From the NCBI GenBank assembly GCA_019187225.1, contig JABAQQ010000029.1:1-64000 (forward strand): DNA of 64,000 nucleotides, read 5' to 3'. This DNA is from Saprospiraceae bacterium. GTDB lineage: Bacteria > Bacteroidota > Bacteroidia > Chitinophagales > Saprospiraceae. Under the pieces are notes generated by a model. That model made no database searches. It was not told the origin of the DNA and saw only the letters and a program-made list of their open reading frames with translations. Positions 1 to 64,000 of this stretch are shown here, piece by piece. The translations under genes and the position numbers were made by a program. Every line of letters starts with the position of its first letter. Position 1 is the first letter of the stretch.

Positions 1-29
1 AACTTATATTTGTCCCGTATATACATGAT

Positions 30-82
30 AACCTCCTGTTTTTGTGATTCGACACCACTAAAATACAGGAGGTTCTTTTTTT
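30..82 (+). terminator. Rho-independent terminator of an upstream plus-strand gene
   Basis: A 10-bp stem (AACCTCCTGT at 30-39 pairing with ACAGGAGGTT at 65-74) is followed by C and an uninterrupted run of T to 82. The loop is long (25 nt). It would end a plus-strand transcript entering from before the window. It faces the minus-strand terminator at 96-126, as expected between convergent genes. Confidence 0.6.
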
Positions 83-95
83 GACCCAAAATAAA

Positions 96-126
96 ATGAG
101 TCACCCCAAAATTCGGGATGACTCAT
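96..126 (-). terminator. Terminator downstream of the DUF5615 remnant
   Basis: ATGAGTCA at 96-103 pairs with TGACTCAT at 119-126, extended by part of the C/G run inside. Read on the minus strand the stem is followed by a T-rich tract (91-96 and beyond). It lies about 100 bp past the end of the minus-strand DUF5615 fragment and would end TIR/DUF5615 transcription. Confidence 0.5.
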
Positions 127-225
127 GATCATTTGAATTGGAGCATCTCGCGCTGGAGGCGCTTGGTCAAAAGACACAAGCAGGGCGGGAAGAACGGCGA
201 GGCGAAAGACGCAAGCGAGAGGGAA

Positions 226-513
226 TCAATCTGGTTTCTGACTTGGATTTGGGCGATTGATGCGAACCAATTGATTTTCAAGATTCCCGTTCGCAGTTTC
301 TATCGCTTCGTGAATCCTGTTCGCCAGGCCTTCAAAGCCAATATCCTCTGTGCGGGTGATGATTCCAAAGTGCCGGGGATGCTGGCGATGCAATCGAAAA
401 AAGTCTTTTCGATTGAACGTTAGCACAACCCGTTTTTCAGAAATGGCAAAGGCTAAAACTTCCTCGTCGGGAATTTTTCGGTTGGATTTGTTGGCCTCGT
501 GAGTCGTCAGCAC
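226..513 (-). pseudogene. DUF5615 PIN-like protein, N-terminally truncated
   Basis: The 95-residue frame starts LTTHEANKSNRKIPDEEVLAF and continues VVLTFNRKDFFRLHR, HFGIITRT and a C-terminal helix. These match the central and C-terminal parts of DUF5615 (PIN-like, predicted toxin ribonucleases). Complete members begin about 20-25 residues earlier with an LADE/LDE-type acidic motif that is part of the active site. Here the frame runs into a stop two codons before the first usable GTG (about 511-513), and the 3' end of the TIR gene occupies that space. It is probably a remnant left by replacement of its 5' end, although translation from GTG by coupling to the TIR gene is possible. No antitoxin gene (DUF433-like) is visible beside it. 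Confidence 0.6.
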
Positions 514-1340
514 CCGCCACTAACTAAAGCTAAAACAAAAAAACCAACAACAATGTAACCAATAATTTCAAAAAAAGAACTCCCTCCCTCTGATTCTTCC
601 TTTTTAGGGGTAGTTGCAACAGGCTGATGCGTCATTGGTTGGGATTGAGGGATTGGTCTTTGCATTCTGCTGCTACTTTCTTGAGGCTCGATTTTGCTTT
701 TCATTAAAATCTGGTCAATTTGTTCCGATGCCCTCGTAAAAAGGTCGTTTCTTTTTCTCAATCGTTGAAGCAAGTAAATCGCATCTTTTTTTTCACTGGG
801 GATATCGAGCCTGCCTTTCAACTTAGCAATTATTTCTAACTGACTAGCCATGCTTAAATCATTACTGGAATCGATTTGATCTTTCAATTGATCTAAATAC
901 GATATTGGCACTTCAGGTGATTGTGGCAAAGGATTTGGCAAGGGTTGAGATGGGGGCAAATTGCTAATTGCCTTTACTAATGAAAGGAACGAGGCTTTGC
1001 TGTCTTCTTTATAGTCAACAATTTGCAAGGAAGTTAAGGTAGATGGTAAAATATTGAGAGAAACATTATCTTCTATCTTTAAAGGAAGTATCCTTTTCCT
1101 GAGATCATATGCATATTGATATTCCAACCTGCACGCTTGAGAATTAGAATATGAGTTGGATAATGCAACAACGAAAAGGTCGCATTCTCTTATTTGGGAC
1201 AGGATTTTATCCCACCACGCTTGTCCGCCGGTTAGCTCTTTGTCCAGCCAGACTTTATGTTCTAAGCTGGAAAAATCTCTTGCCAAATGCATAGCGGAAG
1301 ATTGATCTGTGCGACTGTAGCTCAAAAAAATTTTCAACAT
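507..1340 (-). CDS. TIR-domain protein with C-terminal membrane anchor
   Basis: A 277-residue protein. Residues 1-125 form a TIR domain: KIFLSYSR opening, WLDKEL in the BB-loop region, then SNSYSNSQACRLEY with Glu73 at the position of the catalytic glutamate of NAD-cleaving TIR enzymes. A proline-rich linker (about 128-146), a helical stretch (148-215) and one hydrophobic segment (256-274) ending in GGC follow. Known bacterial TIR proteins either hydrolyse NAD or make cyclic ADP-ribose signals in phage defence, or act as scaffolds; which applies here is not shown. The gene is visibly more AT-rich than the dcw genes beside it, and its end overlaps a broken DUF5615 gene, suggesting acquisition. 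No Thoeris or CBASS partner gene is seen. Confidence 0.8.
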   Translation of the reverse strand: MLKIFLSYSRTDQSSAMHLARDFSSLEHKVWLDKELTGGQAWWDKILSQIRECDLFVVALSNSYSNSQACRLEYQYAYDLRKRILPLKIEDNVSLNILPSTLTSLQIVDYKEDSKASFLSLVKAISNLPPSQPLPNPLPQSPEVPISYLDQLKDQIDSSNDLSMASQLEIIAKLKGRLDIPSEKKDAIYLLQRLRKRNDLFTRASEQIDQILMKSKIEPQESSSRMQRPIPQSQPMTHQPVATTPKKEESEGGSSFFEIIGYIVVGFFVLALVSGGC

Positions 1341-1360
1341 AGGAGAGGCGTTACTTGCAG

Positions 1361-1368
1361 CAAAAATA
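1361..1368 (-). promoter_or_regulatory. Candidate -7 box of the TIR gene
   Basis: Minus-strand TATTTTTG fits the Bacteroidota -7 consensus TAnnTTTG and would start transcription about 10-15 nt before the TIR ATG. No convincing -33 TTG is found at the usual distance, so this is weak. Confidence 0.3.
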
Positions 1369-1444
1369 ACAAGATTTTTGGATTGTAAAAAATCAGCATT
1401 GAAAGTTAAAAAACCAAACTACCTGTGTTTTGTCGCACAAAAAA

Positions 1445-1476
1445 AGCGGCCCGGTGTCCCACACACCGAAGCCGCT
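1445..1476 (-). terminator. ftsZ: Terminator of the dcw operon, after ftsZ
   Basis: AGCGGC (1445-1450) pairs with GCCGCT (1471-1476), with an inner CGGTGT/ACACCG stem. On the minus strand the hairpin is followed by an uninterrupted T run (1439-1445). It lies 125 bp after the ftsZ stop codon and is the only strong terminator seen downstream of the cluster. Confidence 0.75.
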
Positions 1477-1500
1477 ACCACTTAGCAGAAATAATTTTTT

Positions 1501-1605
1501 GGGACGTTGGACTATTGGACGTTGGACGTCAGACATTGGACTATTGGACTCCTGCAATCAACTCTACGGGTCTAACGTCCAATGTCAAAAAGTCCAACGT
1601 CTAAT
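1501..1605. repeat. Inverted array of GGACGTT/GGACTATT units after ftsZ
   Basis: One arm (1501-1552) holds units GGACGTT, GGACTATT, GGACGTT, GGACGTC, AGACATT, GGACTATT. The opposite arm (1569-1605) holds the reverse units AACGTCC, AATGTC, AGTCCAACGTC. The arms can fold into a long imperfect hairpin. The ftsZ stop codon (TAG, 1601-1603) is the edge of the array, and the operon terminator lies on its far side. The architecture matches arrays at 15.1, 19.1, 20.4, 23.1, 35.3 and 44 kb, although the unit sequence differs. Confidence 0.8.
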
Positions 1606-3097
1606 CTACATTGTCGTGCAAATACGAATTCCCGCCCACGCGGATTTCGCCTTCTTCTTCGAGTGAAATCGTCCAGTTCGACATTTCGGGCTGCTCCGAA
1701 TCGGGCACATCGTCGAGATTGATGCTCTTGCGGAGGTAAGCCGGTTGATTTTCCAGTTCGATAATCGTCTGCGGCGAGTTCAACTTCACCACATTAATCG
1801 GGCGGTTGAGCGCCTCCTGGCGGCGGCGCTGCGCTTCCTCGATGCGGCGGCGGCGTTCTTCCGGCGAGATTTCATCGTCTTCAGGCCGGCGGATATGCGG
1901 GTCGCTGTTGGCAGGTGTCGTGCGGCGGATCTTGTCCACCGTCTCCCGGATGTTGTCGAACTCGAATTCGAGTGCGGTGGCAGCCTTCTCGTCCACCGGG
2001 GCATACGGCTCATCGGACGTAATCGTAAAGAGAGAAGGCTGGTTCTTTTTTCCGGCGGCCTCGTCGTCGAGGTGAACGACCTGTCGCTCGTGCGGATTGG
2101 CCTGGCGCAGCGGCGTCGTTTGACCCGGCACACGGCGCTCGCTCACCTCGAAGCCGGTGGCGATGATCGTGACAGCCAGTTTGTCGCCCAGGCGCTCGTC
2201 GAAGCAGTTACCCCAGATGAGGTTGGCGTTTTCGCCGGCTTTTTCCTGCACAAATTGCGTGATCTCGAAAATCTCGTCCATCGTCGCCTCCTTCGCGCCG
2301 GAGGTGATGTTGACCAGGATGTTCTTCGCGCCGTAGATGTCGTTGTCTTCCAGCAGCGGCGAACGCAACGCCTCGTCGGCGGCGCGGAAGGCGCGGTTGT
2401 CGCCCTCGACGCAGGCCGTGCCCATGATAGCCACCCCTGAGCCGCGCATCGTGGTGTTCACGTCCTCGAAGTCCACGTTGACATAGCCAGGCACGGTGAT
2501 GATCTCGGCAATACCTTTGGCGGCAGTGCAAAGGATGTTGTCCGCTTCGGCGAATGCTGCCGATATGCTGAGGTTGCCGAAGATGTCGCGCAGTTTGTCG
2601 TTGGAGATAATGACCAGACAGTCCACGTTTTTGCGCAATTCTTCGAGACCTTCGAGGCCGTTGCCCACACGGGTTTTGCCTTCGAAAGTGAAAGGGAGGG
2701 TGCAGATACCCACCGTCAGAATACCCATTTCCTGTGAAGCTTTGGCAATAATGGGCGCTGCGCCGGTACCGGTGCCGCCGCCCATGCCGGCAGTGATGAA
2801 CACCATTTTGGTGCCGTCTTCGAGGAAACGTTTGATCTCGTCGAGGCTCTCGATGCAGGCTTGTTTGCCCACTGAGGGCTTGCTACCTGCGCCGCGTCCT
2901 TCGGTGAGGAGTTGGCCCAGCGAAATTTTGGTGGGCACCGGGCTGAGATTCATGGCCTGTGCGTCAGTATTGCAAATGGCGTAGTCCACGCCAACGATGC
3001 CTTGTTTGTACATGTGGGTCACGGCATTGCTCCCGCCGCCGCCGACTCCAATGATTTTAATGATGGAAGGTTCATCCTTCGGAAGATCGAATAACAT
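1601..3097 (-). CDS. ftsZ: Cell division protein FtsZ
   Basis: Tubulin-like GTPase that polymerises at mid-cell to build the division ring. The 498-residue protein shows the nucleotide-binding GVGGGGSNAV (17-26), the tubulin signature GGGTGTG (106-112), and the T7-loop region. A long acidic, charged linker (about 330-445) follows. The C-terminus carries PAYLRKSINLDDVP (from about 452) and ends SYLHDNVD, the conserved tail typical of Bacteroidota FtsZ, which binds FtsA and other membrane tethers. It is the last gene of the dcw cluster, 157 bp after ftsA. That gap is filled by a palindromic repeat module, and a hairpin terminator follows. Start ATG with MLFDLPKDE fits the family N-terminus. Confidence 0.98.
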   Translation of the reverse strand: MLFDLPKDEPSIIKIIGVGGGGSNAVTHMYKQGIVGVDYAICNTDAQAMNLSPVPTKISLGQLLTEGRGAGSKPSVGKQACIESLDEIKRFLEDGTKMVFITAGMGGGTGTGAAPIIAKASQEMGILTVGICTLPFTFEGKTRVGNGLEGLEELRKNVDCLVIISNDKLRDIFGNLSISAAFAEADNILCTAAKGIAEIITVPGYVNVDFEDVNTTMRGSGVAIMGTACVEGDNRAFRAADEALRSPLLEDNDIYGAKNILVNITSGAKEATMDEIFEITQFVQEKAGENANLIWGNCFDERLGDKLAVTIIATGFEVSERRVPGQTTPLRQANPHERQVVHLDDEAAGKKNQPSLFTITSDEPYAPVDEKAATALEFEFDNIRETVDKIRRTTPANSDPHIRRPEDDEISPEERRRRIEEAQRRRQEALNRPINVVKLNSPQTIIELENQPAYLRKSINLDDVPDSEQPEMSNWTISLEEEGEIRVGGNSYLHDNVD

Positions 3098-3134
3098 GAT
3101 ATTTTGAATTTGAGTGAGTTATCGAGTTTCTTCT

Positions 3135-3240
3135 CCCACCGATAAATCGGTGGGTTGAGTTGATAAAGTCCTGCGGACTTGGACATTCAGCCCACCGATT
3201 TATCGGTGGGATCAATACAAATGCACCGATAAATCGGTGA
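3135..3240. repeat. REPIN-like palindrome module 1 (ftsA-ftsZ junction)
   Basis: Palindrome CCCACCGATAAATCGGTGGG (3135-3154), then TTGAGTT..A, a 15-bp palindrome AAGTCCTGCGGACTT (3166-3180), then TTGGACATTCAG and a second palindrome CCCACCGATTTATCGGTGGG (3191-3210). A decayed third copy sits at 3223-3240. The same order recurs at 5987-6141 and 9278-9353. It starts 14 nt after the ftsA stop codon. Two inverted palindromes around a short spacer is the organisation of REPINs. Confidence 0.85.
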
Positions 3241-3254
3241 GAACACGTACAGGG

Positions 3255-4586
3255 TCATTTTTTCCTTTCGAAATCCAAATCGGGTTCTGCCTCGAACCAC
3301 TCCTTGGTCTTTTTGAAAACCGTGTCGAACCACGACGGACCCTTTTCTTCGGAAACATTGGAAGGCTCGCGGTCGTCGGAAACGTTCTGATTGTCAACCG
3401 TTTGGCTGTTGCCCGGCTCGATGTCCTGCAAACCGCGCAGCAGCAATCCAATACCGGTGCTGAAAATCGGGCTGCTGACTTTTTCGTGGTAGCCGTGCGC
3501 GAGGTTTTCCACCGGCACACCGATGCGGCAAGCCATGCCGGTGTGGAATTCGGTGAGTTTGTCGGCGTGGAGCATGAGCGCTCCGCCGCCGGTGAGCACG
3601 ATGCCACCGATGAGTTTGCGCTCGTAGCCGCTGCGCCGGATTTCCCAGAGTACGTAGTCGAGCACTTCTTCCATGCGCGCCTGGATGATGCGGGCGAGGT
3701 TTTTCTCGCTGATCTCCTTGTGGTCGCGCCCTTTGAGGCCGGGGATGGTGATGATGCGGTTGTCGAACACCTCGTTGGCGAGGGCGGAGCCGAATTTGAC
3801 TTTGAGTTTTTCGGCCTGCGGCTGCATCACGGTGCAGCCTTCTTTGATGTCGGCTGTGATGACGTTGCCACCGAAGGGGATGACCGCCGTGTGGCGGATG
3901 ATGCCCTCGTGAAAGATGGTGATGTCGGTGGTGCCGCCGCCGATGTCCACAAGCGCCACACCCGCCTGTTTTTCCTCTTCGCTGAGGGTGGCGTCGGCGC
4001 TGGCGATGGGTTCGAGGGTGAGGTCGGCGACTTTGAGGCCGACCTTCTCGATGCAGCGGTAGATGTTGTTGATGGCCGTGATTTGGCCGGTGATGATGTG
4101 GAAATTGGCTTCCAGCCGCACGCCACACATCCCGACGGGGTCGGTGATGCCCTGCTCGGAGTCCACGGTGAACTCCTGCGGGAAGACGTGGATGATCTTG
4201 TCGCCGGGCGGCAGCACGAGTTTGAACATGTCGTTCACCAGCCGGTCAATGTCGCGCCGGGCGATCTCGGTGTGGTCGCTGTCGCGGGTGAGGATGCCCC
4301 GGTGCTGGAGGCTTTTGATGTGCTGGCCTGCAATGCCGACATGGACGCTGCGAAATTTCATGCGGGCGTTGCGCTCGCAGATGTCAACGGCTTCGCGGAT
4401 GGCGTTCACGGTTTTTTCGATGTTCGACACCACGCCGCGCAGCACGCCGGCGCTTTCGACTTTGCCGATGCCGAGGATTTCGAGTTTGCCGTGCGTGTTT
4501 TTGCGTCCTGCGAGGCAGCACACTTTTGTCGTTCCGATGTCGAGTGCAACTACAACATCATGGGGTTGTGGGAGTAATTCCGTCAT
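3255..4586 (-). CDS. ftsA: Cell division protein FtsA
   Basis: Actin-like ATPase that tethers FtsZ to the membrane and recruits later division proteins. The 443-residue frame has the actin-fold phosphate-1 motif ALDIGTTKVCCLAGR near the N-terminus, the SHS2-type 1C region (EILGIGKVESAGVLRGVVSNIEKT), the phosphate-2 motif LVDIGGGTTDITIF, and the adenosine motif GGIVLTGGGALM. The C-terminal part ends in a charged, amphipathic stretch (WFDTVFKKTKEWFEAEPD) that fits the membrane-targeting helix. It is followed by ftsZ and preceded by a 315-bp gap holding a good promoter match, so ftsA-ftsZ can probably be expressed apart from the rest of the cluster. The small lipoprotein gene between ftsQ and ftsA is not a usual member. 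Confidence 0.97.
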   Translation of the reverse strand: MTELLPQPHDVVVALDIGTTKVCCLAGRKNTHGKLEILGIGKVESAGVLRGVVSNIEKTVNAIREAVDICERNARMKFRSVHVGIAGQHIKSLQHRGILTRDSDHTEIARRDIDRLVNDMFKLVLPPGDKIIHVFPQEFTVDSEQGITDPVGMCGVRLEANFHIITGQITAINNIYRCIEKVGLKVADLTLEPIASADATLSEEEKQAGVALVDIGGGTTDITIFHEGIIRHTAVIPFGGNVITADIKEGCTVMQPQAEKLKVKFGSALANEVFDNRIITIPGLKGRDHKEISEKNLARIIQARMEEVLDYVLWEIRRSGYERKLIGGIVLTGGGALMLHADKLTEFHTGMACRIGVPVENLAHGYHEKVSSPIFSTGIGLLLRGLQDIEPGNSQTVDNQNVSDDREPSNVSEEKGPSWFDTVFKKTKEWFEAEPDLDFERKK

Positions 4587-4666
4587 AACGTTTCTGTTTA
4601 AGTGGTCGAGTTTCAGTTTGTTTTCTCGTTACCCCCTGCTGCCGGCACGAAACTCTTTTCCGGCAA

Positions 4667-4696
4667 CAAAGGTATTTTTAAATTTTTTGTTTCAAA
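4667..4696 (-). promoter_or_regulatory. Internal promoter for ftsA-ftsZ
   Basis: On the minus strand TTTG (4693-4696), an 18-bp AT-rich spacer and TACCTTTG (4667-4674) match the Bacteroidota -33/-7 consensus (TTTG, TAnnTTTG). The predicted start is about 70-75 nt before the ftsA ATG. The rest of the 4587-4901 gap holds no gene or other clear element. Confidence 0.6.
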
Positions 4697-4901
4697 ATTT
4701 TTTGTTTGGTTTTTTGTCATTCTGGAAGAATCTGTCCACTCCAAACGATCGCCCGCACTTATCTTGCCCTCGTAGATTGGACGGTTGTTTACAACATGAC
4801 AAACTCACTCTACTCTAAAAACTCCATCTCGCTTTTCACGTCCTCTCGTCACAGTTTGGCTTTTGTAGTTCCCTCACTTCGTTCGGGGTTACAACATGAG
4901 G

Positions 4902-5213
4902 TTATTTGCTTAAGTAAATCGTATCGTTTTGAGGGTTTACAACTCGTTGACTGCGATAACCTTGTTTGGATATTTCCAATTCCAAATCCGGGCATCTCCA
5001 AAGGCCTCCTGAAATGTAACTGGCCTCAAAACTTCCATTCTTTCCGGAATAAAATACCCATTCGGATTCCCGTTTGCTCATTTTTCTAATCTTCACACTA
5101 TCAACAGGCAGATTAGTCGCAGCATCAAGAACTACTCCGCTTCCGTCCTGAATGCAATCGCCGCAGCCAGCCAGGAATAAGATGAGTTTGAGATATAATA
5201 TCACTTTCTGCAT
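4902..5213 (-). CDS. Small lipoprotein with carboxypeptidase-regulatory-like fold, inside dcw
   Basis: A 103-residue protein with a lipoprotein signal (MQKVILYLKLILFLAGCGDC, lipobox LAGC). The mature part (SGVVLDAATNLPVDSVKIRKM, then GSFEASYISGG, then LELEISKQGYRS) has the sequence pattern of a CarboxypepD_reg-like beta-sandwich: a decorated-protein domain, not an enzyme. Its ATG overlaps the last 13 bp of ftsQ, so it is probably translationally coupled and co-transcribed with the division genes. It is more AT-rich than ftsQ and ftsA and is not part of the standard cluster. A role in division is not shown. Confidence 0.7.
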   Translation of the reverse strand: MQKVILYLKLILFLAGCGDCIQDGSGVVLDAATNLPVDSVKIRKMSKRESEWVFYSGKNGSFEASYISGGLWRCPDLELEISKQGYRSQRVVNPQNDTIYLSK

Positions 5214-5974
5214 ACGACCTGTCCGTTGTACTTCAAATTTATTGTTTCATACGCCCGCCATCCCGAATACGGCATTCCCTCCCGGTAAAAAATCTTCAGG
5301 CGGTTCAGTTTGTCGTCCAGTTTTCTTGCCGAACCCAATACGATTTTCTGGTCGCCCACAAGCGGAACAAGGATGAACTCACCCGCGTTGTTGATGTGGA
5401 TTTGCTGGATGAACGAGCCCAAAAATTCGTCGGCCAGCAGGGTTTGGGTCAGGGCAAAAAGGTCTTTGAGCGTATTCCGTTTCTTTTCCCGGAACTCGGC
5501 CGTGTATGGCGCCACATTGCCTGTTGCGATCAGCACCCGCGCGGCAAAATTTTTGGAGGGCGGCATCTTTTTGCCGTTTTTATCTAAGTAATAATTGCCG
5601 CCGTTGTTGTCGAGCACCCGCAGCACGGGTTCGCGTTGGGTGACTTTTACGTGCAAAATATTCTTCTGGTCAATGTAGGTCTCCGCGTCCAGTACGAAGG
5701 GATCCTGCTCCAGCACCCGCTCCATGCGCTCCACTTCGAGGCGACCGAGTTCGGTGCCTTCGAGCGTGTTGCCGAAAGAGATCAGCAGTGCCTGCCGAAC
5801 ATCGCGCTCACTGATGAGTTTGTCGCCGCCAGGAAGCGGTACTACCTCCACCCGCAGCCCGTCGGCAAAGGCGTCCTTCTTCCGGCGGATGGCCGCGAAG
5901 AGCAAGAGACCCACCGCCAGGAGGAATACTACCCAGAGGATACGATCGTAGCGGAGATGTGGCGCTTTCAGCAT
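5201..5974 (-). CDS. ftsQ: Cell division protein FtsQ/DivIB
   Basis: Bitopic membrane protein that links the early ring to the septal synthase and works with FtsL. With the ATG at 5974 it has 257 residues: a short basic cytoplasmic end, one membrane helix (about 13-32, ILWVVFLLAVGLLLFAAI), a POTRA-like domain (VEVVPLPGGDKLISERDVRQAL) and a beta domain ending QVVCRK. An upstream in-frame GTG at 5990-5992 would add MGKKRK, but it lies inside a CCCACCG palindrome and is probably not the start. Sequence conservation of FtsQ is low; the call rests on length, topology, the POTRA-type opening and its place between murC and ftsA. Confidence 0.9.
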   Translation of the reverse strand: MLKAPHLRYDRILWVVFLLAVGLLLFAAIRRKKDAFADGLRVEVVPLPGGDKLISERDVRQALLISFGNTLEGTELGRLEVERMERVLEQDPFVLDAETYIDQKNILHVKVTQREPVLRVLDNNGGNYYLDKNGKKMPPSKNFAARVLIATGNVAPYTAEFREKKRNTLKDLFALTQTLLADEFLGSFIQQIHINNAGEFILVPLVGDQKIVLGSARKLDDKLNRLKIFYREGMPYSGWRAYETINLKYNGQVVCRK

Positions 5975-5986
5975 TTTTCGTTTTTT

Positions 5987-6141
5987 CCCCACCGATCAAT
6001 CGGTGAGTTGAGTTAAAGAAGTCCAAAGGACTTGGATATTCAGCCCACCGATTTATCGGTGGGATTTCAGGTTCGCATTCAGCCCACCGATTTATCGGTG
6101 GGATTTCAGGTTCACATTCAGCCCACCGATTTATCGGTGGG
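5987..6141. repeat. REPIN-like palindrome module 2 (murC-ftsQ junction), with tandem expansion
   Basis: It begins with a variant palindrome (ACCGATCAATCGGT, 5987-6006), then AAGTCCAAAGGACTT (6019-6033), then three copies of CCCACCGATTTATCGGTGGG at 6044-6063, 6083-6102 and 6122-6141. The copies are spaced exactly 39 bp apart with a near-identical spacer (ATTTCAGGTTCxCATTCAG). The last copy supplies the final residues SHR and the TAA stop of murC. The first touches the alternative GTG start of ftsQ. Confidence 0.9.
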
Positions 6142-7498
6142 AAATAAATGATTTTATCGGTTCAACCATCGTATCAATATCTCCCGCCCCCATTGTCATC
6201 AGCACTTCCAGGTTCCTGGTTTTCAGCACATTCAATAGTTCGCTTTTCGTTGTCAGGGTCACGTTTTTGTTTTGCATCAAGCCCGCGATCATGGCTGATG
6301 TCACCCCGGGTATCGGCAGTTCGCGGGCGGGATAGATGTCGAGCAGGATGCACACGTCCAGCATGTCCAGCGCCGCTGCAAAACCATCAGCGAAGTCGCG
6401 GGTGCGGGTGTAGAGGTGCGGCTGGAAAATACCGGTGACCTTGCGATCCGGCCACAGCATTTTGGCAGCGCCGATCACAGCTTCAAGTTCGGCGGGATGG
6501 TGGGCATAGTCGTCCACGTACACCACGTTTTCATTTTTGAAAATCGTCTCGAAGCGGCGTTTCACACCTTTGAAACCGGCCAGGGCGGTTGGCAATTCGG
6601 GAGCAAAACCGCCTGCTGCAAGCGTGGCTGCAATAGCAGCCGTTGCGTTCAGCACGTTGTGCAGTCCGGGGTAATTGAGCCGCAGATCGCTCCAATCCAC
6701 GATGCTCGATTTGAGACCGAACGCCATTTGGCCATCCGCAACATGGACGTTATAGGCTTCGTAGTAGCCCTCGTCTATGCCGAATGTGAACACATGCCGG
6801 CCCGAAGCGCGCAGTTCCGCCGCGACGTCGTCGAGCGGCAGCCCGTGGCGGTAGATCAGTTTTCCGCCAGGCTTGATTTGGCGGACGAACTGCTTGTACG
6901 ATTCCACCACCGCTTCGGGTGTGCCGTAGATATCGAGGTGGTCGGGGTCGAGCGAGTTCAGCACAGCGACTTCGGGGTGGAGGTGCAGGAACGAGCGGTC
7001 GTACTCGTCGGCTTCCACCACAACCCAGTCGCTGGCGCCTTCCACGAAGTTGCTGCCGAGATTGAGCGAAATTCCTCCGACGAACGCTGTAGCGTCCACG
7101 CCGCAGGCGCGGAGCAGGTGAGCGGTCATGGTACTGGTAGTCGTCTTGCCGTGCGTGCCGGCGATGGCGACGCAGCGTTTGGCTTTGCTGATGATGCCGA
7201 GCACTTCGGCGCGCTTTTTTACCGGTAAATCATGTTGCAAAAACCAGTTCAGTTCCGCGTGGTCTTTCGGCACGGCGGGTGTGTACACCACCAGATCAAC
7301 GTGATCGGGAATAAAACTTACGTCGTCGTCATAATGAATGTGCATTCCTTCGTCGGCCAGGGCGCGGGTCAGGTCGGTTTCGGAGCGGTCATAGCCGTAC
7401 ACGTCGGTGCCGTGCTTTTTGAAATAGCGCGCCAGTGCCGACATCCCGATGCCGCCGATGCCGATGAAGTAGATGCGTTTTATGTCGTCGAAATTCAT
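6131..7498 (-). CDS. murC: UDP-N-acetylmuramate--L-alanine ligase
   Basis: Cytoplasmic Mur ligase that adds L-alanine to UDP-MurNAc using ATP. The 455-residue protein has the N-terminal Rossmann motif IYFIGIGGIGMSALA, the Mur-ligase P-loop IAGTHGKTTT, the central EADEYDRSFLHL and NSLDPDHLDIY motifs, and the C-terminal YVDDYAHHPAE, all characteristic of MurC. It lies upstream of ftsQ; the junction is a palindromic repeat block that reads into the gene end, so the last three residues (SHR) and the stop codon come from the repeat. The DUF389 gene upstream ends 29 bp before its start. Confidence 0.97.
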   Translation of the reverse strand: MNFDDIKRIYFIGIGGIGMSALARYFKKHGTDVYGYDRSETDLTRALADEGMHIHYDDDVSFIPDHVDLVVYTPAVPKDHAELNWFLQHDLPVKKRAEVLGIISKAKRCVAIAGTHGKTTTSTMTAHLLRACGVDATAFVGGISLNLGSNFVEGASDWVVVEADEYDRSFLHLHPEVAVLNSLDPDHLDIYGTPEAVVESYKQFVRQIKPGGKLIYRHGLPLDDVAAELRASGRHVFTFGIDEGYYEAYNVHVADGQMAFGLKSSIVDWSDLRLNYPGLHNVLNATAAIAATLAAGGFAPELPTALAGFKGVKRRFETIFKNENVVYVDDYAHHPAELEAVIGAAKMLWPDRKVTGIFQPHLYTRTRDFADGFAAALDMLDVCILLDIYPARELPIPGVTSAMIAGLMQNKNVTLTTKSELLNVLKTRNLEVLMTMGAGDIDTMVEPIKSFISHR

Positions 7499-7527
7499 TT
7501 TAACTGTTGATAAGGGTTGATAGAGGT

Positions 7528-8889
7528 TTATTGTTGAATTAAAATCAGGGTATCGGATACCGTGCGTACTTTAAGCCAGTCGAAAATGCGCGATTTCTCC
7601 GTATTCGATATCCGGCGGCTGGTATGTAAATAAACCACCGGAAGGGTGTCGTTTCTTTGTTTTGCAAAATCAAAATAGATGTTGCTGTTGATAGAAAACT
7701 GCTGCACTGCCGGTTGCAAAGCCTTCAATTCGCTGGCAATGGCACCGGCTTCGGATTCCAGCCGGTGATAACGGTCGAGTTCGGATTGCAACAGGTTGAT
7801 TTGTCGTTCTTTTTGCAGTAAAACCTCCTCGTTTCGGCGGTAGAGATCTTCCAAAATCCCGGTGCGCAGGGCGGTCACATCCACGTTTTGCTGAGCCGTC
7901 ACACCTTGCCGGACTTCGAGTCTCGAACCGTCCAGTCCGTGCGCTGCCAGCCTCGATTCGAGCCGGTTGAGCGCCGTCGAGTCCAGCGGCGCGCCGACGG
8001 CGTAGAGCCTGATGACGCAGGTTTTACGGCTGTATTCGCTTTCGGTTTTCAGAAGCTGAGTATTTCTGAAATTAAATTCCTCACGGACGTATCGTTTTAC
8101 TTTTTGATCGAAAAATCCGCGTTGTACGATGTTGTAGGCCAAAACAATGCTCGGCAAAACAGTGAGCAGCACCATCGCCGAAATGTTGCGCTGCACCCGG
8201 CGCTGCACTTCCTCGGACACGAAGGAGGTTTTGGGAAATTTCAGCAACCGCACCACGATTAGTGTAGAATAGGCGATGAATACGGTATTGATAAAAAACA
8301 AATAAAAAGCCCCCAAGAAGTACCGCCATTGCCCGGTAGCTAGGCCGTAGCCTGCTGTGCAAAGTGGTGGCATGAGCGCGGTAGCGATGGCAACTCCCGC
8401 TACCACATAAGTTTTTTCTTTCCGTGTAATGCCCACGATACCTGCCAAGCCGCCGAAAAATGCGATCAGGACATCCCAAATGGCGGGCGATGTGCGCGCC
8501 AGCAGTTCAGATCGCGCTTCGGACAAGGGGGTAATGAGAAAATAGAGGGTGGACGTGGCCAAGCTGAAGGCGACCATGACGGCGAGGTTTTGCGCTGCTT
8601 TTTTGATAAGGTCAAAGTCAAAAATCGCGGTGCCGAGACCAATGCCCATAATGGGGCCCATGAGCGGAGAAATAAGCATGGCTCCAATGATGACCGCCGT
8701 GGAGTTGACGTTCAGGCCGACCGATGCAACGAACACGGCAAAGATGAGCGTCCATAGGTTGGTACCTTTGAACACTATGCCGCGTCGAATCGCGTCAATC
8801 GTTTCTTCCGGTGCTTCCTGGTCTTCGCGCAGGTCGAGCCTGTAGCGCAGGAAGTTGCGGAAGTATCGCCACAATACGTTGGTCTTCAT
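7528..8889 (-). CDS. DUF389 family membrane protein
   Basis: A 453-residue protein. Residues about 40-230 contain several membrane segments with DUF389 (TIGR00341-like) motifs: STAVIIGAMLISPLMGPIMGIG, then GIVGITRKEKTYVVAGVAIATALMPPLC. The C-terminal half (from about 255) is soluble, with a heptad-rich stretch (ILEDLYRRNEEVLLQKERQINLLQSEL) that looks like a coiled coil and an OmpA-unlike terminal domain. The family's function is not established. It sits between the lipocalin-like lipoprotein and murC, in the direction of the cluster, and is not a regular dcw member. Confidence 0.85.
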   Translation of the reverse strand: MKTNVLWRYFRNFLRYRLDLREDQEAPEETIDAIRRGIVFKGTNLWTLIFAVFVASVGLNVNSTAVIIGAMLISPLMGPIMGIGLGTAIFDFDLIKKAAQNLAVMVAFSLATSTLYFLITPLSEARSELLARTSPAIWDVLIAFFGGLAGIVGITRKEKTYVVAGVAIATALMPPLCTAGYGLATGQWRYFLGAFYLFFINTVFIAYSTLIVVRLLKFPKTSFVSEEVQRRVQRNISAMVLLTVLPSIVLAYNIVQRGFFDQKVKRYVREEFNFRNTQLLKTESEYSRKTCVIRLYAVGAPLDSTALNRLESRLAAHGLDGSRLEVRQGVTAQQNVDVTALRTGILEDLYRRNEEVLLQKERQINLLQSELDRYHRLESEAGAIASELKALQPAVQQFSINSNIYFDFAKQRNDTLPVVYLHTSRRISNTEKSRIFDWLKVRTVSDTLILIQQ

Positions 8890-8898
8890 GCCTTTGTA

Positions 8899-9261
8899 TT
8901 ATTTCTTGACGAGTCTCAGAGTTTCTAATTGGCCGCCCCGGTTCATTTCGAAATCGAGGTTCTTGCCGTCGGCTTTCAAGAGTTTTACCATGATCTCTTT
9001 TTTACCGGTTTCGGTCGTATACAGTTTGTCTTTTTCCGTGCGCCAGGTGCCGTTTTGATTTTGACTGCCAAATTGAGCGGTATAAGTGCCGTCTTCTTTG
9101 AATTCAAAATACACCTGCGAAGCGTCCATGCCGGAGGGTTTGTCAAAAATGAGCCACTCCGTGCCCTTCCATTGTCCGAGCAGGGCGGGGCTTTTGTCGT
9201 TGGCCGGCTGGCAGGAGACAAAAGCAAGTGCCGTTATGGTGATTAAGAATTTAATTTTCAT
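8899..9261 (-). CDS. Lipocalin-like lipoprotein
   Basis: A 120-residue protein starting MKIKFLITITALAFVSC; a lipobox (FVSC) implies lipid anchoring. The mature part has the repeated short-strand pattern of lipocalin-like stress/lipid-binding domains: LLGQWKGTEWLIF, then FEFKEDGTYTAQFG, NGTWRTEKDKLYT and ETLRLVKK. The ATG at 9261 was preferred over one 21 bp upstream because it gives a short signal n-region. It is 10 bp upstream of the DUF389 gene and probably co-transcribed. The ligand is unknown. It lies between two essential Mur genes, but no link to cell-wall synthesis is shown. Confidence 0.7.
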   Translation of the reverse strand: MKIKFLITITALAFVSCQPANDKSPALLGQWKGTEWLIFDKPSGMDASQVYFEFKEDGTYTAQFGSQNQNGTWRTEKDKLYTTETGKKEIMVKLLKADGKNLDFEMNRGGQLETLRLVKK

Positions 9262-9277
9262 GTTTTTACCTTTTATC

Positions 9278-9353
9278 CCCACCGGTAAATCGGTGGGTTG
9301 AGTCGAAAAAAGTCCTTCGGACTTGGCACTCAGCCCACCGGTTTACCGGTGGG
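9278..9353. repeat. REPIN-like palindrome module 3 (after murG)
   Basis: CCCACCGGTAAATCGGTGGG (9278-9297), then TTGAGTCGAAAA, AAGTCCTTCGGACTT (9310-9324) and CCCACCGGTTTACCGGTGGG (9334-9353). Same order and spacing as the modules at 3.1 and 6.0 kb; paired changes (A/T to G/C on both sides) keep each palindrome intact, which points to selection on the folded form. It starts 22 nt after the murG stop codon. Confidence 0.85.
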
Positions 9354-9375
9354 GGATTCGTATGGACGTTGGTGT

Positions 9376-10506
9376 TCACCCCGCTGGTTTATCGCCCGTG
9401 CGCTCCGCCAGTTTGATTACCTCCCGCGCTATCGCTTCCGCCGCGTTGGGCCGGCCTAACTGCCGGATGCTTTCGCTGAGGCTGAATGCCAGTGCTTCGT
9501 TTTCCAGGATCAAGAGCGCTTCCTGCAGCATTTTCTCTTTGGCTTCCGCGTCGCGGACGAGGCGGGCGGCACCTTTTTCCACCAGCGCAAGGGCGTTTTT
9601 GGTCTGATGGTCTTCGGCTACATTGGGCGAAGGCACGAGTACCACTGGCTTCCCTACCAAGCACAACTCGCTGATGGTCAGAGCGCCCGCGCGGGAGATC
9701 ACCACGTCTGCCGCTGCGAAAAGCAAGTCCATCCGGTCAATGAAAGGCAGCAGTTGAACATTCTCCAATTTTGCCGTGTCGCATTCAGTGAACTCGTATT
9801 CGTAAAATTTCCCGCATTGCCAGAGCGCTTGCACACCCTCATATTTTTCAAAAAACTTTGCGTTGTCGCGCATGGCCTCGTTCAATGTCCGCGCGCCCAT
9901 GCTCCCCCCGATGACGGCGATGGTTTTTTTCCTTGGATTGAGGCCGTAGTGTTTTATGCCTTCCTGGTGTTTTCCTTCCAAATTCAAAATATCGGAGCGG
10001 ACAGGATTGCCGGAGAACACGATTTTTTCCGCCAGGAAAAACTGCTCCATATGGTCATAGGCGACGCATATTTTTGAGGCCCTTTTACCCAGAATTTTAT
10101 TGGTCACACCGGCGTAGGAATTTTGTTCCTGGATCAGCGTCGGTATTCCCGCTCCCTGTGCCGCCCGCATCACCGGCCCGCTGGCATAGCCGCCGGTGCC
10201 GACCACCACATCGGGCTGAAAACGGCGGATGATCTTGCGCGCTTTCCAGAGGCTGCTCACCAATTTAAACGGAAACGAGAGGTTTTTCCAACTCGCGCTC
10301 CGCTGAAAACCGGCAATATTCAAGCCTTCTATGGCATATCCGGCCTGCGGCACGCGATCCATCTCCATTTTTCCATTGGCGCCCACGAACAGGAACTCCG
10401 TATCGGGGCGCAACTTTTTGATCGCGTCCGCGATGGCGATGGCCGGGAATACATGTCCGCCGGTACCGCCGCCGGTTATCAATATTTTTATTTTTTGACT
10501 GCTCAT
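9376..10506 (-). CDS. murG: UDP-GlcNAc--MurNAc-pentapeptide-PP-undecaprenol GlcNAc transferase
   Basis: GT28 glycosyltransferase that converts lipid I to lipid II on the inner face of the membrane. The 376-residue protein shows the N-terminal glycine-rich loop ITGGGTGGHVFPAIAIA, GTGGYASGPVMRAAQ, IQEQNSYAGVTNKIL, and the C-terminal donor-site motifs VIGGSMGAR, ISRAGALTISEL and VPSPNVAEDHQTKNA. It is separated from ftsW by a 491-bp inserted element instead of the usual direct junction. Confidence 0.97.
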   Translation of the reverse strand: MSSQKIKILITGGGTGGHVFPAIAIADAIKKLRPDTEFLFVGANGKMEMDRVPQAGYAIEGLNIAGFQRSASWKNLSFPFKLVSSLWKARKIIRRFQPDVVVGTGGYASGPVMRAAQGAGIPTLIQEQNSYAGVTNKILGKRASKICVAYDHMEQFFLAEKIVFSGNPVRSDILNLEGKHQEGIKHYGLNPRKKTIAVIGGSMGARTLNEAMRDNAKFFEKYEGVQALWQCGKFYEYEFTECDTAKLENVQLLPFIDRMDLLFAAADVVISRAGALTISELCLVGKPVVLVPSPNVAEDHQTKNALALVEKGAARLVRDAEAKEKMLQEALLILENEALAFSLSESIRQLGRPNAAEAIAREVIKLAERTGDKPAG

Positions 10507-10539
10507 TTCAACTTTATTCAGGTTTGGTGCGATATTTTT

Positions 10540-11030
10540 TTGAACACCGATTTGACCGAGACCACCGAAACCACCGAATTTTATTTTTTATGTTTTTTGC
10601 GGTCATTGGTAAAGATTTTCCTTGAAAATTCTGGTTTGGGGCCAAAATTGAGTATATAGCCTACTTCTTTGTCTGTTCCTCTCAAATAGTTAATCACTTG
10701 CGCTTCATGAGCATCTGTAATGATCTCTGCTGCTTTCAATTCCAAAATCACTAAATCGTCAACTAACAGGTCGGCGTAGTAAATGCCAACTTCTCGTCCT
10801 TTATAGTAAATTCTAATTTCTTTTTGTGCTTCTACCTTATGGCCTTTGGCTATCAATTCAAAATAAAGTGAATTTTGATATACTCGTTCCAGGTAGCCAT
10901 ATCCAAGCTGATCATAAACTTCAAAGAAAGCATCTATAATTTTGTCAGTTAATTCCTTGTGAAGTATATCCATATTTTTATAAATAATTAAGTTGGTGGT
11001 ATCGGTGGTGCCAGTAAAATCGGTGTTCAA
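10540..11030. mobile_element. 491-bp element with terminal inverted repeats carrying a GxxExxY gene
   Basis: The left end (10540-10577) and the reverse complement of the right end (10993-11030) match at 32 of 38 positions; both open TTGAACACCGATTT and contain ACCACCGA-type units. The only gene between them is the GxxExxY protein, whose stop codon lies 3 bp inside the left repeat. The right end begins 4-5 nt after the ftsW stop codon. No transposase is present and I see no clear target-site duplication. It interrupts the ftsW-murG junction without damaging either gene and is more AT-rich than both. Confidence 0.8.
10581..10973 (-). CDS. GxxExxY protein (PD-(D/E)xK nuclease-like)
   Basis: A 130-residue protein starting MDILHKELTDKII. 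The family motif is GYLERVY (residues 26-32, G-x-x-E-x-x-Y). It continues with IRIYYKGREVGIYYADLLVDDLVILELKAAE, where Asp68 and E78-L-K80 fit a PD-(D/E)xK nuclease core. The conserved HEAQVINYLR helix (about 89-98) follows. GxxExxY proteins are common as scattered copies in Bacteroidota and Planctomycetes; their biochemical role is not settled. The open frame extends 26 codons further upstream, but that part is simply the translated terminal repeat (NTDFTGTTDTTN), so I start at the ATG at 10973. Confidence 0.85.
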   Translation of the reverse strand: MDILHKELTDKIIDAFFEVYDQLGYGYLERVYQNSLYFELIAKGHKVEAQKEIRIYYKGREVGIYYADLLVDDLVILELKAAEIITDAHEAQVINYLRGTDKEVGYILNFGPKPEFSRKIFTNDRKKHKK

Positions 11031-11034
11031 GAAC

Positions 11035-12168
11035 CTACTCCAAACTTTCAATAAACTTACTCACGCTCAATATCATCCCCAGCGCCACGCAGGTGAAAAG
11101 CATACTCGTGCCACCCATAGAGATCAACGGGAGCGTAAGCCCTGTGGCGGGTACGAGATTGACATTCACTGCGATATTGGCCAATGCCTGTACTGTGAGC
11201 ATAAGGCTAAGGCCGATGGCCAGAAACGCGCCGAATGCTTTGGGACTTTTGGTCACGAGTTTTACGTTGCGGAGGAACAACAGGACATACAAGGCCAATA
11301 CAATGGTGCCACCGAACAATCCGTACTCTTCACAGACGATCGCATAGATAAAGTCCGCATGCGCATAGGGCAAAAAGTTGCGGATGATACTATTGCCCGG
11401 TCCTTCGCCGATGATACCGCCCCGGGCTATGGCAATTTTGGCCTGTTGTACCTGAAAACCGCCATCCTCACTGTGCAGAAATTCCTGCACCCGCGATATC
11501 CACGTATCCACCCGCACAATGCCCGATTCAGGATAGAGTTGTCCGACTGCGATCAGACCCGCAAATACCACCAGGCCCAGCAATCCGAGCAGGAAAATAT
11601 ACTTCCAACTCACCCGGCCGATGAACATCAGGAGGATACAGGTGAAAAACAGAATAGCCGCCGTACTGAGGTTGGCGGGCGCAATAAGTCCGCAGATGAT
11701 CAATACCGGCACGATAATGGGCAAAAAAGCATCTTTGAAACTCGTGATATAATCCTGTTTGCGCGTCAGTTCTCGGGCGATGTAGATAATGAGCGCGATT
11801 TTGGCAAATTCGGAGGGTTGAAAACTGAATCCGGCAATGTTGAGCCAGCGGTTGGCGTCGTTGATGTTCTGACCGAAGAACAGGGTGAACACCAGCAATG
11901 GGATCGTAGCCAGCAGTAATATCGGTGCCACGCGCTGGTACTGACGGTAGTGCAGCAGGTGGCACATATATACGATGAACAAACCGAAGGCCAGCCGCAC
12001 CAGGTGCGATACGAACATCACGGTGGTATTACCGCCGCGCGAACGCCATGCCTCCCACCCCGAGGCCGAATACACGGCCAGCAGGCTGAACAGGCTCAGC
12101 ACGGCGATGATCATCCAGATGGTGCGATCGCCTTTTAATTCTGCTGCGATGCGGTTGCCGAGAGACAT
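11035..12168 (-). CDS. ftsW: Septal peptidoglycan polymerase FtsW (SEDS family)
   Basis: SEDS-family glycosyltransferase that polymerises lipid II at the septum with its partner FtsI. The 377-residue protein has about ten membrane segments. Conserved parts include INDANRWLNIAGFSFQPSEFAKIALI, the extracellular loop with YPESGIVRVDTW and GGIIGEGPGNSI, the ALANIAVNVNLVPATGLTLPLISMGGTS block, and AHADFIYAIVCEEYGLFG. It follows murD by 24 bp. Its stop codon is almost in contact with the inserted GxxExxY element. Confidence 0.96.
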   Translation of the reverse strand: MSLGNRIAAELKGDRTIWMIIAVLSLFSLLAVYSASGWEAWRSRGGNTTVMFVSHLVRLAFGLFIVYMCHLLHYRQYQRVAPILLLATIPLLVFTLFFGQNINDANRWLNIAGFSFQPSEFAKIALIIYIARELTRKQDYITSFKDAFLPIIVPVLIICGLIAPANLSTAAILFFTCILLMFIGRVSWKYIFLLGLLGLVVFAGLIAVGQLYPESGIVRVDTWISRVQEFLHSEDGGFQVQQAKIAIARGGIIGEGPGNSIIRNFLPYAHADFIYAIVCEEYGLFGGTIVLALYVLLFLRNVKLVTKSPKAFGAFLAIGLSLMLTVQALANIAVNVNLVPATGLTLPLISMGGTSMLFTCVALGMILSVSKFIESLE

Positions 12169-12192
12169 TGTTGTTGGTTGTTGGTTGTCAGA

Positions 12193-13590
12193 TCAATTTT
12201 TTAATTTCAAAACCGCTATCCGAAACTGCTCTCCCCTATCCTCATAATTTTTAAACAGATCGAAACTCGCGCAGGCCGGGCTCAGCAACACCGTATCCCC
12301 CTCATCTGCGAAACCCATCGCCGCCCTGACTGCTTCTTCCGCGCTGCGCGTCTCCGTCATCGGTTTTTTGAGCTTCTTAAATGCGCTCATTATCTTAGAG
12401 TTATCTACACCCATACACACGATCGCTTTCACTTTTTTCTTCACCCATTTGAACAGTGGGCTGTAATCGTTGCCTTTGTCCTGTCCGCCGACAATCCACA
12501 CAGTCGGCGTGTCCATCGCCTGCAGGGCGTAAAAAACCGAGTCCACGTTGGTGGCTTTGGAGTCGTTGATATATATCACACCGTTCACTTCCCCCACTTT
12601 TTCAAGGCGGTGTGGCGGCGGCGTGAAATAATACAATCCTTCTTCTATCACGCCGGGTTCGACGCCCAACCGCAGCGCCACGCGGATGGCACAGGCGGCA
12701 TTGAACGCATTGTGCGGACCTTTCAACGGCGTATTTGCTATGTCGAATGCCAGGCTTCGGCCTATACGGATATAGCCATTCTTCAGATCGCTCTTGCGGA
12801 CGCGTTCTATCCGGCATTTGACCGCTTCGGGGTGTTCTTTCATATAATGGGCGATGTTTTCATCGTTTTGATGGGTGATAAAAAGATCGCCGCGCTTTTG
12901 ATTCATCCCAATCCGGAATTTCGAGCGTACATAATTTTCCAGTTTATCATCATAGCGATCCAGGTGATCGGGCGTAATGTTCAGCAGCATAGCGATATTG
13001 GGGCGGAATCGCTGAATGTCATCCAGTTGAAAACTACTCACTTCCAGGACAAAAATCCTCGATGCATCCTCCGTCTGCCGTCTGTGCACATCTTCGTATA
13101 CCATTGTCGCGAACGAATTGCCCACATTTCCGCCCATACGCACATTCAGACCGGCGTGTTTCAGGAGGTGGTAAGCAAGCATGGTCGTTGTCGTTTTCCC
13201 GTTCGAGCCCGTGATGGCGACGATGGTGCATTTTCCAGCGTAGCGATAGCCCAACTCTATTTCTCCGATCACGTTGATACCCTTTGCCCGCACCGCCTGC
13301 ATCACTTCGCTTTTTTCCGGGATACCGGGACTTTTGATGATCTCATGGGCATTCAATATTTTATCCAGCGTATGTTGCCCTTCTTCCCAGGCGATGCCGT
13401 GCGCGTCAAGTTGTTTCTTATATGCTTCTTTGATGACTCCCTTATCCGACACAAAAACGTCGAAACCCTGGCGTTTGGCCAAAAGGGCCGCACCGGTGCC
13501 GGACTCGCCGGAGCCGAGTATGACACAACGGGGATTTTCGCCAATTTTCGCGTTTTTTTTCATTCCGATCATTTTTATCAATTTATGCAC
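12193..13590 (-). CDS. murD: UDP-N-acetylmuramoyl-L-alanine--D-glutamate ligase
   Basis: Cytoplasmic Mur ligase adding D-glutamate to UDP-MurNAc-L-Ala. The 465-residue protein opens with CVILGSGESGTGAALLAKRQG, then the P-loop AITGSNGKTTTTML, NITPDHLDRY, the ligand-binding INDSKATNVDSVFYAL and the C-terminal LLSPACASFDLFKNYEDRG, a hallmark of MurD. Several ATGs lie close together at the start (residues 1, 7 and 10); the true start is uncertain by a few codons. It is placed 15 bp after mraY and 24 bp before ftsW. Confidence 0.97.
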   Translation of the reverse strand: MHKLIKMIGMKKNAKIGENPRCVILGSGESGTGAALLAKRQGFDVFVSDKGVIKEAYKKQLDAHGIAWEEGQHTLDKILNAHEIIKSPGIPEKSEVMQAVRAKGINVIGEIELGYRYAGKCTIVAITGSNGKTTTTMLAYHLLKHAGLNVRMGGNVGNSFATMVYEDVHRRQTEDASRIFVLEVSSFQLDDIQRFRPNIAMLLNITPDHLDRYDDKLENYVRSKFRIGMNQKRGDLFITHQNDENIAHYMKEHPEAVKCRIERVRKSDLKNGYIRIGRSLAFDIANTPLKGPHNAFNAACAIRVALRLGVEPGVIEEGLYYFTPPPHRLEKVGEVNGVIYINDSKATNVDSVFYALQAMDTPTVWIVGGQDKGNDYSPLFKWVKKKVKAIVCMGVDNSKIMSAFKKLKKPMTETRSAEEAVRAAMGFADEGDTVLLSPACASFDLFKNYEDRGEQFRIAVLKLKN

Positions 13591-13605
13591 CCGGAGCCTT
13601 TTGAC

Positions 13606-14868
13606 CTACCGGATTTTAAGGGTTATTATCACGGTCAATACCGCTAAGAATATCTGCACAATCCAGAACCGCACGGAAATTGTCACTTCATGGTATCCCT
13701 GTTTCTGATAGTGGTGGTGCAGCGGCGCCATGAGAAAAATGCGGCGCCCCTCCCCGTATTTTTTTTTCGTGTGTTTGAAATACCAGACCTGCATGATCAC
13801 AGATAGATTTTCTATTAAAAAAACCCCGCACAGCAAAGGCACCAGCAACTCCTTGCGCAGTACGATCGCCAATGCCGCGATAATGCCTCCCAGGGTCAGG
13901 CTGCCCGTATCACCCATAAATACGCGGGCAGGAAACACATTGTACCACAAGAAACCGATGCAGCCGCCCAGCAAACACGCGATATAGACTACCAATTCAC
14001 TGCTGTAAGGGATATAATAAATATTGAGAAAATCTGCCGCTACCGCATTACCGCTCACATAAGCCAGTATCCCCAATGCTCCAATGACAATCGCAGATAC
14101 ACCCGCCGCTTGCCCGTCCAGGCCATCGGTCAGATTGGCCCCGTTGCTGACGGCAGCGATCACGATAATAGCCATTACAATGAACAATATCGAACTCAGA
14201 CCGCGCGCATTATCGCCCAAAAACCACAACAGCCGCGAATAATCCAGTTCATTGTTTTTAAAGAATGGCACCGTTGTAATAGGTGCTTTCACATATACGA
14301 TCTCTTTGTACGTATCAGGCTCGTTCCTGACCTTGGTGAAAATAGATTCGGTCACATCGTAGCCGTTTTGCTCGGCTATTGCAGGATCCATCCGCACCAC
14401 CACTTCTTCATTCAGCAACATGGTCACACCAACTATCAATCCCAGCCCCACCTGCCCTGCAATTTTAAATATACCTTTCAATCCCTTTTTATCCTTTTTG
14501 AATACCTTGATATAGTCGTCAACAAACCCGATAGCAAACATCCAAATCGTACTGAAAAGCATCAACAGAATGTATACGTTGTCCAATTGCGCCAACAACA
14601 GGCAGGGAATGAGCGTGGCTGCCACGATGATGATGCCGCCCATCGTCGGCGTGCCTGCTTTGGATGTCTGGCCGACGAGGCCGAGATCGCGCACGGTTTC
14701 ACCGATTTGCATCATTCGCAGCCAATTGATGATCCGTTTGCCAATGATGATGGAAATCACCAGCGACAATATCAGAGCCAAGCCCGCGCGGAACGAGATA
14801 AACTGAAACAACCCCGCGCCCGGCACGTCGAATGCTTCTTTCAGGTATTGAAAAAGGTAATAGAGCAT
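13606..14868 (-). CDS. mraY: Phospho-N-acetylmuramoyl-pentapeptide transferase
   Basis: Polytopic membrane enzyme that makes lipid I from UDP-MurNAc-pentapeptide and undecaprenyl phosphate. With the start at 14868 (MLYYLFQYL) it has 420 residues, longer than proteobacterial MraY because of a periplasmic insert (about 175-235, including [20 protein letters not shown]) that Bacteroidota homologues share. Motifs: [49 protein letters not shown] and the histidine-rich [15 protein letters not shown]. The ATG 39 bp further upstream would add 13 residues unlike the family. Confidence 0.96.
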
Positions 14869-14894
14869 TGTTGCGTCATTATAGTCAATATGGT

Positions 14895-15056
14895 CATTAG
14901 GGGGCATTAGGGGGCATAGGGGGCATTGTCGGTATTGCTTTAAATACAGTAATTTTTATCGTGACCTAAATTACTGCAATGGCCTCAAAATTTGGCTGTG
15001 GGGCGATATTACATCGCCCCGCAACCTGCTCAAAATAATAGTCCCTCCACTATTAT
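14895..15056. repeat. Cluster of direct repeats and three hairpins between murE and mraY
   Basis: In the 363-bp gap: CATTAGGGGG twice plus a shortened copy (14895-14923); then a hairpin CAGTAATTT/AAATTACTG (14948-14956 with 14968-14976); then GGGGCGAT/ATCGCCCC (15000-15020); then ATAATAGT/ACTATTAT (15035-15056). None is followed by a T run on the minus strand, so they do not look like terminators. No gene is visible here. Confidence 0.7.
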
Positions 15057-15061
15057 ATCTT

Positions 15062-15222
15062 GTTGTTGGTTGTTGGTTGTTGGTTATTGGTTATTGGTTA
15101 TTGGTTATTGGTTGTTGGTTGTTGGTTATTGGTTATTGGTTATTGGTTGTTGGTTGTTGGTTGTGCAATATCCTTGTATCCAACAGCCATTAACTGACAA
15201 CCAATAACCAACAACCAATAAC
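15062..15222. repeat. Inverted TTGGTTG/TTGGTTA heptamer array after murE
   Basis: A tandem run of seven-base units TTGGTTG and TTGGTTA fills 15062-15164, and the inverted units (AACCAAT, AACCAAC) occupy 15197-15222. The inverted arm starts about 10 nt after the murE stop codon (TAA, 15232-15234). A plus-strand open frame across the run (reading WLLVVGYWLLVIG) is a by-product of the repeat, not a gene. Confidence 0.9.
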
Positions 15223-15231
15223 AAATACCTA

Positions 15232-16725
15232 TTAACTCATCGCTTTCAAAAGAACTTGTTTGTCATCGAAAGGGTATTTCACCCCGTTGACGTCCTGGTA
15301 TTTTTCGTGGCCTTTGCCCGCTACCAGTATTATGTCGTTCGGTCCGGCCAATCGGACTGCCGTTTTGATGGCTTGTTCGCGGTCCTGGATCACCAGCGTT
15401 TTTTTCAATCCTTCTGCATCCAGACCTGCTTCCATATCGCGCAGGATGGATGCGGGGTCTTCGGTGCGGGGGTTGTCGCTGGTCAGGATCAATTGGTCGC
15501 TCATCCGGGCACTTAACTGCGCCATCAGGGGTCGTTTGGTTTTATCGCGGTCGCCGCCTGCACCGGTAACCGTGATGACACGCGATGTTTTTTTCTTTAG
15601 TTTCTGGATGGTTTCGAGCACTTTTTCCAGCGCATCGGGGGTGTGGGCATAATCCACAATCCCGATACAGCCGGGTTGGGAGGGGTGATTGATGTAGTCG
15701 AAACGGCCTTCGGCGCCGTGGAGGTCAGAGAGCGCGGTTAGGATGTCCAGTTTACTAAACCTTTGAGGTTTAGTAAACTTCGCCATGAGTGTCGCCACCG
15801 CATATGCCGCCGTGAGGTTGTAAGCGTTGAATTCTCCTATCATACGGGCAAAGAGTTCTGCGCCATCCAATTCCAGGTGAAGTCCCGTCAGGCTGTTATC
15901 GATGATCTTCGCTTTAAAATCAGCCACCGTGCGCAGCCCGTAGGTGTAATGAGCAGCTTTGGTATTTTGCAGCATCACCGCGCCGTTTTTGTCGTCGGCA
16001 TTGGTAAGGGCGAAGGCCATTTTGGGCAGGTCGTCAAAGAACTTCTTCTTGGCATCGCGGTATTCCGCGAAAGTTCGGTGGTAATCGAGATGGTCGTGGG
16101 TCAGATTGGTGAATACGCCACCCACGAAGGTCGCTCCGGCGATCCGCCGCTGGTGCACCGCATGGCTGCTGACTTCCATGAACACGTGCGTACATCCGGC
16201 ATCGGCCATTTGGCGCAACAATCCGTGCAACTGCACCGCATCGGGAGTGGTGTGGGTACTGGGGACAACGTCCTCCCCTACCCTGTTTTCCACCGTACCG
16301 ATAAGGCCGCACTTGTATCCTAAGCGGGTGAACAGTTGCCACAGCAGGGTCACGGTGGTGGTTTTGCCGTTGGTGCCAGTCACACCAATCAATTGGAGGT
16401 CATGCGAAGGGTCATTGAAGTAATTGGAGGCCATTTGACCGAGGGTTTCAGCAGAATCCTCCACGCATACCACTGTGATTTCGGATCCCGCGTTAGACAA
16501 ATCCGAAATCCGAAATCCGAAATCCGAAATAACAAGCGCCGCCGCTCCCCTTTCTATCGCTTTGTCAATGAACTGGTGTCCGTCCACCTGCACTCCCCGT
16601 ACCGCCACGAACACATCGCCGGGCTGCACCTGCCGCGAATCGAAGCGGATTTGGCCGACTTCGGTGGCGAGGATGCCGCGTGCGTCCAGGATGCGGACGT
16701 TTTGGAGGAGGTGGTTGAGTGTCAT
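15232..16725 (-). CDS. murE: UDP-MurNAc-tripeptide (meso-diaminopimelate) synthetase with two in-frame repeat insertions
   Basis: Mur ligase that adds the third residue of the stem peptide. The 497-residue protein has the P-loop GTNGKTTT (117-124), TNLTHDHLDYHRTF, GRFDYI and DNPR (417-420), the signature for meso-diaminopimelate as substrate, then AGKGHE. Two stretches look foreign. Residues 66-83 (ISDFGFRISDLSNAGSEI) are encoded by an inverted AAATCCG heptamer array. Residues about 316-326 (KFTKPQRFSKL) come from a perfect 13-bp-stem palindrome. Both leave the frame open and lie outside the catalytic motifs, in surface-type regions of the N-terminal and central domains. Upstream is a 182-bp gap to ftsI without recognisable features. 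Confidence 0.96.
   Translation of the reverse strand: MTLNHLLQNVRILDARGILATEVGQIRFDSRQVQPGDVFVAVRGVQVDGHQFIDKAIERGAAALVISDFGFRISDLSNAGSEITVVCVEDSAETLGQMASNYFNDPSHDLQLIGVTGTNGKTTTVTLLWQLFTRLGYKCGLIGTVENRVGEDVVPSTHTTPDAVQLHGLLRQMADAGCTHVFMEVSSHAVHQRRIAGATFVGGVFTNLTHDHLDYHRTFAEYRDAKKKFFDDLPKMAFALTNADDKNGAVMLQNTKAAHYTYGLRTVADFKAKIIDNSLTGLHLELDGAELFARMIGEFNAYNLTAAYAVATLMAKFTKPQRFSKLDILTALSDLHGAEGRFDYINHPSQPGCIGIVDYAHTPDALEKVLETIQKLKKKTSRVITVTGAGGDRDKTKRPLMAQLSARMSDQLILTSDNPRTEDPASILRDMEAGLDAEGLKKTLVIQDREQAIKTAVRLAGPNDIILVAGKGHEKYQDVNGVKYPFDDKQVLLKAMS
15749..15779. repeat. Palindrome inserted inside murE
   Basis: AGTTTACTAAACC (15749-15761), loop TTTGA, GGTTTAGTAAACT (15767-15779): 13 bp of perfect stem within coding sequence. 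It encodes about 10 residues of MurE (316-326) at a point where family members pass directly from the ATLMA helix to LDILTAL. Confidence 0.85.
16477..16530. repeat. Inverted heptamer array inserted inside murE
   Basis: Four tandem AAATCCG units (16499-16530) and an inverted copy GATTTCGGAT (16477-16486) form a hairpin of the same architecture as the intergenic arrays, but in frame within murE (residues 66-83, ISDFGFRISDL). With seven-base units, only certain copy numbers keep the frame open. Confidence 0.85.
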
Positions 16726-16907
16726 TTTATTTCAAATTCAGAATTGCATTATGAGTATCTATACCTCTTATTATTGGTTCATTTTTTTTGTTGGAGGGCG
16801 GTTTGACTTATTTTCCTCAAGTGTTTCACCGCGATTCAATTTTTTTAATTTTCTCATTTGTTTAAACAGCCCTACTACACAAAGTAAACCCACCGTTCGG
16901 GTAAAAT

Positions 16908-19055
16908 CTATTCCAGGTACAACACGCACGTCTGCCCGCTTGCTCGTGTCCCCACCGCCAGGCTTTGCCGCCGCACCTTGCCCACACCTTCCACGCGCAC
17001 TTTACACCCCCGGTTCTCCAGCAGATAAATAGCGTCTTTCAGTCCCATACCGATGACCGACGGCACTGTTTTATCCGACACCACGCGGTTTTGCATCACC
17101 AGCGAATCGCCGCGGTGGGCTGCCAGTACCACCCAGTCGGGCAAGTCCTGCTCCCTGTAAAAATCCAGGTTGAGCCAGCGCAGCGCCTTTTCCATGTCTT
17201 CCTTGCCGCCGGCATCCCAGGCAGGTAATTCGCTGGTTTTCAGTTTGTCCGGTTCTTCGGCATTCACCGGCGTATGCAGTTCCGGTTTCATGGCAAAGCA
17301 TTTGTCGGCGATCTGGCGGAACACCGGCGCGGCTACTTCTGCGCCGTGGTAACCGCCGCGTTCCGGCTCGCTGATGACCACGATACAGGAATAAACAGGT
17401 TTGTCCGCCGGAAAAAACCCGCAGAATCCGGCTTGGTGGCGTATGCCTTTTGTCGCCTTGAATTTGTGGTAATTCAACTGCGCCGTACCGGTTTTGCCCG
17501 CAATGCCGTAATAAGGTGACCGGATGTTTTGGGCCGTACCTCCTTTTTCCACAACAGATGACAGGAGTTCTTTGGCCTTCTGAATGGTCGTCCTGGAAGC
17601 GATGCTGCGTTTGATGACCGTCGGCCGGAATTCTTTGAGCACTTCGCCATAGCGTTCGGTGCGTTGCACGATGTAGGGCTTCATCATACGACCGTCGTTG
17701 GCGACGCCGTTGTAAAACGTGAGCAATTGCAGGGGCGTGAGCAACAGTTCGTAACCGATACTCATCCAGGGCAGCGTCGTGCCCGACCATTCGCTTTTGG
17801 GGTCATTGGGATTCTTGATGATGGGAGCCTCTTCGCCGCCCACTTCGATGTCGGTTGGCAGATCGAGGCCGAAACTCCGGAGGCGTTCCACGAAGTTGGC
17901 GGCTTTGCCTTTCCCGTAGTATTGCTGTGTCAGGGTGGCGGTACCAACATTGGACGACATGGCAAAAACCTGTTGAATGCTCATGGTGTCCATACCATGC
18001 GGCACCGCATCCACGAGTTCTTCGTCGTATATCTTTACTTTCCCTTTGTAAACCGGTATTTGTTCCTCAAAATCAGAGATATAGCCATCTTCGAGCATTG
18101 CCATAAAGGAGGCGAGCTTGAACATGGAACCCGGCTCAACCCGCTCGCCGACGGCATAATTGTACGTTTCCCACCAGCCTTCGGGGGTGCGGCCGATGTT
18201 GGCGATGGCCCGGATTTTCCCGGTTTTTACTTCCATTACGATGGCACAGCCATGGTCGGCGTTGTGGGTCTGGCAGGCGTTGAGCAGCGAGCGTTCGGTC
18301 ACGTCCTGGATGTTGATGTCGAGCGTCGTTACCACGTCGGCGCCGGCTTCGGGTTCGATCTCGGCCAGGTCGTTGACTGGTATATAAATATCGCCCGGTA
18401 CACGAATACGCAGTTGTTTGCCCAATGAGCCGCCGAGCACTTTGTCGAAACTGCCTTCTAAGCCAACCGGCAGTGCGCCTTCGCGGGTATAACCGATGGT
18501 CCGTTGTGCGAGGATTTTGAATGGCCGCTCGCGGCGCGGATTCTGCTCCAGGATAAAACCGCCTTTATATCGTCCTTCCCGGAAAATGGGAAAGGTCTTG
18601 ACCAACAGCGCCTTGTTGTACGGCAGATTTTTTGCGATCGGTATATACCGGATGCCGCGCGTATTGGCAGGAGCGGCGCGGAGCTGCATCAGCCAGTCAC
18701 GGTAGGCGCCGGGGGTGTATTGCTGGTCAATATAGGTGGAAAGCAACCAGGCAAGGCTGTCCACTGCCTGCTGATTGAAGATCTCGTCGTTCAAACCTTC
18801 TGCTTTGGCATCCCAGTGCACATCGAAGAATGGCAGCGAAGTGGCCAGCAGGCTGCCGTCGTCGGCAAGAATATTGCCCCGGTCGGCGTGCACGTCCACC
18901 CATTTCACATAAAGGCTGTCGGCTTTGGCGCGCCACTCGCCGGCATCCATTACGCTGATCTGGTACAAACGCCCGAATATCGCCAACGCAGCCAGCAGTA
19001 TCATGGCGGCCACCAGATACACGCGGACAAGGACTTCGTTTTTGATATTAAGCAT
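16908..19055 (-). CDS. ftsI: Septal transpeptidase FtsI (PBP3) with PASTA domain
   Basis: Class B penicillin-binding protein that cross-links septal peptidoglycan together with FtsW. The 715-residue protein has a membrane anchor (about 11-30), a pedestal domain with the RG(N/D)I motif HADRGNILADDG (56-67), and a transpeptidase domain with S-M-F-K (catalytic Ser310, Lys313), SSN (367-369) and KTG (521-523). A C-terminal PASTA-like domain (about 645-715, TVPSVIGMGLKDAIYLLENRG) follows, common in Bacteroidota FtsI. The start codon lies 3 bp from a heptamer array that fills the whole ftsL-ftsI gap, so no Shine-Dalgarno sequence is present. Confidence 0.97.
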   Translation of the reverse strand: MLNIKNEVLVRVYLVAAMILLAALAIFGRLYQISVMDAGEWRAKADSLYVKWVDVHADRGNILADDGSLLATSLPFFDVHWDAKAEGLNDEIFNQQAVDSLAWLLSTYIDQQYTPGAYRDWLMQLRAAPANTRGIRYIPIAKNLPYNKALLVKTFPIFREGRYKGGFILEQNPRRERPFKILAQRTIGYTREGALPVGLEGSFDKVLGGSLGKQLRIRVPGDIYIPVNDLAEIEPEAGADVVTTLDINIQDVTERSLLNACQTHNADHGCAIVMEVKTGKIRAIANIGRTPEGWWETYNYAVGERVEPGSMFKLASFMAMLEDGYISDFEEQIPVYKGKVKIYDEELVDAVPHGMDTMSIQQVFAMSSNVGTATLTQQYYGKGKAANFVERLRSFGLDLPTDIEVGGEEAPIIKNPNDPKSEWSGTTLPWMSIGYELLLTPLQLLTFYNGVANDGRMMKPYIVQRTERYGEVLKEFRPTVIKRSIASRTTIQKAKELLSSVVEKGGTAQNIRSPYYGIAGKTGTAQLNYHKFKATKGIRHQAGFCGFFPADKPVYSCIVVISEPERGGYHGAEVAAPVFRQIADKCFAMKPELHTPVNAEEPDKLKTSELPAWDAGGKEDMEKALRWLNLDFYREQDLPDWVVLAAHRGDSLVMQNRVVSDKTVPSVIGMGLKDAIYLLENRGCKVRVEGVGKVRRQSLAVGTRASGQTCVLYLE

Positions 19056-19057
19056 TT

Positions 19058-19178
19058 TGTTGTTGGTTGTTGGTTGTTGGTTGTTGGTTCTTGGTTGTTG
19101 GTTCTTGGTTGTTGGTTATCTATCATCATTTTAACCAAGAACCAACAACCAAGAACCAAGAACCAACAACCAAGAACT
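19058..19178. repeat. Inverted TTGGTTG/TTGGTTC heptamer array between ftsL and ftsI
   Basis: Tandem TTGTTGG and TTCTTGG units (19058-19119) are followed by a short spacer and the inverted units (AACCAAGAACCAAC..., 19132-19178). The array fills the entire 121-bp space, from the ftsL stop codon (TAG, 19177-19179) to the ftsI ATG. On the mRNA it would form a long hairpin directly before the ftsI start. Confidence 0.9.
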
Positions 19179-19485
19179 ATTTTACTACTATAACTTTCGG
19201 GCCTTTATTCTCCAAATCGAGACCGACGGGTTCGAGGGTTTCGTCTATCTGGCTTTGCATGGATTTGTACATCGTCTCGCTCTTGATGGATGTATATTCC
19301 CATTTCAATTCGCGGATCTCTTTTTGCAGCAATTGTATGCGTCGCACGCTTCTTTCGGCAAAATGCGCGTTGGCGATATACAGGATTCCGAGAAATCCGA
19401 GGAACATCACATACGAGAAATTCCCGAACACGAGGTTGGTCGTGTGCTGACTGACGTTGAATGCGGATAGAAGTTTGTTTGCCAT
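19177..19485 (-). CDS. ftsL: FtsL-like cell division protein
   Basis: A 102-residue bitopic protein: a short cytoplasmic segment, one membrane helix (about 25-41, VMFLGFLGILYIANAHF), and a periplasmic coiled coil (ERSVRRIQLLQKEIRELKWEYTSIKSE). Sequence is not conserved across phyla, but length, topology and the position between rsmH and ftsI are those of FtsL, which joins FtsQ and FtsB-like partners to activate FtsWI. The start is 21 bp from rsmH. Confidence 0.9.
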   Translation of the reverse strand: MANKLLSAFNVSQHTTNLVFGNFSYVMFLGFLGILYIANAHFAERSVRRIQLLQKEIRELKWEYTSIKSETMYKSMQSQIDETLEPVGLDLENKGPKVIVVK

Positions 19486-19506
19486 ATAATAATGTGGTCA
19501 ATGTGG

Positions 19507-20436
19507 TTAATTCGTACTATCCCGCTTTTCTCCAACTCTCAATTTTGAACTTCTGGCGCGCGGATTTCGGCTGATCTCTTCTTCGGAAGGCTCTATGGGT
19601 TTCTTTGTGATCAGTTCAAACGGTCGTTCGATGTTGCCATAAAAATCCTTTTGCTGATCTCCTGCGACATTACCCGTTTTCAAAAAATGCTTCACCATGC
19701 GGTCTTCGAGCGAGTGAAAAGTGATCACAGCCAATCGTCCGCCCGGCGCCAGCATTTCATACGCGTCCTTCAAAATATCTTCGAGTGCGCCGAGTTCGTC
19801 GTTGACTTCCATGCGCAGGGCCTGGAACACCTGCGAGAGATAACGCATCTTTTCACCCATCAGATTTTTGTTACACAAGTCCGCCAAATCACCTGTCGTC
19901 CGGAAAGGCTTTTGGGCCCGCGCGCGAACGACCGCCTGTGCCAGGGTCTTCGAGTTGCGCACTTCGCCAAGTTCGCTGAATACCCGTTGCAATGCATCCG
20001 CTTCGTAACCATTCAAGATGTCAGCCGCCGTCTGGCCTTCCTGTTTGTTCATGCGCATATCCAGTTCTGCCTCAAAGCGATAACTGAAGCCGCGCTCCGG
20101 CGTATCGAACTGAAAACTGCTCACGCCGAGGTCGGCCAGAATACCGTTCACCGTGCCGGGTCGCACCGCTTCGGCGCGAAGATGTCGTTTCAAATGCCTG
20201 AAGTTCGCATGGATGAACGTGAAGCAGGGATTTGCTGAAAATTCCGGCTGCTCCGTGTTTCGCTTCGCATCTTCATCCTGGTCGAAGGCAAACAGGCGAC
20301 CTTTGCCGCCTAATTTTTCGAGTATCAACCTCGAGTGTCCGCCACCGCCAAAAGTTGCATCCACATAGATACCGCCGGGGATAATCCCCAGATATTCAAT
20401 GGATTCGCGCAAGAGGACACTTTCGTGATACGTCAT
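19507..20436 (-). CDS. rsmH: 16S rRNA (cytosine-1402-N4)-methyltransferase
   Basis: RsmH (MraW) methylates N4 of C1402 in the ribosomal decoding centre using S-adenosylmethionine. The 309-residue protein begins YHESVLLRESIEYL, then the SAM-binding YVDATFGGGGHSRLILEKL, ADLGVSSFQFD, RGFSYR, and ends with the conserved FHSLEDRMVKHF and NPRARSSKLRVGEK. It follows mraZ across an 84-bp heptamer-array gap. Confidence 0.98.
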   Translation of the reverse strand: MTYHESVLLRESIEYLGIIPGGIYVDATFGGGGHSRLILEKLGGKGRLFAFDQDEDAKRNTEQPEFSANPCFTFIHANFRHLKRHLRAEAVRPGTVNGILADLGVSSFQFDTPERGFSYRFEAELDMRMNKQEGQTAADILNGYEADALQRVFSELGEVRNSKTLAQAVVRARAQKPFRTTGDLADLCNKNLMGEKMRYLSQVFQALRMEVNDELGALEDILKDAYEMLAPGGRLAVITFHSLEDRMVKHFLKTGNVAGDQQKDFYGNIERPFELITKKPIEPSEEEISRNPRARSSKLRVGEKRDSTN

Positions 20437-20523
20437 TTTTTAATGATGAATTATAAATGATAAATGATGAATCACCCTATACGGCCTCTCCCGCATCATT
20501 CATCATTCATCATTCTGCATTCA
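20437..20523. repeat. Inverted ATGATGA/TCATTCA array between mraZ and rsmH
   Basis: One arm reads AATGATGAATTATAAATGA (about 20441-20472) and the other CATTCATCATTCATCATT (about 20496-20513), with a GC-rich centre between. It fills the mraZ-rsmH gap and begins at the mraZ stop codon (TGA, 20521-20523). The units are seven bases, as in the other arrays, but more decayed. Confidence 0.75.
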
Positions 20524-21015
20524 TAATTCAAAATCCCCTACCCCTTCGACGCCGCCGCCCATCACATCATTGGCGAGGTCGGCGAAAGCGTTGGAATCCA
20601 TAGCGGCGACGCGAGCGTGTTCTTCCGGCGACCATATCTCGATGCGGTCGTCCATGGCGACGAGTATCGCTTCTTTCGAGAGGCCTGCATAATCCATCAG
20701 ATGTTTTTGCAAAAGAATCCTGTCCGCGCTGTCGGTCGCGATGGGATACGCACCGAGGTAAAAGGAGCGAATAAAGGCGCGGTTCCGGTCATTGAAGCGA
20801 TTGAGACGGCTCAACTTGGCAGTAATACCGTCCCAGACCGGTTTGGGGTAAAGTGTGAGACACTTCTCGAACCCCCGGTTGACTACAAACTCATGACCTG
20901 CCCCTTCGCCATTGTCCGCCTTCGGGCCGGACAACTGTCGAAGCAGCGCTGTCGGCAAACGCATCCGGCCCTTTTCATCGAGCGCGACGGGATATTCGCC
21001 TATGAGTTGCATCAT
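20521..21015 (-). CDS. mraZ: Transcriptional regulator MraZ
   Basis: DNA-binding protein of the AbrB/SpoVT fold that controls the dcw operon from its own promoter. Using the ATG at 21015 it has 164 residues, with two MraZ repeats: IGEYPVALDEKGRMRLPTALLRQL near the N-terminus and SADRILLQKHLMDYAGLSKEAILVAMDDRIEIWSPE in the second half. The open frame extends 21 codons upstream, but MMQLIGEY matches the family start; a second ATG 3 bp downstream is equally possible. It is the first gene of the cluster, and paired TGGGA boxes lie in the promoter region about 180 bp upstream. Confidence 0.95.
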   Translation of the reverse strand: MMQLIGEYPVALDEKGRMRLPTALLRQLSGPKADNGEGAGHEFVVNRGFEKCLTLYPKPVWDGITAKLSRLNRFNDRNRAFIRSFYLGAYPIATDSADRILLQKHLMDYAGLSKEAILVAMDDRIEIWSPEEHARVAAMDSNAFADLANDVMGGGVEGVGDFEL

Positions 21016-21177
21016 TGAGTGTGGGACTTGTTCAATGGAATAATGGGATAATTTGACAATGGGATAATTTTGGATCACCCCATTCCTTCAATCAGTCCAT
21101 TTCCTCCATCAAAATTATTTCTGCTGCGGAGCTTTACAGACGCTTTTTTGTGGGATTGCGCCTACAATTCACCGCCA

Positions 21178-21212
21178 CAAATGTATTCGCTTTTCCCACT
21201 TTTTCCCACAAA
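21178..21212 (-). promoter_or_regulatory. dcw promoter with MraZ-type operator
   Basis: On the minus strand: TTTTG (about 21209-21213), then TGGGAAAAAGTGGGA, with TGGGA boxes at 21204-21208 and 21194-21198 (10-bp period), then TACATTTG (21178-21185), a match to the Bacteroidota -7 TAnnTTTG. MraZ proteins bind tandem TGGGN boxes with 5-bp spacers, so the two boxes lie between the core promoter elements, placed for autorepression. The spacer (23 bp) is longer than usual. The leader to mraZ would be about 155 nt. Confidence 0.6.
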
Positions 21213-21611
21213 ACGACATATTTTTTCATTTTTTTGTCACAATTTTTTAGCACATAATTTTAAAATACTGAAAATCAATTGTTTAATTAAAATAGTTTAA
21301 TTGTTAAAATTTGAGAAAATATTGGCTGAGCAAACGAATAAGGGGGACCAATAGCGTATCGGCGGACAAAACGCGGTTGAGAAGCGGGGAAAAAACCGGC
21401 AAAGATTTCCCGGGATCCGGGAGATGGAACAAGATGTGGGAAAAAGTGGAAAGTGGTTGGGCAGAATGCCGGAGCGGTGGCGAAAAGTGGGAAACAGAAG
21501 ATAAAAGCAGGCACCGCAATGCCTCCTGATGACCTTTAATGACTTCCGATGACTGCCACTTCATTTGGGCATTTCCCAAAATTACCGTTTCTTTGGAGAA
21601 AATTTCAGGAT
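21213..21611. other. Intergenic region between mraZ and the Uma2-like gene
   Basis: AT-rich up to about 21310, then GC-richer. It contains a second, plus-strand set of boxes: TGGGA (21437-21441), TGGAA (21447-21451) and TTGGG (21457-21461), again at 10-bp steps, about 240 bp from the dcw promoter. Short open frames here show no family features. No RNA gene is recognised. Confidence 0.4.
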
Positions 21612-22274
21612 ATGAGTACCGCAGCGAACATCGCATCCAAATCTGCTGATACCCTTACAAAACCTGCGAAGGGGCGGAATATCCCCGCTTACTTAGTGCG
21701 CGAGGTGATTGACGGGATACCTTTCTATTACCCCGGTTACCGGCAGATAATGAACAAAACCAAAACAATCGAAGAAGCCATGAGCGACAGCGGACTGCAA
21801 TTTTTTCTTAAGCTCTACGTCTATGATTTATTCAACGATAATTTGGACAAAAAAAAATACCGTATCGGCGCCGGCGAACTGGAGTTCCATCCAGACTACC
21901 GCAACAATATGGGCTTAGATGTGGTAGTCTTCGACCGGAAAGTGCTCACGCCGGATAAAATAACCAACAAATTTGTCAGCGTACCCGCCCGGTTCGTGCT
22001 CGAAGTGGATGTGAATGTGGAACTGCCTGACCGGAATTCCGACTTGTTTCAGGAATATGTAGTCCGCAAAGTGCGCCGCCTGTTTGCATTCGGGACGGAG
22101 AAAGTAGTGTGGGTGTTTACCAAAAGTAAAACCGTGATTTCCGCCACAGCGGATAAACCCTGGCAATTCTACGAGTGGGATAAGGATGTGGAGTTGCTCA
22201 ACGGTGTGATCATGAACATCGGTGCCTATATCCAATCGGAGGGATTCAATCCCGACCTGAATTCAGGCCGGTGA
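21612..22274 (+). CDS. Uma2-family (DUF820) nuclease-like protein
   Basis: A 220-residue protein resembling the Uma2/DUF820 family, PD-(D/E)xK-fold proteins widespread in Cyanobacteria and Bacteroidota. Supporting parts: YLVREVIDGIPFYYPGYRQIM at the front, GAGELEFHPDYRNNMGLDVVVFDRK in the middle, and PARFVLEVDVNVELPDRNS, where E and D/V-x-V form the usual active-site strand, then a helix VRKVRRLFAFGTEKVVWVFTKSKTV. The ATG at 21612 is used; the frame is open 63 bp further upstream without similarity. It converges with the GLPGLI gene with one base between stop codons. Function in the family is unproven. Confidence 0.75.
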   Translation: MSTAANIASKSADTLTKPAKGRNIPAYLVREVIDGIPFYYPGYRQIMNKTKTIEEAMSDSGLQFFLKLYVYDLFNDNLDKKKYRIGAGELEFHPDYRNNMGLDVVVFDRKVLTPDKITNKFVSVPARFVLEVDVNVELPDRNSDLFQEYVVRKVRRLFAFGTEKVVWVFTKSKTVISATADKPWQFYEWDKDVELLNGVIMNIGAYIQSEGFNPDLNSGR

Positions 22275-22275
22275 T

Positions 22276-23031
22276 TCAATACCGGATGCCCCAGAAATAA
22301 GGCTCCTCCGCCTTGCGCTTTTCTTCGAGGAATTTTTTCAGCACGTCCTGATATTCCGCTTCCCTGATCTTTTTGCCTTTGATCTTTTTAGGCAAATCCA
22401 ATTCTTTGTTCAGTTTTTTCATTTCGATCAGGTCGGCGGTGATAACCATAGCGCCATTGTTCACATCCACTTCGAGGATCAGGCCCGGCAAACCGCAAAA
22501 GCGTTCCGGCCCTCCGCTGTGCGGTATATCCTGAGCAAACCAGGCCACAACTTTTTGCTGTTTTACGGTATCTTCCCAATAGGCTTTCATACAAATGTGG
22601 CCGGCCACCTCCTTGAGATCGTTGTGGATTTTCCATTCGGGCATATAGAGCGAATCCTCGACGATGTATGTTTTGCCCAGCATTTCAATCACGTCATACG
22701 TTGTATTTTTTTCAAAATTCCGCTTGATGTAATAGGCGTCTTTTCGCCAGGAATAGCCCTGATCGTCCGCTTCGGCTTTTTCTTCCGAGTCTTCGTATTT
22801 GGATTCGGTGGCGGTGAAAAAGAAATTAGCGTACATCTTCCATTCCGAATCATTGCCCCACATGTAGGCGATCCTTTCTCTGCTCTGTTTGCTCAGATAA
22901 TCCACCGCCGCCATTTTTTTTGCCCAGTCGTGTACGATGAGATAGCGGACGCGGCCTTCCAGGGGCGCCTGATCCTGTGCGAGGGCGGAAAAAGAAATAA
23001 GTAAGGTAAAGAAAAGCACTATTTTTTGCAT
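22276..23031 (-). CDS. GLPGLI family protein
   Basis: A 251-residue secreted protein (signal MQKIVLFFTLLISFSALAQ) with the family's name-giving motif in GPERFCGLPGLILEVDVNNG, preceded by IAWFAQDIPHSGGPE-type sequence. GLPGLI proteins occur only in Bacteroidota and are often encoded next to outer-membrane barrel receptors, as here, where the upstream gene is a TonB-receptor-like barrel. Their role is unknown. Mature residues include charged, lysine-rich C-terminal segments. Confidence 0.9.
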   Translation of the reverse strand: MQKIVLFFTLLISFSALAQDQAPLEGRVRYLIVHDWAKKMAAVDYLSKQSRERIAYMWGNDSEWKMYANFFFTATESKYEDSEEKAEADDQGYSWRKDAYYIKRNFEKNTTYDVIEMLGKTYIVEDSLYMPEWKIHNDLKEVAGHICMKAYWEDTVKQQKVVAWFAQDIPHSGGPERFCGLPGLILEVDVNNGAMVITADLIEMKKLNKELDLPKKIKGKKIREAEYQDVLKKFLEEKRKAEEPYFWGIRY

Positions 23032-23045
23032 AACAGATCAATTTA

Positions 23046-23157
23046 ATTGCGGATTGCGGATTGGGGATTGGGGATTGGGGATTGGGGATTGCGGATTGCG
23101 GATTGGGGATTGATCTGAAGCGGTAAATCCGCAATCCGCAATCCGCAATTCCCAATC
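23046..23157. repeat. Inverted GGGGATT/GCGGATT heptamer array
   Basis: Tandem GCGGATT and GGGGATT units (about 23046-23112), a short spacer, then inverted AATCCGC units and CCCAATC (about 23126-23156). It fills the gap between the outer-membrane barrel gene and the GLPGLI gene and begins 3 nt after the barrel gene's stop codon. Confidence 0.9.
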
Positions 23158-23160
23158 AAA

Positions 23161-25974
23161 TCACCACCAGTTATTTTTGTTCAATTTGTTTTCGTAACCG
23201 CGCATATTGTAACTGGCGCTTAGCATGAAATAACGCGCCAGTGTGGGGGCTATGTTGCGGACAACGTAATTCTGTGTGCCGTTTTGCGTGATGCTGATGC
23301 GGCGGTCGAGCAGGTCGAAAACGGCGAGGCGCAGTTCGAGCCGGTTTTCCTTGCCTATCAGCCGGCGCACCGAGGCATTCCAGATCGGCACATCACGGTC
23401 GAATCCGTAGCGGTCGTTGCGGTAAATATTGTAATTGAAATTGCTCTCCAGGAAGAATTTATTCGCGAATTGCCACTTGGTGGAAGCATTCACGCCGTAG
23501 TTCCGGATCTTTTGGTTTTGCTCTTCCTGTATGGAGTAGGTGATGTTGTTGGGATTGATATAAGCCCCTGCTCCAAAAATGAGTTTGTTGCCTGGCGTAA
23601 AATTCAACCCCGCATTGAGCCGGTAGCCTCTGTTGCGGGTTTCGTTTTCTTCACCGTTGACAAAAGCGGGGGTGTTTCCGAAGTTCAGGCTTCCGTTGAG
23701 GTTCATCGTCAGTTTGGTCTTGACAATAGGAAAATTGGACCACAGGTACATGTTGAATTCTTGTCCGCCCGAAACATTTTCAGGTCGGGAAGTCGTGCGT
23801 ATTCCCACACTGTCGAGGGCCTCGATCGTTTGACTGTACACGATCTGATTGTCGTACAGGTTCAGATTGGAGCCTATGCCGATGCTGCTCATATTGGCTG
23901 GGTTCCAGCGATTGAGATTGAGTTCGATACTGTGATTGCGCTCGGGGTCGAGGTTTGGATTGCCCTCCGTCCGGAAAAGGGGGTTGTTTTGGTTGGGTAC
24001 CGGCTGAAGGTCGTTGGGTTGGGGTTCGCGAACGTTGTATCCGTAGTTGGTGTGCAGCCAGATATTGTTCTTGAACTCATAACTGAGACCGATGTTCGGC
24101 GTCCAGTTCAGGAAATCGCGGTCAATGGGGTCTGCGATCAGGGGCGCGTTGCGGTCGCGGGAGTATTCGCCGCCCAGACTCAGTTGCTGCGCCGCGAGGC
24201 CGACCGAAACGTTCAGCCCTTCATTGGAATAACGGATGCTGGAGCCGACGCGGTTGTAGAGAATGTCGTAGTGGTAAAAAATACTCAGGCTGTCTATGCG
24301 CTGTCCGTTGTTTTCGGGGTCAGCTACCTGGCGGTCCACTTCGTTGCTGGAAGTACTGAAATTGTAAAACGTTTCCCAGTACCATTTTTTCGACAGCGGT
24401 TCGGTGAACAACAGACTCGATTTCAACTGCATTGCCCGGTTTTCATTGGCATTCAACTGGCGGATCTGCTCGGTAAAAGTATTGGCGTCGAAGAAGCGGT
24501 TGATCGAGAACGTGTTTTCGGAGCCGTCCGTCCGGTTGTGGTTGTAACCGGCGCTGGCAGCGAAGGAGCGGCCTTTTTTCCGGAAGCGGTGGCGGAAAAT
24601 GGCAGCACTGGTCATTCGCCACGAATCGAGGTCGTTGTCCTGCTCCATCTGCAGGCGATTGGTGGTAGCACCGTTCTCCAGGAAGAACAACTGGGATTGA
24701 CCGGTGGTCGCGTCATTGTGGCTGAGTCTGCCTTGCGCCTTGATGATGAGGAGGTTGTTGGAGTCGAGGTCTTTTTCGAAGCGGGTATTGAGGCTGTGGT
24801 TCTGCCGGAAATCCGTTTTTTGGGTCGTATCGGAGTTGAAAAACGAAGTCCCTTCGGCGAAAGTCTGGCGGTCGGTGAACTGGTCGAGTTGAAGATCCGT
24901 CTGGTTATAGAAATAACTGACGTTGAACTTGGCTTTTTTGTTGTCGAAATTGTAGTTGGCGCCGCCGCCGTAGTTTTCGGTAAAGCCGCGTCCGTCGAAG
25001 TTGTTGAGCGGCGAATCGTCGCCGCCGAAGACAAAATAGCGCCCGCCGCCGTTGTTGAACCCGAAGTCGCCGTTGTCGAAATCGCTGAATGTGCTCTGGC
25101 CCTTGAACTCGCCGTAATCCTCCCAGTTCACGCCCGTCTGGTTGATGTTGTTGCCGTAGCCGATAAAGGAAAGTTGCTCCTTTTGGTTGAAGCGGTTGTA
25201 GTTGCCGCGCGCCGCCCAGCGGTCTTCGTTGCCCAATGCCCCTGTCAATTTTCCGAACGAACCTTTTTTGTATTCATCTTTCAACTCCAGGTTCATCGCC
25301 TTTTCTTTTTTGCCGTCGTCCACGCCGGTGAGTTTGGCTTGTTCCGATTGTTCGTTGTACACCTGCACTTTGGAAAGCGTTTCGGCGCCGAGGTTTTTGG
25401 TCGCTGCCTTGGGGTCGTCGCCGAAAAAGGTTTTGCCGTCCACATACACGCGTTTCACGTCCTTGCCCTGCGCTTTGATGTTGCCGTCGCCGTCCACCTC
25501 GATGCCGGGAAGTCGCCGCAACAGATCCTCGACGGTGGAGCCGGGCGGCACTTTGAACGATGAGGCGTCGTATTCGATGGTATCGCCCCGGATGCTGAGC
25601 GTGGCCTTGGCAGCTTTGACCACCACTTCGAGCAATTCAGTGGTGATCGGTTTGATCCACAGCGTGCCCAGGTCGTTCACAGCAGTGGCCGACGGCTCCA
25701 GGCGCATTTGAAGAGGCAGGTAACCGACGTACGACACTTTGAGCAAATAGGCCTGATTTTTTACATTTTTCAATTGAAAAAAACCCTTTTCATCACCGCG
25801 CGTGAAATTGACAAGCGTGGAGTCCGATGGATTCAGCAGCATGACCGTCGGGAGCACCACTTCGTCGCCGGAAGTATCGGCGACAATACCTTTGATCGTG
25901 ACGCGGGAAGGATTTTGTGCTGAAAGTATGGCGCTGAAAAACAGCAGAGCGGGAAGCAAAAGGCGTTTTTGCAT
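23161..25974 (-). CDS. Outer-membrane beta-barrel protein (TonB-receptor-like, OMP_b-brl_3)
   Basis: A 937-residue protein starting MQKRLLLPALLFFSAILSAQ (signal peptide; the frame upstream of this ATG is open but unlike any signal). A carboxypeptidase-regulatory-like domain (about 25-110, VTIKGIVADTSGDEVVLPTVML) leads into a plug-like domain (KVPPGSTVEDLLRRLPGIEVDGDGNIKAQGKDVKRVYVDGKTFFGDDPKAATKNL split over about 145-200). A long barrel rich in asparagine and aromatic residues ends GYENKLNKNNWW. This is the OMP_b-brl_3 type, often paired with GLPGLI proteins. The substrate is unknown. Confidence 0.9.
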   Translation of the reverse strand: MQKRLLLPALLFFSAILSAQNPSRVTIKGIVADTSGDEVVLPTVMLLNPSDSTLVNFTRGDEKGFFQLKNVKNQAYLLKVSYVGYLPLQMRLEPSATAVNDLGTLWIKPITTELLEVVVKAAKATLSIRGDTIEYDASSFKVPPGSTVEDLLRRLPGIEVDGDGNIKAQGKDVKRVYVDGKTFFGDDPKAATKNLGAETLSKVQVYNEQSEQAKLTGVDDGKKEKAMNLELKDEYKKGSFGKLTGALGNEDRWAARGNYNRFNQKEQLSFIGYGNNINQTGVNWEDYGEFKGQSTFSDFDNGDFGFNNGGGRYFVFGGDDSPLNNFDGRGFTENYGGGANYNFDNKKAKFNVSYFYNQTDLQLDQFTDRQTFAEGTSFFNSDTTQKTDFRQNHSLNTRFEKDLDSNNLLIIKAQGRLSHNDATTGQSQLFFLENGATTNRLQMEQDNDLDSWRMTSAAIFRHRFRKKGRSFAASAGYNHNRTDGSENTFSINRFFDANTFTEQIRQLNANENRAMQLKSSLLFTEPLSKKWYWETFYNFSTSSNEVDRQVADPENNGQRIDSLSIFYHYDILYNRVGSSIRYSNEGLNVSVGLAAQQLSLGGEYSRDRNAPLIADPIDRDFLNWTPNIGLSYEFKNNIWLHTNYGYNVREPQPNDLQPVPNQNNPLFRTEGNPNLDPERNHSIELNLNRWNPANMSSIGIGSNLNLYDNQIVYSQTIEALDSVGIRTTSRPENVSGGQEFNMYLWSNFPIVKTKLTMNLNGSLNFGNTPAFVNGEENETRNRGYRLNAGLNFTPGNKLIFGAGAYINPNNITYSIQEEQNQKIRNYGVNASTKWQFANKFFLESNFNYNIYRNDRYGFDRDVPIWNASVRRLIGKENRLELRLAVFDLLDRRISITQNGTQNYVVRNIAPTLARYFMLSASYNMRGYENKLNKNNWW

Positions 25975-26271
25975 GAGAGGTCGTTGAGTAGTTCCAATGT
26001 TTATTAAGCGGGACGAAAATATATTCGTTAGTACACAAGGTGCGGGCACTTAGACAAAAACGACCGGGCAGACTGCGAATGCTGCCATACAGGTTATAAA
26101 AACCATTGGTCGAGAACGCCGTTACAGAAAAAACCATCTGAATTCTTCCTTCACCCTGGCCTTTTTCTCAGGTGCCAAACCGGCAGCAAATGCTGCTCCG
26201 CGCGCCGTAAATAAAATTGACGGATAATGACTTTATCCAGCGTACGGAGGTTGCATCACCGGTCATATACA
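25975..26271. other. Intergenic region upstream of the outer-membrane barrel gene
   Basis: About 300 bp between the barrel gene's start and the end of the CHAT gene. I see no TAnnTTTG box, hairpin-plus-T-run or repeat array here. Confidence 0.3.
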
Positions 26272-29094
26272 TCAGGCGGCATCGCGAAACTTTTTTTCAG
26301 AGAAAAACGAAGGGGCCAACCATTGCACCAATACCGCAAGCAGGAACAGCCCGCCAACCGCATAAAACCATACAGAAAGGTTGTTTTTTTCAAACACTAC
26401 CCTGCCATCCACGCCGGTCAGTGTAAAGGCGGCCCAGTGAAACGGCGCTTTGCGGGCGTCGGGCAAAGAGGACGCGAGGTAGCGGAGCTTGGCTTGGCGG
26501 AGCGCCTCGGCCTTGGGCAAACCTGCGTCCAGGCTTTCATAAAAAGCGGAAAAAAGGTCAGCGGTAGAGCGCTCATTCACCTGCCAGTGGCTTGCCACAA
26601 GGCTCCGCGCGCCCGCGTAGGCGAACGCCCGCGCCAGGCTGAGCACGCCCTCGCCTTCGGCAAAACGCCCGGCGCCCGTCTCGCAGGCGCTGAGCGACAC
26701 GAGCGAAGCGTGGAGGCGTTGGGCATAAATTTCCGGTAGGGTCAGCCGCCGGTCGTACAATTCGATGCCGGGCACGTCGCGCCCTCCGGCGTCGGCGTGG
26801 GTAGAGAGGTGCAGCGCGTTATAGCGCGGGGCGCTTTTTAAAAATTCGGTCGTGGTCGCTTCCGCTCCGTTCAGTACCGCAGCGCCGGCGGACTCCGGCG
26901 CGTCGCGGAGGCTGTTGGGCAAAACGGCAAGACCGTCGCGGGCGGCATCGGCAAAAGGGGCAATATGAAGCAACCCGTTCTTCGGCGGCTTGCCCGTTTC
27001 GGGCAAGGTCAGCAAGGTGGCCGACCAAACGTATTGCACGGTTTTCGAGCGCAATAGATACGGCGCGGTGCCGTAACTGCCCGTATGCGGCGCGGTCAGC
27101 AGCGCCTCGAAAGGCAGGTAACACAACAACCCGTCGGGGGCGATGACAAGGGACCGGTCGGGGGCCAGGAACGTATCGGGAAACAGTTTTTGAAATAAAG
27201 TGTGGCTTGCCGTAAAGCACGAAGTGGGATCGCTCTGTTGCGCATTTTTATCGGCCAACGTGGTCAGAAAACCGGAAAGCGTCCGCGCCAGCAAGCTATC
27301 ACGCTTGACTTCAAACGCCGTTATGCCATGGCGACGCACCGCCGCGCACAAGTAGCGGTCGCCCGCGTCGTACCAAGAAAACAAAATGGTGGTATCTGGC
27401 AGCGCAGCCTGAATGACCGATAAGTTGGCTGTCAGATCGGCCTGGTTATATTGACGGAACTGGGGGTACTGTTTTTTCAACCCGGTGAGCAAATCATCAT
27501 ACGCTTTTTGCTGCCGGAACGCGATGTCTTTCGCGTGTACTATCGCTGTCGAATCGCCGCTTAATTCTTTCTCTTTCAGGTCTATTGCGGCGATGGCAGC
27601 TTCGAGTCGCAGGTTGTTCTCTTTTTCCAGCAGGGAATCGGGGATGCCCGTGAGGGCCAGCGCGCGTTGCTGTTGCAGCGCGTCGCCGAGTGCCTGGGCT
27701 TTCGATTGCTCGATGAAGGCGAAGAGGCGGGCGAGCTGGTTGTTGTCGCCGGTTTCTTTCCAGAGTTGCCAGAGGTTGAGCGCAGCGGCATCATACGCCG
27801 CACGATTGCTGGCGGCAAGGGCGAATTTGTCGGCGTCGTTGCCGTAGGTGCGGCGCAATCTGGCGGCGACGGCGAAGGAGAGATCAAAGCAGTGGGCAGC
27901 GTTGAGGCGCAAATCTGTCATTCCATTGCCGGGAACCCCTGCAACGGCCTTTTTCAACAGCGCCTGCGCCTTCGCCGCAGCGGCGCGCAGGGCCTGCGAT
28001 TCGAGTCCGGCGTCTTCTACCGGCGGATTGTCGCCGGGGTTCAGGCTGTTGAAGTTGGGAAACGCCTGAACGAGGGCTTTTTGATAAAACGCTAACGCCC
28101 TGTCGGTCTGCCGCTGTTGTTCGTAAAAAAGCCCGGTTTCGACGTAGAGTTTTGCCATTTCGCGGCTTTTGCCGGAGTAGAATTTTTTGCCTTCGGCTTC
28201 GGCCTGCCGGAAATAGGATTCGGCCTGGCGGGGGTTATTTTGGAGGGCGGCGATTTCGGCGAGGGCGGCGAACGCACGGATGCGGTTGTCGCCTTTTGAA
28301 GGTATTTCCTGGTAATATTTCAAGGCATCGAGAGTATGAGTCCGGGCTGCCGCCCAATCATTGCGATGTAAGGCAAGGGCAGCGCCCACATCGTTCAGGG
28401 ATGCAATGTTCGACGGCGATTTTTGGAATTCGGCGCACCCTAGCTTATAGTATCGTTCGGCAGCCTCAAAACTGTCCAGGAAGATATACGATTTGGCTAA
28501 TTGAGCATATACGCCTGCATTTTGAGATCGCGAGGTATCGGCGCGCAAGGCCGCTTCAAAGTAAGGTATAGACTGGCGATCATTGGAATAACGGAGCAAT
28601 ATCTGAGCAACATTTTTATAGGCATAAGCCAGACTCTGACCTTTGAATTTATTTTTTTCGTATATCCGTATAGCAGCCTGATAAGCTTGCAACGCATCGC
28701 CATATTCTTGCAGCATACGGGATTGAAATGCTTCCCATCCCAAAATATTTGCCGCTATAATCGTATTGCCCATTCCTCCGTTTTGCAGAGTGACGAATGC
28801 CTGCCTGAGCCGTTGCCTGGCCTGGGTATGGTCTTGCAATTCTGTGAGCGCGTCCGCAGCAATTATAGTATAGTCCGTAAATTTTTCCCACTCCCCCCGG
28901 TCGGCACTGGCCGATATGGCCGGATCGGCCAGACGGAGCACTTCTCCATATTTTTTCTCCTCCATCAGGCCAGCGACCCGCATTTTAAGTGTATCGGGAT
29001 CTGGTGTGGTTTGGGAAAATATTATAGGAAAAAACAAGAAACATCCCAATATCAGGACGGCAGTCAGCGAGCGTCTCATTTTGAAATTTTGCAA
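26272..29094 (-). CDS. CHAT-domain protease with TPR repeats, exported and membrane-anchored
   Basis: A 940-residue protein. Signal sequence (about 8-28, TAVLILGCFLFFPIIF), a run of tetratricopeptide-type helices (about 30-350, e.g. AYAYKNVAQILLRYSNDRQSIPYFEAALRAD), a helical linker (KALALFAFIEQSKAQALGDALQQQRAL type), then a CHAT domain (about 640-900). The caspase-like dyad is His766 in LHLSTHADAGG and Cys804 in LSACETGAGR. The domain ends RSLVASHWQVNERSTADLFSAFY. One membrane helix (about 912-931) precedes a short basic tail. CHAT proteases (separase/caspase relatives) cut partner proteins in several prokaryotic systems; the target is unknown. The two upstream genes on the same strand encode large surface proteins and are candidate partners. 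Confidence 0.88.
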   Translation of the reverse strand: MQNFKMRRSLTAVLILGCFLFFPIIFSQTTPDPDTLKMRVAGLMEEKKYGEVLRLADPAISASADRGEWEKFTDYTIIAADALTELQDHTQARQRLRQAFVTLQNGGMGNTIIAANILGWEAFQSRMLQEYGDALQAYQAAIRIYEKNKFKGQSLAYAYKNVAQILLRYSNDRQSIPYFEAALRADTSRSQNAGVYAQLAKSYIFLDSFEAAERYYKLGCAEFQKSPSNIASLNDVGAALALHRNDWAAARTHTLDALKYYQEIPSKGDNRIRAFAALAEIAALQNNPRQAESYFRQAEAEGKKFYSGKSREMAKLYVETGLFYEQQRQTDRALAFYQKALVQAFPNFNSLNPGDNPPVEDAGLESQALRAAAAKAQALLKKAVAGVPGNGMTDLRLNAAHCFDLSFAVAARLRRTYGNDADKFALAASNRAAYDAAALNLWQLWKETGDNNQLARLFAFIEQSKAQALGDALQQQRALALTGIPDSLLEKENNLRLEAAIAAIDLKEKELSGDSTAIVHAKDIAFRQQKAYDDLLTGLKKQYPQFRQYNQADLTANLSVIQAALPDTTILFSWYDAGDRYLCAAVRRHGITAFEVKRDSLLARTLSGFLTTLADKNAQQSDPTSCFTASHTLFQKLFPDTFLAPDRSLVIAPDGLLCYLPFEALLTAPHTGSYGTAPYLLRSKTVQYVWSATLLTLPETGKPPKNGLLHIAPFADAARDGLAVLPNSLRDAPESAGAAVLNGAEATTTEFLKSAPRYNALHLSTHADAGGRDVPGIELYDRRLTLPEIYAQRLHASLVSLSACETGAGRFAEGEGVLSLARAFAYAGARSLVASHWQVNERSTADLFSAFYESLDAGLPKAEALRQAKLRYLASSLPDARKAPFHWAAFTLTGVDGRVVFEKNNLSVWFYAVGGLFLLAVLVQWLAPSFFSEKKFRDAA

Positions 29095-29115
29095 TTGAAT
29101 GATACGCCCGCAATT

Positions 29116-31230
29116 TTATGGTTTTTTTATAATCTTCCAAACAATAACTGATACGACTGCCAAGGCAAGCGCACCTATCAGGTAACCAATTAAAGATCTA
29201 TTGCAGTTGGCTTTTTGAGGATAAAACACCTTAGTACAGCCGTTGGCATCTGTAACTGTCGCTTTTACCGTAGTTTTGTTTCTTAATCCGAGCAATACCG
29301 GCCCCGATGCGGTTTGGGTTTGCCCCTGCTGATCTTGGTAAATCCAGTTTACAGTATAAGGTGGAGTCCCCCCTGATATAACCAGGTTTGCTTTACAATC
29401 TGTAGGCGCATCGTCTACTTGCAAAGGCGACGGTTCTTGAATAATAAATTTTTGTTCCAACGTGCATCCGGTGCTAAGGTCTGTCACGCCAAAATGATAT
29501 TCGGTCTGACCGGATTGATAAGGCATCGAGCAAGTGACCCCTGTGACATTGCACAAGTGCCATTGCAACTGAGAAGGAGTACCTTCATAGCCGCTGACAG
29601 TCGCTGTCAGTTGGCCGCTACCGCCGCCCGCGCAAAGGCCCCCGGTAATTTGAGGAACAATTTCCATGTCAAGGTTACAAAGATTGAATGCCCCGACGTG
29701 AATGACCATGTACCGGCAAGGATCATCTGAAGATGCCACCAACGTATATTCCCGGTGCTTCAAATCGGTTAGTCCGGGATTCTTTATCGCTGCATTGTTC
29801 AAACCTTCCGACGGATACCAGTGATAACGATCATGATCACCAATCCACAGAGCCAATGCATCCGATAAAATATTATTTCCCAAAATAAACGTGTCGGTTA
29901 CCGTCGTATCGGGGGCAACTACAGAACACTCGAGGCAATTAGTGCAATTGATATGGGCTGTGGCAAGGGAAGTATTGATAGGCGGGTTGCAATCAAAGAA
30001 CACTTTGGCTCGATTCAAAATTGCATTGCAATATGCCTGACTCGACTCAATCTGACATCTGAAAGTAAAAGTGGCTTTAGTAGCATCTTCGTCGAACAAT
30101 GTGCCATAGCCCGGCTCATTCAAGCCATGCAATTGTAAATTGGGGAAATCGAACACCACCGTCCGCTCGTCCGGGTCAGAACTTTCCCAGGAAACTGAGG
30201 GTTGCTGCGGGGTGTCCCAACTGAGCATAGTCGGGATAGACCGCTCCAAATACTTATCCAGTTCATCCAAGACCTTAACAGAAGAGGTCATGCCCGGCCC
30301 ATCGTTCTGGAAAGTCACAGTAAAATCTACATATTGGGCATCTTCGCAAATATGGGATTGAATCGCAAATTTTTTATTAGGGTCATGTGAAAGGGTAATT
30401 TGCTGAGCAGTGAGTTCGTCCGAGTCCGTAATGGTAGTGATGTCGGAGCATGCACCCACCGAAGTGGTCCATTCAGCGGAAAAGTCTACCTTAGGTTTTG
30501 TCTCCATGATGGTCCCCGATGCAAGGTCATTAGTCCTGAACCGCAGGAATATACTGCGCTGTTCTTGTTGTGCCAATTGCTCAAAACTTACTGTGAGAGT
30601 CCCGGAATTATTAATAGCAGACGTTGTGGCCGAAGGAGGAGTTTCCTTGTTATTGTCAGTGTGAAATAAATCAATACCCTCATAGGTCATGACATCTTTA
30701 TCAAAATAAAAATTCAAAGTGCCATCCAGCGCGGCCCGGCAATTCGGTTGATTGTGAGCATAAGTAATGATGTATGTAATAATGTCATTTTTCTTCGGGT
30801 CACGGGTGCTTTGCAGTCGCACGGCGTCGTTGCCCATGATTACCGAAATAGGGGACTGAGTGGACACATTTCCTGAACTAACCGTAACAGTTCTGTAAAG
30901 CGCTTTAGGCGGTTTATCGTTGTCATCATAAGTTGGAGTTATCTCCGCATAAGCTTGGTAAGTACCTGCAGCACTGTAAGTAAAAGTCATGGCATCAAAA
31001 TCCGCTTTGCTGCCTTTCCAAAAAGTGCCGTCACCTAAGCTGAGAAAGACCTGCCAGTTGTCATCCCCTTCGCTCCCCTGAGCATCGAGATTTGATCCGA
31101 AATCAAATTGGTAAGTCAGGGAGGTGGGGTTGGAGTACTGTAAATCCGGGTCGTAGAGAAAAAATGAAAAGCATATTGCCGTAATTCCCCATGCCAATGA
31201 AACAACGAAAAAAGATTTAACCGCCTTCAT
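29116..31230 (-). CDS. Surface protein with PKD-like, DUF11/DUF7619-like and SprB-like domains and a C-terminal membrane helix
   Basis: A 704-residue protein starting MKAVKSFFVVSLAWGITAICF. After the signal there is a PKD-like domain (about 45-115, SLGDGTFW...FTYSAAGTYQAYAEITP), a DUF11/DUF7619-like region (about 150-420, with LSHDPNKKFAIQSHICEDAQYVDF, TVTFQNDGPG and NRAKVFFDCNPPINTS), then a cysteine-containing region and two SprB-like repeats (QITGGLCAGGGSGQLTATVSGYEG; PTDCKANLVISGGTPPYTVNW). A single membrane helix (YLIGALALAVVSVIVWKI) and lysines end the protein, so it appears held in the inner membrane instead of using a T9SS tail. Its end is 21 bp from the CHAT gene, suggesting co-transcription. 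Confidence 0.75.
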   Translation of the reverse strand: MKAVKSFFVVSLAWGITAICFSFFLYDPDLQYSNPTSLTYQFDFGSNLDAQGSEGDDNWQVFLSLGDGTFWKGSKADFDAMTFTYSAAGTYQAYAEITPTYDDNDKPPKALYRTVTVSSGNVSTQSPISVIMGNDAVRLQSTRDPKKNDIITYIITYAHNQPNCRAALDGTLNFYFDKDVMTYEGIDLFHTDNNKETPPSATTSAINNSGTLTVSFEQLAQQEQRSIFLRFRTNDLASGTIMETKPKVDFSAEWTTSVGACSDITTITDSDELTAQQITLSHDPNKKFAIQSHICEDAQYVDFTVTFQNDGPGMTSSVKVLDELDKYLERSIPTMLSWDTPQQPSVSWESSDPDERTVVFDFPNLQLHGLNEPGYGTLFDEDATKATFTFRCQIESSQAYCNAILNRAKVFFDCNPPINTSLATAHINCTNCLECSVVAPDTTVTDTFILGNNILSDALALWIGDHDRYHWYPSEGLNNAAIKNPGLTDLKHREYTLVASSDDPCRYMVIHVGAFNLCNLDMEIVPQITGGLCAGGGSGQLTATVSGYEGTPSQLQWHLCNVTGVTCSMPYQSGQTEYHFGVTDLSTGCTLEQKFIIQEPSPLQVDDAPTDCKANLVISGGTPPYTVNWIYQDQQGQTQTASGPVLLGLRNKTTVKATVTDANGCTKVFYPQKANCNRSLIGYLIGALALAVVSVIVWKIIKKP

Positions 31231-31441
31231 AGTATCTCTGATTTTTTGAAATAAAAAAATATTACATTGAAAAGCCAAAAGTTGAAAAAACAATTCATTC
31301 CCGAAAGAAAAAAGTTCCAAACCGGCATTCAGCCGACATTTTTTTCGATAAAATCCACGAAACGGGAAATTTGTTACCCTTAAAAAAGCATTTGCTTCGA
31401 TTGAATGCCGGTATTGTGTGGAAGTTCGCCGTTCACAGCCA

Positions 31442-34400
31442 CTATTGCCGGATAATTTTAGCAGTGGCAGTCACTTGCCCGGCTGTTGTCATTTTGACCA
31501 GATACAAACCGGCAGGCATATCTTCCAGGTCAATATCCCGCTCCTGTGTGCCCCGGGGAATCGTACTTCGGTACAATACGCTGCCCTGCATATCCATCAG
31601 TTCCAGCAATGCGTCCTGCCTTGCGGGGCGTGTCAGCCGCAGCGTGCAGATTCCGGTCGTCGGATTGGGTTGGACAAACAAGACCTGCGGCCCGGCAGGA
31701 ATATGGGTAGCCACGGATGCCAGCACGAGTGTTTCGGCGGTATTGGTCGGGACGACCGGGTTGGCGTCGAAATAGATGCCCGCGCGATTCGGAACGACCG
31801 TACCCGGCGGGAGACCCGGTTGAAGTTGTATCGCGAATTGCACAAAACCCTGGCTCTCAGTGAAATTTGTAGTGCTGTCGGGCAGCGCGATGTCGTCGAA
31901 CGTGAATTGAAGCAGGCCGGTCTCGCTGTTGAGCACCACATAATACGGATGACTCGAGCCCAGCGGTCGCAGGGTCGTCCAGTCGAGGTCGGCACTCAAG
32001 ATGTCGCGCAGGCGCACGAGAAAGGCCGTGTCGTTGCCGGTGTTTTGAAAACGGATAGTGTAGATGAGTTCATGACCTTCCGGCGAATAATCTTTCGGCA
32101 CCGTCGGACGATCCACCATTTTGTCGTTCGGGTCGAAGGAACATCGGATTTCGGTAAGGTAAGCAGTTGCATCTGAGAAAGTATAACTTCCGTCCGGCTC
32201 ATCCAGCCAGGTAAATGCCCGCAAGTGGATGGTGTCGCCGGCCGAGCCATTGATTTTGAGTACTAATTTGATTTTCCTCAATGCGAAAGGCTGAATGGTA
32301 TCGAAATTCCACCACAGTGTATCGCCGGTGGTCGCTGTCGGTATTGGTTGGGAAGAGATAAAAGAAACCATATCATCCAATACTAAAGCGACGCGACCGG
32401 CCGCTTCATTGCAACTGCGGTTGACAAGTGAAATCCAGAACGGCACTTCACTGTCACAACGCGGATGCCCTCCTGTTACTATCGGTCGCACATAGCGATT
32501 ATCATTGGTAGGTTTAAATCCAAATTGATAACCACTGAGTGTCGTATCGGCATAAGTCAGGTGGTATTCCGCAGAATCCGTGGTGCGTTCCCAGCAGGAG
32601 TTGGCAAGATAGGAAAGGGTATAATCTCCGGAGGAGACGAAAAATTTGAACGCTCCATTAGAGGCAACAAACGTGCGCAAGCTCGCCGGTTGCAGACTCA
32701 GGCTGATGCCCGCAGCAGGCGGTTCGCCAGGATCCCTGATTTTGTTTTCGTTTTTGTCCCAAAAACAGATACCGCTTATAAAAGGCTCGTTACCCAGGTT
32801 GTCCCACCAGCCCACAGCATAGGCAGAATGCCAGGCAAGCTCCAGGTCGCCGTCGCCGTCGAGATCGGTGGCTTGCAGACCCAAACAATCGGCCGCTTCA
32901 CCGAAATAATGCGCGGCGGCAAATTCGCCGCCTCCGAGGTTTTCATACCAGGCGAATTGCCCCGGTGCATTGAAAAGAGAGTCCACTTCAGAAGCAGTGA
33001 CGATATCGTTGTCGCCATCCTGATCGAAGTCGGCAACCACCGTGCGTACACGTCCTGTCGTATTTGTCGCGATGAGCCTTGGGGAATTGTCGAACAGGAA
33101 GCCGTTGTTTAAATTGACTAACCACTGCATGTTGTTATATTGGTCAACAATAAGTATGTCCAAATCGCCGTCGCTGTCCATATCAGACGGTATGGTCGTG
33201 GGGAAATTGTTTACGCCAATAGTACCGATATATTCCTTACCGGCAATTTCTCCATTGCCGAGGTTGAACTGCAGGTACAGGTAGCCGGTAACCGGATCGA
33301 CAGAAACCATATCCTGGTCGCCATCGGCGTCAAAATCTCCAAAACCAAGCATTTGATATTCAAACGGATCCCAAAAAAAGTACGAAAAATTGCCCGTGCC
33401 ATCATTAACAAACCATCCTGCCAATTGAGAGAAATGATTCCATCCCACCAGGTCAATGTCCTGATCGCCATCCATATCGAGTAAATACCTTACTTCGAAC
33501 ACACTGCTCAATAAAGTTTCCGGGCTGAAATTCCCGGCGCCATCGTTCCAACGTATATACGTGTACCAATCACTATTGACGCGGTGCACGACAAGATCCT
33601 GGTCGCCGTCGTTATCAAGGTCGCCAACAAGGGTTGATTGAAGTGTATCATAGTCGGGTGTCAGAGACTGGAATGCACCGAAGTTCCCGTCGCCGTCGCC
33701 GGCACGCCAGCCCAATATGCCGTCGTAACCGTTTTGGGTGTAAATCACATCCGGTTTGGCATCGCCGTTAAGATCAGTCAATTGAAAACTCTCTACATCG
33801 GTCAGCGTATGGTGTACCCGACGGCGCGATTCGAAAGTGCCATTTCCGTCACTGCGGAACACATAGATGGAAGAAGCAATCTGAAACGTTGCGTCAGAGA
33901 AGCCATCGGCATCCAGATCAGTTGCCTGAGGCCCAAAGAAAGGTGTTTCAACAGTAGTAATTTCGGATTGGATGAATTCGCCGGAGCCGTTATTCTGATT
34001 GGTCCAAGCTGTCAGATGACCACTCCAGTAATTTCCCTGATATATCATTGCCAGCCCCAGAATATCCGGCGCATCGTCACCGTTGACATCTGTTATTGTG
34101 ATAGGATGCGAAATCCCCGATGATATGGAAGGAATAAAAATCGGGATAAATTCCGGGAAATTACCGGCTCCATCGTTTGGCCACCATAACAATTTCGCGT
34201 AAGACAATTGGGGGTAAGGTATCTGGATTGCGCCTATCACGTCGGTGTCGCCGTCGCCGTCCAGGTCGGCGAGTTGAATATCAATGCCGGACTCGGAAAT
34301 ATCGCTCTGAATGCCCACGGCTGCACCAAATACGCCTCCCCCCAGATTAGGGTACCAGCGCAACCAGTTCGGTTCGATCCCAGACACCACGATATCGAGT

Positions 34401-35035
34401 CTTTCGTCACCGTTCAGATCGGCTACGCGCACAAGATAAAGGCAGCAGGCTTGTTGGATGATCGTCTCCGCATCTTGAAAATTGCCTGCCCCGTCGTTCG
34501 CGCTCCATTGCACACTGGTATCGTTATGGCCCACCAGGTCAGGATCGCCATCTTCATCCACATCGCCCACCTTGTCAAGTATAAAGTTGTCGCCAGCAGG
34601 CAAGGCGATCGTCAGTTGGCCAAAATTTCCGCCTCCATTGTTGGGTTGCCAGGCGACGCCGTCTCCGGCATAGACGAGATCTTCCAGCCCATCGCCGTCA
34701 ATATCAGTTGAGATTATTTCATACAGACCGTTATGAAAATCGTTTATGGAATTGAGCAATCTCGGCGCTTCATACCCGCCCACGTTGTCATTGCGATGCC
34801 AGTCTACCGCATAATAATAATATCCGGTACCCGGCCTCTTCGTTCGTTTTGCAGTAATCAGGTCTTCATATCCGTCGGCATCGAGGTCGGCGTGGCGGTA
34901 AAAAATTAGTGTCTGTTCGAGGCCGTTCCCGGGCGGCAACAAATGCGGCCCTGCAAATTGAGCGGATGCGATGGTAACGATGCCGGGCAAGCACAGAACC
35001 GTGCAGGCGATTTTAATCAGGTTGACGTTTTGCAT
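31442..35035 (-). CDS. FG-GAP/VCBS repeat surface protein with T9SS type A sorting domain
   Basis: A 1197-residue secreted protein (start at the ATG 35035; signal NLIKIACTVLCLPGIVTIASAQ). I count 14 FG-GAP/VCBS calcium-loop motifs of the DxDGDxDLV type between about residues 35 and 760 (e.g. LDGDGDTDVIG, FDADGDQDMVS, MDSDGDLDILI), which would form beta-propellers. A SdrD_B-like segment (FWDKNENKIRDPGEPPAAGISLSL), then a DUF7619 domain (SFDPNDKMVDRPTVPKDYSPEGHE through AGIYFDANPVVPTNTAETLVL), then a type IX secretion type A tail (QPNPTTGICTLRL to the end) follow. It shares the DUF7619-like part with the gene downstream. Likely a surface adhesin or calcium-stabilised scaffold. Confidence 0.9.
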   Translation of the reverse strand: MQNVNLIKIACTVLCLPGIVTIASAQFAGPHLLPPGNGLEQTLIFYRHADLDADGYEDLITAKRTKRPGTGYYYYAVDWHRNDNVGGYEAPRLLNSINDFHNGLYEIISTDIDGDGLEDLVYAGDGVAWQPNNGGGNFGQLTIALPAGDNFILDKVGDVDEDGDPDLVGHNDTSVQWSANDGAGNFQDAETIIQQACCLYLVRVADLNGDERLDIVVSGIEPNWLRWYPNLGGGVFGAAVGIQSDISESGIDIQLADLDGDGDTDVIGAIQIPYPQLSYAKLLWWPNDGAGNFPEFIPIFIPSISSGISHPITITDVNGDDAPDILGLAMIYQGNYWSGHLTAWTNQNNGSGEFIQSEITTVETPFFGPQATDLDADGFSDATFQIASSIYVFRSDGNGTFESRRRVHHTLTDVESFQLTDLNGDAKPDVIYTQNGYDGILGWRAGDGDGNFGAFQSLTPDYDTLQSTLVGDLDNDGDQDLVVHRVNSDWYTYIRWNDGAGNFSPETLLSSVFEVRYLLDMDGDQDIDLVGWNHFSQLAGWFVNDGTGNFSYFFWDPFEYQMLGFGDFDADGDQDMVSVDPVTGYLYLQFNLGNGEIAGKEYIGTIGVNNFPTTIPSDMDSDGDLDILIVDQYNNMQWLVNLNNGFLFDNSPRLIATNTTGRVRTVVADFDQDGDNDIVTASEVDSLFNAPGQFAWYENLGGGEFAAAHYFGEAADCLGLQATDLDGDGDLELAWHSAYAVGWWDNLGNEPFISGICFWDKNENKIRDPGEPPAAGISLSLQPASLRTFVASNGAFKFFVSSGDYTLSYLANSCWERTTDSAEYHLTYADTTLSGYQFGFKPTNDNRYVRPIVTGGHPRCDSEVPFWISLVNRSCNEAAGRVALVLDDMVSFISSQPIPTATTGDTLWWNFDTIQPFALRKIKLVLKINGSAGDTIHLRAFTWLDEPDGSYTFSDATAYLTEIRCSFDPNDKMVDRPTVPKDYSPEGHELIYTIRFQNTGNDTAFLVRLRDILSADLDWTTLRPLGSSHPYYVVLNSETGLLQFTFDDIALPDSTTNFTESQGFVQFAIQLQPGLPPGTVVPNRAGIYFDANPVVPTNTAETLVLASVATHIPAGPQVLFVQPNPTTGICTLRLTRPARQDALLELMDMQGSVLYRSTIPRGTQERDIDLEDMPAGLYLVKMTTAGQVTATAKIIRQ

Positions 35036-35250
35036 GCTGGTATTGTATTCAATAGTGAAAGGCGGGGCAGGTATCCGACCACCCGATGAAAAATGGAGAA
35101 TAAAAGAATTGGAAGCAGTGTTTCGGAGTGCGTGTCCGGGCAATGCGATCCGGCGTTTGCGCAATTATGATGTTGTAAAGCAACGTGTTTTCCTGCAGTT
35201 TTTAACAAAACAAAAGTTTTCTTTTCAAATTAGGGTATTTCATTAGTACT

Positions 35251-35401
35251 TGGACATTGGACATTATCAAATTTTATATTTTTATATTAATAATTTTCAA
35301 TTTTTAAAGTTTAAAATGTCCAATGTCCAATGTCCAATGTCCAATGTCCAATGTCCAATGTCCAATGTCCAATGTCCAATGTCCAATGTCCAATGTCCAA
35401 T
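35251..35401. repeat. Inverted AATGTCC heptamer array
   Basis: Twelve uninterrupted copies of AATGTCC (35315-35398, plus AAT), preceded by two inverted copies GGACATT (35252-35265) and a 49-bp AT-rich spacer. It lies in the 398-bp gap between the FG-GAP gene start and the end of the PorE-like gene, starting about 30 nt after the PorE-like stop codon. Short frames reading SNVQCPM in both directions are repeat artefacts. Nothing else is seen in the gap. Confidence 0.92.
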
Positions 35402-35433
35402 AAGGCAACCCGGGAACCAACAGCGCCGGGTCA

Positions 35434-37599
35434 TCAATACCGCAGCACCACAAACTCCGTCCGCCGGTTTTCCTGGTGTTGTTTTTCGGAGCATTCCACG
35501 CCGTCGCGGCAACGGTTGCGGAGTTGGGTTTCGCCGAAGCCTTTGGCGGCGATGCGGCGGCCGGCGATGCCTTTCTGAATGATGTAAATGGCGGCCGATT
35601 CGGCGCGGCGCTGCGAGAGCGCCTGGTTGTAATCGTCTTTGCCCCGGCTGTCGGTGTGGGAGCGCAGTTCGATTTCTATCGTGGGATTCAGCTTCAGGAT
35701 TTGCACCATTTTGTCCAACTCTTTGGCCGCGTCGGGCCGGATGTTGTGTTTGTCGTAGTCGTACAAAATGGGTTTGAATTGGAAGCCGCTGATCGTCAGG
35801 TTTTCATCTATGACATTCACTTTTTCCAGCTCGATCACGTCGATGGAAAGGTAAAGTTTGACGTACAACGTGGTCGTCCGGTCGAGACCTTTCGTGGTAG
35901 CAGTGCCGACGGTGGTAAAGTAGGCGTCTTTTTCTCCTACCAACTGATAATCCGCTTTTTGCGCAAGCTGAAAAGTAAAATTACCTGTCCCATCCGAAGT
36001 AATAGAATCCACTTGCATGGTTTTCAGGTTGGTGAGCCGCACCAAGACGCCCGCCACGCCGGATTTGGTTTTGCCATCGAGGCACTGCCCGCGCAGGGTG
36101 AAGCGCGGATCGTTGTGTTCGAGTTCGGCAAACATTTTTTCGCCCGGTTTCAGGTCGCCTGCTTCGGCGCGTTGTACACTGGTGGCAATACCGTTTTTCA
36201 TGCCGCTGATTTCATAAGCGCGATTCGGATTCACCGGCACGACCGCTTGTCCCTGGGCGTTGGTAAATCCGGTCAGCACATCGCCAGTGTTGAGGTCGCG
36301 CACTTCTATCGCTACGTCGGGCAGGGGAATACGGGTGTGTTTGTCCACCACTTGTATGGTAAGTTCGTTGGCAGGTTTCATCTGTTTGAAAAAATAGACA
36401 TCATCGGTGCCGTTCGCATTGTTGCGGTTGCTGGCAAACCACCCTTCCGTAAGATCGCCCCGGCTGATCAGACTGAAATCGTCGAACGGCGAATTGATCG
36501 GAAAGCCGAGGTTTTGCGGTTTTTGCCATGTTCCATTCTCGTACCGGGAAAGGAACAGGTCGAGGCCGCCAATACCCGGATGCCCGTCCGATGCAAAAAT
36601 CAGGTGACCTTCGTCGGTCAGAAAAGGCCACAGTTCCATGCCGGGCGTATTGACGACATGGTTCAGGGGTTGCGGTTCCGACCAGGCATCTCCTGTTTTT
36701 TTACACATAAAAAGGTCGAAGGCGCCCGCGGAACCGGGCCGGTCGCTGGCGAAAACGAGCGTTTTACCGTCGCGGCTGAGCGCCGGGTAGCCGCTGCTGA
36801 ATTCTTTGGAATTGTATGGAAACGCTCCATCCATCTGCCATTTGCCGTTGGAAAACGCGGCGGCGTACAAACTGAGGTGCAACACGTCGCCGCGTCCTTT
36901 GCCCTTGCTGTTGCGGGTGAAATACATCCGCTGACCGTCGGCGCTGAAACAAGCCGCCGCGTCGTGGTACGTGCCATTTACCTCGCCGCGCAAGGGTTCG
37001 GCTTGCGCGCTGCTTTGTTGTGCGAAGTAAAGTCCTGTAAAAGAACGCCCGGAGGAGGCGTCTTTTTTATCTCCTGCACTCGATCGGTCGGAACTGAACA
37101 CCAAGCCGCCTGCAAACCAGGTCGGCGCGAATTCAGCGGCATCGGACGTGTTGAACGGCGCGGGTTTGACATCGAACCGGCTTTCGTTTTTGTAAAACAA
37201 CTCCATGTCGCGCACCGCTTGCCGGAGCGCCAGTCCGCGGGCGTCGCCCGGTTTGTGTTCCAGGAATAACTGCGCCTGACGGTCGGCCTCTTCGCGTTGT
37301 TCGGAACAAAGCAGCATCTGGGCGTAATACAGCCTGTTTTCAGGGTCGGCGAAAGGCATTTCCAGCAGGCGCGCATACCACTTTTGGGCGTTGTGGTATT
37401 GTTGCGTCAGGCGGTAGCAGTGCGCCAGTTTTTCAGCGGCTTCCGCGTTGTGGCCCTTTTCCAGCACTGTCAGGTACAGTTCGATGGCGCGGGCATATTC
37501 GAGATGTTCGTAAGCATCGTTGGCTTTTTCAAGCGCCCGCTGGCCGAACGACAGGAACGGCGCGATGAGAAAGCAGCAGCAGAATAATATCTTTTTCAT
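35434..37599 (-). CDS. PorE-like T9SS protein (TPR, PD40 propeller, CRD, OmpA domain)
   Basis: A 721-residue exported protein (signal MKKILFCCCFLIAPFLSFGQ). Order of domains: TPR-type helices (about 22-130), PD40 beta-propeller blades (about 155-400: VFSSDRSSAGDK, VFASDRPGSAGAFDLFM, IFASDGHPGIGGLDLF), one or two carboxypeptidase-regulatory-like domains (about 408-590) and an OmpA C-terminal domain (about 610-721) with IELRSHTDSRGKDDYNQALSQRRAESA, whose D/R residues bind diaminopimelate. This is the architecture of PorE, the type IX secretion component that anchors the machine to peptidoglycan, and of several paralogues in this phylum. It lies downstream of a PorP/SprF gene and a type B cargo gene. 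Whether it is the general PorE or a cargo-specific paralogue cannot be told here. Confidence 0.88.
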   Translation of the reverse strand: MKKILFCCCFLIAPFLSFGQRALEKANDAYEHLEYARAIELYLTVLEKGHNAEAAEKLAHCYRLTQQYHNAQKWYARLLEMPFADPENRLYYAQMLLCSEQREEADRQAQLFLEHKPGDARGLALRQAVRDMELFYKNESRFDVKPAPFNTSDAAEFAPTWFAGGLVFSSDRSSAGDKKDASSGRSFTGLYFAQQSSAQAEPLRGEVNGTYHDAAACFSADGQRMYFTRNSKGKGRGDVLHLSLYAAAFSNGKWQMDGAFPYNSKEFSSGYPALSRDGKTLVFASDRPGSAGAFDLFMCKKTGDAWSEPQPLNHVVNTPGMELWPFLTDEGHLIFASDGHPGIGGLDLFLSRYENGTWQKPQNLGFPINSPFDDFSLISRGDLTEGWFASNRNNANGTDDVYFFKQMKPANELTIQVVDKHTRIPLPDVAIEVRDLNTGDVLTGFTNAQGQAVVPVNPNRAYEISGMKNGIATSVQRAEAGDLKPGEKMFAELEHNDPRFTLRGQCLDGKTKSGVAGVLVRLTNLKTMQVDSITSDGTGNFTFQLAQKADYQLVGEKDAYFTTVGTATTKGLDRTTTLYVKLYLSIDVIELEKVNVIDENLTISGFQFKPILYDYDKHNIRPDAAKELDKMVQILKLNPTIEIELRSHTDSRGKDDYNQALSQRRAESAAIYIIQKGIAGRRIAAKGFGETQLRNRCRDGVECSEKQHQENRRTEFVVLRY

Positions 37600-37620
37600 G
37601 TTGACATTGTATTTGGGAGG

Positions 37621-37664
37621 ATTAAGAAGGCAGGAAAGTTGATGGCGTCAATTTCCTTCTTAAT
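37621..37664. promoter_or_regulatory. Hairpin in the leader of the PorE-like gene
   Basis: ATTAAGAAGG (37621-37630) pairs perfectly with CCTTCTTAAT (37655-37664) around a 24-nt loop that itself has partial symmetry. It lies 22 nt before the PorE-like ATG. A second short hairpin GACGGAAA/TTTCCGTC is at 37686-37704. Role unknown; neither has a T run on the minus strand. Confidence 0.45.
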
Positions 37665-37722
37665 ACGCTGATAATGAATCACCCGGACGGAAAAGATTTC
37701 CGTCATACTACTTAATCATTCT

Positions 37723-37880
37723 GAGGGTGTCTCATAAGTAAATTTGAAATTTAGAACACCGAATTTTTATGAAACACATAGGCACATAGCGCACATAGAT
37801 TTTATTATATGTCCTATATGTCTATGTGTTGAAATTAAATTCTGTCACGTTTTTCAAAATCTGACTTATGAGACAGCCTC
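37723..37880. mobile_element. 158-bp MITE-like element between PorP- and PorE-like genes
   Basis: The ends are inverted repeats: GAGGGTGTCTCATAAGTA at 37723 and the reverse complement GAGGCTGTCTCATAAGTC at 37880. This resembles the terminal repeats of GAGxxTGTCTCA-type insertion sequences. No transposase is present. The interior forms a hairpin of CACATAG-type units (ACACATAGGCACATAG... with CTATATGTCTATGTGTT). The right end lies 2 bp from the PorP stop codon. Confidence 0.75.
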
Positions 37881-37882
37881 TA

Positions 37883-38824
37883 CTAAAACCGCATTGTTTT
37901 GGGCCGGCGCGGGCCGGTCACTTTCAAATCGTCGCGGAAATTGTATCCCAGCATCACTTCATGCGTTCCCGACGATACATTGCGCAGCGGCGTGATGGTA
38001 TAATCGAAGGCATAACCGACGGAAAACTTTTTGCCGATAGGAATTTCCACCATTGCGGAAACGGCGTCGTTGGTGCGGTAAGAAACGCCGCAGGAAAAGA
38101 CGTCGCTGAACCATACGTTCAGGTTGATGTCGGCTTCGAGCGGCGCGGCAGGCTGGTATTTCAGAAGGATAGATGGCTTGAGGTCAATTTTATCGTCCAG
38201 GTGAAATACATACCCGCCGTAGCCATAATAGTGACGCCGCAAAATGCCGCTTCGGTCGAGGTTCACATTAAAATCCGTGCGTTTGTCGAGGGCGATCAGG
38301 GTAGGCACGGACAAACCTGCGAATGCCTGTTCGGTGAACCAGTAAATTCCCAACCCGGCGCGCGGGACGAGTCCCTCTATGTCGCCGGAATACACCGGGT
38401 CGCCGCTGTCCCATACTATTGCGTCGTCCAGCAAAGATTTGTAAACAAAAGCACCCGCTTTGATGCCGAGCGCGAGAGTATGCTCGTCGTTCAGCCGGAT
38501 ATGATAGGCATAATTGGCGGAGAGGTCCGTCACCCGCTCCAGGCCGATTTTGTCGTGGAAAAGAGCGAAACCCAACCCGGCGTTTTGCCGCCGCCCGACC
38601 ATACCTTCTCCGCCGAGGTAAAGGGTCTGAGGTGCGCCTTCGAGCCCGGCCCATTGGATGCGGTAAAGCGCATTGGTGGTCCAATATCCGTGCGAACCGG
38701 AGTAAGCGGGGTTGTTGAACAGGTACATGGTGTTGAACATATACCGCGTAAACATGGCGTCCTGCTGTGCCGCTAGGCTGATTACGCTTAAATAAAATGC
38801 GATGATAATGAGTATGTTGCGCAT
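37883..38824 (-). CDS. PorP/SprF family type IX secretion membrane protein
   Basis: A 313-residue outer-membrane protein with signal MRNILIIIAFYLSVISLAAQ and the family opening QQDAMFTRYMFNTMYLFNNPAYSGSHG. Alternating strands with aromatic girdles follow (GLGFALFHDKIG, SANYAYHIRLNDEHTLALGIKAG, GIYWFTEQAFAGLSVP), ending in a barrel C-terminus. PorP/SprF proteins work with type IX secretion, and individual paralogues typically escort one large cargo with a type B tail encoded immediately upstream, as here (the 998-residue gene, 81 bp away). Confidence 0.93.
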   Translation of the reverse strand: MRNILIIIAFYLSVISLAAQQDAMFTRYMFNTMYLFNNPAYSGSHGYWTTNALYRIQWAGLEGAPQTLYLGGEGMVGRRQNAGLGFALFHDKIGLERVTDLSANYAYHIRLNDEHTLALGIKAGAFVYKSLLDDAIVWDSGDPVYSGDIEGLVPRAGLGIYWFTEQAFAGLSVPTLIALDKRTDFNVNLDRSGILRRHYYGYGGYVFHLDDKIDLKPSILLKYQPAAPLEADINLNVWFSDVFSCGVSYRTNDAVSAMVEIPIGKKFSVGYAFDYTITPLRNVSSGTHEVMLGYNFRDDLKVTGPRRPKTMRF

Positions 38825-38905
38825 GGTTTATTTCATTTTTTGGTGAAAATACCGGGCGGGCTTTTCTTTTTCACCCGCCCGGAAAAGCATAACAATCCTC
38901 CCTTT

Positions 38906-41902
38906 TTATAATCGTCTCAAATCCACGAACCCCGACATGGAAACACCGCTGTCGTGCAGTTTCAGGAGAAAATAATAAGTCCCTTGCGGCAAATCTTCGC
39001 CGCTCTTATTGACGCCGTTCCAGGAGTTGTCGTAGTGATCTTTTTCGTACACGACGTTGCCCCAGCGGTTATAAACCGTCAGCGTTGTTTGCTGACACCT
39101 TTCGATGCCTTTGATGACGAACAGGTCGTTCATACCGTCGTTGTTGGGCGAAAGGCCCGTAGGCAGACTGATGTTTGCCGGGTAGCAACAGCACTTGGGC
39201 GGGCAAATCGTGTCGGGGAAACAATCCGGTACCCGGATGGTGTCTTGTATGCCTTCATAGCAGCAGGTATCGCCCATGAGATAGCGCAGCCGGTAGCGGA
39301 ATATCAGGAACGAATCGTTCAGGGGAAACGAATCTGCTCTAAAACAAACGCTCAGGCGGATGGTGTCGCCGGGATTGAGCGGCGGCAAAGGGAAAGTGCC
39401 GCCTCCGCCGGTGAATTCGATGTCCGCGCCGGTCATTTCAAACAGGTCGAGGTTCGTGGCGCCGAAGGGTATGTCGGAAGTATTCTCCACCGTGAACGAA
39501 TAACAATACAGACTGTCGTCGGGAAAACATTCGAGCAACTGGTTGGTCACTTCCAGGCATTCGTAATCAATCACAGGTTCGCAGGGCAAAGTCAATGTGT
39601 CGGTACAGGCGAGGCTGTCTTTCCCAAAGCGATCTTTCGTAAACCATTTAATGGCAATCAGTTGCGGCGATTCCGACGCATGGTCAATGCCGTCGAGACA
39701 GAACTGGATGATGTCCATCGTGGTACCCGAAGGGATGTAGTTCGGGCCGTTCATGACCCAGATCAGGCTCGTCGGTGTGGAGCCACCCATATTCCAGTCG
39801 GAAGCATCGGGGCCGCCGAGGGAGTGATATCCGAACTGGATGCCCGGCGTGATGATCTCCGTTTCGACCTTCGTGAAAAACTTGTACGCGCAGTTGTTCA
39901 CGATGTCTAAGCTCCAGCAGCATTGTTCGCTGCTGCCGGGCACGACCAGGGGACTTTCCTGAACGCTGATATCGGAACAAGGATCGCAGCAGGGCTTCAG
40001 GCTGAGGCTGACGGGGACTTCGCGGTGGCAACAGTCGAAGGGGCTGTACAGGCCGGGGAAAAAGGTGACGGTGGTAGCGGTCAGCACCGGGTTAAGGCTC
40101 GTTATTTTGACGCACAAGGGCGGCGAAGTGTTTCCCGGAGGCAATGGCGACGGCAGCGGAATGGCGATAGACGACAGGTGATCGCTCGCCGTACAGGCGC
40201 TGAATCCGAATTGCACAGGGTCGGAAATGTTGTCCAGCGAAACATGGGTCGCCGTGAAGCCGCTGTTGTTGGTGACCGTAAAGGTGACAAAATACTCGTA
40301 AGGGTTTTGCGGGTGGCAATCCACCACACCGTCGAAGGTCACGCAGGGGTCGTTGATGTCCGGCTTGCAATCTCTGATGATGGTATCCTTACAAACCGGC
40401 CGGTAACCTTGCCCGCCCGGTATAGGAGTGTACCAGGTAAACACCACTACCTGCGGTTGTGTGGTGCCCGACACTACCGGTTCGAGACAATAATACAGAG
40501 CGTTGTTGAAAAAACCGGGCGGAATGGCCGTTCCGCCGGCGGGCGATGTAATCGTTATTGGCAACGAAGTGGCGCCCGGCGGGCTGAACCAGGAGAAACC
40601 GGAGCCCAGTGTCGCGCCGGCCGAAAACATCCAGTCGGTAGAGATCAGCGTCGCTTCGACGTAAGCGATGGGGGCGGATTGGGCGTTGAGCAGGTCAATG
40701 GAATAACAACAACGGTCGTCGGTCACGAGTGTCGCCGACACCAGCAGCGAATCGCAGTTGACCGGGCCGTTTTGGCAAATAAAATCGTAGTCGTTGTTTT
40801 GTCCCAGCACTACACCGTCGGGCGCATCGCCGATTTTTTTATCGGGCAACACCATTGTTCCGCCCATGTTGTCGGGGATGGTAAAATGGCCGGTCACGCT
40901 GAAGTCGAAGCCGCCGAGGCCGTTGTTCAGCGCAGAAAGGTTGGAAGTGTTCAGAGGAAAACAATACTGGCTGCCGAAGGTTAAAACCGGGCTGCTGAAC
41001 AGCACCAGGGGAACGCCGTTTTGGTATATCGTCAGATCTAATTGGCAATCACCGGTGACAGCGCCGGAATTCGGTAAGGTGTAATTGATGCAAATTTCAC
41101 CCGGCAAGCCGCAGGTATCGGATTGGGCGGAAGCGAGTTCGAGACTGCCGGATGCGCCACCCGAGCAACTACCGCAGATATTGTCAATATAAGTATAACC
41201 AAAGTGGGCTAAACCGAAACAATCCCGGTTATAAAACTCAACCGTGATCATCTGATTCACCAGCGTGTCGAGGTTTATTTCTCTGCAGTCCCAGGAAGTG
41301 TAATACACTTGGGAATTATATTCGTGAAAGAGCGAACTCGATGGGTCAAAAGGCAGAAAGTGTTCACCGTTTCCCAAATCAACCAGAAAACTAAAATCAT
41401 TACCGAATTGGTCAAAAATATTCACGCCGAATCCGGGTCTTAACGCGCCGTCGCCAGCCGTGCAATCGTGCCCTGATCCGGGATTTTCCATAACGGAAGC
41501 AAACCAGAACCGCAATGTGGTTTGGCCGGGTTGAACCAGAAACCGCTTTATCAATTTTTCGTCCCCCCTCTCAGTCCACGTATTGCCCAGTCGCACCGAG
41601 TATAAATTACTGCCCGGAAATGGCGGCACAGTCATCAGAGCCCCGCTAGTGGTCGGATCAGGACCGTCACTTTCAATGGTGTGATGGGCTGTTTGTGCGC
41701 CCAATGGACCGGGCACAATACCCGTGTTGAATGGCAATACATCCACACAGTTCCAGGCAGGGTTCATATCGCGATATTGTCCAGTCCACTCCGCCGGATC
41801 AATCGCGCCGCTCTCGAAATCGCCGTTCCCGCACATCGTATTCACCTGGGCGAAAAGCCCGGCGCCGGAAAAAAAGAGTAACAGAATGAGAAGTTGTTTC
41901 AT
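38906..41902 (-). CDS. Large surface protein with gliding-motility/T9SS type B C-terminal domain
   Basis: A 998-residue secreted protein (signal MKQLLILLLFFSGAGLFAQ). The N-terminal third resembles a carbohydrate-binding or jelly-roll-type domain (CGNGDFESGAIDPAEWTG... AHFGYTYIDNICGSC). The middle contains repeated cysteine-rich immunoglobulin-like modules, each with a CCYSIDL, CCWSLDIVNN or CYSFTVENTS strand. The C-terminus from about 905 (LPTGLSPNNDGMNDLFVI, then LTVYNRWGNVVYEKDHYDNSWNG, then LPQGTYYFLLKL) is a type B sorting domain that directs export by the type IX system and surface display. It heads an operon with PorP/SprF and PorE-like genes. The ligand is unknown. Confidence 0.92.
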   Translation of the reverse strand: MKQLLILLLFFSGAGLFAQVNTMCGNGDFESGAIDPAEWTGQYRDMNPAWNCVDVLPFNTGIVPGPLGAQTAHHTIESDGPDPTTSGALMTVPPFPGSNLYSVRLGNTWTERGDEKLIKRFLVQPGQTTLRFWFASVMENPGSGHDCTAGDGALRPGFGVNIFDQFGNDFSFLVDLGNGEHFLPFDPSSSLFHEYNSQVYYTSWDCREINLDTLVNQMITVEFYNRDCFGLAHFGYTYIDNICGSCSGGASGSLELASAQSDTCGLPGEICINYTLPNSGAVTGDCQLDLTIYQNGVPLVLFSSPVLTFGSQYCFPLNTSNLSALNNGLGGFDFSVTGHFTIPDNMGGTMVLPDKKIGDAPDGVVLGQNNDYDFICQNGPVNCDSLLVSATLVTDDRCCYSIDLLNAQSAPIAYVEATLISTDWMFSAGATLGSGFSWFSPPGATSLPITITSPAGGTAIPPGFFNNALYYCLEPVVSGTTQPQVVVFTWYTPIPGGQGYRPVCKDTIIRDCKPDINDPCVTFDGVVDCHPQNPYEYFVTFTVTNNSGFTATHVSLDNISDPVQFGFSACTASDHLSSIAIPLPSPLPPGNTSPPLCVKITSLNPVLTATTVTFFPGLYSPFDCCHREVPVSLSLKPCCDPCSDISVQESPLVVPGSSEQCCWSLDIVNNCAYKFFTKVETEIITPGIQFGYHSLGGPDASDWNMGGSTPTSLIWVMNGPNYIPSGTTMDIIQFCLDGIDHASESPQLIAIKWFTKDRFGKDSLACTDTLTLPCEPVIDYECLEVTNQLLECFPDDSLYCYSFTVENTSDIPFGATNLDLFEMTGADIEFTGGGGTFPLPPLNPGDTIRLSVCFRADSFPLNDSFLIFRYRLRYLMGDTCCYEGIQDTIRVPDCFPDTICPPKCCCYPANISLPTGLSPNNDGMNDLFVIKGIERCQQTTLTVYNRWGNVVYEKDHYDNSWNGVNKSGEDLPQGTYYFLLKLHDSGVSMSGFVDLRRL

Positions 41903-41926
41903 AGTATGTTGATTTTAAAGGAAAAA

Positions 41927-41984
41927 AGCCTCCGCCCGAGTGGCACGGCACTCGGAAACTGCACACTGCCTGCGGATGGAGGCT
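41927..41984 (-). terminator. Two-part hairpin with T run, between the DUF6252 gene and the T9SS operon
   Basis: AGCCTCC (41927-41933) pairs with GGAGGCT (41978-41984), and inside it CCGAGTG pairs with CACTCGG. On the minus strand the structure is followed by a T6 run (41922-41927). It is 33 nt past the DUF6252 stop codon and 25 nt before the start codon of the type B cargo gene, so it can act as terminator for the first and, if read through, as an attenuator-like leader for the second. Confidence 0.7.
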
Positions 41985-42016
41985 AAGGGAAAGGGGAAAG
42001 TTCTTTGGGGAACGAC

Positions 42017-42463
42017 TTACTGGTAAGCGACGTTGAACTCGCCGTCTTTGAAAGAGGCGGTACCGCCGTTAAAAGCGTCTTCACCCTCGAACTCGAACGT
42101 GCCTTTGATGCGTTTGCCCGCCGTGTCGTGCTCCGTCACCACCACTTTGCCCGACTTGGGCGTGTAAAGCGAAGTGCTGCCGCCGGTGTAAGAAACCTGT
42201 ACATCACCGAACGCTTCGATGGTGTAGGTGCCCGCCGCTACGTTGGCCGGAAGTACCAGCATCAGGGTTTTGAACGTTGCCGCATCAGCGCCGGTAAGCG
42301 AAATGTTGTCGCCCAAAGCAGCCCCGGCAGTCGTGGGCGCTACCCATTCCGATCCGTTGATCGAAACGCGAATGCCTTCAAAGTCATTGTCGGAGTCTTT
42401 TTTGCAGTTGGCAAAAACGAGGGCCACAAGGCCAAGGAGGATGAAAGAACGAAAGGTCTTCAT
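42017..42463 (-). CDS. DUF6252 family lipoprotein
   Basis: A 148-residue lipoprotein (MKTFRSFILLGLVALVFANCKKD, lipobox FANC). The pattern INGSEWVAPT, LMLVLPANVAAGTYTI, SGKVVVTEHDTAGKRIKGTFEFEG, then ASFKDGEFNVAY at the end matches the DUF6252 beta-sandwich family of Bacteroidota lipoproteins. The function is unknown. It is divergent from the sigma-factor gene (230 bp between start codons, no clear TAnnTTTG box seen). Confidence 0.85.
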   Translation of the reverse strand: MKTFRSFILLGLVALVFANCKKDSDNDFEGIRVSINGSEWVAPTTAGAALGDNISLTGADAATFKTLMLVLPANVAAGTYTIEAFGDVQVSYTGGSTSLYTPKSGKVVVTEHDTAGKRIKGTFEFEGEDAFNGGTASFKDGEFNVAYQ

Positions 42464-42693
42464 GACGTTAAAAAAAGTTTTGGTTAAATGATGTGATTAT
42501 GTTGCCCCTACTCTGTTAGCGGCTTTTCGGGTTCCGCCGTTGATTGTACCTGTTTCGTACACGCCCATATCCGCGTCTCTTTTCTTTTGTTACCTCATCC
42601 GCAATTTTTTTTCAAAAAAATATTTTAAGCCCCCACCTTTACCTTCGCCTTCGGATAATTTGTATTCCGACCACGCCGCTCCGCAACAAAACC

Positions 42694-43266
42694 ATGCACA
42701 CCGATACCCGTTATATTCATGCGCTACTGCACAATGACCGTCAGCTCATTGAAGAGATTTACACCCGCTACTCCGCCCGTATCGCACGTTTCGTACAGGC
42801 CAACAACGGTTCGGCGGACGACGCCCGCGATGTGTTTCAGGAAGCCCTCATCTCCATTTCGAGGCAGGCACTCCGGCCGGGTTTCGTACTAACCTGCCCT
42901 TTCGAAGCGTATCTCTATTGTGTATGCCGGGGCAAATGGCTCAACGAACTCAAACGCCGCCAGAGAGAAATCGTAACAATCAGCGAAACCGGCGGATATG
43001 CCGGAACAGAAATAGCCGACGCACTCGCCGATGCCACCATGCTGGAGGAAGAGCGCGACCGTCTGTTCCGCCTTTTTTTTGAAAAATTATCTGCCGGCTG
43101 CCGCCAGTTGCTCCGCCTGGCATGGTCGGGCATTTCGATGGAAGAGGTAAGCGCGCAATTGGGTATGAGTTACGGATACGCCCGCAAAAAGAAACATGAG
43201 TGTGTGAACCAATTGATGACACAAATCCGCAATTCGCCTCAATTTACGCTCATCAAAAACCCATAA
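42694..43266 (+). CDS. ECF-type sigma-70 factor
   Basis: A 190-residue sigma factor starting MHTDTRYIHALLHNDRQLIEEIY. Region 2 includes YTRYSARIARFVQANNGSADDARDVFQEALISI. Region 4 is the helix-turn-helix CRQLLRLAWSGISMEEVSAQLGMSYGYARKKKHECVNQL (about 145-180). The open frame is longer upstream, but the ATG at 42694 fits the family. The next gene, 9 bp downstream, encodes a membrane protein with a zinc-less anti-sigma-like N-terminus and TPR, the usual partner in this phylum. Targets are unknown; the divergent T9SS operon and the CHAT locus are possible ones. Confidence 0.9.
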   Translation: MHTDTRYIHALLHNDRQLIEEIYTRYSARIARFVQANNGSADDARDVFQEALISISRQALRPGFVLTCPFEAYLYCVCRGKWLNELKRRQREIVTISETGGYAGTEIADALADATMLEEERDRLFRLFFEKLSAGCRQLLRLAWSGISMEEVSAQLGMSYGYARKKKHECVNQLMTQIRNSPQFTLIKNP

Positions 43267-43275
43267 CCGATCCGC

Positions 43276-44010
43276 ATGGAAGAACTATACGCCCGCATCG
43301 AGGATTATCTGGACGGCGCCCTGACTGCCGCCGAGCGCGTGGCTTTCGAAGCAGAATTGCAGGCCGACCCGGCATTAGCAGAGGCGCTGCAGCAGGTACG
43401 CGAAACCCGGGAACGGCTCGCCATGCAATGGACTCAGGAAAGCAAAGAGGCCGGATTGCGAAAGACGCTCAAAGAATTGGGTAAACAACATTTCAGCGGC
43501 GGCGGCTCAGCGAACGAGGTGGCGCGCCGCATCCCATTGGTGCGGTGGTGGATGGCAGCGGCAGTATTGACAGCGATCGCTATCTGGATTTTTTGGCCGG
43601 CAGGAGAAAACGCCTTGTACGACCGCTACCGCCAATTCCCTGAAGCGGCATTCACGGAGAAAAGTGGCGGCGCACCAACCCTCAGTGAAGCCGGGCAATT
43701 GTTCAATGACGAGAACTACGCTGCCGCATTGACCATTTTAACCGCCCACCTCGAACAACAGCCCGCCGATCTTGAAGCGCGGTTTTTCGCGGGACTTTGC
43801 CAATTGGAAACCGGCCGGTTGACCGCCGCAGAATCTGCTTTCCGCCAAATCCTTTCCAACGAAAATGCATGGTCGCAGGAAGCGCGCTGGTACCTGGCAC
43901 TTACCTTTCTGAAAGGCAAAAAGACACCGGAATGTAAAGAGACTCTGAACCGAATACAGCCCGGCGAAGCATACTACGAGGAGGCACAGCAATTGTTGAA
44001 AAAACTGTGA
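43276..44010 (+). CDS. Membrane-anchored TPR protein, probable anti-sigma partner
   Basis: A 244-residue protein. The N-terminus (MEELYARIEDYLDGALTAAERVAFEAELQADPALAEAL split over 1-38) has the short-helix pattern of anti-sigma cytoplasmic domains, without a zinc-binding HxxxCxxC. One membrane helix (about 93-112, WWMAAAVLTAIAIWIFWPAG) leads to a periplasmic part with TPR-like helices (LSEAGQLFNDENYAAALTILTAHLEQQPADLEARFFAGLCQLETG). It is translationally close to the sigma gene, so it probably controls it. The stop codon is followed at once by a GGACGTT array. Confidence 0.8.
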   Translation: MEELYARIEDYLDGALTAAERVAFEAELQADPALAEALQQVRETRERLAMQWTQESKEAGLRKTLKELGKQHFSGGGSANEVARRIPLVRWWMAAAVLTAIAIWIFWPAGENALYDRYRQFPEAAFTEKSGGAPTLSEAGQLFNDENYAAALTILTAHLEQQPADLEARFFAGLCQLETGRLTAAESAFRQILSNENAWSQEARWYLALTFLKGKKTPECKETLNRIQPGEAYYEEAQQLLKKL

Positions 44011-44067
44011 GTGGACGATGGGCTGTTGGACGTTGGACAGTTGGACGTTGGACTGTTGGACTGTTCG
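44011..44067. repeat. GGACGTT/GGACTGTT array immediately after the TPR gene
   Basis: Starting at the base after the TGA: GTGGACG, then units of TGTTGGACG, TTGGACAG, TTGGACG, TTGGACTG, TTGGACTG. The inverted counterpart is at 44398-44426, after the converging rdgB gene. The unit resembles the one after ftsZ (1501-1605). Confidence 0.85.
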
Positions 44068-44140
44068 ATGCTGATCTTCTGACAACCAGTGGGAGCGTTC
44101 AAAATAGTATGCTATTCCGCATTACCCCAACACTGCATGA

Positions 44141-44336
44141 CCGACCGCGAAGCGGTCAAATTTGATTAGCCCATGTGTAACGCGGGGCTGATGGACAGAA
44201 GAAGTTTTGCAACTGCGGAGCAGTTGAATCGCATTCCAAGCAATTGATATTCAACCGCTTCGCGGTTGGCATTACGGGGTGAGGCTCCCCCCGTGTTGCA
44301 CACGGGGTTAATCAAATTTGATCGCTTCGCGGTCGG
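44141..44336. mobile_element. 196-bp MITE-like element with ~47-bp terminal inverted repeats
   Basis: The left arm (44141-44187, starting CCGACCGCGAAGCGGTCAAA) and the reverse complement of the right arm (44289-44336, CCGACCGCGAAGCGATCAAA) match over nearly their whole length, through TTTGATTA to CACGGGG. Inside are smaller palindromes AACTGCGGAGCAGTT and AACCGCTTCGCGGTT. It has no coding capacity and sits between the two halves of the GGACGTT array in the gap between converging genes. Confidence 0.75.
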
Positions 44337-44397
44337 ATTTACGGCAGTTAAAAAACAAAATGACACGCTTTTTTAAACACTCCCCAACCAGTCGTTG

Positions 44398-44426
44398 AGT
44401 CTAATGTCCAACAGTCCAACGTCCAC
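44398..44426. repeat. Inverted half of the GGACGTT array, immediately after rdgB
   Basis: Read on the minus strand this begins right after the rdgB TGA with GTGGACGTTGGACTGTTGG, the same opening (TGA-GTGGACG) that follows the TPR gene on the other strand. So both converging genes end in the same way. Confidence 0.8.
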
Positions 44427-45014
44427 TCACTCATCTGCCTTGCACGACAACACCCCCACCAGGCGTTCCGTCGCTTTCGCCCGGTGGCTGATCGCATTTT
44501 TAACACTTTCGCCCAGTTCGGCAAATGTCTGTTCGTGGCCTTCGGGAATAAACACAGGGTCGTAGCCCCAACCGCCGGCGCCGCGTTTCCCGGTCGCGAT
44601 ACGGCCTTCGCATACGCCTTCGAGCAAAGTTTCCTTTCCATTAAAAATCAAGGCGATAACCGTCCGGAAGCGGGCGCGTCGCGTCGTTTTACCTTCCAGT
44701 TTTTTTAAGAGCAGGGCGATGTTCGCATCGGGATCTTTATCTTCGCCCGCATAACGGGCCGTATTGACGCCGGGCGCTCCACCGAGGGCTTCCACTTCGA
44801 GGCCGGTGTCTTCGGAAAAGCAGTCGTAACCGTATTTCTCCTTCACATAACGGGCTTTGAGCAGGGCATTGCCTTCGAGCGTGGGTTCGGTTTCTTCGAT
44901 TTCCTCGAGGCAACCGATGTCGCGCAGGGTCTTTACCTGAAAATTGCCGCCGAGGATTTGTTCCACTTCGCGGGCTTTGTGGTGGTTGTTGGTAGCAAAA
45001 ACGAGTGTGTGCAT
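44427..45014 (-). CDS. rdgB: dITP/XTP pyrophosphatase (RdgB/HAM1 family)
   Basis: Cytoplasmic house-cleaning enzyme that hydrolyses non-canonical purine triphosphates (dITP, XTP) to the monophosphate, preventing their use in DNA. The 195-residue protein has the family motifs LVFATNNHHKAREVEQIL at the N-terminus, SEDTGLEVEALGGAPGVNTARYAG, and GGWGYDPVFIPEGHEQTFAEL with the catalytic acidic residues. Length is normal for the family. It stands alone on the minus strand. Confidence 0.95.
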   Translation of the reverse strand: MHTLVFATNNHHKAREVEQILGGNFQVKTLRDIGCLEEIEETEPTLEGNALLKARYVKEKYGYDCFSEDTGLEVEALGGAPGVNTARYAGEDKDPDANIALLLKKLEGKTTRRARFRTVIALIFNGKETLLEGVCEGRIATGKRGAGGWGYDPVFIPEGHEQTFAELGESVKNAISHRAKATERLVGVLSCKADE

Positions 45015-45213
45015 TTATTTTTTAACAAAAAAACAACGGATAAAAGAGTGTTATTACCTTTCCTGCCAGTTTTCCTGCCGCGTGCTGACCGGGGTTTATA
45101 ATTGCCCCGCAAACATCAAGACTACGTTCCATATTTTATCTGAAAAATTCCGTCTGGCCGATGATAGACGGATTGCGCTGTGCGTCTAACATGCCAGACC
45201 AAACGTCATCTTC

Positions 45214-46314
45214 ATGAAAACGTTGGAACAACCTATTCTCTCAACATCGCCGGAACCCGGCCATGCCCTTACCAATGTGCTTACCTTCGGGCGCTTCGTC
45301 GAATTGCTGAGAGAAGAGGAAGACTACTGGCCCGGAGAGCAACACAACACGAAACTGACGATCACCCGGCTGCGCAAGATATTTTACGACCAATGGGGGT
45401 GGAACAGCGAACTGATCAGAGGCGCAGCAAAAGTCGAGGGACGTTACTTAGTCACTATCGTGGACGACCCCGTCACCGAAGTCGTCAATGGCGCTACCGT
45501 TTGCCATAGCAAACCGCTGAGACGCTACGAAGACAACGAGTATCAGCCCAAACACCGCACCATCACCTACCGCCCCGACGACCGGGTGTTCGGCAATTCG
45601 CGGGTAGGGAAAACGCCGTTCATTTATCAGGACGACCACCAGGAAGTGCGCCTGCCGGAAGGTTTTTATTGCGACATCGCGCACATCCTGGCGGGTTTGG
45701 ACGCATTCAACCACCCGCAGATCGTCACGCCATTGCCCCCGTTTTTGACTTTTGCCGCCCGGCTTTTCCCACACGTGGATTCCAACATGGACATCGTCAC
45801 CTGGCTTGGCGATATTGCCAGTTCGTCGGGCGATTTTTTCTTCGATTACCTCAAACACAACAAAAAGCCGCTGACCACAGAACAGGAACAACAATACATC
45901 AACCAGGATGCTCCAGGCTCCGACATGCTGGGCGACATAGACCCTTATGTCATCAAGGCACACTATGATGTAGCTTCCGAAAAAGGCCGGCGCTTTACCG
46001 ACATCCTGCTCGATTACTACAGTCCCGACAATCCGCACCGCCGCCGCCGTACCTCCATTTATTGCGAGCAAATCGGGCTGAAAGGCTGGAATGGGGAAAG
46101 ATTTTCCAACGAAAAAGCGTGGCTCGCTTTTTACGAAAGACATCTGCGTTTCAACACCTGCTTCCAGGTGTTTAGTCTGACGAACGAAAAGTTGCGCAGC
46201 GTTTGGCTGCCCGCTGTCGTGTGGTTCGGGTGGTATAAAGACGTATTGAAATTTGAACTGCTGCTGGAAATCTTCCTCAAGGCGCTGAAAGAAAACATCA
46301 AAAGAGAATCATAA
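45214..46314 (+). CDS. Protein of unknown function, first gene of a histidine-kinase operon
   Basis: A 366-residue protein that I do not recognise. No signal peptide or membrane helix is evident. The centre has YCDIAHILAGLDAFNHPQIVTPLPPF followed by HVDSNMDIVTWLGDIASSSGDFFFDYL, with clustered D/H/N residues that could be a metal or catalytic site. The N-terminal part (LRKIFYDQWGWNSELIRGAA... YRPDDRVFGNSRVGKTP) is hydrophilic. It is 4 bp from the next gene, which is 3 bp from a histidine kinase, so the three are almost certainly co-transcribed. A hydrolase or amidase-type enzyme is possible but not supported. Confidence 0.6.
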   Translation: MKTLEQPILSTSPEPGHALTNVLTFGRFVELLREEEDYWPGEQHNTKLTITRLRKIFYDQWGWNSELIRGAAKVEGRYLVTIVDDPVTEVVNGATVCHSKPLRRYEDNEYQPKHRTITYRPDDRVFGNSRVGKTPFIYQDDHQEVRLPEGFYCDIAHILAGLDAFNHPQIVTPLPPFLTFAARLFPHVDSNMDIVTWLGDIASSSGDFFFDYLKHNKKPLTTEQEQQYINQDAPGSDMLGDIDPYVIKAHYDVASEKGRRFTDILLDYYSPDNPHRRRRTSIYCEQIGLKGWNGERFSNEKAWLAFYERHLRFNTCFQVFSLTNEKLRSVWLPAVVWFGWYKDVLKFELLLEIFLKALKENIKRES

Positions 46315-46318
46315 CGAA

Positions 46319-47503
46319 ATGAAAGAACTGACCAGGATCTGCTACCTGTTGGCCGCCTTTGCCGCCATCGCATTCCTGCCGTACATCGGCGCGTGGATTC
46401 GTTTCGACGGCGTTTTCCCAAATGACTATTTCAATTTCCCCACGTTGGTTGCCCCGGAAAAAGCCCCTTTCAACCCGCTGATTTTCGGGATGGTGGCTGT
46501 TTTTGTAGCGGCGGTAGCCGTGCTGTACATTTTCCCGCAGGTTTTCGGTTTTAAAAAAACAGTCGTTGCACGAAGGATCGTGCCGCTCAAAACAAGGTTG
46601 CCTGTCTGGTTTTGGGTGGGGCTCGCAGCCTGGGGCGCCACACTTTTCGTGCTCTGGGGTAAGTTTTCGGAACCGAAATGGCTCATCAACTGGGCTGACC
46701 TGCCTCTGTTCTGGGGTTTCGCGTTGATGCTCGACGGGTGGGTCTATGTGCGCACCGGCGGCAGGTCCATCATTGCGACGGCGCCCCGCGATATGATCGG
46801 CATGGGCATCGCATCCATTTTCGGATGGATGATCTTCGAATGGCTCAACTTTTTCGTGAACGACAACTGGGTTTATTCAAAAGGCAACCTCATTCCCGAT
46901 GACGAGTTTGTCGTGTACGCTTTTTTGGGCTCTTCCGGTTTGATGCCGCTCACCTTCCAGTGGTACAGCCTGCTGCACTCATTCGACAACCTGCGCAACC
47001 GCTACACCAGCGGCCCAAGGATCAGCCTGCCGCATTGGACATCCATAACCATTTTAGCGGCAGTGTGCATTGGATTATTCTTCATTTCCGAATTCCCGAA
47101 CGCGCTGTTCGGCGTACTGTGGGTGGCGCCGATGCTGGTGCTGGCAGTTACGATGCGTCTGATCGGTATCCGTACACCCTTCACCCTTGTCAAAGAAGGC
47201 AACTGGACGCCGCTGCTGCTGCTCGGGCTGACCTATCTGATCCAGGGTTTTTTACTCGAAGGCCAGAATTTTTTCAGCGGGTACTACGAAAACGGCCAGC
47301 TCGTCACCCACAACCCGGGTTACTGGCAGTACAGCATCCCGTATGTGGACAAGTTTCACATTTTTGAAATGCCGGCGCTGGGCTTCGCGGGTTATATTCC
47401 GTTCGGGGTTTATTTCGCCATCGGGTGGATCGCTTTTGCCTGGCTGCTCGATATTCCCGCCCGGTTCATCGAGGAAGAAGGGGTGGATCCGTTCAAAAAA
47501 TAA
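46319..47503 (+). CDS. Polytopic membrane protein of unknown function
   Basis: A 394-residue protein with about ten hydrophobic segments (for example ICYLLAAFAAIAFLPYIGAWI, LIFGMVAVFVAAVAVLYIFP, FWVGLAAWGATLFVLWG, SITILAAVCIGLFFISEF). Conserved-looking polar features in the membrane part are GWMIFEWLNFFVNDNWVYSKGN and GYWQYSIPYVDKFHIFEMPALGF, with several charged residues near helix ends. The family is not recognised. It sits between an unknown soluble protein and a 7TMR-DISM histidine kinase; it may be a transporter or the sensor input for the kinase, but this is inference. Confidence 0.65.
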   Translation: MKELTRICYLLAAFAAIAFLPYIGAWIRFDGVFPNDYFNFPTLVAPEKAPFNPLIFGMVAVFVAAVAVLYIFPQVFGFKKTVVARRIVPLKTRLPVWFWVGLAAWGATLFVLWGKFSEPKWLINWADLPLFWGFALMLDGWVYVRTGGRSIIATAPRDMIGMGIASIFGWMIFEWLNFFVNDNWVYSKGNLIPDDEFVVYAFLGSSGLMPLTFQWYSLLHSFDNLRNRYTSGPRISLPHWTSITILAAVCIGLFFISEFPNALFGVLWVAPMLVLAVTMRLIGIRTPFTLVKEGNWTPLLLLGLTYLIQGFLLEGQNFFSGYYENGQLVTHNPGYWQYSIPYVDKFHIFEMPALGFAGYIPFGVYFAIGWIAFAWLLDIPARFIEEEGVDPFKK

Positions 47504-47506
47504 AAC

Positions 47507-49627
47507 ATGAAAAACGCACTGACCCTTTGTATGCTTGTGGGGTGGCTTTCCGGCGCGGCGCAATCCGTCGTTTGGGACGGCACGGAGCGGTCGCTGACTT
47601 TTTCGCGGGGTGTCGAAGTGTTTGAAGACAAGGGAAAAAATCTGAGCGTCGGGCAGGTCGCCGATCCGGGTTTTGCCCGGAATTTTATCCGCAACGAGAA
47701 GAACGTGCTGGATTTCAAATTCACCGACGCGGTTTTTTGGGTCAAATTTTCTGTTGAGAACAAAACGAAAGAACCGCTTGTGCTGGAAGTTGCACAAGCT
47801 TTGATCCCAACGGCGGATTTGTATTTCAGGGACAGCACAGGACACTGGCAGGTACTGCGTTCGGGTTATAAAGTCCATCTTTACGACAAGCCCATCGCGC
47901 ACAGCCTGCATGCTTTTCCGCTTCCCCATCATGTAGAAGCATTATTTCTCCGCTACCAGTCAACCGAACAACCTGTTCCGCTGAAGATCTGGACAAAAGC
48001 GGCTTATGAAAACAAACGGGCCCATCAGGTCATTACCTATGGCGTGTACATGGGCATCATGTTGTTTGTCATAGTGCTCAATTTGTTCCTGCTCGTTTTG
48101 ATGCGGCGCTTCACCTACCTGCATTATTCTGTGCTGGTATTGATGTACGCGTTATTTTCGGCCATCTTCGACGGATACCTTTCCTATCTTTTCCCGGAAG
48201 CCGATCTGATGACGTGGTTCATCCTGAACCCCATTATCAATCAATTCATTGGCGTGTCATTTTGCCTGCTTTTTCTGGAAGTAAAAAAATATTCGCCGGG
48301 GTTGTACAAGTGGGGCCTTGTAGTACTGGCCTATACTTTGATTTACATATTTGCGCATTCGTTCCTTCCACTTCAGATCGTTATTCCGCTAAGCCAGTTC
48401 AATGCGTTGCTGGTGATGATCTTTGAAGTTACATGCGGTTTTGTGACGGGCCGGAAAGGCAACAGGATCGGTTATTTGTTTGCTGCGGGCTATCTCGTTT
48501 TCTTTATCCTGTGTGCGGTGGAAGTAGTTTACCTCCAGACGGGCAGCCCGGGTTATTTATTTGAAATGACCCATGTTTCCATTGGCATTTTCTTCGAGGC
48601 CCTTTTCCTCGCTTTTCTGTTGGTACAGCATTTTCAATGGGAACGCGCCGACATGCTTGCCGCGAACGAACAGGCACAAAGACAATTGCTGGACAAAACC
48701 CTCGAGAACGAGCGCATCGTCCGGGAACAAAACGTTGTGCTGGAAGAGACTGTCGCCCGCCGCACCGCCCAGATAGAGGAGCAAAAAGCGGCATTAGAAA
48801 AATCGCTGGCCGAACTCAAACTCGCCCAAAGCAAACTCGTGGAAAGCGAAAAAATGGCCTCGCTCGGCCAACTCACCGCGGGTGTCGCCCACGAGATCAA
48901 CAACCCCATCAACTTCGTCTCCGTCGGTGTGAAAAACCTGACACGCAATTTTGAGGAAGCCAAGGAAATCTTTGAAAGTTACCTGAATCCCGACACCAAC
49001 GCCGAAGAAGCAGCGCTTCAACTCGCGGATCAAAAACACCGGGAACAAATCCTCGAAATCTTCGACGAAGCAGAAACCCTTTTCAAAAGCATCCAGAACG
49101 GTGTGGACCGCACCATCAGCATCGTCAAAAGCCTGCGCAATTTCAGCCGCCTCGACGAGGGTGAATTCAAATTGGTGGATTTGCACGAGGGCCTGGACTC
49201 CACGCTGGAGATTTTACAAAGCCAGATCAGAAAAAAAGCGGAACTGGTCAAAAAGTACGGCCAACTTCCCCTCGTGAAGTGCGCTCCGGGAAAAATCAAC
49301 CAGGTATTTCTCAACATCATCAACAACGCCCTGCAGGCCATGGACGCGCCTGGCTTGCTGACGCTGGAAACCCAATACCTGAAGGAAAAGAACGAAGTGG
49401 CGGTCATTATTTCCGATACCGGCAAAGGCATGAACGAAGAAGTAAAACGCCGCCTCTTCGAGCCCTTCTTTACCACCAAACCCATCGGTGAAGGTACCGG
49501 CCTGGGGCTCAGCATCAGTTACGGCATCATCGAGGAACACAAAGGCCGCATCGAAGTGGAAAGTGCCGAAGGGAAAGGATCCACATTTGTTATTTACCTC
49601 CCTGTGCGTCCATCGGAAGAGGGGTGA
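47507..49627 (+). CDS. 7TMR-DISM sensor histidine kinase
   Basis: A 706-residue protein: signal sequence, an extracellular 7TMR-DISM extracellular-type domain (about 40-170, VFWVKFSVENKTKEPLVLEVAQALIPTADLY), seven membrane helices (about 180-385), a coiled coil (about 385-445, LLDKTLENERIVREQNVVLEETV), and a kinase core. His462 lies in MASLGQLTAGVAHEINNPINF, and the ATPase part has NIINNALQAMD, DTGKGMNEEV and GTGLGLSISYGIIEEHKG. DISM domains often bind carbohydrates or other small ligands. No receiver or response regulator gene is adjacent, so the partner is elsewhere. The two preceding unknown genes are in the same operon. Confidence 0.92.
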   Translation: MKNALTLCMLVGWLSGAAQSVVWDGTERSLTFSRGVEVFEDKGKNLSVGQVADPGFARNFIRNEKNVLDFKFTDAVFWVKFSVENKTKEPLVLEVAQALIPTADLYFRDSTGHWQVLRSGYKVHLYDKPIAHSLHAFPLPHHVEALFLRYQSTEQPVPLKIWTKAAYENKRAHQVITYGVYMGIMLFVIVLNLFLLVLMRRFTYLHYSVLVLMYALFSAIFDGYLSYLFPEADLMTWFILNPIINQFIGVSFCLLFLEVKKYSPGLYKWGLVVLAYTLIYIFAHSFLPLQIVIPLSQFNALLVMIFEVTCGFVTGRKGNRIGYLFAAGYLVFFILCAVEVVYLQTGSPGYLFEMTHVSIGIFFEALFLAFLLVQHFQWERADMLAANEQAQRQLLDKTLENERIVREQNVVLEETVARRTAQIEEQKAALEKSLAELKLAQSKLVESEKMASLGQLTAGVAHEINNPINFVSVGVKNLTRNFEEAKEIFESYLNPDTNAEEAALQLADQKHREQILEIFDEAETLFKSIQNGVDRTISIVKSLRNFSRLDEGEFKLVDLHEGLDSTLEILQSQIRKKAELVKKYGQLPLVKCAPGKINQVFLNIINNALQAMDAPGLLTLETQYLKEKNEVAVIISDTGKGMNEEVKRRLFEPFFTTKPIGEGTGLGLSISYGIIEEHKGRIEVESAEGKGSTFVIYLPVRPSEEG

Positions 49628-49642
49628 TAAAAAAGACGCTAA

Positions 49643-50041
49643 TCAGCGCATCTCCGTTAAAGCCCGCACCAGGAACGCAGCCAGAATGATACCGATCAAA
49701 ATAGCCAGGGCAATGAGCACACTCCGCCCGCTCGCAACGCCGTTGGGCGCGACGGTCTCGATGGCTGCCTGGTTGAGTATCTCCCGCGCCCGGGCCGAAT
49801 CCACCGGGCGCACATGCAGGCGGATAATTGTTTGTAAATGAGGTAATACCGTCTGCGACATGGTATTGGCAAGAAAACAATGGATGCCTTCCGCGCGCAG
49901 CCGCGCAGCCGCCACCTCGGCTTCCATCAGCGAAAAAAACTTGGCCACCACCTCCCCTTCTTCCGCGAAGCCGGGCCGGACATTCTCATCAAAATCAAAG
50001 TCGTCGAGTATATCAGTCGAGTGCATATCGCTGCCAAACAT
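49643..50041 (-). CDS. DUF2007 domain protein with C-terminal membrane helix
   Basis: A 132-residue protein. Residues about 25-85 (GEVVAKFFSLMEAEVAAARLRAEGIHCFLANTM... LHVRPVDSARAREILNQ) match DUF2007, a small ferredoxin-like fold of unknown role. A hydrophobic segment (about 104-124, VLIALAILIGIILAAFLVRAL) anchors the C-terminus. The gene ends 15 bp from the end of the converging kinase gene. The start is taken at MFGSDMHSTD; an inner ATG at residue 6 is possible. Confidence 0.7.
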   Translation of the reverse strand: MFGSDMHSTDILDDFDFDENVRPGFAEEGEVVAKFFSLMEAEVAAARLRAEGIHCFLANTMSQTVLPHLQTIIRLHVRPVDSARAREILNQAAIETVAPNGVASGRSVLIALAILIGIILAAFLVRALTEMR

Positions 50042-50181
50042 CGAACTTTTCTGCGAGTTCGCAAAATCTCCTTATTTATGCCGCTTAATCTGGATTCACA
50101 GAATTTAAGAACTGGCAGAATCGAAGGTATTTTACAAGATTCGCAGCATTCACGGCATTGACAAAATTGACAGGATTTACC

Positions 50182-53100
50182 ATGACTTTCAAACGCTTTC
50201 ACCTCCCTTTTCCCTTTCTCCTTTTCTCCTTCTTCTTCTTCTTTCCTTCTTTCCTCTTTTCCCAGGAAAAACCCAAATGGGATGTGTCGAATCCCACCGG
50301 CGGCGTGCCGCATAAAGACGTGGAGTTCACCACCTCCGAAGGTACCTGGATGTGCCTCGACGTGTCACCCGACGGCAAAACAATTGTGTTCGATATGCTC
50401 GGCGACATCTATTCGATGCCGATAACAGGCGGCACGGCGACCCCGCTGCGGCAAGGTCTGGCCTGGGATGTGCAGCCGCGTTTTTCACCCGACGGGAAAA
50501 AGATTTCCTTCACCAGCGACGCAGGCGGCGGCGATAATATCTGGGTCATGGACGCCGACGGCAAAAACGTCAAGCAAGTCACGAAGGAAAGTTTCCGGCT
50601 GCTCAACAACGCCGTTTGGGTTGACAATGAGTACATTGTAGCGCGCAAACACTTTACCTCCACCCGCTCGCTCGGCGCGGGCGAACTCTGGATGTACCAC
50701 CTCAGCGGCGGCGAAGGGCTACAACTTACCAAGCGAAAGAATGACCAACAGGACGTGAACGAGCCGAGCGTCAGCCCCGACGGACGCTACATCTATTTCA
50801 GCGAGGACATGTACCCCGGCGGTTTTTTCCAGTACAACAAAAACCCGAACCAGCAGATTTTCGCCATCCGCCGCTACGACCGCGAGGAGGGAAAAATCGA
50901 GGAAGTGACCGGCGGCTCCGGCGGGGCCTGCCGCCCGCAGGTTTCCCGCGATGGTCAGTGGCTCGCTTTCGTGCGGCGCGATTACACCAAAACGGTATTG
51001 TGTATCAGAAACTTAGCAACGGGCGAAGAATACCCGGTTTACGATGGCCTCGACAAAGACCAGCAGGAGGCTTGGACGACATTCGGGTGTTATCCGGGGT
51101 TTGCATGGCTGCCGGGAGACCGGGGGATCATAATTTGGGCAAGAGGAAAAATCAACTTGTTGGACTTCAAAGTCATCCCTGACCCGGAAACAGCCGACGG
51201 TAAAATTCGCCATGTACGCTCCAGCATTTCCTTCACTTGCAACGTAAAAACCAAAGTCGCCGAGACCTTGAAGTTTGAAAACAAGGTTTTTGAAAATGAA
51301 TTTACGGCGAAAGCCATTCGGCAAGCGGTGACAAGTCCCGATGGCAAAATCCTGATTTTCAACGCGGCAGGATTTCTTTATCGGAAAAATTTAGAAACTG
51401 GCAAGGTCGAACCAATCACTGGCGACGACAAAAATCTGGCCTTTGAGCCATCTTTTTCACCCGATGGGAAATCGCTTTTGTTCGTCACCTGGAACGACGA
51501 AACCAAAGGCTCCATCGTGAAACTCAACCTTGCAACCCTGAAACCCGAAACCCTGAAACCTTTTCAAGCCATCTACCGCACCCCTTCCTTCTCTCCAGAC
51601 GGCAAACAAATCGTCTTCCGCATCCAATCGGGCGACGACGAACTCGGTCCCGGCCTGACCGACAAGCCGGGTATTTATGCCATGGATGCCGATGGAAAAA
51701 ATATCCGCTTCGTCACCGAGGGCGGCGAAAACCCGCGTTTTTCTCCGGATGGCAAACGAATTTACTTCAGCACAGGCGGCGCTTTGTTCGGCGCATTGGA
51801 CAAATCTTTCAAATCCTGCAACCTCGACGGCAAGGACGAAAAAGTACACGTCAAATCGAAATACGGCCACTCGTTCACGCTTTCACCCGACGGCAAGTGG
51901 CTGGCTTTCATCGAATTGCACAAAACCTATATCTGCACCTTCCCGCAAACGGGAAAAACCGTAGACCTCAGCGCCGACACCAAAGCCATCCCCGTCACAC
52001 AGGTCAGCCGCGACGCGGGCTACAACCTGCACTGGAGCGCCGACTCGAAAAAACTCCACTACACACTCGGCGACGAGTATTTCACGATTGATCTGAACGA
52101 GCGCTTCGCGTTTTTACCCGGCGCACCGGATACTTTGCCGAAACTGGATTCCTCCGGCTTGAAAATCGGTTTGACCCTGAAAACCGACGTGCCGGAGGGC
52201 GCCCTCGTATTTGAAAATGGCCGCGTTATCACCATGGAAAACGACCAGGTCATCGAAAACGGCGTGGTGGTCGTGGAGCGCAACAAGATCACTTTCGTCG
52301 GCTCTCAGACCGACTACCAGGCCATCAAATTCAGGGTCAACAACCCAAAGATCATTGATTGCGCGGGCAAAACCATCATGCCCGGCATGATTGACGTACA
52401 CGCGCACCCCGGCAACTTCCGCTTCGGCCTCAACCCGCAAAAACAGTGGGAATATTACGCCCAACTCGCTTACGGCGTGACGACCCAGCACGACCCCTCG
52501 GTGAATTCTGAAATGGCTTTTTCCAACGCCGAAATGATCAAGGCGGGTCGGATGGTCGGGCCGCGCCTCTACTCCACCGGCACGATTCTCTACGGCGCCG
52601 ACGGCGATTTCAAAGCGCCCATTAACTCGCTCGACGACGCGCGCTCGACCCTGCGACGGACGAAGGCCTGGGGTGCCTTTTCCGTAAAAAGTTACAACCA
52701 GCCGCGCCGCGAACAGCGCCAGCAGGTCATCGCCGCCGCCCGCGAACTGGGCATGCTCGTGGTACCTGAAGGCGGGTCGTTTTTCCACCACAACCTCACG
52801 CATGTCGTGGACGGTCACACCGGTGTGGAACACAACCTGCCCGTCGCACCGCTTTACAACGACGTGATTTCGCTGTGGAGCAAAACCAACGCGCACAACA
52901 CACCCACCCTCATCGTCAACTACGGCGGCCTCTACGGGGAGTATCAATGGTATCAAAATTCGGAAGTCTGGAAAAAGAAACCGCTCCTGAATTTCACGCC
53001 CAAACACATCCTCGACGAGCGTAGCCGCCACCGCACGATGGTACCGGAAGAAGAGTACCGAAACGGCCATATCCTCGTGTCGCAATCCTGCAAAAAACTC

Positions 53101-53517
53101 CAGGACGCGGGCGTCAACATCAACCTCGGCGCGCACGGGCAACTCAACGGTCTCGGCGCGCATTGGGAACTCTGGATGCTCCAGCAAGGCGGCATGAGCA
53201 ACCTGCAAGCCCTCAAATGCGCGACCATCAACGGCGCGAAATACCTCGGCATGGACAAGGAGATCGGCACGCTCGCGCCCGGCAAACTCGCCGACCTGAT
53301 CGTGCTGGACAAAAACCCGCTGGACGACATCCGCAATTCAGAATCTATCCGTTATGTCATGGTCAATGGCCGTTTGTACGCGTCGGAAACTTTGAACGAA
53401 ATCGGGAATTACGACCGCAAACGCTCAAAATTCTGGTTCGAGCAGCCTGGGAGCCAGACGAGCGGGGCGGGCATGACGCATACCTGTCAGGAACAGAAGT
53501 GTGTATGCGGGCATTAA
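50182..53517 (+). CDS. Secreted PD40 beta-propeller / amidohydrolase fusion
   Basis: A 1111-residue exported protein starting MTFKRFHLPFPFLLFSFFFFFPSFLFSQ. The N-terminal 60% consists of PD40/TolB-like blades (about 45-640, repeated SPDGKxIxF units). The C-terminal part is a metal-dependent amidohydrolase (about 665-1060): GMIDVHAHPG (HxH metal motif), THVVDGHTGVEHNLP, INLGAHGQLNGLGAHWEL and GTLAPGKLADLIVLDKNPLDDI. Fusions of this kind are common in Bacteroidota; substrates are probably peptides or cyclic amides, but unproven. Two features are unusual: a tandem ACCCTGAAACC repeat in frame at residues about 452-460 (TLKPETLKP), and a C-terminal tail CQEQKCVCGH. Confidence 0.9.
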   Translation: MTFKRFHLPFPFLLFSFFFFFPSFLFSQEKPKWDVSNPTGGVPHKDVEFTTSEGTWMCLDVSPDGKTIVFDMLGDIYSMPITGGTATPLRQGLAWDVQPRFSPDGKKISFTSDAGGGDNIWVMDADGKNVKQVTKESFRLLNNAVWVDNEYIVARKHFTSTRSLGAGELWMYHLSGGEGLQLTKRKNDQQDVNEPSVSPDGRYIYFSEDMYPGGFFQYNKNPNQQIFAIRRYDREEGKIEEVTGGSGGACRPQVSRDGQWLAFVRRDYTKTVLCIRNLATGEEYPVYDGLDKDQQEAWTTFGCYPGFAWLPGDRGIIIWARGKINLLDFKVIPDPETADGKIRHVRSSISFTCNVKTKVAETLKFENKVFENEFTAKAIRQAVTSPDGKILIFNAAGFLYRKNLETGKVEPITGDDKNLAFEPSFSPDGKSLLFVTWNDETKGSIVKLNLATLKPETLKPFQAIYRTPSFSPDGKQIVFRIQSGDDELGPGLTDKPGIYAMDADGKNIRFVTEGGENPRFSPDGKRIYFSTGGALFGALDKSFKSCNLDGKDEKVHVKSKYGHSFTLSPDGKWLAFIELHKTYICTFPQTGKTVDLSADTKAIPVTQVSRDAGYNLHWSADSKKLHYTLGDEYFTIDLNERFAFLPGAPDTLPKLDSSGLKIGLTLKTDVPEGALVFENGRVITMENDQVIENGVVVVERNKITFVGSQTDYQAIKFRVNNPKIIDCAGKTIMPGMIDVHAHPGNFRFGLNPQKQWEYYAQLAYGVTTQHDPSVNSEMAFSNAEMIKAGRMVGPRLYSTGTILYGADGDFKAPINSLDDARSTLRRTKAWGAFSVKSYNQPRREQRQQVIAAARELGMLVVPEGGSFFHHNLTHVVDGHTGVEHNLPVAPLYNDVISLWSKTNAHNTPTLIVNYGGLYGEYQWYQNSEVWKKKPLLNFTPKHILDERSRHRTMVPEEEYRNGHILVSQSCKKLQDAGVNINLGAHGQLNGLGAHWELWMLQQGGMSNLQALKCATINGAKYLGMDKEIGTLAPGKLADLIVLDKNPLDDIRNSESIRYVMVNGRLYASETLNEIGNYDRKRSKFWFEQPGSQTSGAGMTHTCQEQKCVCGH

Positions 53518-53547
53518 AACCAACCAAATTAAATTTCTGAATTTTGG

Positions 53548-53576
53548 TTGAGTTAGCCTGACTTTCCCTACATTTG
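53548..53576 (+). promoter_or_regulatory. Promoter of the 53.6-kb outer-membrane protein gene
   Basis: TTG (53548-53550), an 18-bp spacer, then TACATTTG (53569-53576) match the Bacteroidota -33/-7 consensus. The expected start is about 18 nt before the ATG at 53602. Confidence 0.6.
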
Positions 53577-53601
53577 ACAACATTAAAATCCTTCCAACCT
53601 T

Positions 53602-54381
53602 ATGGCAAAAACGATCTTTCTCTGCTGCCTGCTTGCAGCGTTCGTTGCCCCGCTTTCCGCCCAGCAAGCCGACACCACCGACCTCGATTATGAATTTTTC
53701 AAACGAAGCCGGGGCAGTTGGGACTTCGCCGCCGGCGGACGGGTCAATTTTTACAATTTCGACGACATGAACCATATTCTGAACCAGGCGGGTTTGGCCG
53801 ACCTGGAGCCAGAGGCGACGGGTCTGTTTGTCGCTTCGCGCGCATCGTCGAAAAACAGCCGCTGGTCGGGTGAAAGCAGTTTCGATGCCGTATGGACCTA
53901 CGCCAACGGCGGTCGCGTCCTCAACGGCGGCGGGGTGCTTTACCGCGACTATGCCCTGAACTTTCGCCTGTTGTACGATGTGTCGCATCGCGCCCGGTTA
54001 ACCAAACTATTTCCATTCATCGGATTGGGAATGGGATACCAGGTATTGCGCACCTACCAGAACCTGCCGGGCAACGGCAATTTCGTCATGACCCTCTCAC
54101 AAAACGTAAAAAAGAACAGATTCGACTGTTTTTCGCTTCCCTTGGAAGCAGGTTTAAGCCTCGAACAGGGCTTCAAAACCCGGATTTACGACATTTTCCT
54201 CGGCATCCGCGGCGGATATACGTACCGCGCTTTGCGATCCGATTGGGCGCTGGATGGCGACATCAACGTTGATCTGCCGCAGCCGGATGCAGGAGCGCCG
54301 TTTCTGGCGTTCAGCGTGCGGTTCAAGACTGACCCGGCGCGGGCATGGGAGGCGTTTAAGAAAAGGAGGAAGAGCCATTGA
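53602..54381 (+). CDS. Outer-membrane-type protein of unknown family, paralogue of the gene at 63.8 kb
   Basis: A 259-residue exported protein (MAKTIFLCCLLAAFVAPLSAQQ). After a hydrophilic start the pattern is that of an eight- to ten-stranded barrel (WDFAAGGRVNFYNFDDMNHILNQAGLADLEPE, RDYALNFRLLYDVSH, FPFIGLGMGYQVLRTYQN, IFLGIRGGYTYRAL) with a lysine-rich C-terminus. Its first 70 mature residues align clearly with the partial gene at 63783 (WDFGAGARFSF..., then EINRSLEAAGLPGLE). The family is not recognised. It has its own promoter and stands between the amidohydrolase and a secreted helical protein. Confidence 0.75.
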   Translation: MAKTIFLCCLLAAFVAPLSAQQADTTDLDYEFFKRSRGSWDFAAGGRVNFYNFDDMNHILNQAGLADLEPEATGLFVASRASSKNSRWSGESSFDAVWTYANGGRVLNGGGVLYRDYALNFRLLYDVSHRARLTKLFPFIGLGMGYQVLRTYQNLPGNGNFVMTLSQNVKKNRFDCFSLPLEAGLSLEQGFKTRIYDIFLGIRGGYTYRALRSDWALDGDINVDLPQPDAGAPFLAFSVRFKTDPARAWEAFKKRRKSH

Positions 54382-54555
54382 GGTCGCCACAACCGCCGGA
54401 TACCCCAACTAAGCAACGCCAAAATTACCCCCACCAGATAGCTTCGCTATCGGGCGCCTGCCCTTTGCAAACCTTCGCCACCTCCACCCTTCATGCCCGC
54501 ATTCCGCCGGTAAACGCGCTTTCCAGTACGCGCTCTATGGCATCCGGATCGGGGC

Positions 54556-54622
54556 ATGTCGGGAATTTTCTCACCGGGCCTGAAAAGAACCGTTTTTAGC
54601 CCGGTGAAAAAATACCCGACAT
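54556..54622. repeat. 67-bp hairpin in the 54.4-54.7 kb gap
   Basis: ATGTCGGG, then TTTT and TCACCGGGC, face GCCCGGTGA, AAAA and CCCGACAT, giving two stacked stems in a 67-bp inverted repeat (54556-54622). It may end the 53.6-kb transcript (A/T-rich after the stem) or be a small mobile palindrome. The surrounding 330-bp gap (54382-54711) also has GATAGCTTCGCTATC (54436-54450) and no gene that I can support. Confidence 0.55.
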
Positions 54623-54711
54623 ACTCTTAAACGCTCGCGTCAAACTATTTTTTAAAATCATAGTTTTATAAATGATAGTTTTACTTTCAAAACCTGATAA
54701 ACAGAAAAGAC

Positions 54712-55437
54712 ATGTGTATCCGAATATTCTTCTTCACTGCGTTTTTAGCAGTCGGTTTGAATCCGGCGACGGCGCACCCCGGCGATAGCCCCGAAACCCT
54801 CGAATGGGTAAAACGCACTGCCGACAAAATTGAATTGAGCCTGAGCAGCGCTACCAAAAGTATGGATTGGGCCGACCTTTTAATAAAACTCATGCAATCG
54901 CACGATGAATTCGAGGCCGTCGCACTTGCCGGACTTTATTGCCATGAAGTGCGCAAGGCAGCTGAACTCGGCAGGTCTTATTGCAATTGGCTCCATAACG
55001 CCACGTTGGACAAAGACCTGAATACCTGTATTATACGCGCTACCGAAGCGCGACTGCAAGCCATCAGGATGCGGGAAGCAGCCGAAATCTGCCTGTTGGA
55101 AGCGCGGCAAAATCCTCCTGACACCACCTTCATCCTTTCCGACCTTTTGCTTGCCAATGCCGAAATCATCGAACACGATATTGCCGACGGACTGGCCAGC
55201 GAGGACTTTCACATTCTTTCGCAAAAACTGGAATACGCGGAACGCATCTTTTACAATACCGAGGTGCTCGCGGCTACTATGTTCGATTGCAGCGAAGTGA
55301 CGCTTGCTGCAAAAGAGGGAATTCGTGCCTGCATGGATGCCTTGCTGAGTAAAGAATGGGCAAATGCGATCCGGCACGTCCAAAATGTCGCGACTGAAGC
55401 GGGAAAAATCAAATCCCGTGCAGGCAAATGCAGGTAA
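54712..55437 (+). CDS. Secreted helical protein of unknown function with conserved cysteines
   Basis: A 241-residue protein (signal MCIRIFFFTAFLAVGLNPATA, about 21 residues). The mature part is nearly all helix, with paired cysteines: GLYCHEV, SYCNWL, NTCIIRA, EICLLEA, FDCSEV, RACMDAL and a C-terminal GKCR. This even set of cysteines suggests disulfides in the periplasm or outside. No family recognised. It converges with the FecA-like receptor gene with a 3-bp gap. Its composition fits the neighbours. Confidence 0.6.
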   Translation: MCIRIFFFTAFLAVGLNPATAHPGDSPETLEWVKRTADKIELSLSSATKSMDWADLLIKLMQSHDEFEAVALAGLYCHEVRKAAELGRSYCNWLHNATLDKDLNTCIIRATEARLQAIRMREAAEICLLEARQNPPDTTFILSDLLLANAEIIEHDIADGLASEDFHILSQKLEYAERIFYNTEVLAATMFDCSEVTLAAKEGIRACMDALLSKEWANAIRHVQNVATEAGKIKSRAGKCR

Positions 55438-55440
55438 AGA

Positions 55441-57615
55441 TCAAATTTTCAATCCTACCGTCAGCACCACGCTGCGTCCGTCCGACGGCCAGATGCCGGG
55501 GCCGGGATAAAAACTGGGGCGTTTAGTGAAATACTGCACGTCGGTCAGGTTGTTGATGCTGAGTCGGAAGATCAGGTTGCCGTACCGGTAGGAAGCGTTC
55601 ACATCCAGCAAATTGTACGCGGGTACGAGACCAACCGCGCCGGTTGCCGAAGGTTCCACCGTATTCAGCGGGTCGGCGAAGGAATTATCCGTGTAACTGT
55701 ACTGGAAGGTAACGCTCAGGTCTTTGTATTTGAGATTCAGGCCGTTGCGGCTGATCCATTCCGGCACGCTTTCCACACGGTTGCCATCAATATCGCGATT
55801 TTCGTTGCCGACGCGGAATTGGGCATCTTCGTATTTGGCATCAAAGTAAGCCGTAGAGGTAAACACGCTTGCACGAAGGTGTTCCGTCAGGTGAAAGTTA
55901 TATTCGCCGAAAATTTCCACCCCGTTCGTCATTGAGTTGCCTATGTTGGTACGCAACACATAAAATGTGCCGTTCTCGTCCACCGACGCGCTGCCGAGGC
56001 GGTTGTTGTATTGAAGGCGGAAGGCACTCAGGTCCCATTTGAAGCCGCCCGCTGCGCCGCGCCAGCCAAGTTCCAGATTGTAGCCGTAGGCATTTTCAAG
56101 GTCTTTATTAATCAACTCGAAAGTGTTGCCCGGAATGATGTCTTTAAAAATGACAGGACGGTAGGCCTGCGACCAGCCTGCATACAGATTTTGCCTGTCG
56201 CTGAGTATGTATTCGGCGCTTATCCCAAACAAGGGAAAATTGTGCTCGATGGTAGTAGGCAAATCTTCCGGATCGTAATAGGCAAGTGTGCCTGACATTT
56301 CAGAGTCGCCCATTTCGTAACGCAAACCGGGTGTAACCGAAAACCGGGAGCTGATCTGGAATTTGTTTTCTACAAAAAATGCAACATTCTGCGTTTTAAA
56401 ATGCAAATCGCGCAGCCAGCCTTTGGCGGGGTCAACAGATACATCGTAATCCGGGCCGGTAGTACCGCCATTGGGCGTAAATCGCCGGTGCAGATCATTG
56501 TTAAAATATTGAACACCGGCAACCAGGACCGACTTTTGTCCCCAAAGACTGTAGTCTTGCAACAACCGGAGTTCAGTGGTGCGACTGTTAAACCTGTCTA
56601 TGTCCACAGCGCGTGCGTTGTAAGTCAAAGTTGCTGTGTTGATCGTGTCCGGCACAGTAGCCGGATTGTCGTTGCGCACACTGCCGCGTTCGCCAAACAC
56701 ACCGGAAACCGTCCACTGCAAACGGGTATGCGGACTGATGAGCCAGTCCGCCGTCAATGACGGAATATAGATTTCCGGGTTGAAATAGTTGCGCGCACGA
56801 GTGCTTTGGCGCGGGTCGGCTTTAAACATCGCGTCAGTGAGCGGACCGGGAATCTGGTAGAGATAGTTGGAACGCAGAAGTTCGGCTTTTACGGAGAATT
56901 TCGCCGAAGGTGTATATTTCAACACTATGCCCTGGCCGTCGTAGTCCGATTCGCTGTTTTCCCGGTAGCCATTGCTGACACGCTTGCTGTAATAGGCGTA
57001 ATACTGCACTTTGCCCACTTTGCCGCCGAGGGCATTATAGGTACTTAGTAAGCCGTAAGAGCCAATGGAATTGAGGGATTCGAAGCCGACAGCTTTCGTC
57101 GTGTCGGGCTGTTTCAATTTGTAATTGAGCATCCCGCCGAATTGAGCGCCATATTGCAGTGCTCCTGTGCCGCGCACGAGTTCGATGCGTCCGACGGCTT
57201 CGAACGGCAGGCTGAAATGGCTGGCCGGATAGCCGTACATGTCTGAATTGGTGATAATGCCGTCGGTGCGAATGTTATACTCCCAACCCCGGTGCGGATC
57301 GAGTCCGCGTGTGCTGATGTTGGTTTGGTTGCCTGTGCCATCCATGTCGTACACGAACACACCTGGAACTTTAGCGAACACCTGGCGCGGCGTTTTCTCG
57401 GCAATGTTGGCGTCCAGATTCTGCAGCGAGATCACTTCATTCTTTTTACCAGACCAGAGATATGTTCCCTCGATTTGCCGCAGGCGCTGGATGTTTTCTA
57501 TTCGCGCACTGACGCGCACTTCGCGTAATTGCTGAGTTCGGAGGCTATCTGGTTCTCGTTGGGCAAAAACCGCCGTTGTCGCCAGGAGGGCAACCGCAAT
57601 AGGGATATAACGCAT
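55441..57615 (-). CDS. TonB-dependent receptor, FecA-like
   Basis: A 724-residue outer-membrane receptor starting at the ATG 57615 (MRYIPIAVALLATTAVFAQ; the frame continues upstream without a signal). There is no carboxypeptidase-regulatory domain. The plug (about 30-160) contains LREVRVSARIENIQ, FAKVPGVFVYDMDGTGNQTNISTRGLDPHRGWEYNIRTDGI and RIELVRGTGALQYGAQFGGMLNY. The barrel ends with AYNLLDVNASYRYGNLIFRLSINNLTDVQYFTKRP and the aromatic-terminal VVLTVGLKI. The closest known type is Fe(III)-citrate/siderophore receptors (FecA); the substrate is inferred. No sigma/anti-sigma pair is adjacent. Confidence 0.9.
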   Translation of the reverse strand: MRYIPIAVALLATTAVFAQREPDSLRTQQLREVRVSARIENIQRLRQIEGTYLWSGKKNEVISLQNLDANIAEKTPRQVFAKVPGVFVYDMDGTGNQTNISTRGLDPHRGWEYNIRTDGIITNSDMYGYPASHFSLPFEAVGRIELVRGTGALQYGAQFGGMLNYKLKQPDTTKAVGFESLNSIGSYGLLSTYNALGGKVGKVQYYAYYSKRVSNGYRENSESDYDGQGIVLKYTPSAKFSVKAELLRSNYLYQIPGPLTDAMFKADPRQSTRARNYFNPEIYIPSLTADWLISPHTRLQWTVSGVFGERGSVRNDNPATVPDTINTATLTYNARAVDIDRFNSRTTELRLLQDYSLWGQKSVLVAGVQYFNNDLHRRFTPNGGTTGPDYDVSVDPAKGWLRDLHFKTQNVAFFVENKFQISSRFSVTPGLRYEMGDSEMSGTLAYYDPEDLPTTIEHNFPLFGISAEYILSDRQNLYAGWSQAYRPVIFKDIIPGNTFELINKDLENAYGYNLELGWRGAAGGFKWDLSAFRLQYNNRLGSASVDENGTFYVLRTNIGNSMTNGVEIFGEYNFHLTEHLRASVFTSTAYFDAKYEDAQFRVGNENRDIDGNRVESVPEWISRNGLNLKYKDLSVTFQYSYTDNSFADPLNTVEPSATGAVGLVPAYNLLDVNASYRYGNLIFRLSINNLTDVQYFTKRPSFYPGPGIWPSDGRSVVLTVGLKI

Positions 57616-57761
57616 GTCTGTCGTGGAATTAAAAATGTGCAGCAAAGAAAAAGCGCAAGCGTCGGACATCCCCTGTCAACCGCATTAGAAAACCATTAAA
57701 AACATCGCATATTCAAGGGCTTTTAAATAAAGTCGCCGTTTACCCAACGGCCCCGACGCCA

Positions 57762-58247
57762 TCAACGCAACTGCAGGCTATCCTGACCGACACGGCGCCC
57801 TTTCACTTCTATGAGCGTGTCGTGGGCATAGCGTGATTCGAAGACCAACTGGCCGGAAGGCGACCACTTGCGTAGATAGCCGTGTTTCGTGTTGTTGTCG
57901 AACATAACAGTGAATTGGGCCCGGCCGGTTTCGTACCATATCGTATCTCCGCCGTGTTGTTGGCCTTGTCGGTAATATTGTACTTCTTTGACCTGACCAC
58001 CAGGGTAATAAATGACCGTCCGGCCGTCTTGAACGCCGTTGTTGAACCAACGCTCGGCCATGAGTTTGCCATCGGGATAGAAGTCGGTCATTTTCCCCTC
58101 TTTTTTACCGTTCACGATTTGTACGCGCCGCGAAACAGCGCCTGTCTCGAATCGCTCCACACGCTCGTAGTTTTGGGGCCCGGACGATTCGCAGGCAACA
58201 GCGAACAGGAGAAGAAATATACTCGTAAAAAACAGGACACGCATCAT
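57762..58247 (-). CDS. MORN-repeat lipoprotein (YwqK-type)
   Basis: A 161-residue lipoprotein (MMRVLFFTSIFLLLFAVACESS, lipobox AVAC). The mature part consists of MORN_2-type repeats with the GKKEGKMTDFYPDGKLMAERWFNNG and QDGRTVIYYPGGQVKEVQYYRQGQQHG pattern, the type annotated as YwqK family in toxin-antitoxin naming. That name is misleading: Bacteroidota copies are abundant exported repeat proteins without a toxin partner, and none is present here. The ATG at 58247 is used; the open frame is 44 codons longer but runs through a terminator hairpin. Confidence 0.8.
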   Translation of the reverse strand: MMRVLFFTSIFLLLFAVACESSGPQNYERVERFETGAVSRRVQIVNGKKEGKMTDFYPDGKLMAERWFNNGVQDGRTVIYYPGGQVKEVQYYRQGQQHGGDTIWYETGRAQFTVMFDNNTKHGYLRKWSPSGQLVFESRYAHDTLIEVKGRRVGQDSLQLR

Positions 58248-58272
58248 AACTTTGTCTAATATCAGGTTGAAA

Positions 58273-58304
58273 AAGAGAGGCCGCCCGTCCCGGCGGCCTC
58301 TCTT
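58273..58304 (-). terminator. Terminator of the haloperoxidase-like lipoprotein gene
   Basis: AAGAGAGGCCGCC (58273-58285) pairs with GGCGGCCTCTCTT (58292-58304) in a 13-bp stem with a 6-nt loop. On the minus strand it is followed by a short T run. It lies about 100 bp after the stop of the gene at 58405-59781 and just before the next ATG. Confidence 0.85.
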
Positions 58305-58404
58305 GAAAAATCGGTTTCTGGTTCTTTGGTTACACAATCTTGCAGCGATTGTCCGGATATAGTATTTTCTCAATGGCAAAATTCAGGTCAATCGCCAACT
58401 TCAA

Positions 58405-59781
58405 TTATTTCTTCCAAGGCAAAGCGTTAACGTAGCGGCCAATCTCTGTGCCATACCGTACGCCTTCTTCCGCGTCCATGCGGAAGTGTACGCCCAACGG
58501 CACACGCGACCACGCATTTTCCTGAGCCATTTCCAGGAAACTGCCAAATGTGCGCGGCGTACCCTCAAACTCCGAGCGATTTTCGTGGCAGCGGTCAGTC
58601 AGAGAGTAGTCGTAACCAAAAACACTGGCCAAGGCTTCCGCACCTGCCGAAGCGAATGTGGCGTGCCCCGATGGATATGCGGGAAAAGAGGGTGTGATGC
58701 CTTCTTCACCAGTCAGTGGGTTGAAGAGCGAGGGTTTCCAGTCCTGGTCAATCAGACGATTAATATACGTCTGCGGACGCTCCACGTTGTAATGATATTT
58801 GGAGTTCCAGCATCCCACGCCAGCGTCATTTATGGCCATGCTTACTTTGACATTGGCATACAGCGCCGTTTCAAGATCGGTATTTTCAAGCGCGTATACC
58901 TGATTGGCAACAGCGATCCAGCGGGCAGGAGGACTGAAGGTAAGATCTACCAAGTCGTCGCTCCAGAACTCAGCCACCCATTCGTCCTCATAGGAAAGGC
59001 TCGGCGTATTCTGCGCATATACTTCCAGTGCCTGCGCATAGAGTTTGGAGTTGGGATCCTGGCTGAACGGCAGCGGCGGACGCGAAAGCTTGGCTGTTTC
59101 CGGAAGAGCGAAAGTACGCACCTGTCCCCAATCGGGAAACATGCCTTTGCCGGGGCCGGGCGTAGTGGCAACCCAATCGCCGATACCATCGTAATGCGCT
59201 TGCCAATCGTAGGTACCAAATGGGTCGAGGTAATGATCGTGGCCAATCGCGTCCGTTTTCGACCATTCCCAAACAGCCTTCGCTACCGCTTTGCCGTAAT
59301 CTCTTGAACGGTCGGCTATCTCCTGCCCCACTTCAGCCACCGCCTGATCGTAGTACTGATTTTCCAGGGTAGTCATCTTTTGTTTGTAAACGTCGGAAGC
59401 GGAGACAAAGAAAAGCGGCATCATATATCCCCACGAAGCATTGACAACTTCAGGCCAATAATAACTGCTGCCATCAGGCTCAGGGATGTTGAGGCCAGAA
59501 TACAATTGGGCTACTGAATTGAATTCCGGCATTCCGCTTACCGCAGCTTCGTAAGAGGAAAGGCTTAAATAAGCCAAAGCGCGGGGGGCCGGGCCGGGCC
59601 GGTAGCCATCGGAATGACGTTCTACGTCGAGGAACAACCCATTCCAATCTGACACAACTTTATGGTCATGATTCTTAACAAGATTGGCTTGTTCGTCGTC
59701 GAAATCTTTGCAAGCGGGAATAAGCAATCCCATTGCCAGCAATGCCAGCGCACTGTAGATGAAATGTCGAAAAAGTCGCAT
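58405..59781 (-). CDS. Vanadium-dependent haloperoxidase/PAP2-type lipoprotein (copy 1)
   Basis: A 458-residue lipoprotein (MRLFRHFIYSALALLAMGLLIPAC, Cys24). It carries the vanadate/phosphate pocket motifs of the haloperoxidase-PAP2 superfamily: K-x6-R-P in KYHYNVERP (Arg about 335), PSGHA, and S-R-x5-H-x3-D in SRVPLGVHFRMD. Family members are either vanadium haloperoxidases, which oxidise halides with peroxide, or acid phosphatases; the motifs alone do not separate the two. It diverges from a response-regulator gene across a 58-bp palindrome, and a paralogue lies after the kinase gene, so the two are probably controlled by this two-component system. Confidence 0.88.
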   Translation of the reverse strand: MRLFRHFIYSALALLAMGLLIPACKDFDDEQANLVKNHDHKVVSDWNGLFLDVERHSDGYRPGPAPRALAYLSLSSYEAAVSGMPEFNSVAQLYSGLNIPEPDGSSYYWPEVVNASWGYMMPLFFVSASDVYKQKMTTLENQYYDQAVAEVGQEIADRSRDYGKAVAKAVWEWSKTDAIGHDHYLDPFGTYDWQAHYDGIGDWVATTPGPGKGMFPDWGQVRTFALPETAKLSRPPLPFSQDPNSKLYAQALEVYAQNTPSLSYEDEWVAEFWSDDLVDLTFSPPARWIAVANQVYALENTDLETALYANVKVSMAINDAGVGCWNSKYHYNVERPQTYINRLIDQDWKPSLFNPLTGEEGITPSFPAYPSGHATFASAGAEALASVFGYDYSLTDRCHENRSEFEGTPRTFGSFLEMAQENAWSRVPLGVHFRMDAEEGVRYGTEIGRYVNALPWKK

Positions 59782-59876
59782 GATTTCTTTTTTTTTGTTA
59801 AACATTTAATTCTGCTTGGAGGGCAATTGCAAAGTACCGGCCATTCTATCGCTCATGGCCCGAATTTTGATTAAAA

Positions 59877-59934
59877 ACTGCTTAAAAAATGAGAAAATTC
59901 ATTGTACATGACATTTCTCAATAAGTTAAGCAGT
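59877..59934. promoter_or_regulatory. 58-bp palindrome in the divergent promoter region, probable operator
   Basis: ACTGCTTAA (59877-59885) and TTAAGCAGT (59926-59934) form the outer arms; TGAGAAA and TTTCTCA form the inner arms around a GTAC centre. It lies between the haloperoxidase-like gene and the response-regulator gene and abuts the -7 box of the latter. It fits a dimer-binding site for the adjacent regulator, or a stem formed in the transcript. Which of these applies is not shown. Confidence 0.6.
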
Positions 59935-59941
59935 ATTTTTG
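59934..59941 (+). promoter_or_regulatory. -7 box of the response-regulator gene
   Basis: TATTTTTG matches TAnnTTTG and directly follows the 58-bp palindrome, which overlaps the -33 region (TTTC at about 59914). The transcript would start about 10 nt before the ATG, giving a very short leader. Confidence 0.5.
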
Positions 59942-59957
59942 AAAGTCTTTTGTTGAT

Positions 59958-60641
59958 ATGAGAGTACTTTTAATCGAAGACGAGCCCAAAATGGTGCGCT
60001 CCCTGAAAAAAGGACTGGAGGAACACCTCATTGAAGTGGACGCCGCCTCCGATGGCGCTGCGGGAAGCAAATTGGCCGAATCCAACGATTACTCGGTCAT
60101 TATTTCCGATGTAATGATGCCAGAAATGAACGGCCTCGATCTCCTTCGCTATTTGCGCCAACAAGGTAATAACACTCCGGTTATCCTGCTCACTGCACTT
60201 GGTCAGACAGACGACAAAGTGACGGGTTTTGAGGCAGGCGCCGATGATTATCTGACCAAACCCTTCGAATTCCGCGAGTTGCTCATGCGGGTGCGGGCAT
60301 TGGCGCGGCGTCCGGTGGATACCTACCAGCCTTCCCCGGTGTTGCGATTCGCCGACGTGGAGATGAACCTCGATACCAAGGAGTTCCTGCGCGGCGGCCA
60401 ACGGATCCAGCTCACACCGCGTGAGTTCGCGCTTATGGAATATTTTCTCCGCCATCCGGGCAGGGTAATTTCCAAAACAGAAATTACGGAACGCGTTTGG
60501 AATCTTAATTTCGATACCGGTACCAACGTGATCGAGGTTTACGTTAATTTTTTGAGAAAAAAAGTGGATAAAGGCTTTTCTAAAAAATTGATACACACAC
60601 AATTCAAGACCGGTTATGTATTGCGGGAGGAAGAGGGTTGA
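59958..60641 (+). CDS. OmpR/PhoB-family response regulator
   Basis: A 227-residue regulator. The receiver domain (1-118) has acidic residues DEP near the start, phospho-acceptor Asp51 in VIISDVMMPEMNG, LLTALGQTDDKV and the lysine in DYLTKPFEFRELLMR. The C-terminal winged helix (about 130-225) includes LTPREFALMEYFLRHPGRVISKTEITERVW and ends with HTQFKTGYVLREEE. Its kinase gene follows after a 155-bp gap. Copies of a haloperoxidase-like lipoprotein gene lie on both sides of the pair. Confidence 0.95.
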   Translation: MRVLLIEDEPKMVRSLKKGLEEHLIEVDAASDGAAGSKLAESNDYSVIISDVMMPEMNGLDLLRYLRQQGNNTPVILLTALGQTDDKVTGFEAGADDYLTKPFEFRELLMRVRALARRPVDTYQPSPVLRFADVEMNLDTKEFLRGGQRIQLTPREFALMEYFLRHPGRVISKTEITERVWNLNFDTGTNVIEVYVNFLRKKVDKGFSKKLIHTQFKTGYVLREEEG

Positions 60642-60796
60642 CGGTTTACCCGCCGAAGCCCCGCGCAAAGGCGGGTGGACGGTGGACGGTGGAAAATAAT
60701 GAAAGAATAATCAAAAAATTCCAATCCCTGAAACTAACCATTCTGAAACATTGTAACCCTGAAACCTTTCAACCAGAAACCCTGAAACCTTAAATT
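60642..60796. repeat. Repeat-rich gap between response regulator and kinase
   Basis: Just after the regulator's stop: a CCCGCC/GGCGGG hairpin (about 60650-60676) and GGACGGT units (60672-60692). Further on are four or five copies of a C(C/T)CTGAAAC-type unit (60726-60791), up to 5 bp before the kinase ATG. The same unit ACCCTGAAACC occurs in frame in the amidohydrolase gene at 51535-51560. Confidence 0.65.
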
Positions 60797-62158
60797 ATGC
60801 AAATCCGCACCAAACTCACATTACAATTTATCGTGCTGGTGGCAGGCATCCTCCTGTTATCGCTGTGTATCATTTATGTCAAATTCCGGCAGATGACAGT
60901 GGATGAATTTTACAACGGCCTGCGCTCGAAAGCACTGATGACCGCCGAGATGGTGCTGTACGATGAGGGCAAGGTAAAGCCGCTGGACGACCGCAAGGGG
61001 GATTCGGTATTGCCTTTTCGCGAAAACGTAGCGATCTACAACTCCGACCTGAAAAGGGTCTTTGCTTTCGACAGATCGGCAGAACCGCTCCCGGAGAAAA
61101 CCTTGCTGAACCTGAAATCAGGCAATGAAACCCGCTTCCAGCAGGGCGAATTGCTCGCACTCGGATTGCGCTACACCAGCAAAAGCAGGAAGGAATATCT
61201 TATTGTGTCAGAATCGGTTTTTGACTCTGAGGAATTGAGCAACCTGCGCAACATCCTCATTATCAGCTTCTTTTTATGCATCGGTATCGTGGCAGCAGGT
61301 GGTTGGTTCTATGCCGGACAAGCCATGTCGCCTGTAGCGCGTATCGTCAATCAGGTGGACAACATTCTCCCTTCCGATCTCAGTGCCCGCCTCAACGCGC
61401 CCAACAACCACGACGAAATTTCACGACTCGTCCTCACGTTCAACCGCCTGCTCGACCGCATCCAGTTTGCTTTCCGGATGCAAAAGAGTTTCATATCCAA
61501 CGTATCGCACGAACTGAAAAACCCTCTTTCGGTCATCATTGCCCAATTGGAAGTAGCGCTCGACAAAGACCGCCAGCGCGACGAATACCGCAGTACCCTG
61601 AGTTCTGTGCTCGAAGACACCCGGGAGTTGAACGAAGTGACCGAAAAACTCCTGCAGCTCGCCCGCGTTCATTCGGAAGGCGCCAATATTGCCTTCGAAC
61701 AGGTGCGACTCGATGAGATCATGCTCCAAACCCGCGATACTTTGCTCCGTATGCACCCGGATTATCACATCGCCTTCGATATCGAAGGCATTCCTGACGA
61801 TGAAGAACAGCTTTGCGTCCTGGGCAACGAACCCTTGCTGCGGTCGGCATTCCAAAACCTGATGGACAATGGCTGTAAATTTTCGCCCGACAAAAAAGTC
61901 GAAGTGAAGATATGGTTCGACCCGTCGGGCCGGCACCGTGTGGAAATCGCCGACCGGGGTCCGGGTATTCCGGCAAAGGACCTGCAGCTGATCTTCCAGC
62001 CTTTCTATCGCAGTTCGCAAAGCATCCATGTGCGCGGTTCCGGCATCGGGCTTTCGCTGGTGGACAGCATCATGCGCCTGCACCGCGTAGCACTCGACGT
62101 TTCTTCCATTCACGGAAAAGGGACGACGTTCAAAATGAATTTTCCGGCTGTACAGTAG
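60797..62158 (+). CDS. Sensor histidine kinase paired with the OmpR-type regulator
   Basis: A 453-residue membrane kinase: helix 1 (about 9-28), a periplasmic sensor (about 30-150), helix 2 (about 153-173), a HAMP linker (YAGQAMSPVARIVNQVDNILPSDLSARL), a HisKA domain with His238 in SFISNVSHELKNPLSVI, and an ATPase domain with FQNLMDNGCKFSP, IADRGPGIP and VRGSGIGLSLVDSIMRLH. It presumably phosphorylates Asp51 of the preceding regulator. The ligand is not evident from the periplasmic sequence. A haloperoxidase-like gene follows 19 bp after its stop, probably in the same transcript. Confidence 0.94.
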   Translation: MQIRTKLTLQFIVLVAGILLLSLCIIYVKFRQMTVDEFYNGLRSKALMTAEMVLYDEGKVKPLDDRKGDSVLPFRENVAIYNSDLKRVFAFDRSAEPLPEKTLLNLKSGNETRFQQGELLALGLRYTSKSRKEYLIVSESVFDSEELSNLRNILIISFFLCIGIVAAGGWFYAGQAMSPVARIVNQVDNILPSDLSARLNAPNNHDEISRLVLTFNRLLDRIQFAFRMQKSFISNVSHELKNPLSVIIAQLEVALDKDRQRDEYRSTLSSVLEDTRELNEVTEKLLQLARVHSEGANIAFEQVRLDEIMLQTRDTLLRMHPDYHIAFDIEGIPDDEEQLCVLGNEPLLRSAFQNLMDNGCKFSPDKKVEVKIWFDPSGRHRVEIADRGPGIPAKDLQLIFQPFYRSSQSIHVRGSGIGLSLVDSIMRLHRVALDVSSIHGKGTTFKMNFPAVQ

Positions 62159-62177
62159 TTTCTTTGAAAGCCCGAAT

Positions 62178-63665
62178 ATGAGAAAACATAATTTGAATTA
62201 TTTTTCATCCTGGAAACGGCCAAATATTGGCCGGATATGGTTGGGCCCGGCTTTCTTTTGCTGTACAGTAAGCGTTTTGCAAGGGGAAAAAATACGAACG
62301 GCAGAAAGATGGAAATGCTGGATCATCGGTGGGGGAATATTGTGGCTTTTGATGCTGACGGCTTGTTCTCCTCAGATCGCCGATGAACCTGTTGACCAAC
62401 GCACTGCAACCGAAGTAGTACTCGAATGGAACCGCCTGCTGCTCGATCTCGAGCGTCATACGGCGGGTTACCGCCCTCCTGTAAGCGCCAGGGCATTCGC
62501 TTACGTAGAAATGGCTGCTTACGAAGCAGCATTGCCAGCTATGAACGGCTATGTTTCCCTGGAAAGTTATTGTCCCGGCTATCAAAGCCCGTCTGCTTCC
62601 CTGAATGACGATCAATATTACCTGCCTGCTGCCCTGAACGCTGTATATGCCCGGATACTTCACCGTTTTTTCCCGAACGCGCCGAAAAAATGGCTTGACA
62701 AAATTGACCAACTCGAAACAGAATATACTCTTAAATTACAAAAACAAATTGACGGTCAAAGCCTTAACTATTCTGTGGCTTTCGGACAAAAAGTTGCCGA
62801 AGCCGTTTGGCTGTGGTCGGTAACAGACAGGGAAGGCCACAATGCTTTTTTATCCAACCACGACGAAAATTACGAACCGCCCGCCTGCAGGGGATGCTGG
62901 CAACCCGACAACAGGCATCCCATGCCAGCCCTGTTGCCCTATTGGAGAAAGGTACGCGGTTTTGTCGTACAAGCCGAAGACCTGAGATTGATTCCACCTG
63001 TGCCGTTCGATGAAACGCCCGGCTCGGCGTTTTTTACCGAAGCCATGGAGGTATTTTCCGTATCGCAACCCCTGAGTCGTGAGAACATCTGGATCGCTGA
63101 GCTGTGGAGCGACGACCTGCCGGGACTCACCGTAACGCCTGCAGGCCGCTGGATCTCCATTGCGAACCAGGCGATCGAACAAGCCCGTCCGCCGTTTTCC
63201 ATCGTTGTGGAAACCTACTTAAAAACGGCAATGGCGCTCTGCGACGCGAGCATTGTCGTTTGGCACAGCAAATATCTGTATAACGTGGAGCGTCCCGAAT
63301 CCTACATCGGGCGGAACATCAAATCCGGATGGGAGGCATTGCATGAAAATCCATCTTTCCCCTCTTATCCCTCAGGGCATTCCGCCTTCGGTGCAGCAGC
63401 GGCAGAAGTCCTGAGCGCCCAATTAGGAGAACATTTTCAATTGACCGACCGCACCCATGAGCACAGGCAGGAGTTTGTAGGCAAGCCGCGCACTTACCAA
63501 TCCTTTGAAGAAATGGCCAAAGAAAACGCCGCCTCCCGCGTCTTGATCGGCGTTCATTATCGCATGGATTGTGAAGAAGGGCTGCGCTTAGGGAAAATAG
63601 TCGGCAGGAAAGTGGCGAATCTGCCGCTCCGTCACAAAGAAGAGGCTGGCATACAAGCGCGATGA
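62178..63665 (+). CDS. Vanadium-dependent haloperoxidase/PAP2-type lipoprotein (copy 2)
   Basis: A 495-residue frame from the ATG, paralogous along its length to the gene at 58405-59781 (EWNRLLLDLERHTAGYRP vs DWNGLFLDVERHSDGYRP). Active-site motifs: KYLYNVERP (Arg372), PSGH (398-401) and SRVLIGVHYRMD (Ser453, His460). The lipobox is LTAC (Cys63), which leaves an unusually long N-terminus; an in-frame TTG at 62277 would give a normal 29-residue lipoprotein signal and may be the real start. It has additional cysteines (CRGC at about 238) that the other copy lacks. Co-transcribed with the two-component genes. Confidence 0.85.
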   Translation: MRKHNLNYFSSWKRPNIGRIWLGPAFFCCTVSVLQGEKIRTAERWKCWIIGGGILWLLMLTACSPQIADEPVDQRTATEVVLEWNRLLLDLERHTAGYRPPVSARAFAYVEMAAYEAALPAMNGYVSLESYCPGYQSPSASLNDDQYYLPAALNAVYARILHRFFPNAPKKWLDKIDQLETEYTLKLQKQIDGQSLNYSVAFGQKVAEAVWLWSVTDREGHNAFLSNHDENYEPPACRGCWQPDNRHPMPALLPYWRKVRGFVVQAEDLRLIPPVPFDETPGSAFFTEAMEVFSVSQPLSRENIWIAELWSDDLPGLTVTPAGRWISIANQAIEQARPPFSIVVETYLKTAMALCDASIVVWHSKYLYNVERPESYIGRNIKSGWEALHENPSFPSYPSGHSAFGAAAAEVLSAQLGEHFQLTDRTHEHRQEFVGKPRTYQSFEEMAKENAASRVLIGVHYRMDCEEGLRLGKIVGRKVANLPLRHKEEAGIQAR

Positions 63666-63691
63666 AAATGTGGCACGACAGTTGGCAAGCC

Positions 63692-63699
63692 TATCTTTG
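63692..63699 (+). promoter_or_regulatory. Candidate -7 box before the last gene
   Basis: TATCTTTG fits TAnnTTTG, about 84 bp before the ATG at 63783. No good -33 element is found at the usual distance. Confidence 0.35.
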
Positions 63700-63782
63700 A
63701 TTTCGTTAAAAAAATCTGCGTCGCAATTTTTATTTCTATATTTCGCACATCAAAAATCGCAGCGTTCAATAATCAGTAGGCT

Positions 63783-64000
63783 ATGCTGGCAAAAGCCATT
63801 GTTTTTTTTATCCTCCATATTTTCTTCATCCCCCTGGTGCACGCTCAGCAAGATACGCTTCACCCGGTGTGTAAGTTGCTCAATCTCAGCAACAATTGGG
63901 ATTTTGGCGCAGGGGCCCGGTTTAGTTTTCTCGACTTCGAAGAGATCAACCGCTCGCTGGAAGCAGCCGGATTACCGGGACTGGAGTCTCCGCTTTCGTG
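63783..64000 (+). CDS. Outer-membrane-type protein, partial; paralogue of the 53.6-kb gene
   Basis: The frame opens at ATG 63783 and runs off the window after 72 codons. It begins MLAKAIVFFILHIFFIPLVHAQQD (signal peptide) and continues NNWDFGAGARFSFLDFEEI, then NRSLEAAGLPGLESPLS. The counterpart at 53602 reads WDFAAGGRVNFYNFDDMNHILNQAGLADLEPE, so the two share both sequence and position of the signal. Unknown family, probably an outer-membrane barrel. The 3' end is missing. Confidence 0.75.
   Translation, partial: MLAKAIVFFILHIFFIPLVHAQQDTLHPVCKLLNLSNNWDFGAGARFSFLDFEEINRSLEAAGLPGLESPLS

Follow-up and report, generated by a model that had tools for sequence, protein, structure and literature searches.

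Why do several gene junctions of one bacterial genome carry short tandem repeats facing an inverted copy of themselves, and why do these arrays lie so close to stop codons? The question is raised by a 64,000-nt stretch of a Saprospiraceae genome (here called the window), for which the first-pass annotation had listed seven junctions of this design and proposed either a copying mechanism that creates the inverted form or selection for a 3'-end RNA hairpin. Tandem units of about 7 bp with an inverted partner were seen at all seven junctions using Tandem Repeats Finder and sequence inspection. An ungapped inverted-repeat detector recovered six of them; the seventh (44011-44067 with 44398-44426), with a spacer of about 330 nt, falls below its threshold and is seen in the sequence.

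Six of the seven junctions adjoin a stop codon, as had been described for all but the one at 35.3 kb. At six junctions the genes lie on the minus strand. The TTGGAC-family array at 1501-1605 overlaps the ftsZ stop (1601). In the murE-mraY gap, a TTGGTT-family array with unequal arms of 103 and 48 nt (15062-15227) lies 4 nt from the murE stop (15232), and a second member of this family (19056-19177) takes up the whole stop-to-start interval between ftsL and ftsI and overlaps the stop of the ftsL-like gene (19177). The AATGATG-family array at 20437-20523 fills the mraZ-mraW gap and overlaps the mraZ stop (20521), and the ATTGSGG-family array at 23046-23157 is 3 nt from the stop (23161) of a TonB-receptor-like gene. 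The exception, a TTGGAC-family array at 35250-35401 whose second arm consists of 12 identical units, is 32 nt from its stop (35434). The 44.0-kb array, also of the TTGGAC family and built of mixed 7- and 8-bp units, occupies the gap of a convergent pair at 0 nt from the stops: its left arm (44011-44067) begins one base past the plus-strand stop at 44010, and the last base of its right arm (44398-44426) immediately precedes the minus-strand stop at 44427. The seven junctions therefore hold four families, and the statement that the unit differs each time does not stand.

To place the window in its genome, we used a sample of 864 kb (12% of the genome), consisting of the window and 40 stretches of 20 kb taken at two fixed positions in each of the 20 largest contigs. 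This sample contains 25 inverted heptamer arrays, compared with one in a single replicate of first-order Markov sequence of equal size; arrays like those of the window are far above chance. Period 7 dominates, with 39 intergenic runs, and no other period from 4 to 15 has more than 14. With dispersed tandem 7-nt units and 39 of 53 period-7 runs intergenic, the runs qualify as heptameric short tandem repeats (STRR/LSSR). Six heptamer families cover 52 of these 53 runs, the two arms of one locus being counted as two runs. A period fixed at 7 was rejected as a general rule, since relatives also show periods of 8, 9 and 10 (about 10 in G007; 9 in L006 and L007).

The spread of the families is restricted where it was tested, in searches among relatives for GGTRGAC, TTGGTT, GGATTGC and the TTGGAC-type sequences and in array scans within one phylum. 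Three consecutive GGTRGAC units gave 884 matches in this genome and one in 24 relatives, which makes the family nearly private, and three GGATTGC units were found in three of the 296 genomes searched in the phylum, counting this one. TTGGTTN (three units, 167 matches in this genome) is not private, with matches in four of the 24 relatives, all congeners. The form TTGG..CCAA occurs in 33 of 395 phylum genomes, again including this one; outside it, 60 matches versus 31 for the opposite-polarity control, among the matches listed, constitute a weak excess made of partly overlapping matches concentrated in few genomes, and a phylum-wide spread of the form was therefore rejected.

The TTGGAC family contains an intact, dispersed inverted-repeat element of 107 bp. 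Its core has 102 matches at up to three mismatches in this genome, compared with none for the reversed control. At up to two mismatches there are 85 in this genome and one each in three of 39 relatives, which is the control level there. Among 34 aligned copies, the lengths are 107 (23 copies), 108 (3), 106 (1), 114 (3), 100 (3) and 115 bp (1), so that six differ by exactly 7 bp. The array at 1501-1605 aligns with the element at 78.8% identity over 66 nt (E 9.5e-6) and with one copy (L208) at 76% over 104 nt (E 5.5e-10), and is a diverged relative of the element.

We consider it probable that the arrays are dispersed, lineage-specific inverted repeats of MITE/REP-like type, enlarged by heptamer slippage and filtered by selection. 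A small element, each arm of which held two or three heptamers, would have been copied to many sites. Arms with 7-bp sub-repeats would then grow and shrink by replication slippage, expanding in 7-bp steps up to the first sequence that tolerates no change. Between two genes, expansion would be limited by a stop codon at one end and by the start region of the following gene at the other, and arrays would consequently span stop-to-start or stop-to-stop; they would be best tolerated directly past stop codons, and stop anchoring would mark the boundary of that tolerance. We infer an origin as an element for every family beyond TTGGAC and, in part, TGGGCAG and GATTTGA. The proposed copying mechanism is thus retained in that there are few dispersed families, one of them with an intact element, and loses its premise of unrelated sequence at each site. 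Since an intact element, copies differing by one heptamer and long arrays occur in one genome, one can trace how such arrays arise and grow.

How the element moved was examined at its copies. It resembles a MITE in its 34 near-identical dispersed copies, most ending in TAAGTA...TACTTA or nearly so, a property of the TTGGAC family only. With the ends as read, 31 of the 34 copies lack any target-site duplication and three have one of 2 nt, and insertion with target duplication was therefore rejected. No enzyme could be linked to the element. REP palindromes are grouped with BIME and RAYT transposases, and the genome has three Y1_Tnp matches; these loci (about 3 kb) carry other palindromes, none of TTGGAC type, and spread of the heptamer element by a RAYT was also rejected. 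A separate REP-like family of this genome sits beside a Y1 transposase. After heptamer masking, 51 array regions were compared with the genome sample and 45 loci of the same genome: 25 matched nothing elsewhere, and for the remaining 26 some of the matches are residual heptamers or one place represented twice; dispersal of GGTRGAC, TTGGTT and ATTGSGG as whole elements is thus unsupported.

The intact element is not stop-anchored: only three of 12 co-directional copies lie within 10 nt of a stop, and it tolerates divergent gaps (5 of 27). On the slippage account, anchoring must therefore arise later. In the 864 kb, 24 co-directional gaps contain either single heptamer runs or inverted arrays, and in 14 of these gaps the repeat lies no more than 10 nt from the stop codon, against an expectation of 7.6 (p = 0.0003). 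Stop anchoring thus holds in this 12% sample. Because stop distances depend on gene calls, here made with a codon model rather than taken from annotation, four calling thresholds were used, giving 13-14 of 22-24 gaps. At threshold 20, 13 of 24 gaps hold an inverted array, and in eight of these 13 the array is no more than 10 nt from a called stop (the ftsL stop being uncalled). By orientation, at a gene score of at least 15, runs or arrays occupy 11 of 87 convergent, 24 of 332 co-directional and 2 of 79 divergent gaps; convergent gaps are enriched and divergent gaps poor.

The start side allows another idea to be judged, namely translational coupling within operons, in which the stem pairs the end of one gene with the leader of the next, so that a terminating ribosome opens it or bridges to the next start. 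Several co-directional arrays do run from stop codon to start codon (mraZ-mraW and ftsL-ftsI; also G006 and L007), and the 3' arm immediately before the start codon is AC-rich and G-poor. However, anchoring at the start side is at chance (8 of 24 gaps, 7.6 expected), and convergent gaps, which lack a start codon, carry the same design. We regard such a hand-over as quite improbable.

Both the stop anchoring and the 3'-end bias are compatible with the hairpin part of the first-pass proposal, in which a transcript hairpin past the stop is selected to stabilize, process or end the mRNA. Stem-loops in general concentrate past stop codons and between convergent genes (PMC1590033), and six window segments, two of them shortened to 150 nt, are predicted to fold strongly, with z-scores of -8.9 (1501-1605, -45.9 kcal/mol), -8.6 (15080-15229), -12.0 (19058-19178, -67.3 kcal/mol), -6.7 (20437-20523), -8.9 (23046-23157) and -7.3 (35251-35400). 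Relatives have different hairpin classes at matching junctions such as murE-mraY and ftsA-ftsZ, which also favours selection for a hairpin as such, but several relatives have no hairpin at the matching junction; overall, the same junction bears a different repeat or none, and L171 and L173 have the block that lies beyond the array in the window attached directly to their murE stop. The 80 mraW-region loci contain 16 arrays, from 10 loci (the array of L052 is of low complexity, L037 and L040 carry an identical array, and G009:C1 and L001 are probably one genome).

Details of the arms argue against RNA-level selection. Mismatches that would leave a G·U pair are no more frequent than A·C mismatches (19 vs 21 in 28 oriented arrays, a small test), and other hairpins show 54 vs 84, opposite to the RNA-pairing prediction; selection through wobble pairs was rejected on the former count. 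The arms of L138 are in register, odd unit included (3 mismatches in 63, rising to at least 12 with a shift of 7 or 14), whereas those of the two longest arrays, L150 and L129, are not matched in order, so arms are not always ordered copies. The unequal murE-mraY arms and the presence of 14 of the 53 runs in called coding sequence also speak against selected hairpins. Several arrays lie between co-directional dcw genes, which are essential, and are therefore unlikely to be strong terminators; by eye, the 3' arm, read in gene sense, is not followed by a T run at any of the six window arrays of minus-strand genes, and Rfam at gathering score assigned no family to the arrays, its only window hit being DUF805b at 42505-42540. 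Selected 3'-end hairpins seem an unlikely explanation, and RNA hairpins formed by the arrays are probably incidental or secondarily used.

The arms have a fixed polarity: of the two, the 5' arm contains more G in 44 of 46 arrays (those of this genome amounting to about seven families, which are not independent observations), a genome-wide pattern gave 20 vs 0, and non-array hairpins are only mildly polar (120 vs 71, 27 ties). The G-rich strand thus reads outward from genes, in agreement with reports on Xanthomonas, Nostoc and Beggiatoaceae. We found no established cause for this rule in the literature, and slippage alone does not predict a fixed polarity across independent families. A further explanation of the arrays is that a quadruplex or R-loop on the G-rich strand drives expansion, with the best-slipping sequence winning and no mobile ancestor involved. 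Each unit of five of the six families contains GG or GGG, the GGGGATT unit of the window equals a Nostoc GGGGA(C/T)T repeat, and the heptamers of that study, whose G-rich orientation near stops matches ours, have in vitro evidence of quadruplexes (PMC4692102). AATGATG and the TAGTGTT-type units of relatives have no strong G runs, and TTGGAC has its intact dispersed element; we regard such a driver as likewise quite improbable. Another reading, to which we give very little credence, is that DNA-end extension left the arrays behind as scars: the same G-rich heptamer would be added to exposed 3' ends, by slippage or telomere-like from a template, and two ends then joined. Both arms would thereby arise together, their G-rich strands facing inward as in telomeres fused head-to-head. 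If true, it would explain the polarity and also the recurrence of one heptamer at numerous unlinked sites for which no other common feature was found, as in the unmatched array regions.

Compared with known repeats, the arrays are different yet related in type, and most likely represent a new variety. As far as the available text of each source goes, BrickBuilt of Porphyromonas gingivalis, a MITE-minisatellite gaining and losing units between strains, is likewise a dispersed intergenic Bacteroidota element with inverted and tandem repeats, but has a 23-nt unit, 19 copies at 49-591 nt from coding sequence, and small inverted ends outside one tandem run (PMC4596501); the present genome has 7-nt units in both palindrome arms, touching stop codons, in six families. 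GGGNATC of Xanthomonas and GGGGA(C/T)T of Nostoc share our polarity genome-wide, the G-rich strand being the coding one within 50 bp past stops and the non-coding one ahead of starts, but are G-rich runs of one unit type, preferably four units, and not paired inverted arms (PMC4692102). TAACTGA repeats of Beggiatoaceae, cyanobacteria and Bacteroidetes are also intergenic heptamers, but nearly all direct (169 direct and one inverted in Maribeggiatoa) and mostly immediately before starts in forward orientation, with one Bacteroidetes set reversed directly past a stop codon (PMC4679880). The P6b stem of the Nostoc trnL intron varies in length through 7-nt motifs (TDNGATT or NNTGAGT), at one site within a group I intron (PMC4476775). 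REP/BIME palindromes are dispersed between genes, some near stops (446 of 4,072 within 15 nt in E. coli; PMC12306157). Unlike the arrays of this genome, REP/BIME palindromes lack heptamer arms. The arrays thus tie together heptamer repeats, stop-anchored stem-loops and MITE/REP-like elements, which are usually described apart.

Arrays that overlap stops or lie within murE can alter protein ends and mislead gene calling, and four of the 14 runs in called genes are no more than 51 nt away from an end of the gene as called, where the start or stop call may be wrong. The murE run, of the ATTTCGG family (16499-16530), belongs to a segment that has lost 2 to 8 codons relative to the window in each of the four relatives, out of 10 aligned, whose alignments are listed. 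Between the murD stop and the ftsW start, a single-arm, AC-rich stretch of AACCAAC heptamers occupies 12169-12192.

The source genome (G000) comprises 7.18 Mb in 73 contigs, and the window (G000:C29:1-64000) carries on its minus strand a dcw (division and cell wall) run in which Pfam domains identify ftsZ, mraY, murE, PBP/ftsI, mraW and mraZ. By gene order, further genes in the window are presumably ftsA, ftsQ, ftsL, ftsW, murC, murD and murG. The top named matches of MraW come from Saprospiraceae and other Bacteroidota. All seven inverted arrays of ~7-bp units reported in the first-pass annotation (window 1501-44426) are present as described, and six of them touch or almost touch a stop codon, as had also been claimed. 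In the window, a detector of ungapped inverted repeats (arm score ≥14, span ≤420) yielded 14 hairpins, six with 7-bp periodic arms, located at six of these seven junctions. Inverted heptamer arrays are a real and strong feature. In an own-genome sample of 864 kb (the window together with 40 fixed-position stretches, 12% of the genome), 120 hairpins were detected, of which 25 are heptamer arrays, compared to 5 hairpins and 1 array in a Markov control (one first-order sequence of equal size). Among tandem repeats of period 4-15 in this sample, period 7 was the commonest, with 53 runs (39 intergenic, 14 in called coding sequence), and any other period had at most 14 intergenic runs.

Heptamer runs or inverted arrays were counted in gaps between genes called at a score threshold of 15, and were present in 11/87 convergent, 24/332 co-directional and 2/79 divergent gaps. 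Of the 24 in co-directional gaps, 14 are no more than 10 nt from the stop codon, compared to 7.6 expected from random placement inside the same gap (p=0.0003); enrichment after stop codons was therefore upheld by the 12% sample, and the counts at thresholds 10, 20 and 30 were 14/24, 13/24 and 13/22 (p≤0.0003). On the start side, 8 of 24 were observed within this distance (7.6 expected, p=0.50). Some convergent arrays span the gap from stop to stop (-1/-2 at locus L133, 1/-2 at L139 and 1/6 at L150). Stem-loops generally cluster 3' of stop codons and in convergent gaps, according to PMC1590033, so anchoring by itself is not new. The 14 runs in coding sequence have coding scores per codon of 0.127-0.268 (median for called genes, 0.196), and four lie ≤51 nt from a called gene end. 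In each of four aligned relatives, the MurE segment partly encoded by the run at 16499-16530 is 2 to 8 codons shorter. The presence of runs in called genes, including murE, speaks for an origin of arrays at any position, followed by filtering through selection.

G outnumbers C in the 5' arm of 24 of 25 own-genome arrays (one tie), in 5/5 arrays from 20 stretches of relatives, and in 15/16 arrays from 80 mraW-region loci of other Bacteroidota; the corresponding counts for non-array hairpins are 120 vs 71, with 27 ties. In a whole-genome pattern search, TTGGNNNTTGG...CCAANNNCCAA gave 20 matches (16 places) and its opposite-polarity version gave none. Among single intergenic runs, the G-rich strand reads away from the closest edge of a called gene in 34/39, a count to which two arms of one locus may each contribute (outward vs inward, 22 vs 3 at stops and 12 vs 2 at starts). 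At starts, this polarity may serve to avoid false start codons and leader structure. Outward G-rich orientation is likewise described for Xanthomonas and Nostoc heptamers in PMC4692102, and TAACTGA repeats (PMC4679880) are consistent with it.

The 53 runs cluster as 19, 12, 8, 5, 4, 4 and 1, with consensus units ATTGSGG, GGTRGAC, TTGGTTN, TTGGACN, AATGATG and TGGGCAG, plus a singleton. The search in relatives for triple units covered GGTRGAC, TTGGTTN and GGATTGC. Three exact GGTRGAC units matched 884 times in the own genome vs once across 24 relatives; TTGGTTN x3 matched 167 times, with 3, 16, 9 and 5 matches in four of the 24 relatives, all congeneric; and GGATTGC x3 matched 67 times, with 18 and 2 matches in two other genomes (296 searched, own included). 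Non-heptamer sequence is common to copies of TGGGCAG, and to GATTTGA with L127, L114 and L147, and 25 of 51 array regions have none in common with others. For a 20-nt core of the TTGGAC family, the own genome holds 102 matches at ≤3 mismatches (reversed control, 0) and 85 at ≤2 mismatches; at the latter setting one match each occurs in 3/39 relatives, where the control has two altogether. Aligned copies yield a 107-bp palindromic element with ends TAAGTA...TACTTA. Among 34 copies, 23 are 107 nt long, three are 114 nt and three are 100 nt, i.e., plus or minus one heptamer, and one arm or both have expanded by heptamers in copies L208, L212 and L193. The array 3' of ftsZ is a diverged relative of this element. 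A further hairpin with GACCGCGAAGCGGTC palindromes lies at 44141-44336, within the spacer separating two TTGGAC arms. At the 27 of 30 element loci with both neighbours, the gaps are 10 convergent, 12 co-directional and 5 divergent. Since only 3/12 co-directional copies lie ≤10 nt from a stop, anchoring seems to arise with expansion rather than insertion.

Selection for RNA pairing should favour G.U-type over A.C-type mismatches; 28 arrays of clear transcript sense, a small sample, contain 19 and 21, respectively. The arms of L138 pair in register, irregular unit included, like true inverted copies, and in L150 and L129 the in-register match is hardly above out-of-register. Six window segments have strong predicted RNA folds (-31.6 to -67.3 kcal/mol, z -6.7 to -12.0); transcripts could thus be affected irrespective of how the arrays originated. 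Most likely, the arrays are MITE/REP-like repeats expanded by 7-bp slippage, with selection shaping them at gene edges. Hairpins other than arrays, read in transcript sense (own-genome sample, relatives and Bacteroidota loci), have 84 A.C-type and 54 G.U-type mismatches, opposite to the RNA-pairing prediction.

At orthologous dcw junctions (18 loci compared), the same gap may hold another array, another hairpin or nothing. The mraZ-mraW gap carries an AATGATG array in the own genome, a TAGTGTT array whose first bases are the TAG stop codon in relative G006, and TGATAAG-type and TGAAGTGA-type sequences in L007 and L006; it is -1 to 34 nt long in L173, L176, L002 and L175, whereas in L003-L005 it measures 72-82 nt and has no clear array. 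The close relatives G007 and G009 have, by eye, GGTTGATAAAGG-type hairpins (units ~10) at several adjacent junctions; they differ at ftsW-murG (no clear array vs a hairpin) and in the ftsL-ftsI gap (459 nt, L169, vs 102 nt, L170). The printed ends of the L169 gap are single-arm AC-rich heptamers (AACAACCACCAACGAAC) reaching the ftsI start codon. At murE-mraY, the stop codon of L171 and L173 lies inside a TAGTGGAGGGACT block, which the window has on the far side of the array. A block AATAGTGGAGGGACTATT...GAGC (~15001-15059, 5' of mraY), occurs at this junction in 8 of the 13 relatives given, is followed by a GGGGCGAT..ATCGCCCC hairpin in the window and L173, and is a candidate leader element without an Rfam family match in the window.

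Searches of open-licence PMC papers, subscription papers being outside this scope, listed no title or abstract opening that describes heptamer arrays in paired inverted form 3' of stop codons. The nearest known systems are BrickBuilt, Xanthomonas/Nostoc heptamers, TAACTGA heptamers, the Nostoc trnL P6b stem and REPs. What appears new is that anchoring occurs together with heptamer families specific to a lineage and with an intact element resembling a founder.

Other structured elements were also observed. A separate REP-like palindrome family (CCCACCGATAAATCGGTGGG) occupies 3134-3211, 5981-6148 and 9277-9354 of the window; with ≤2 mismatches allowed, the 864-kb sample contains 36 of its sites, four in called coding sequence; its palindromes flank both sides of a Y1-transposase gene (L234:1486-1938), as in REP/RAYT systems. 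An Rfam DUF805b RNA lies at 42505-42540 on the minus strand (48.7 bits). Finally, the hairpins at L127:8300-8500, L114:14950-15120 and L147:17760-17920 have similar loops (GCAACTTCTAAAATC in L127 and L114, partial in L147); by eye, both arms have changed together between loci, and these hairpins could test templated correction of arms.
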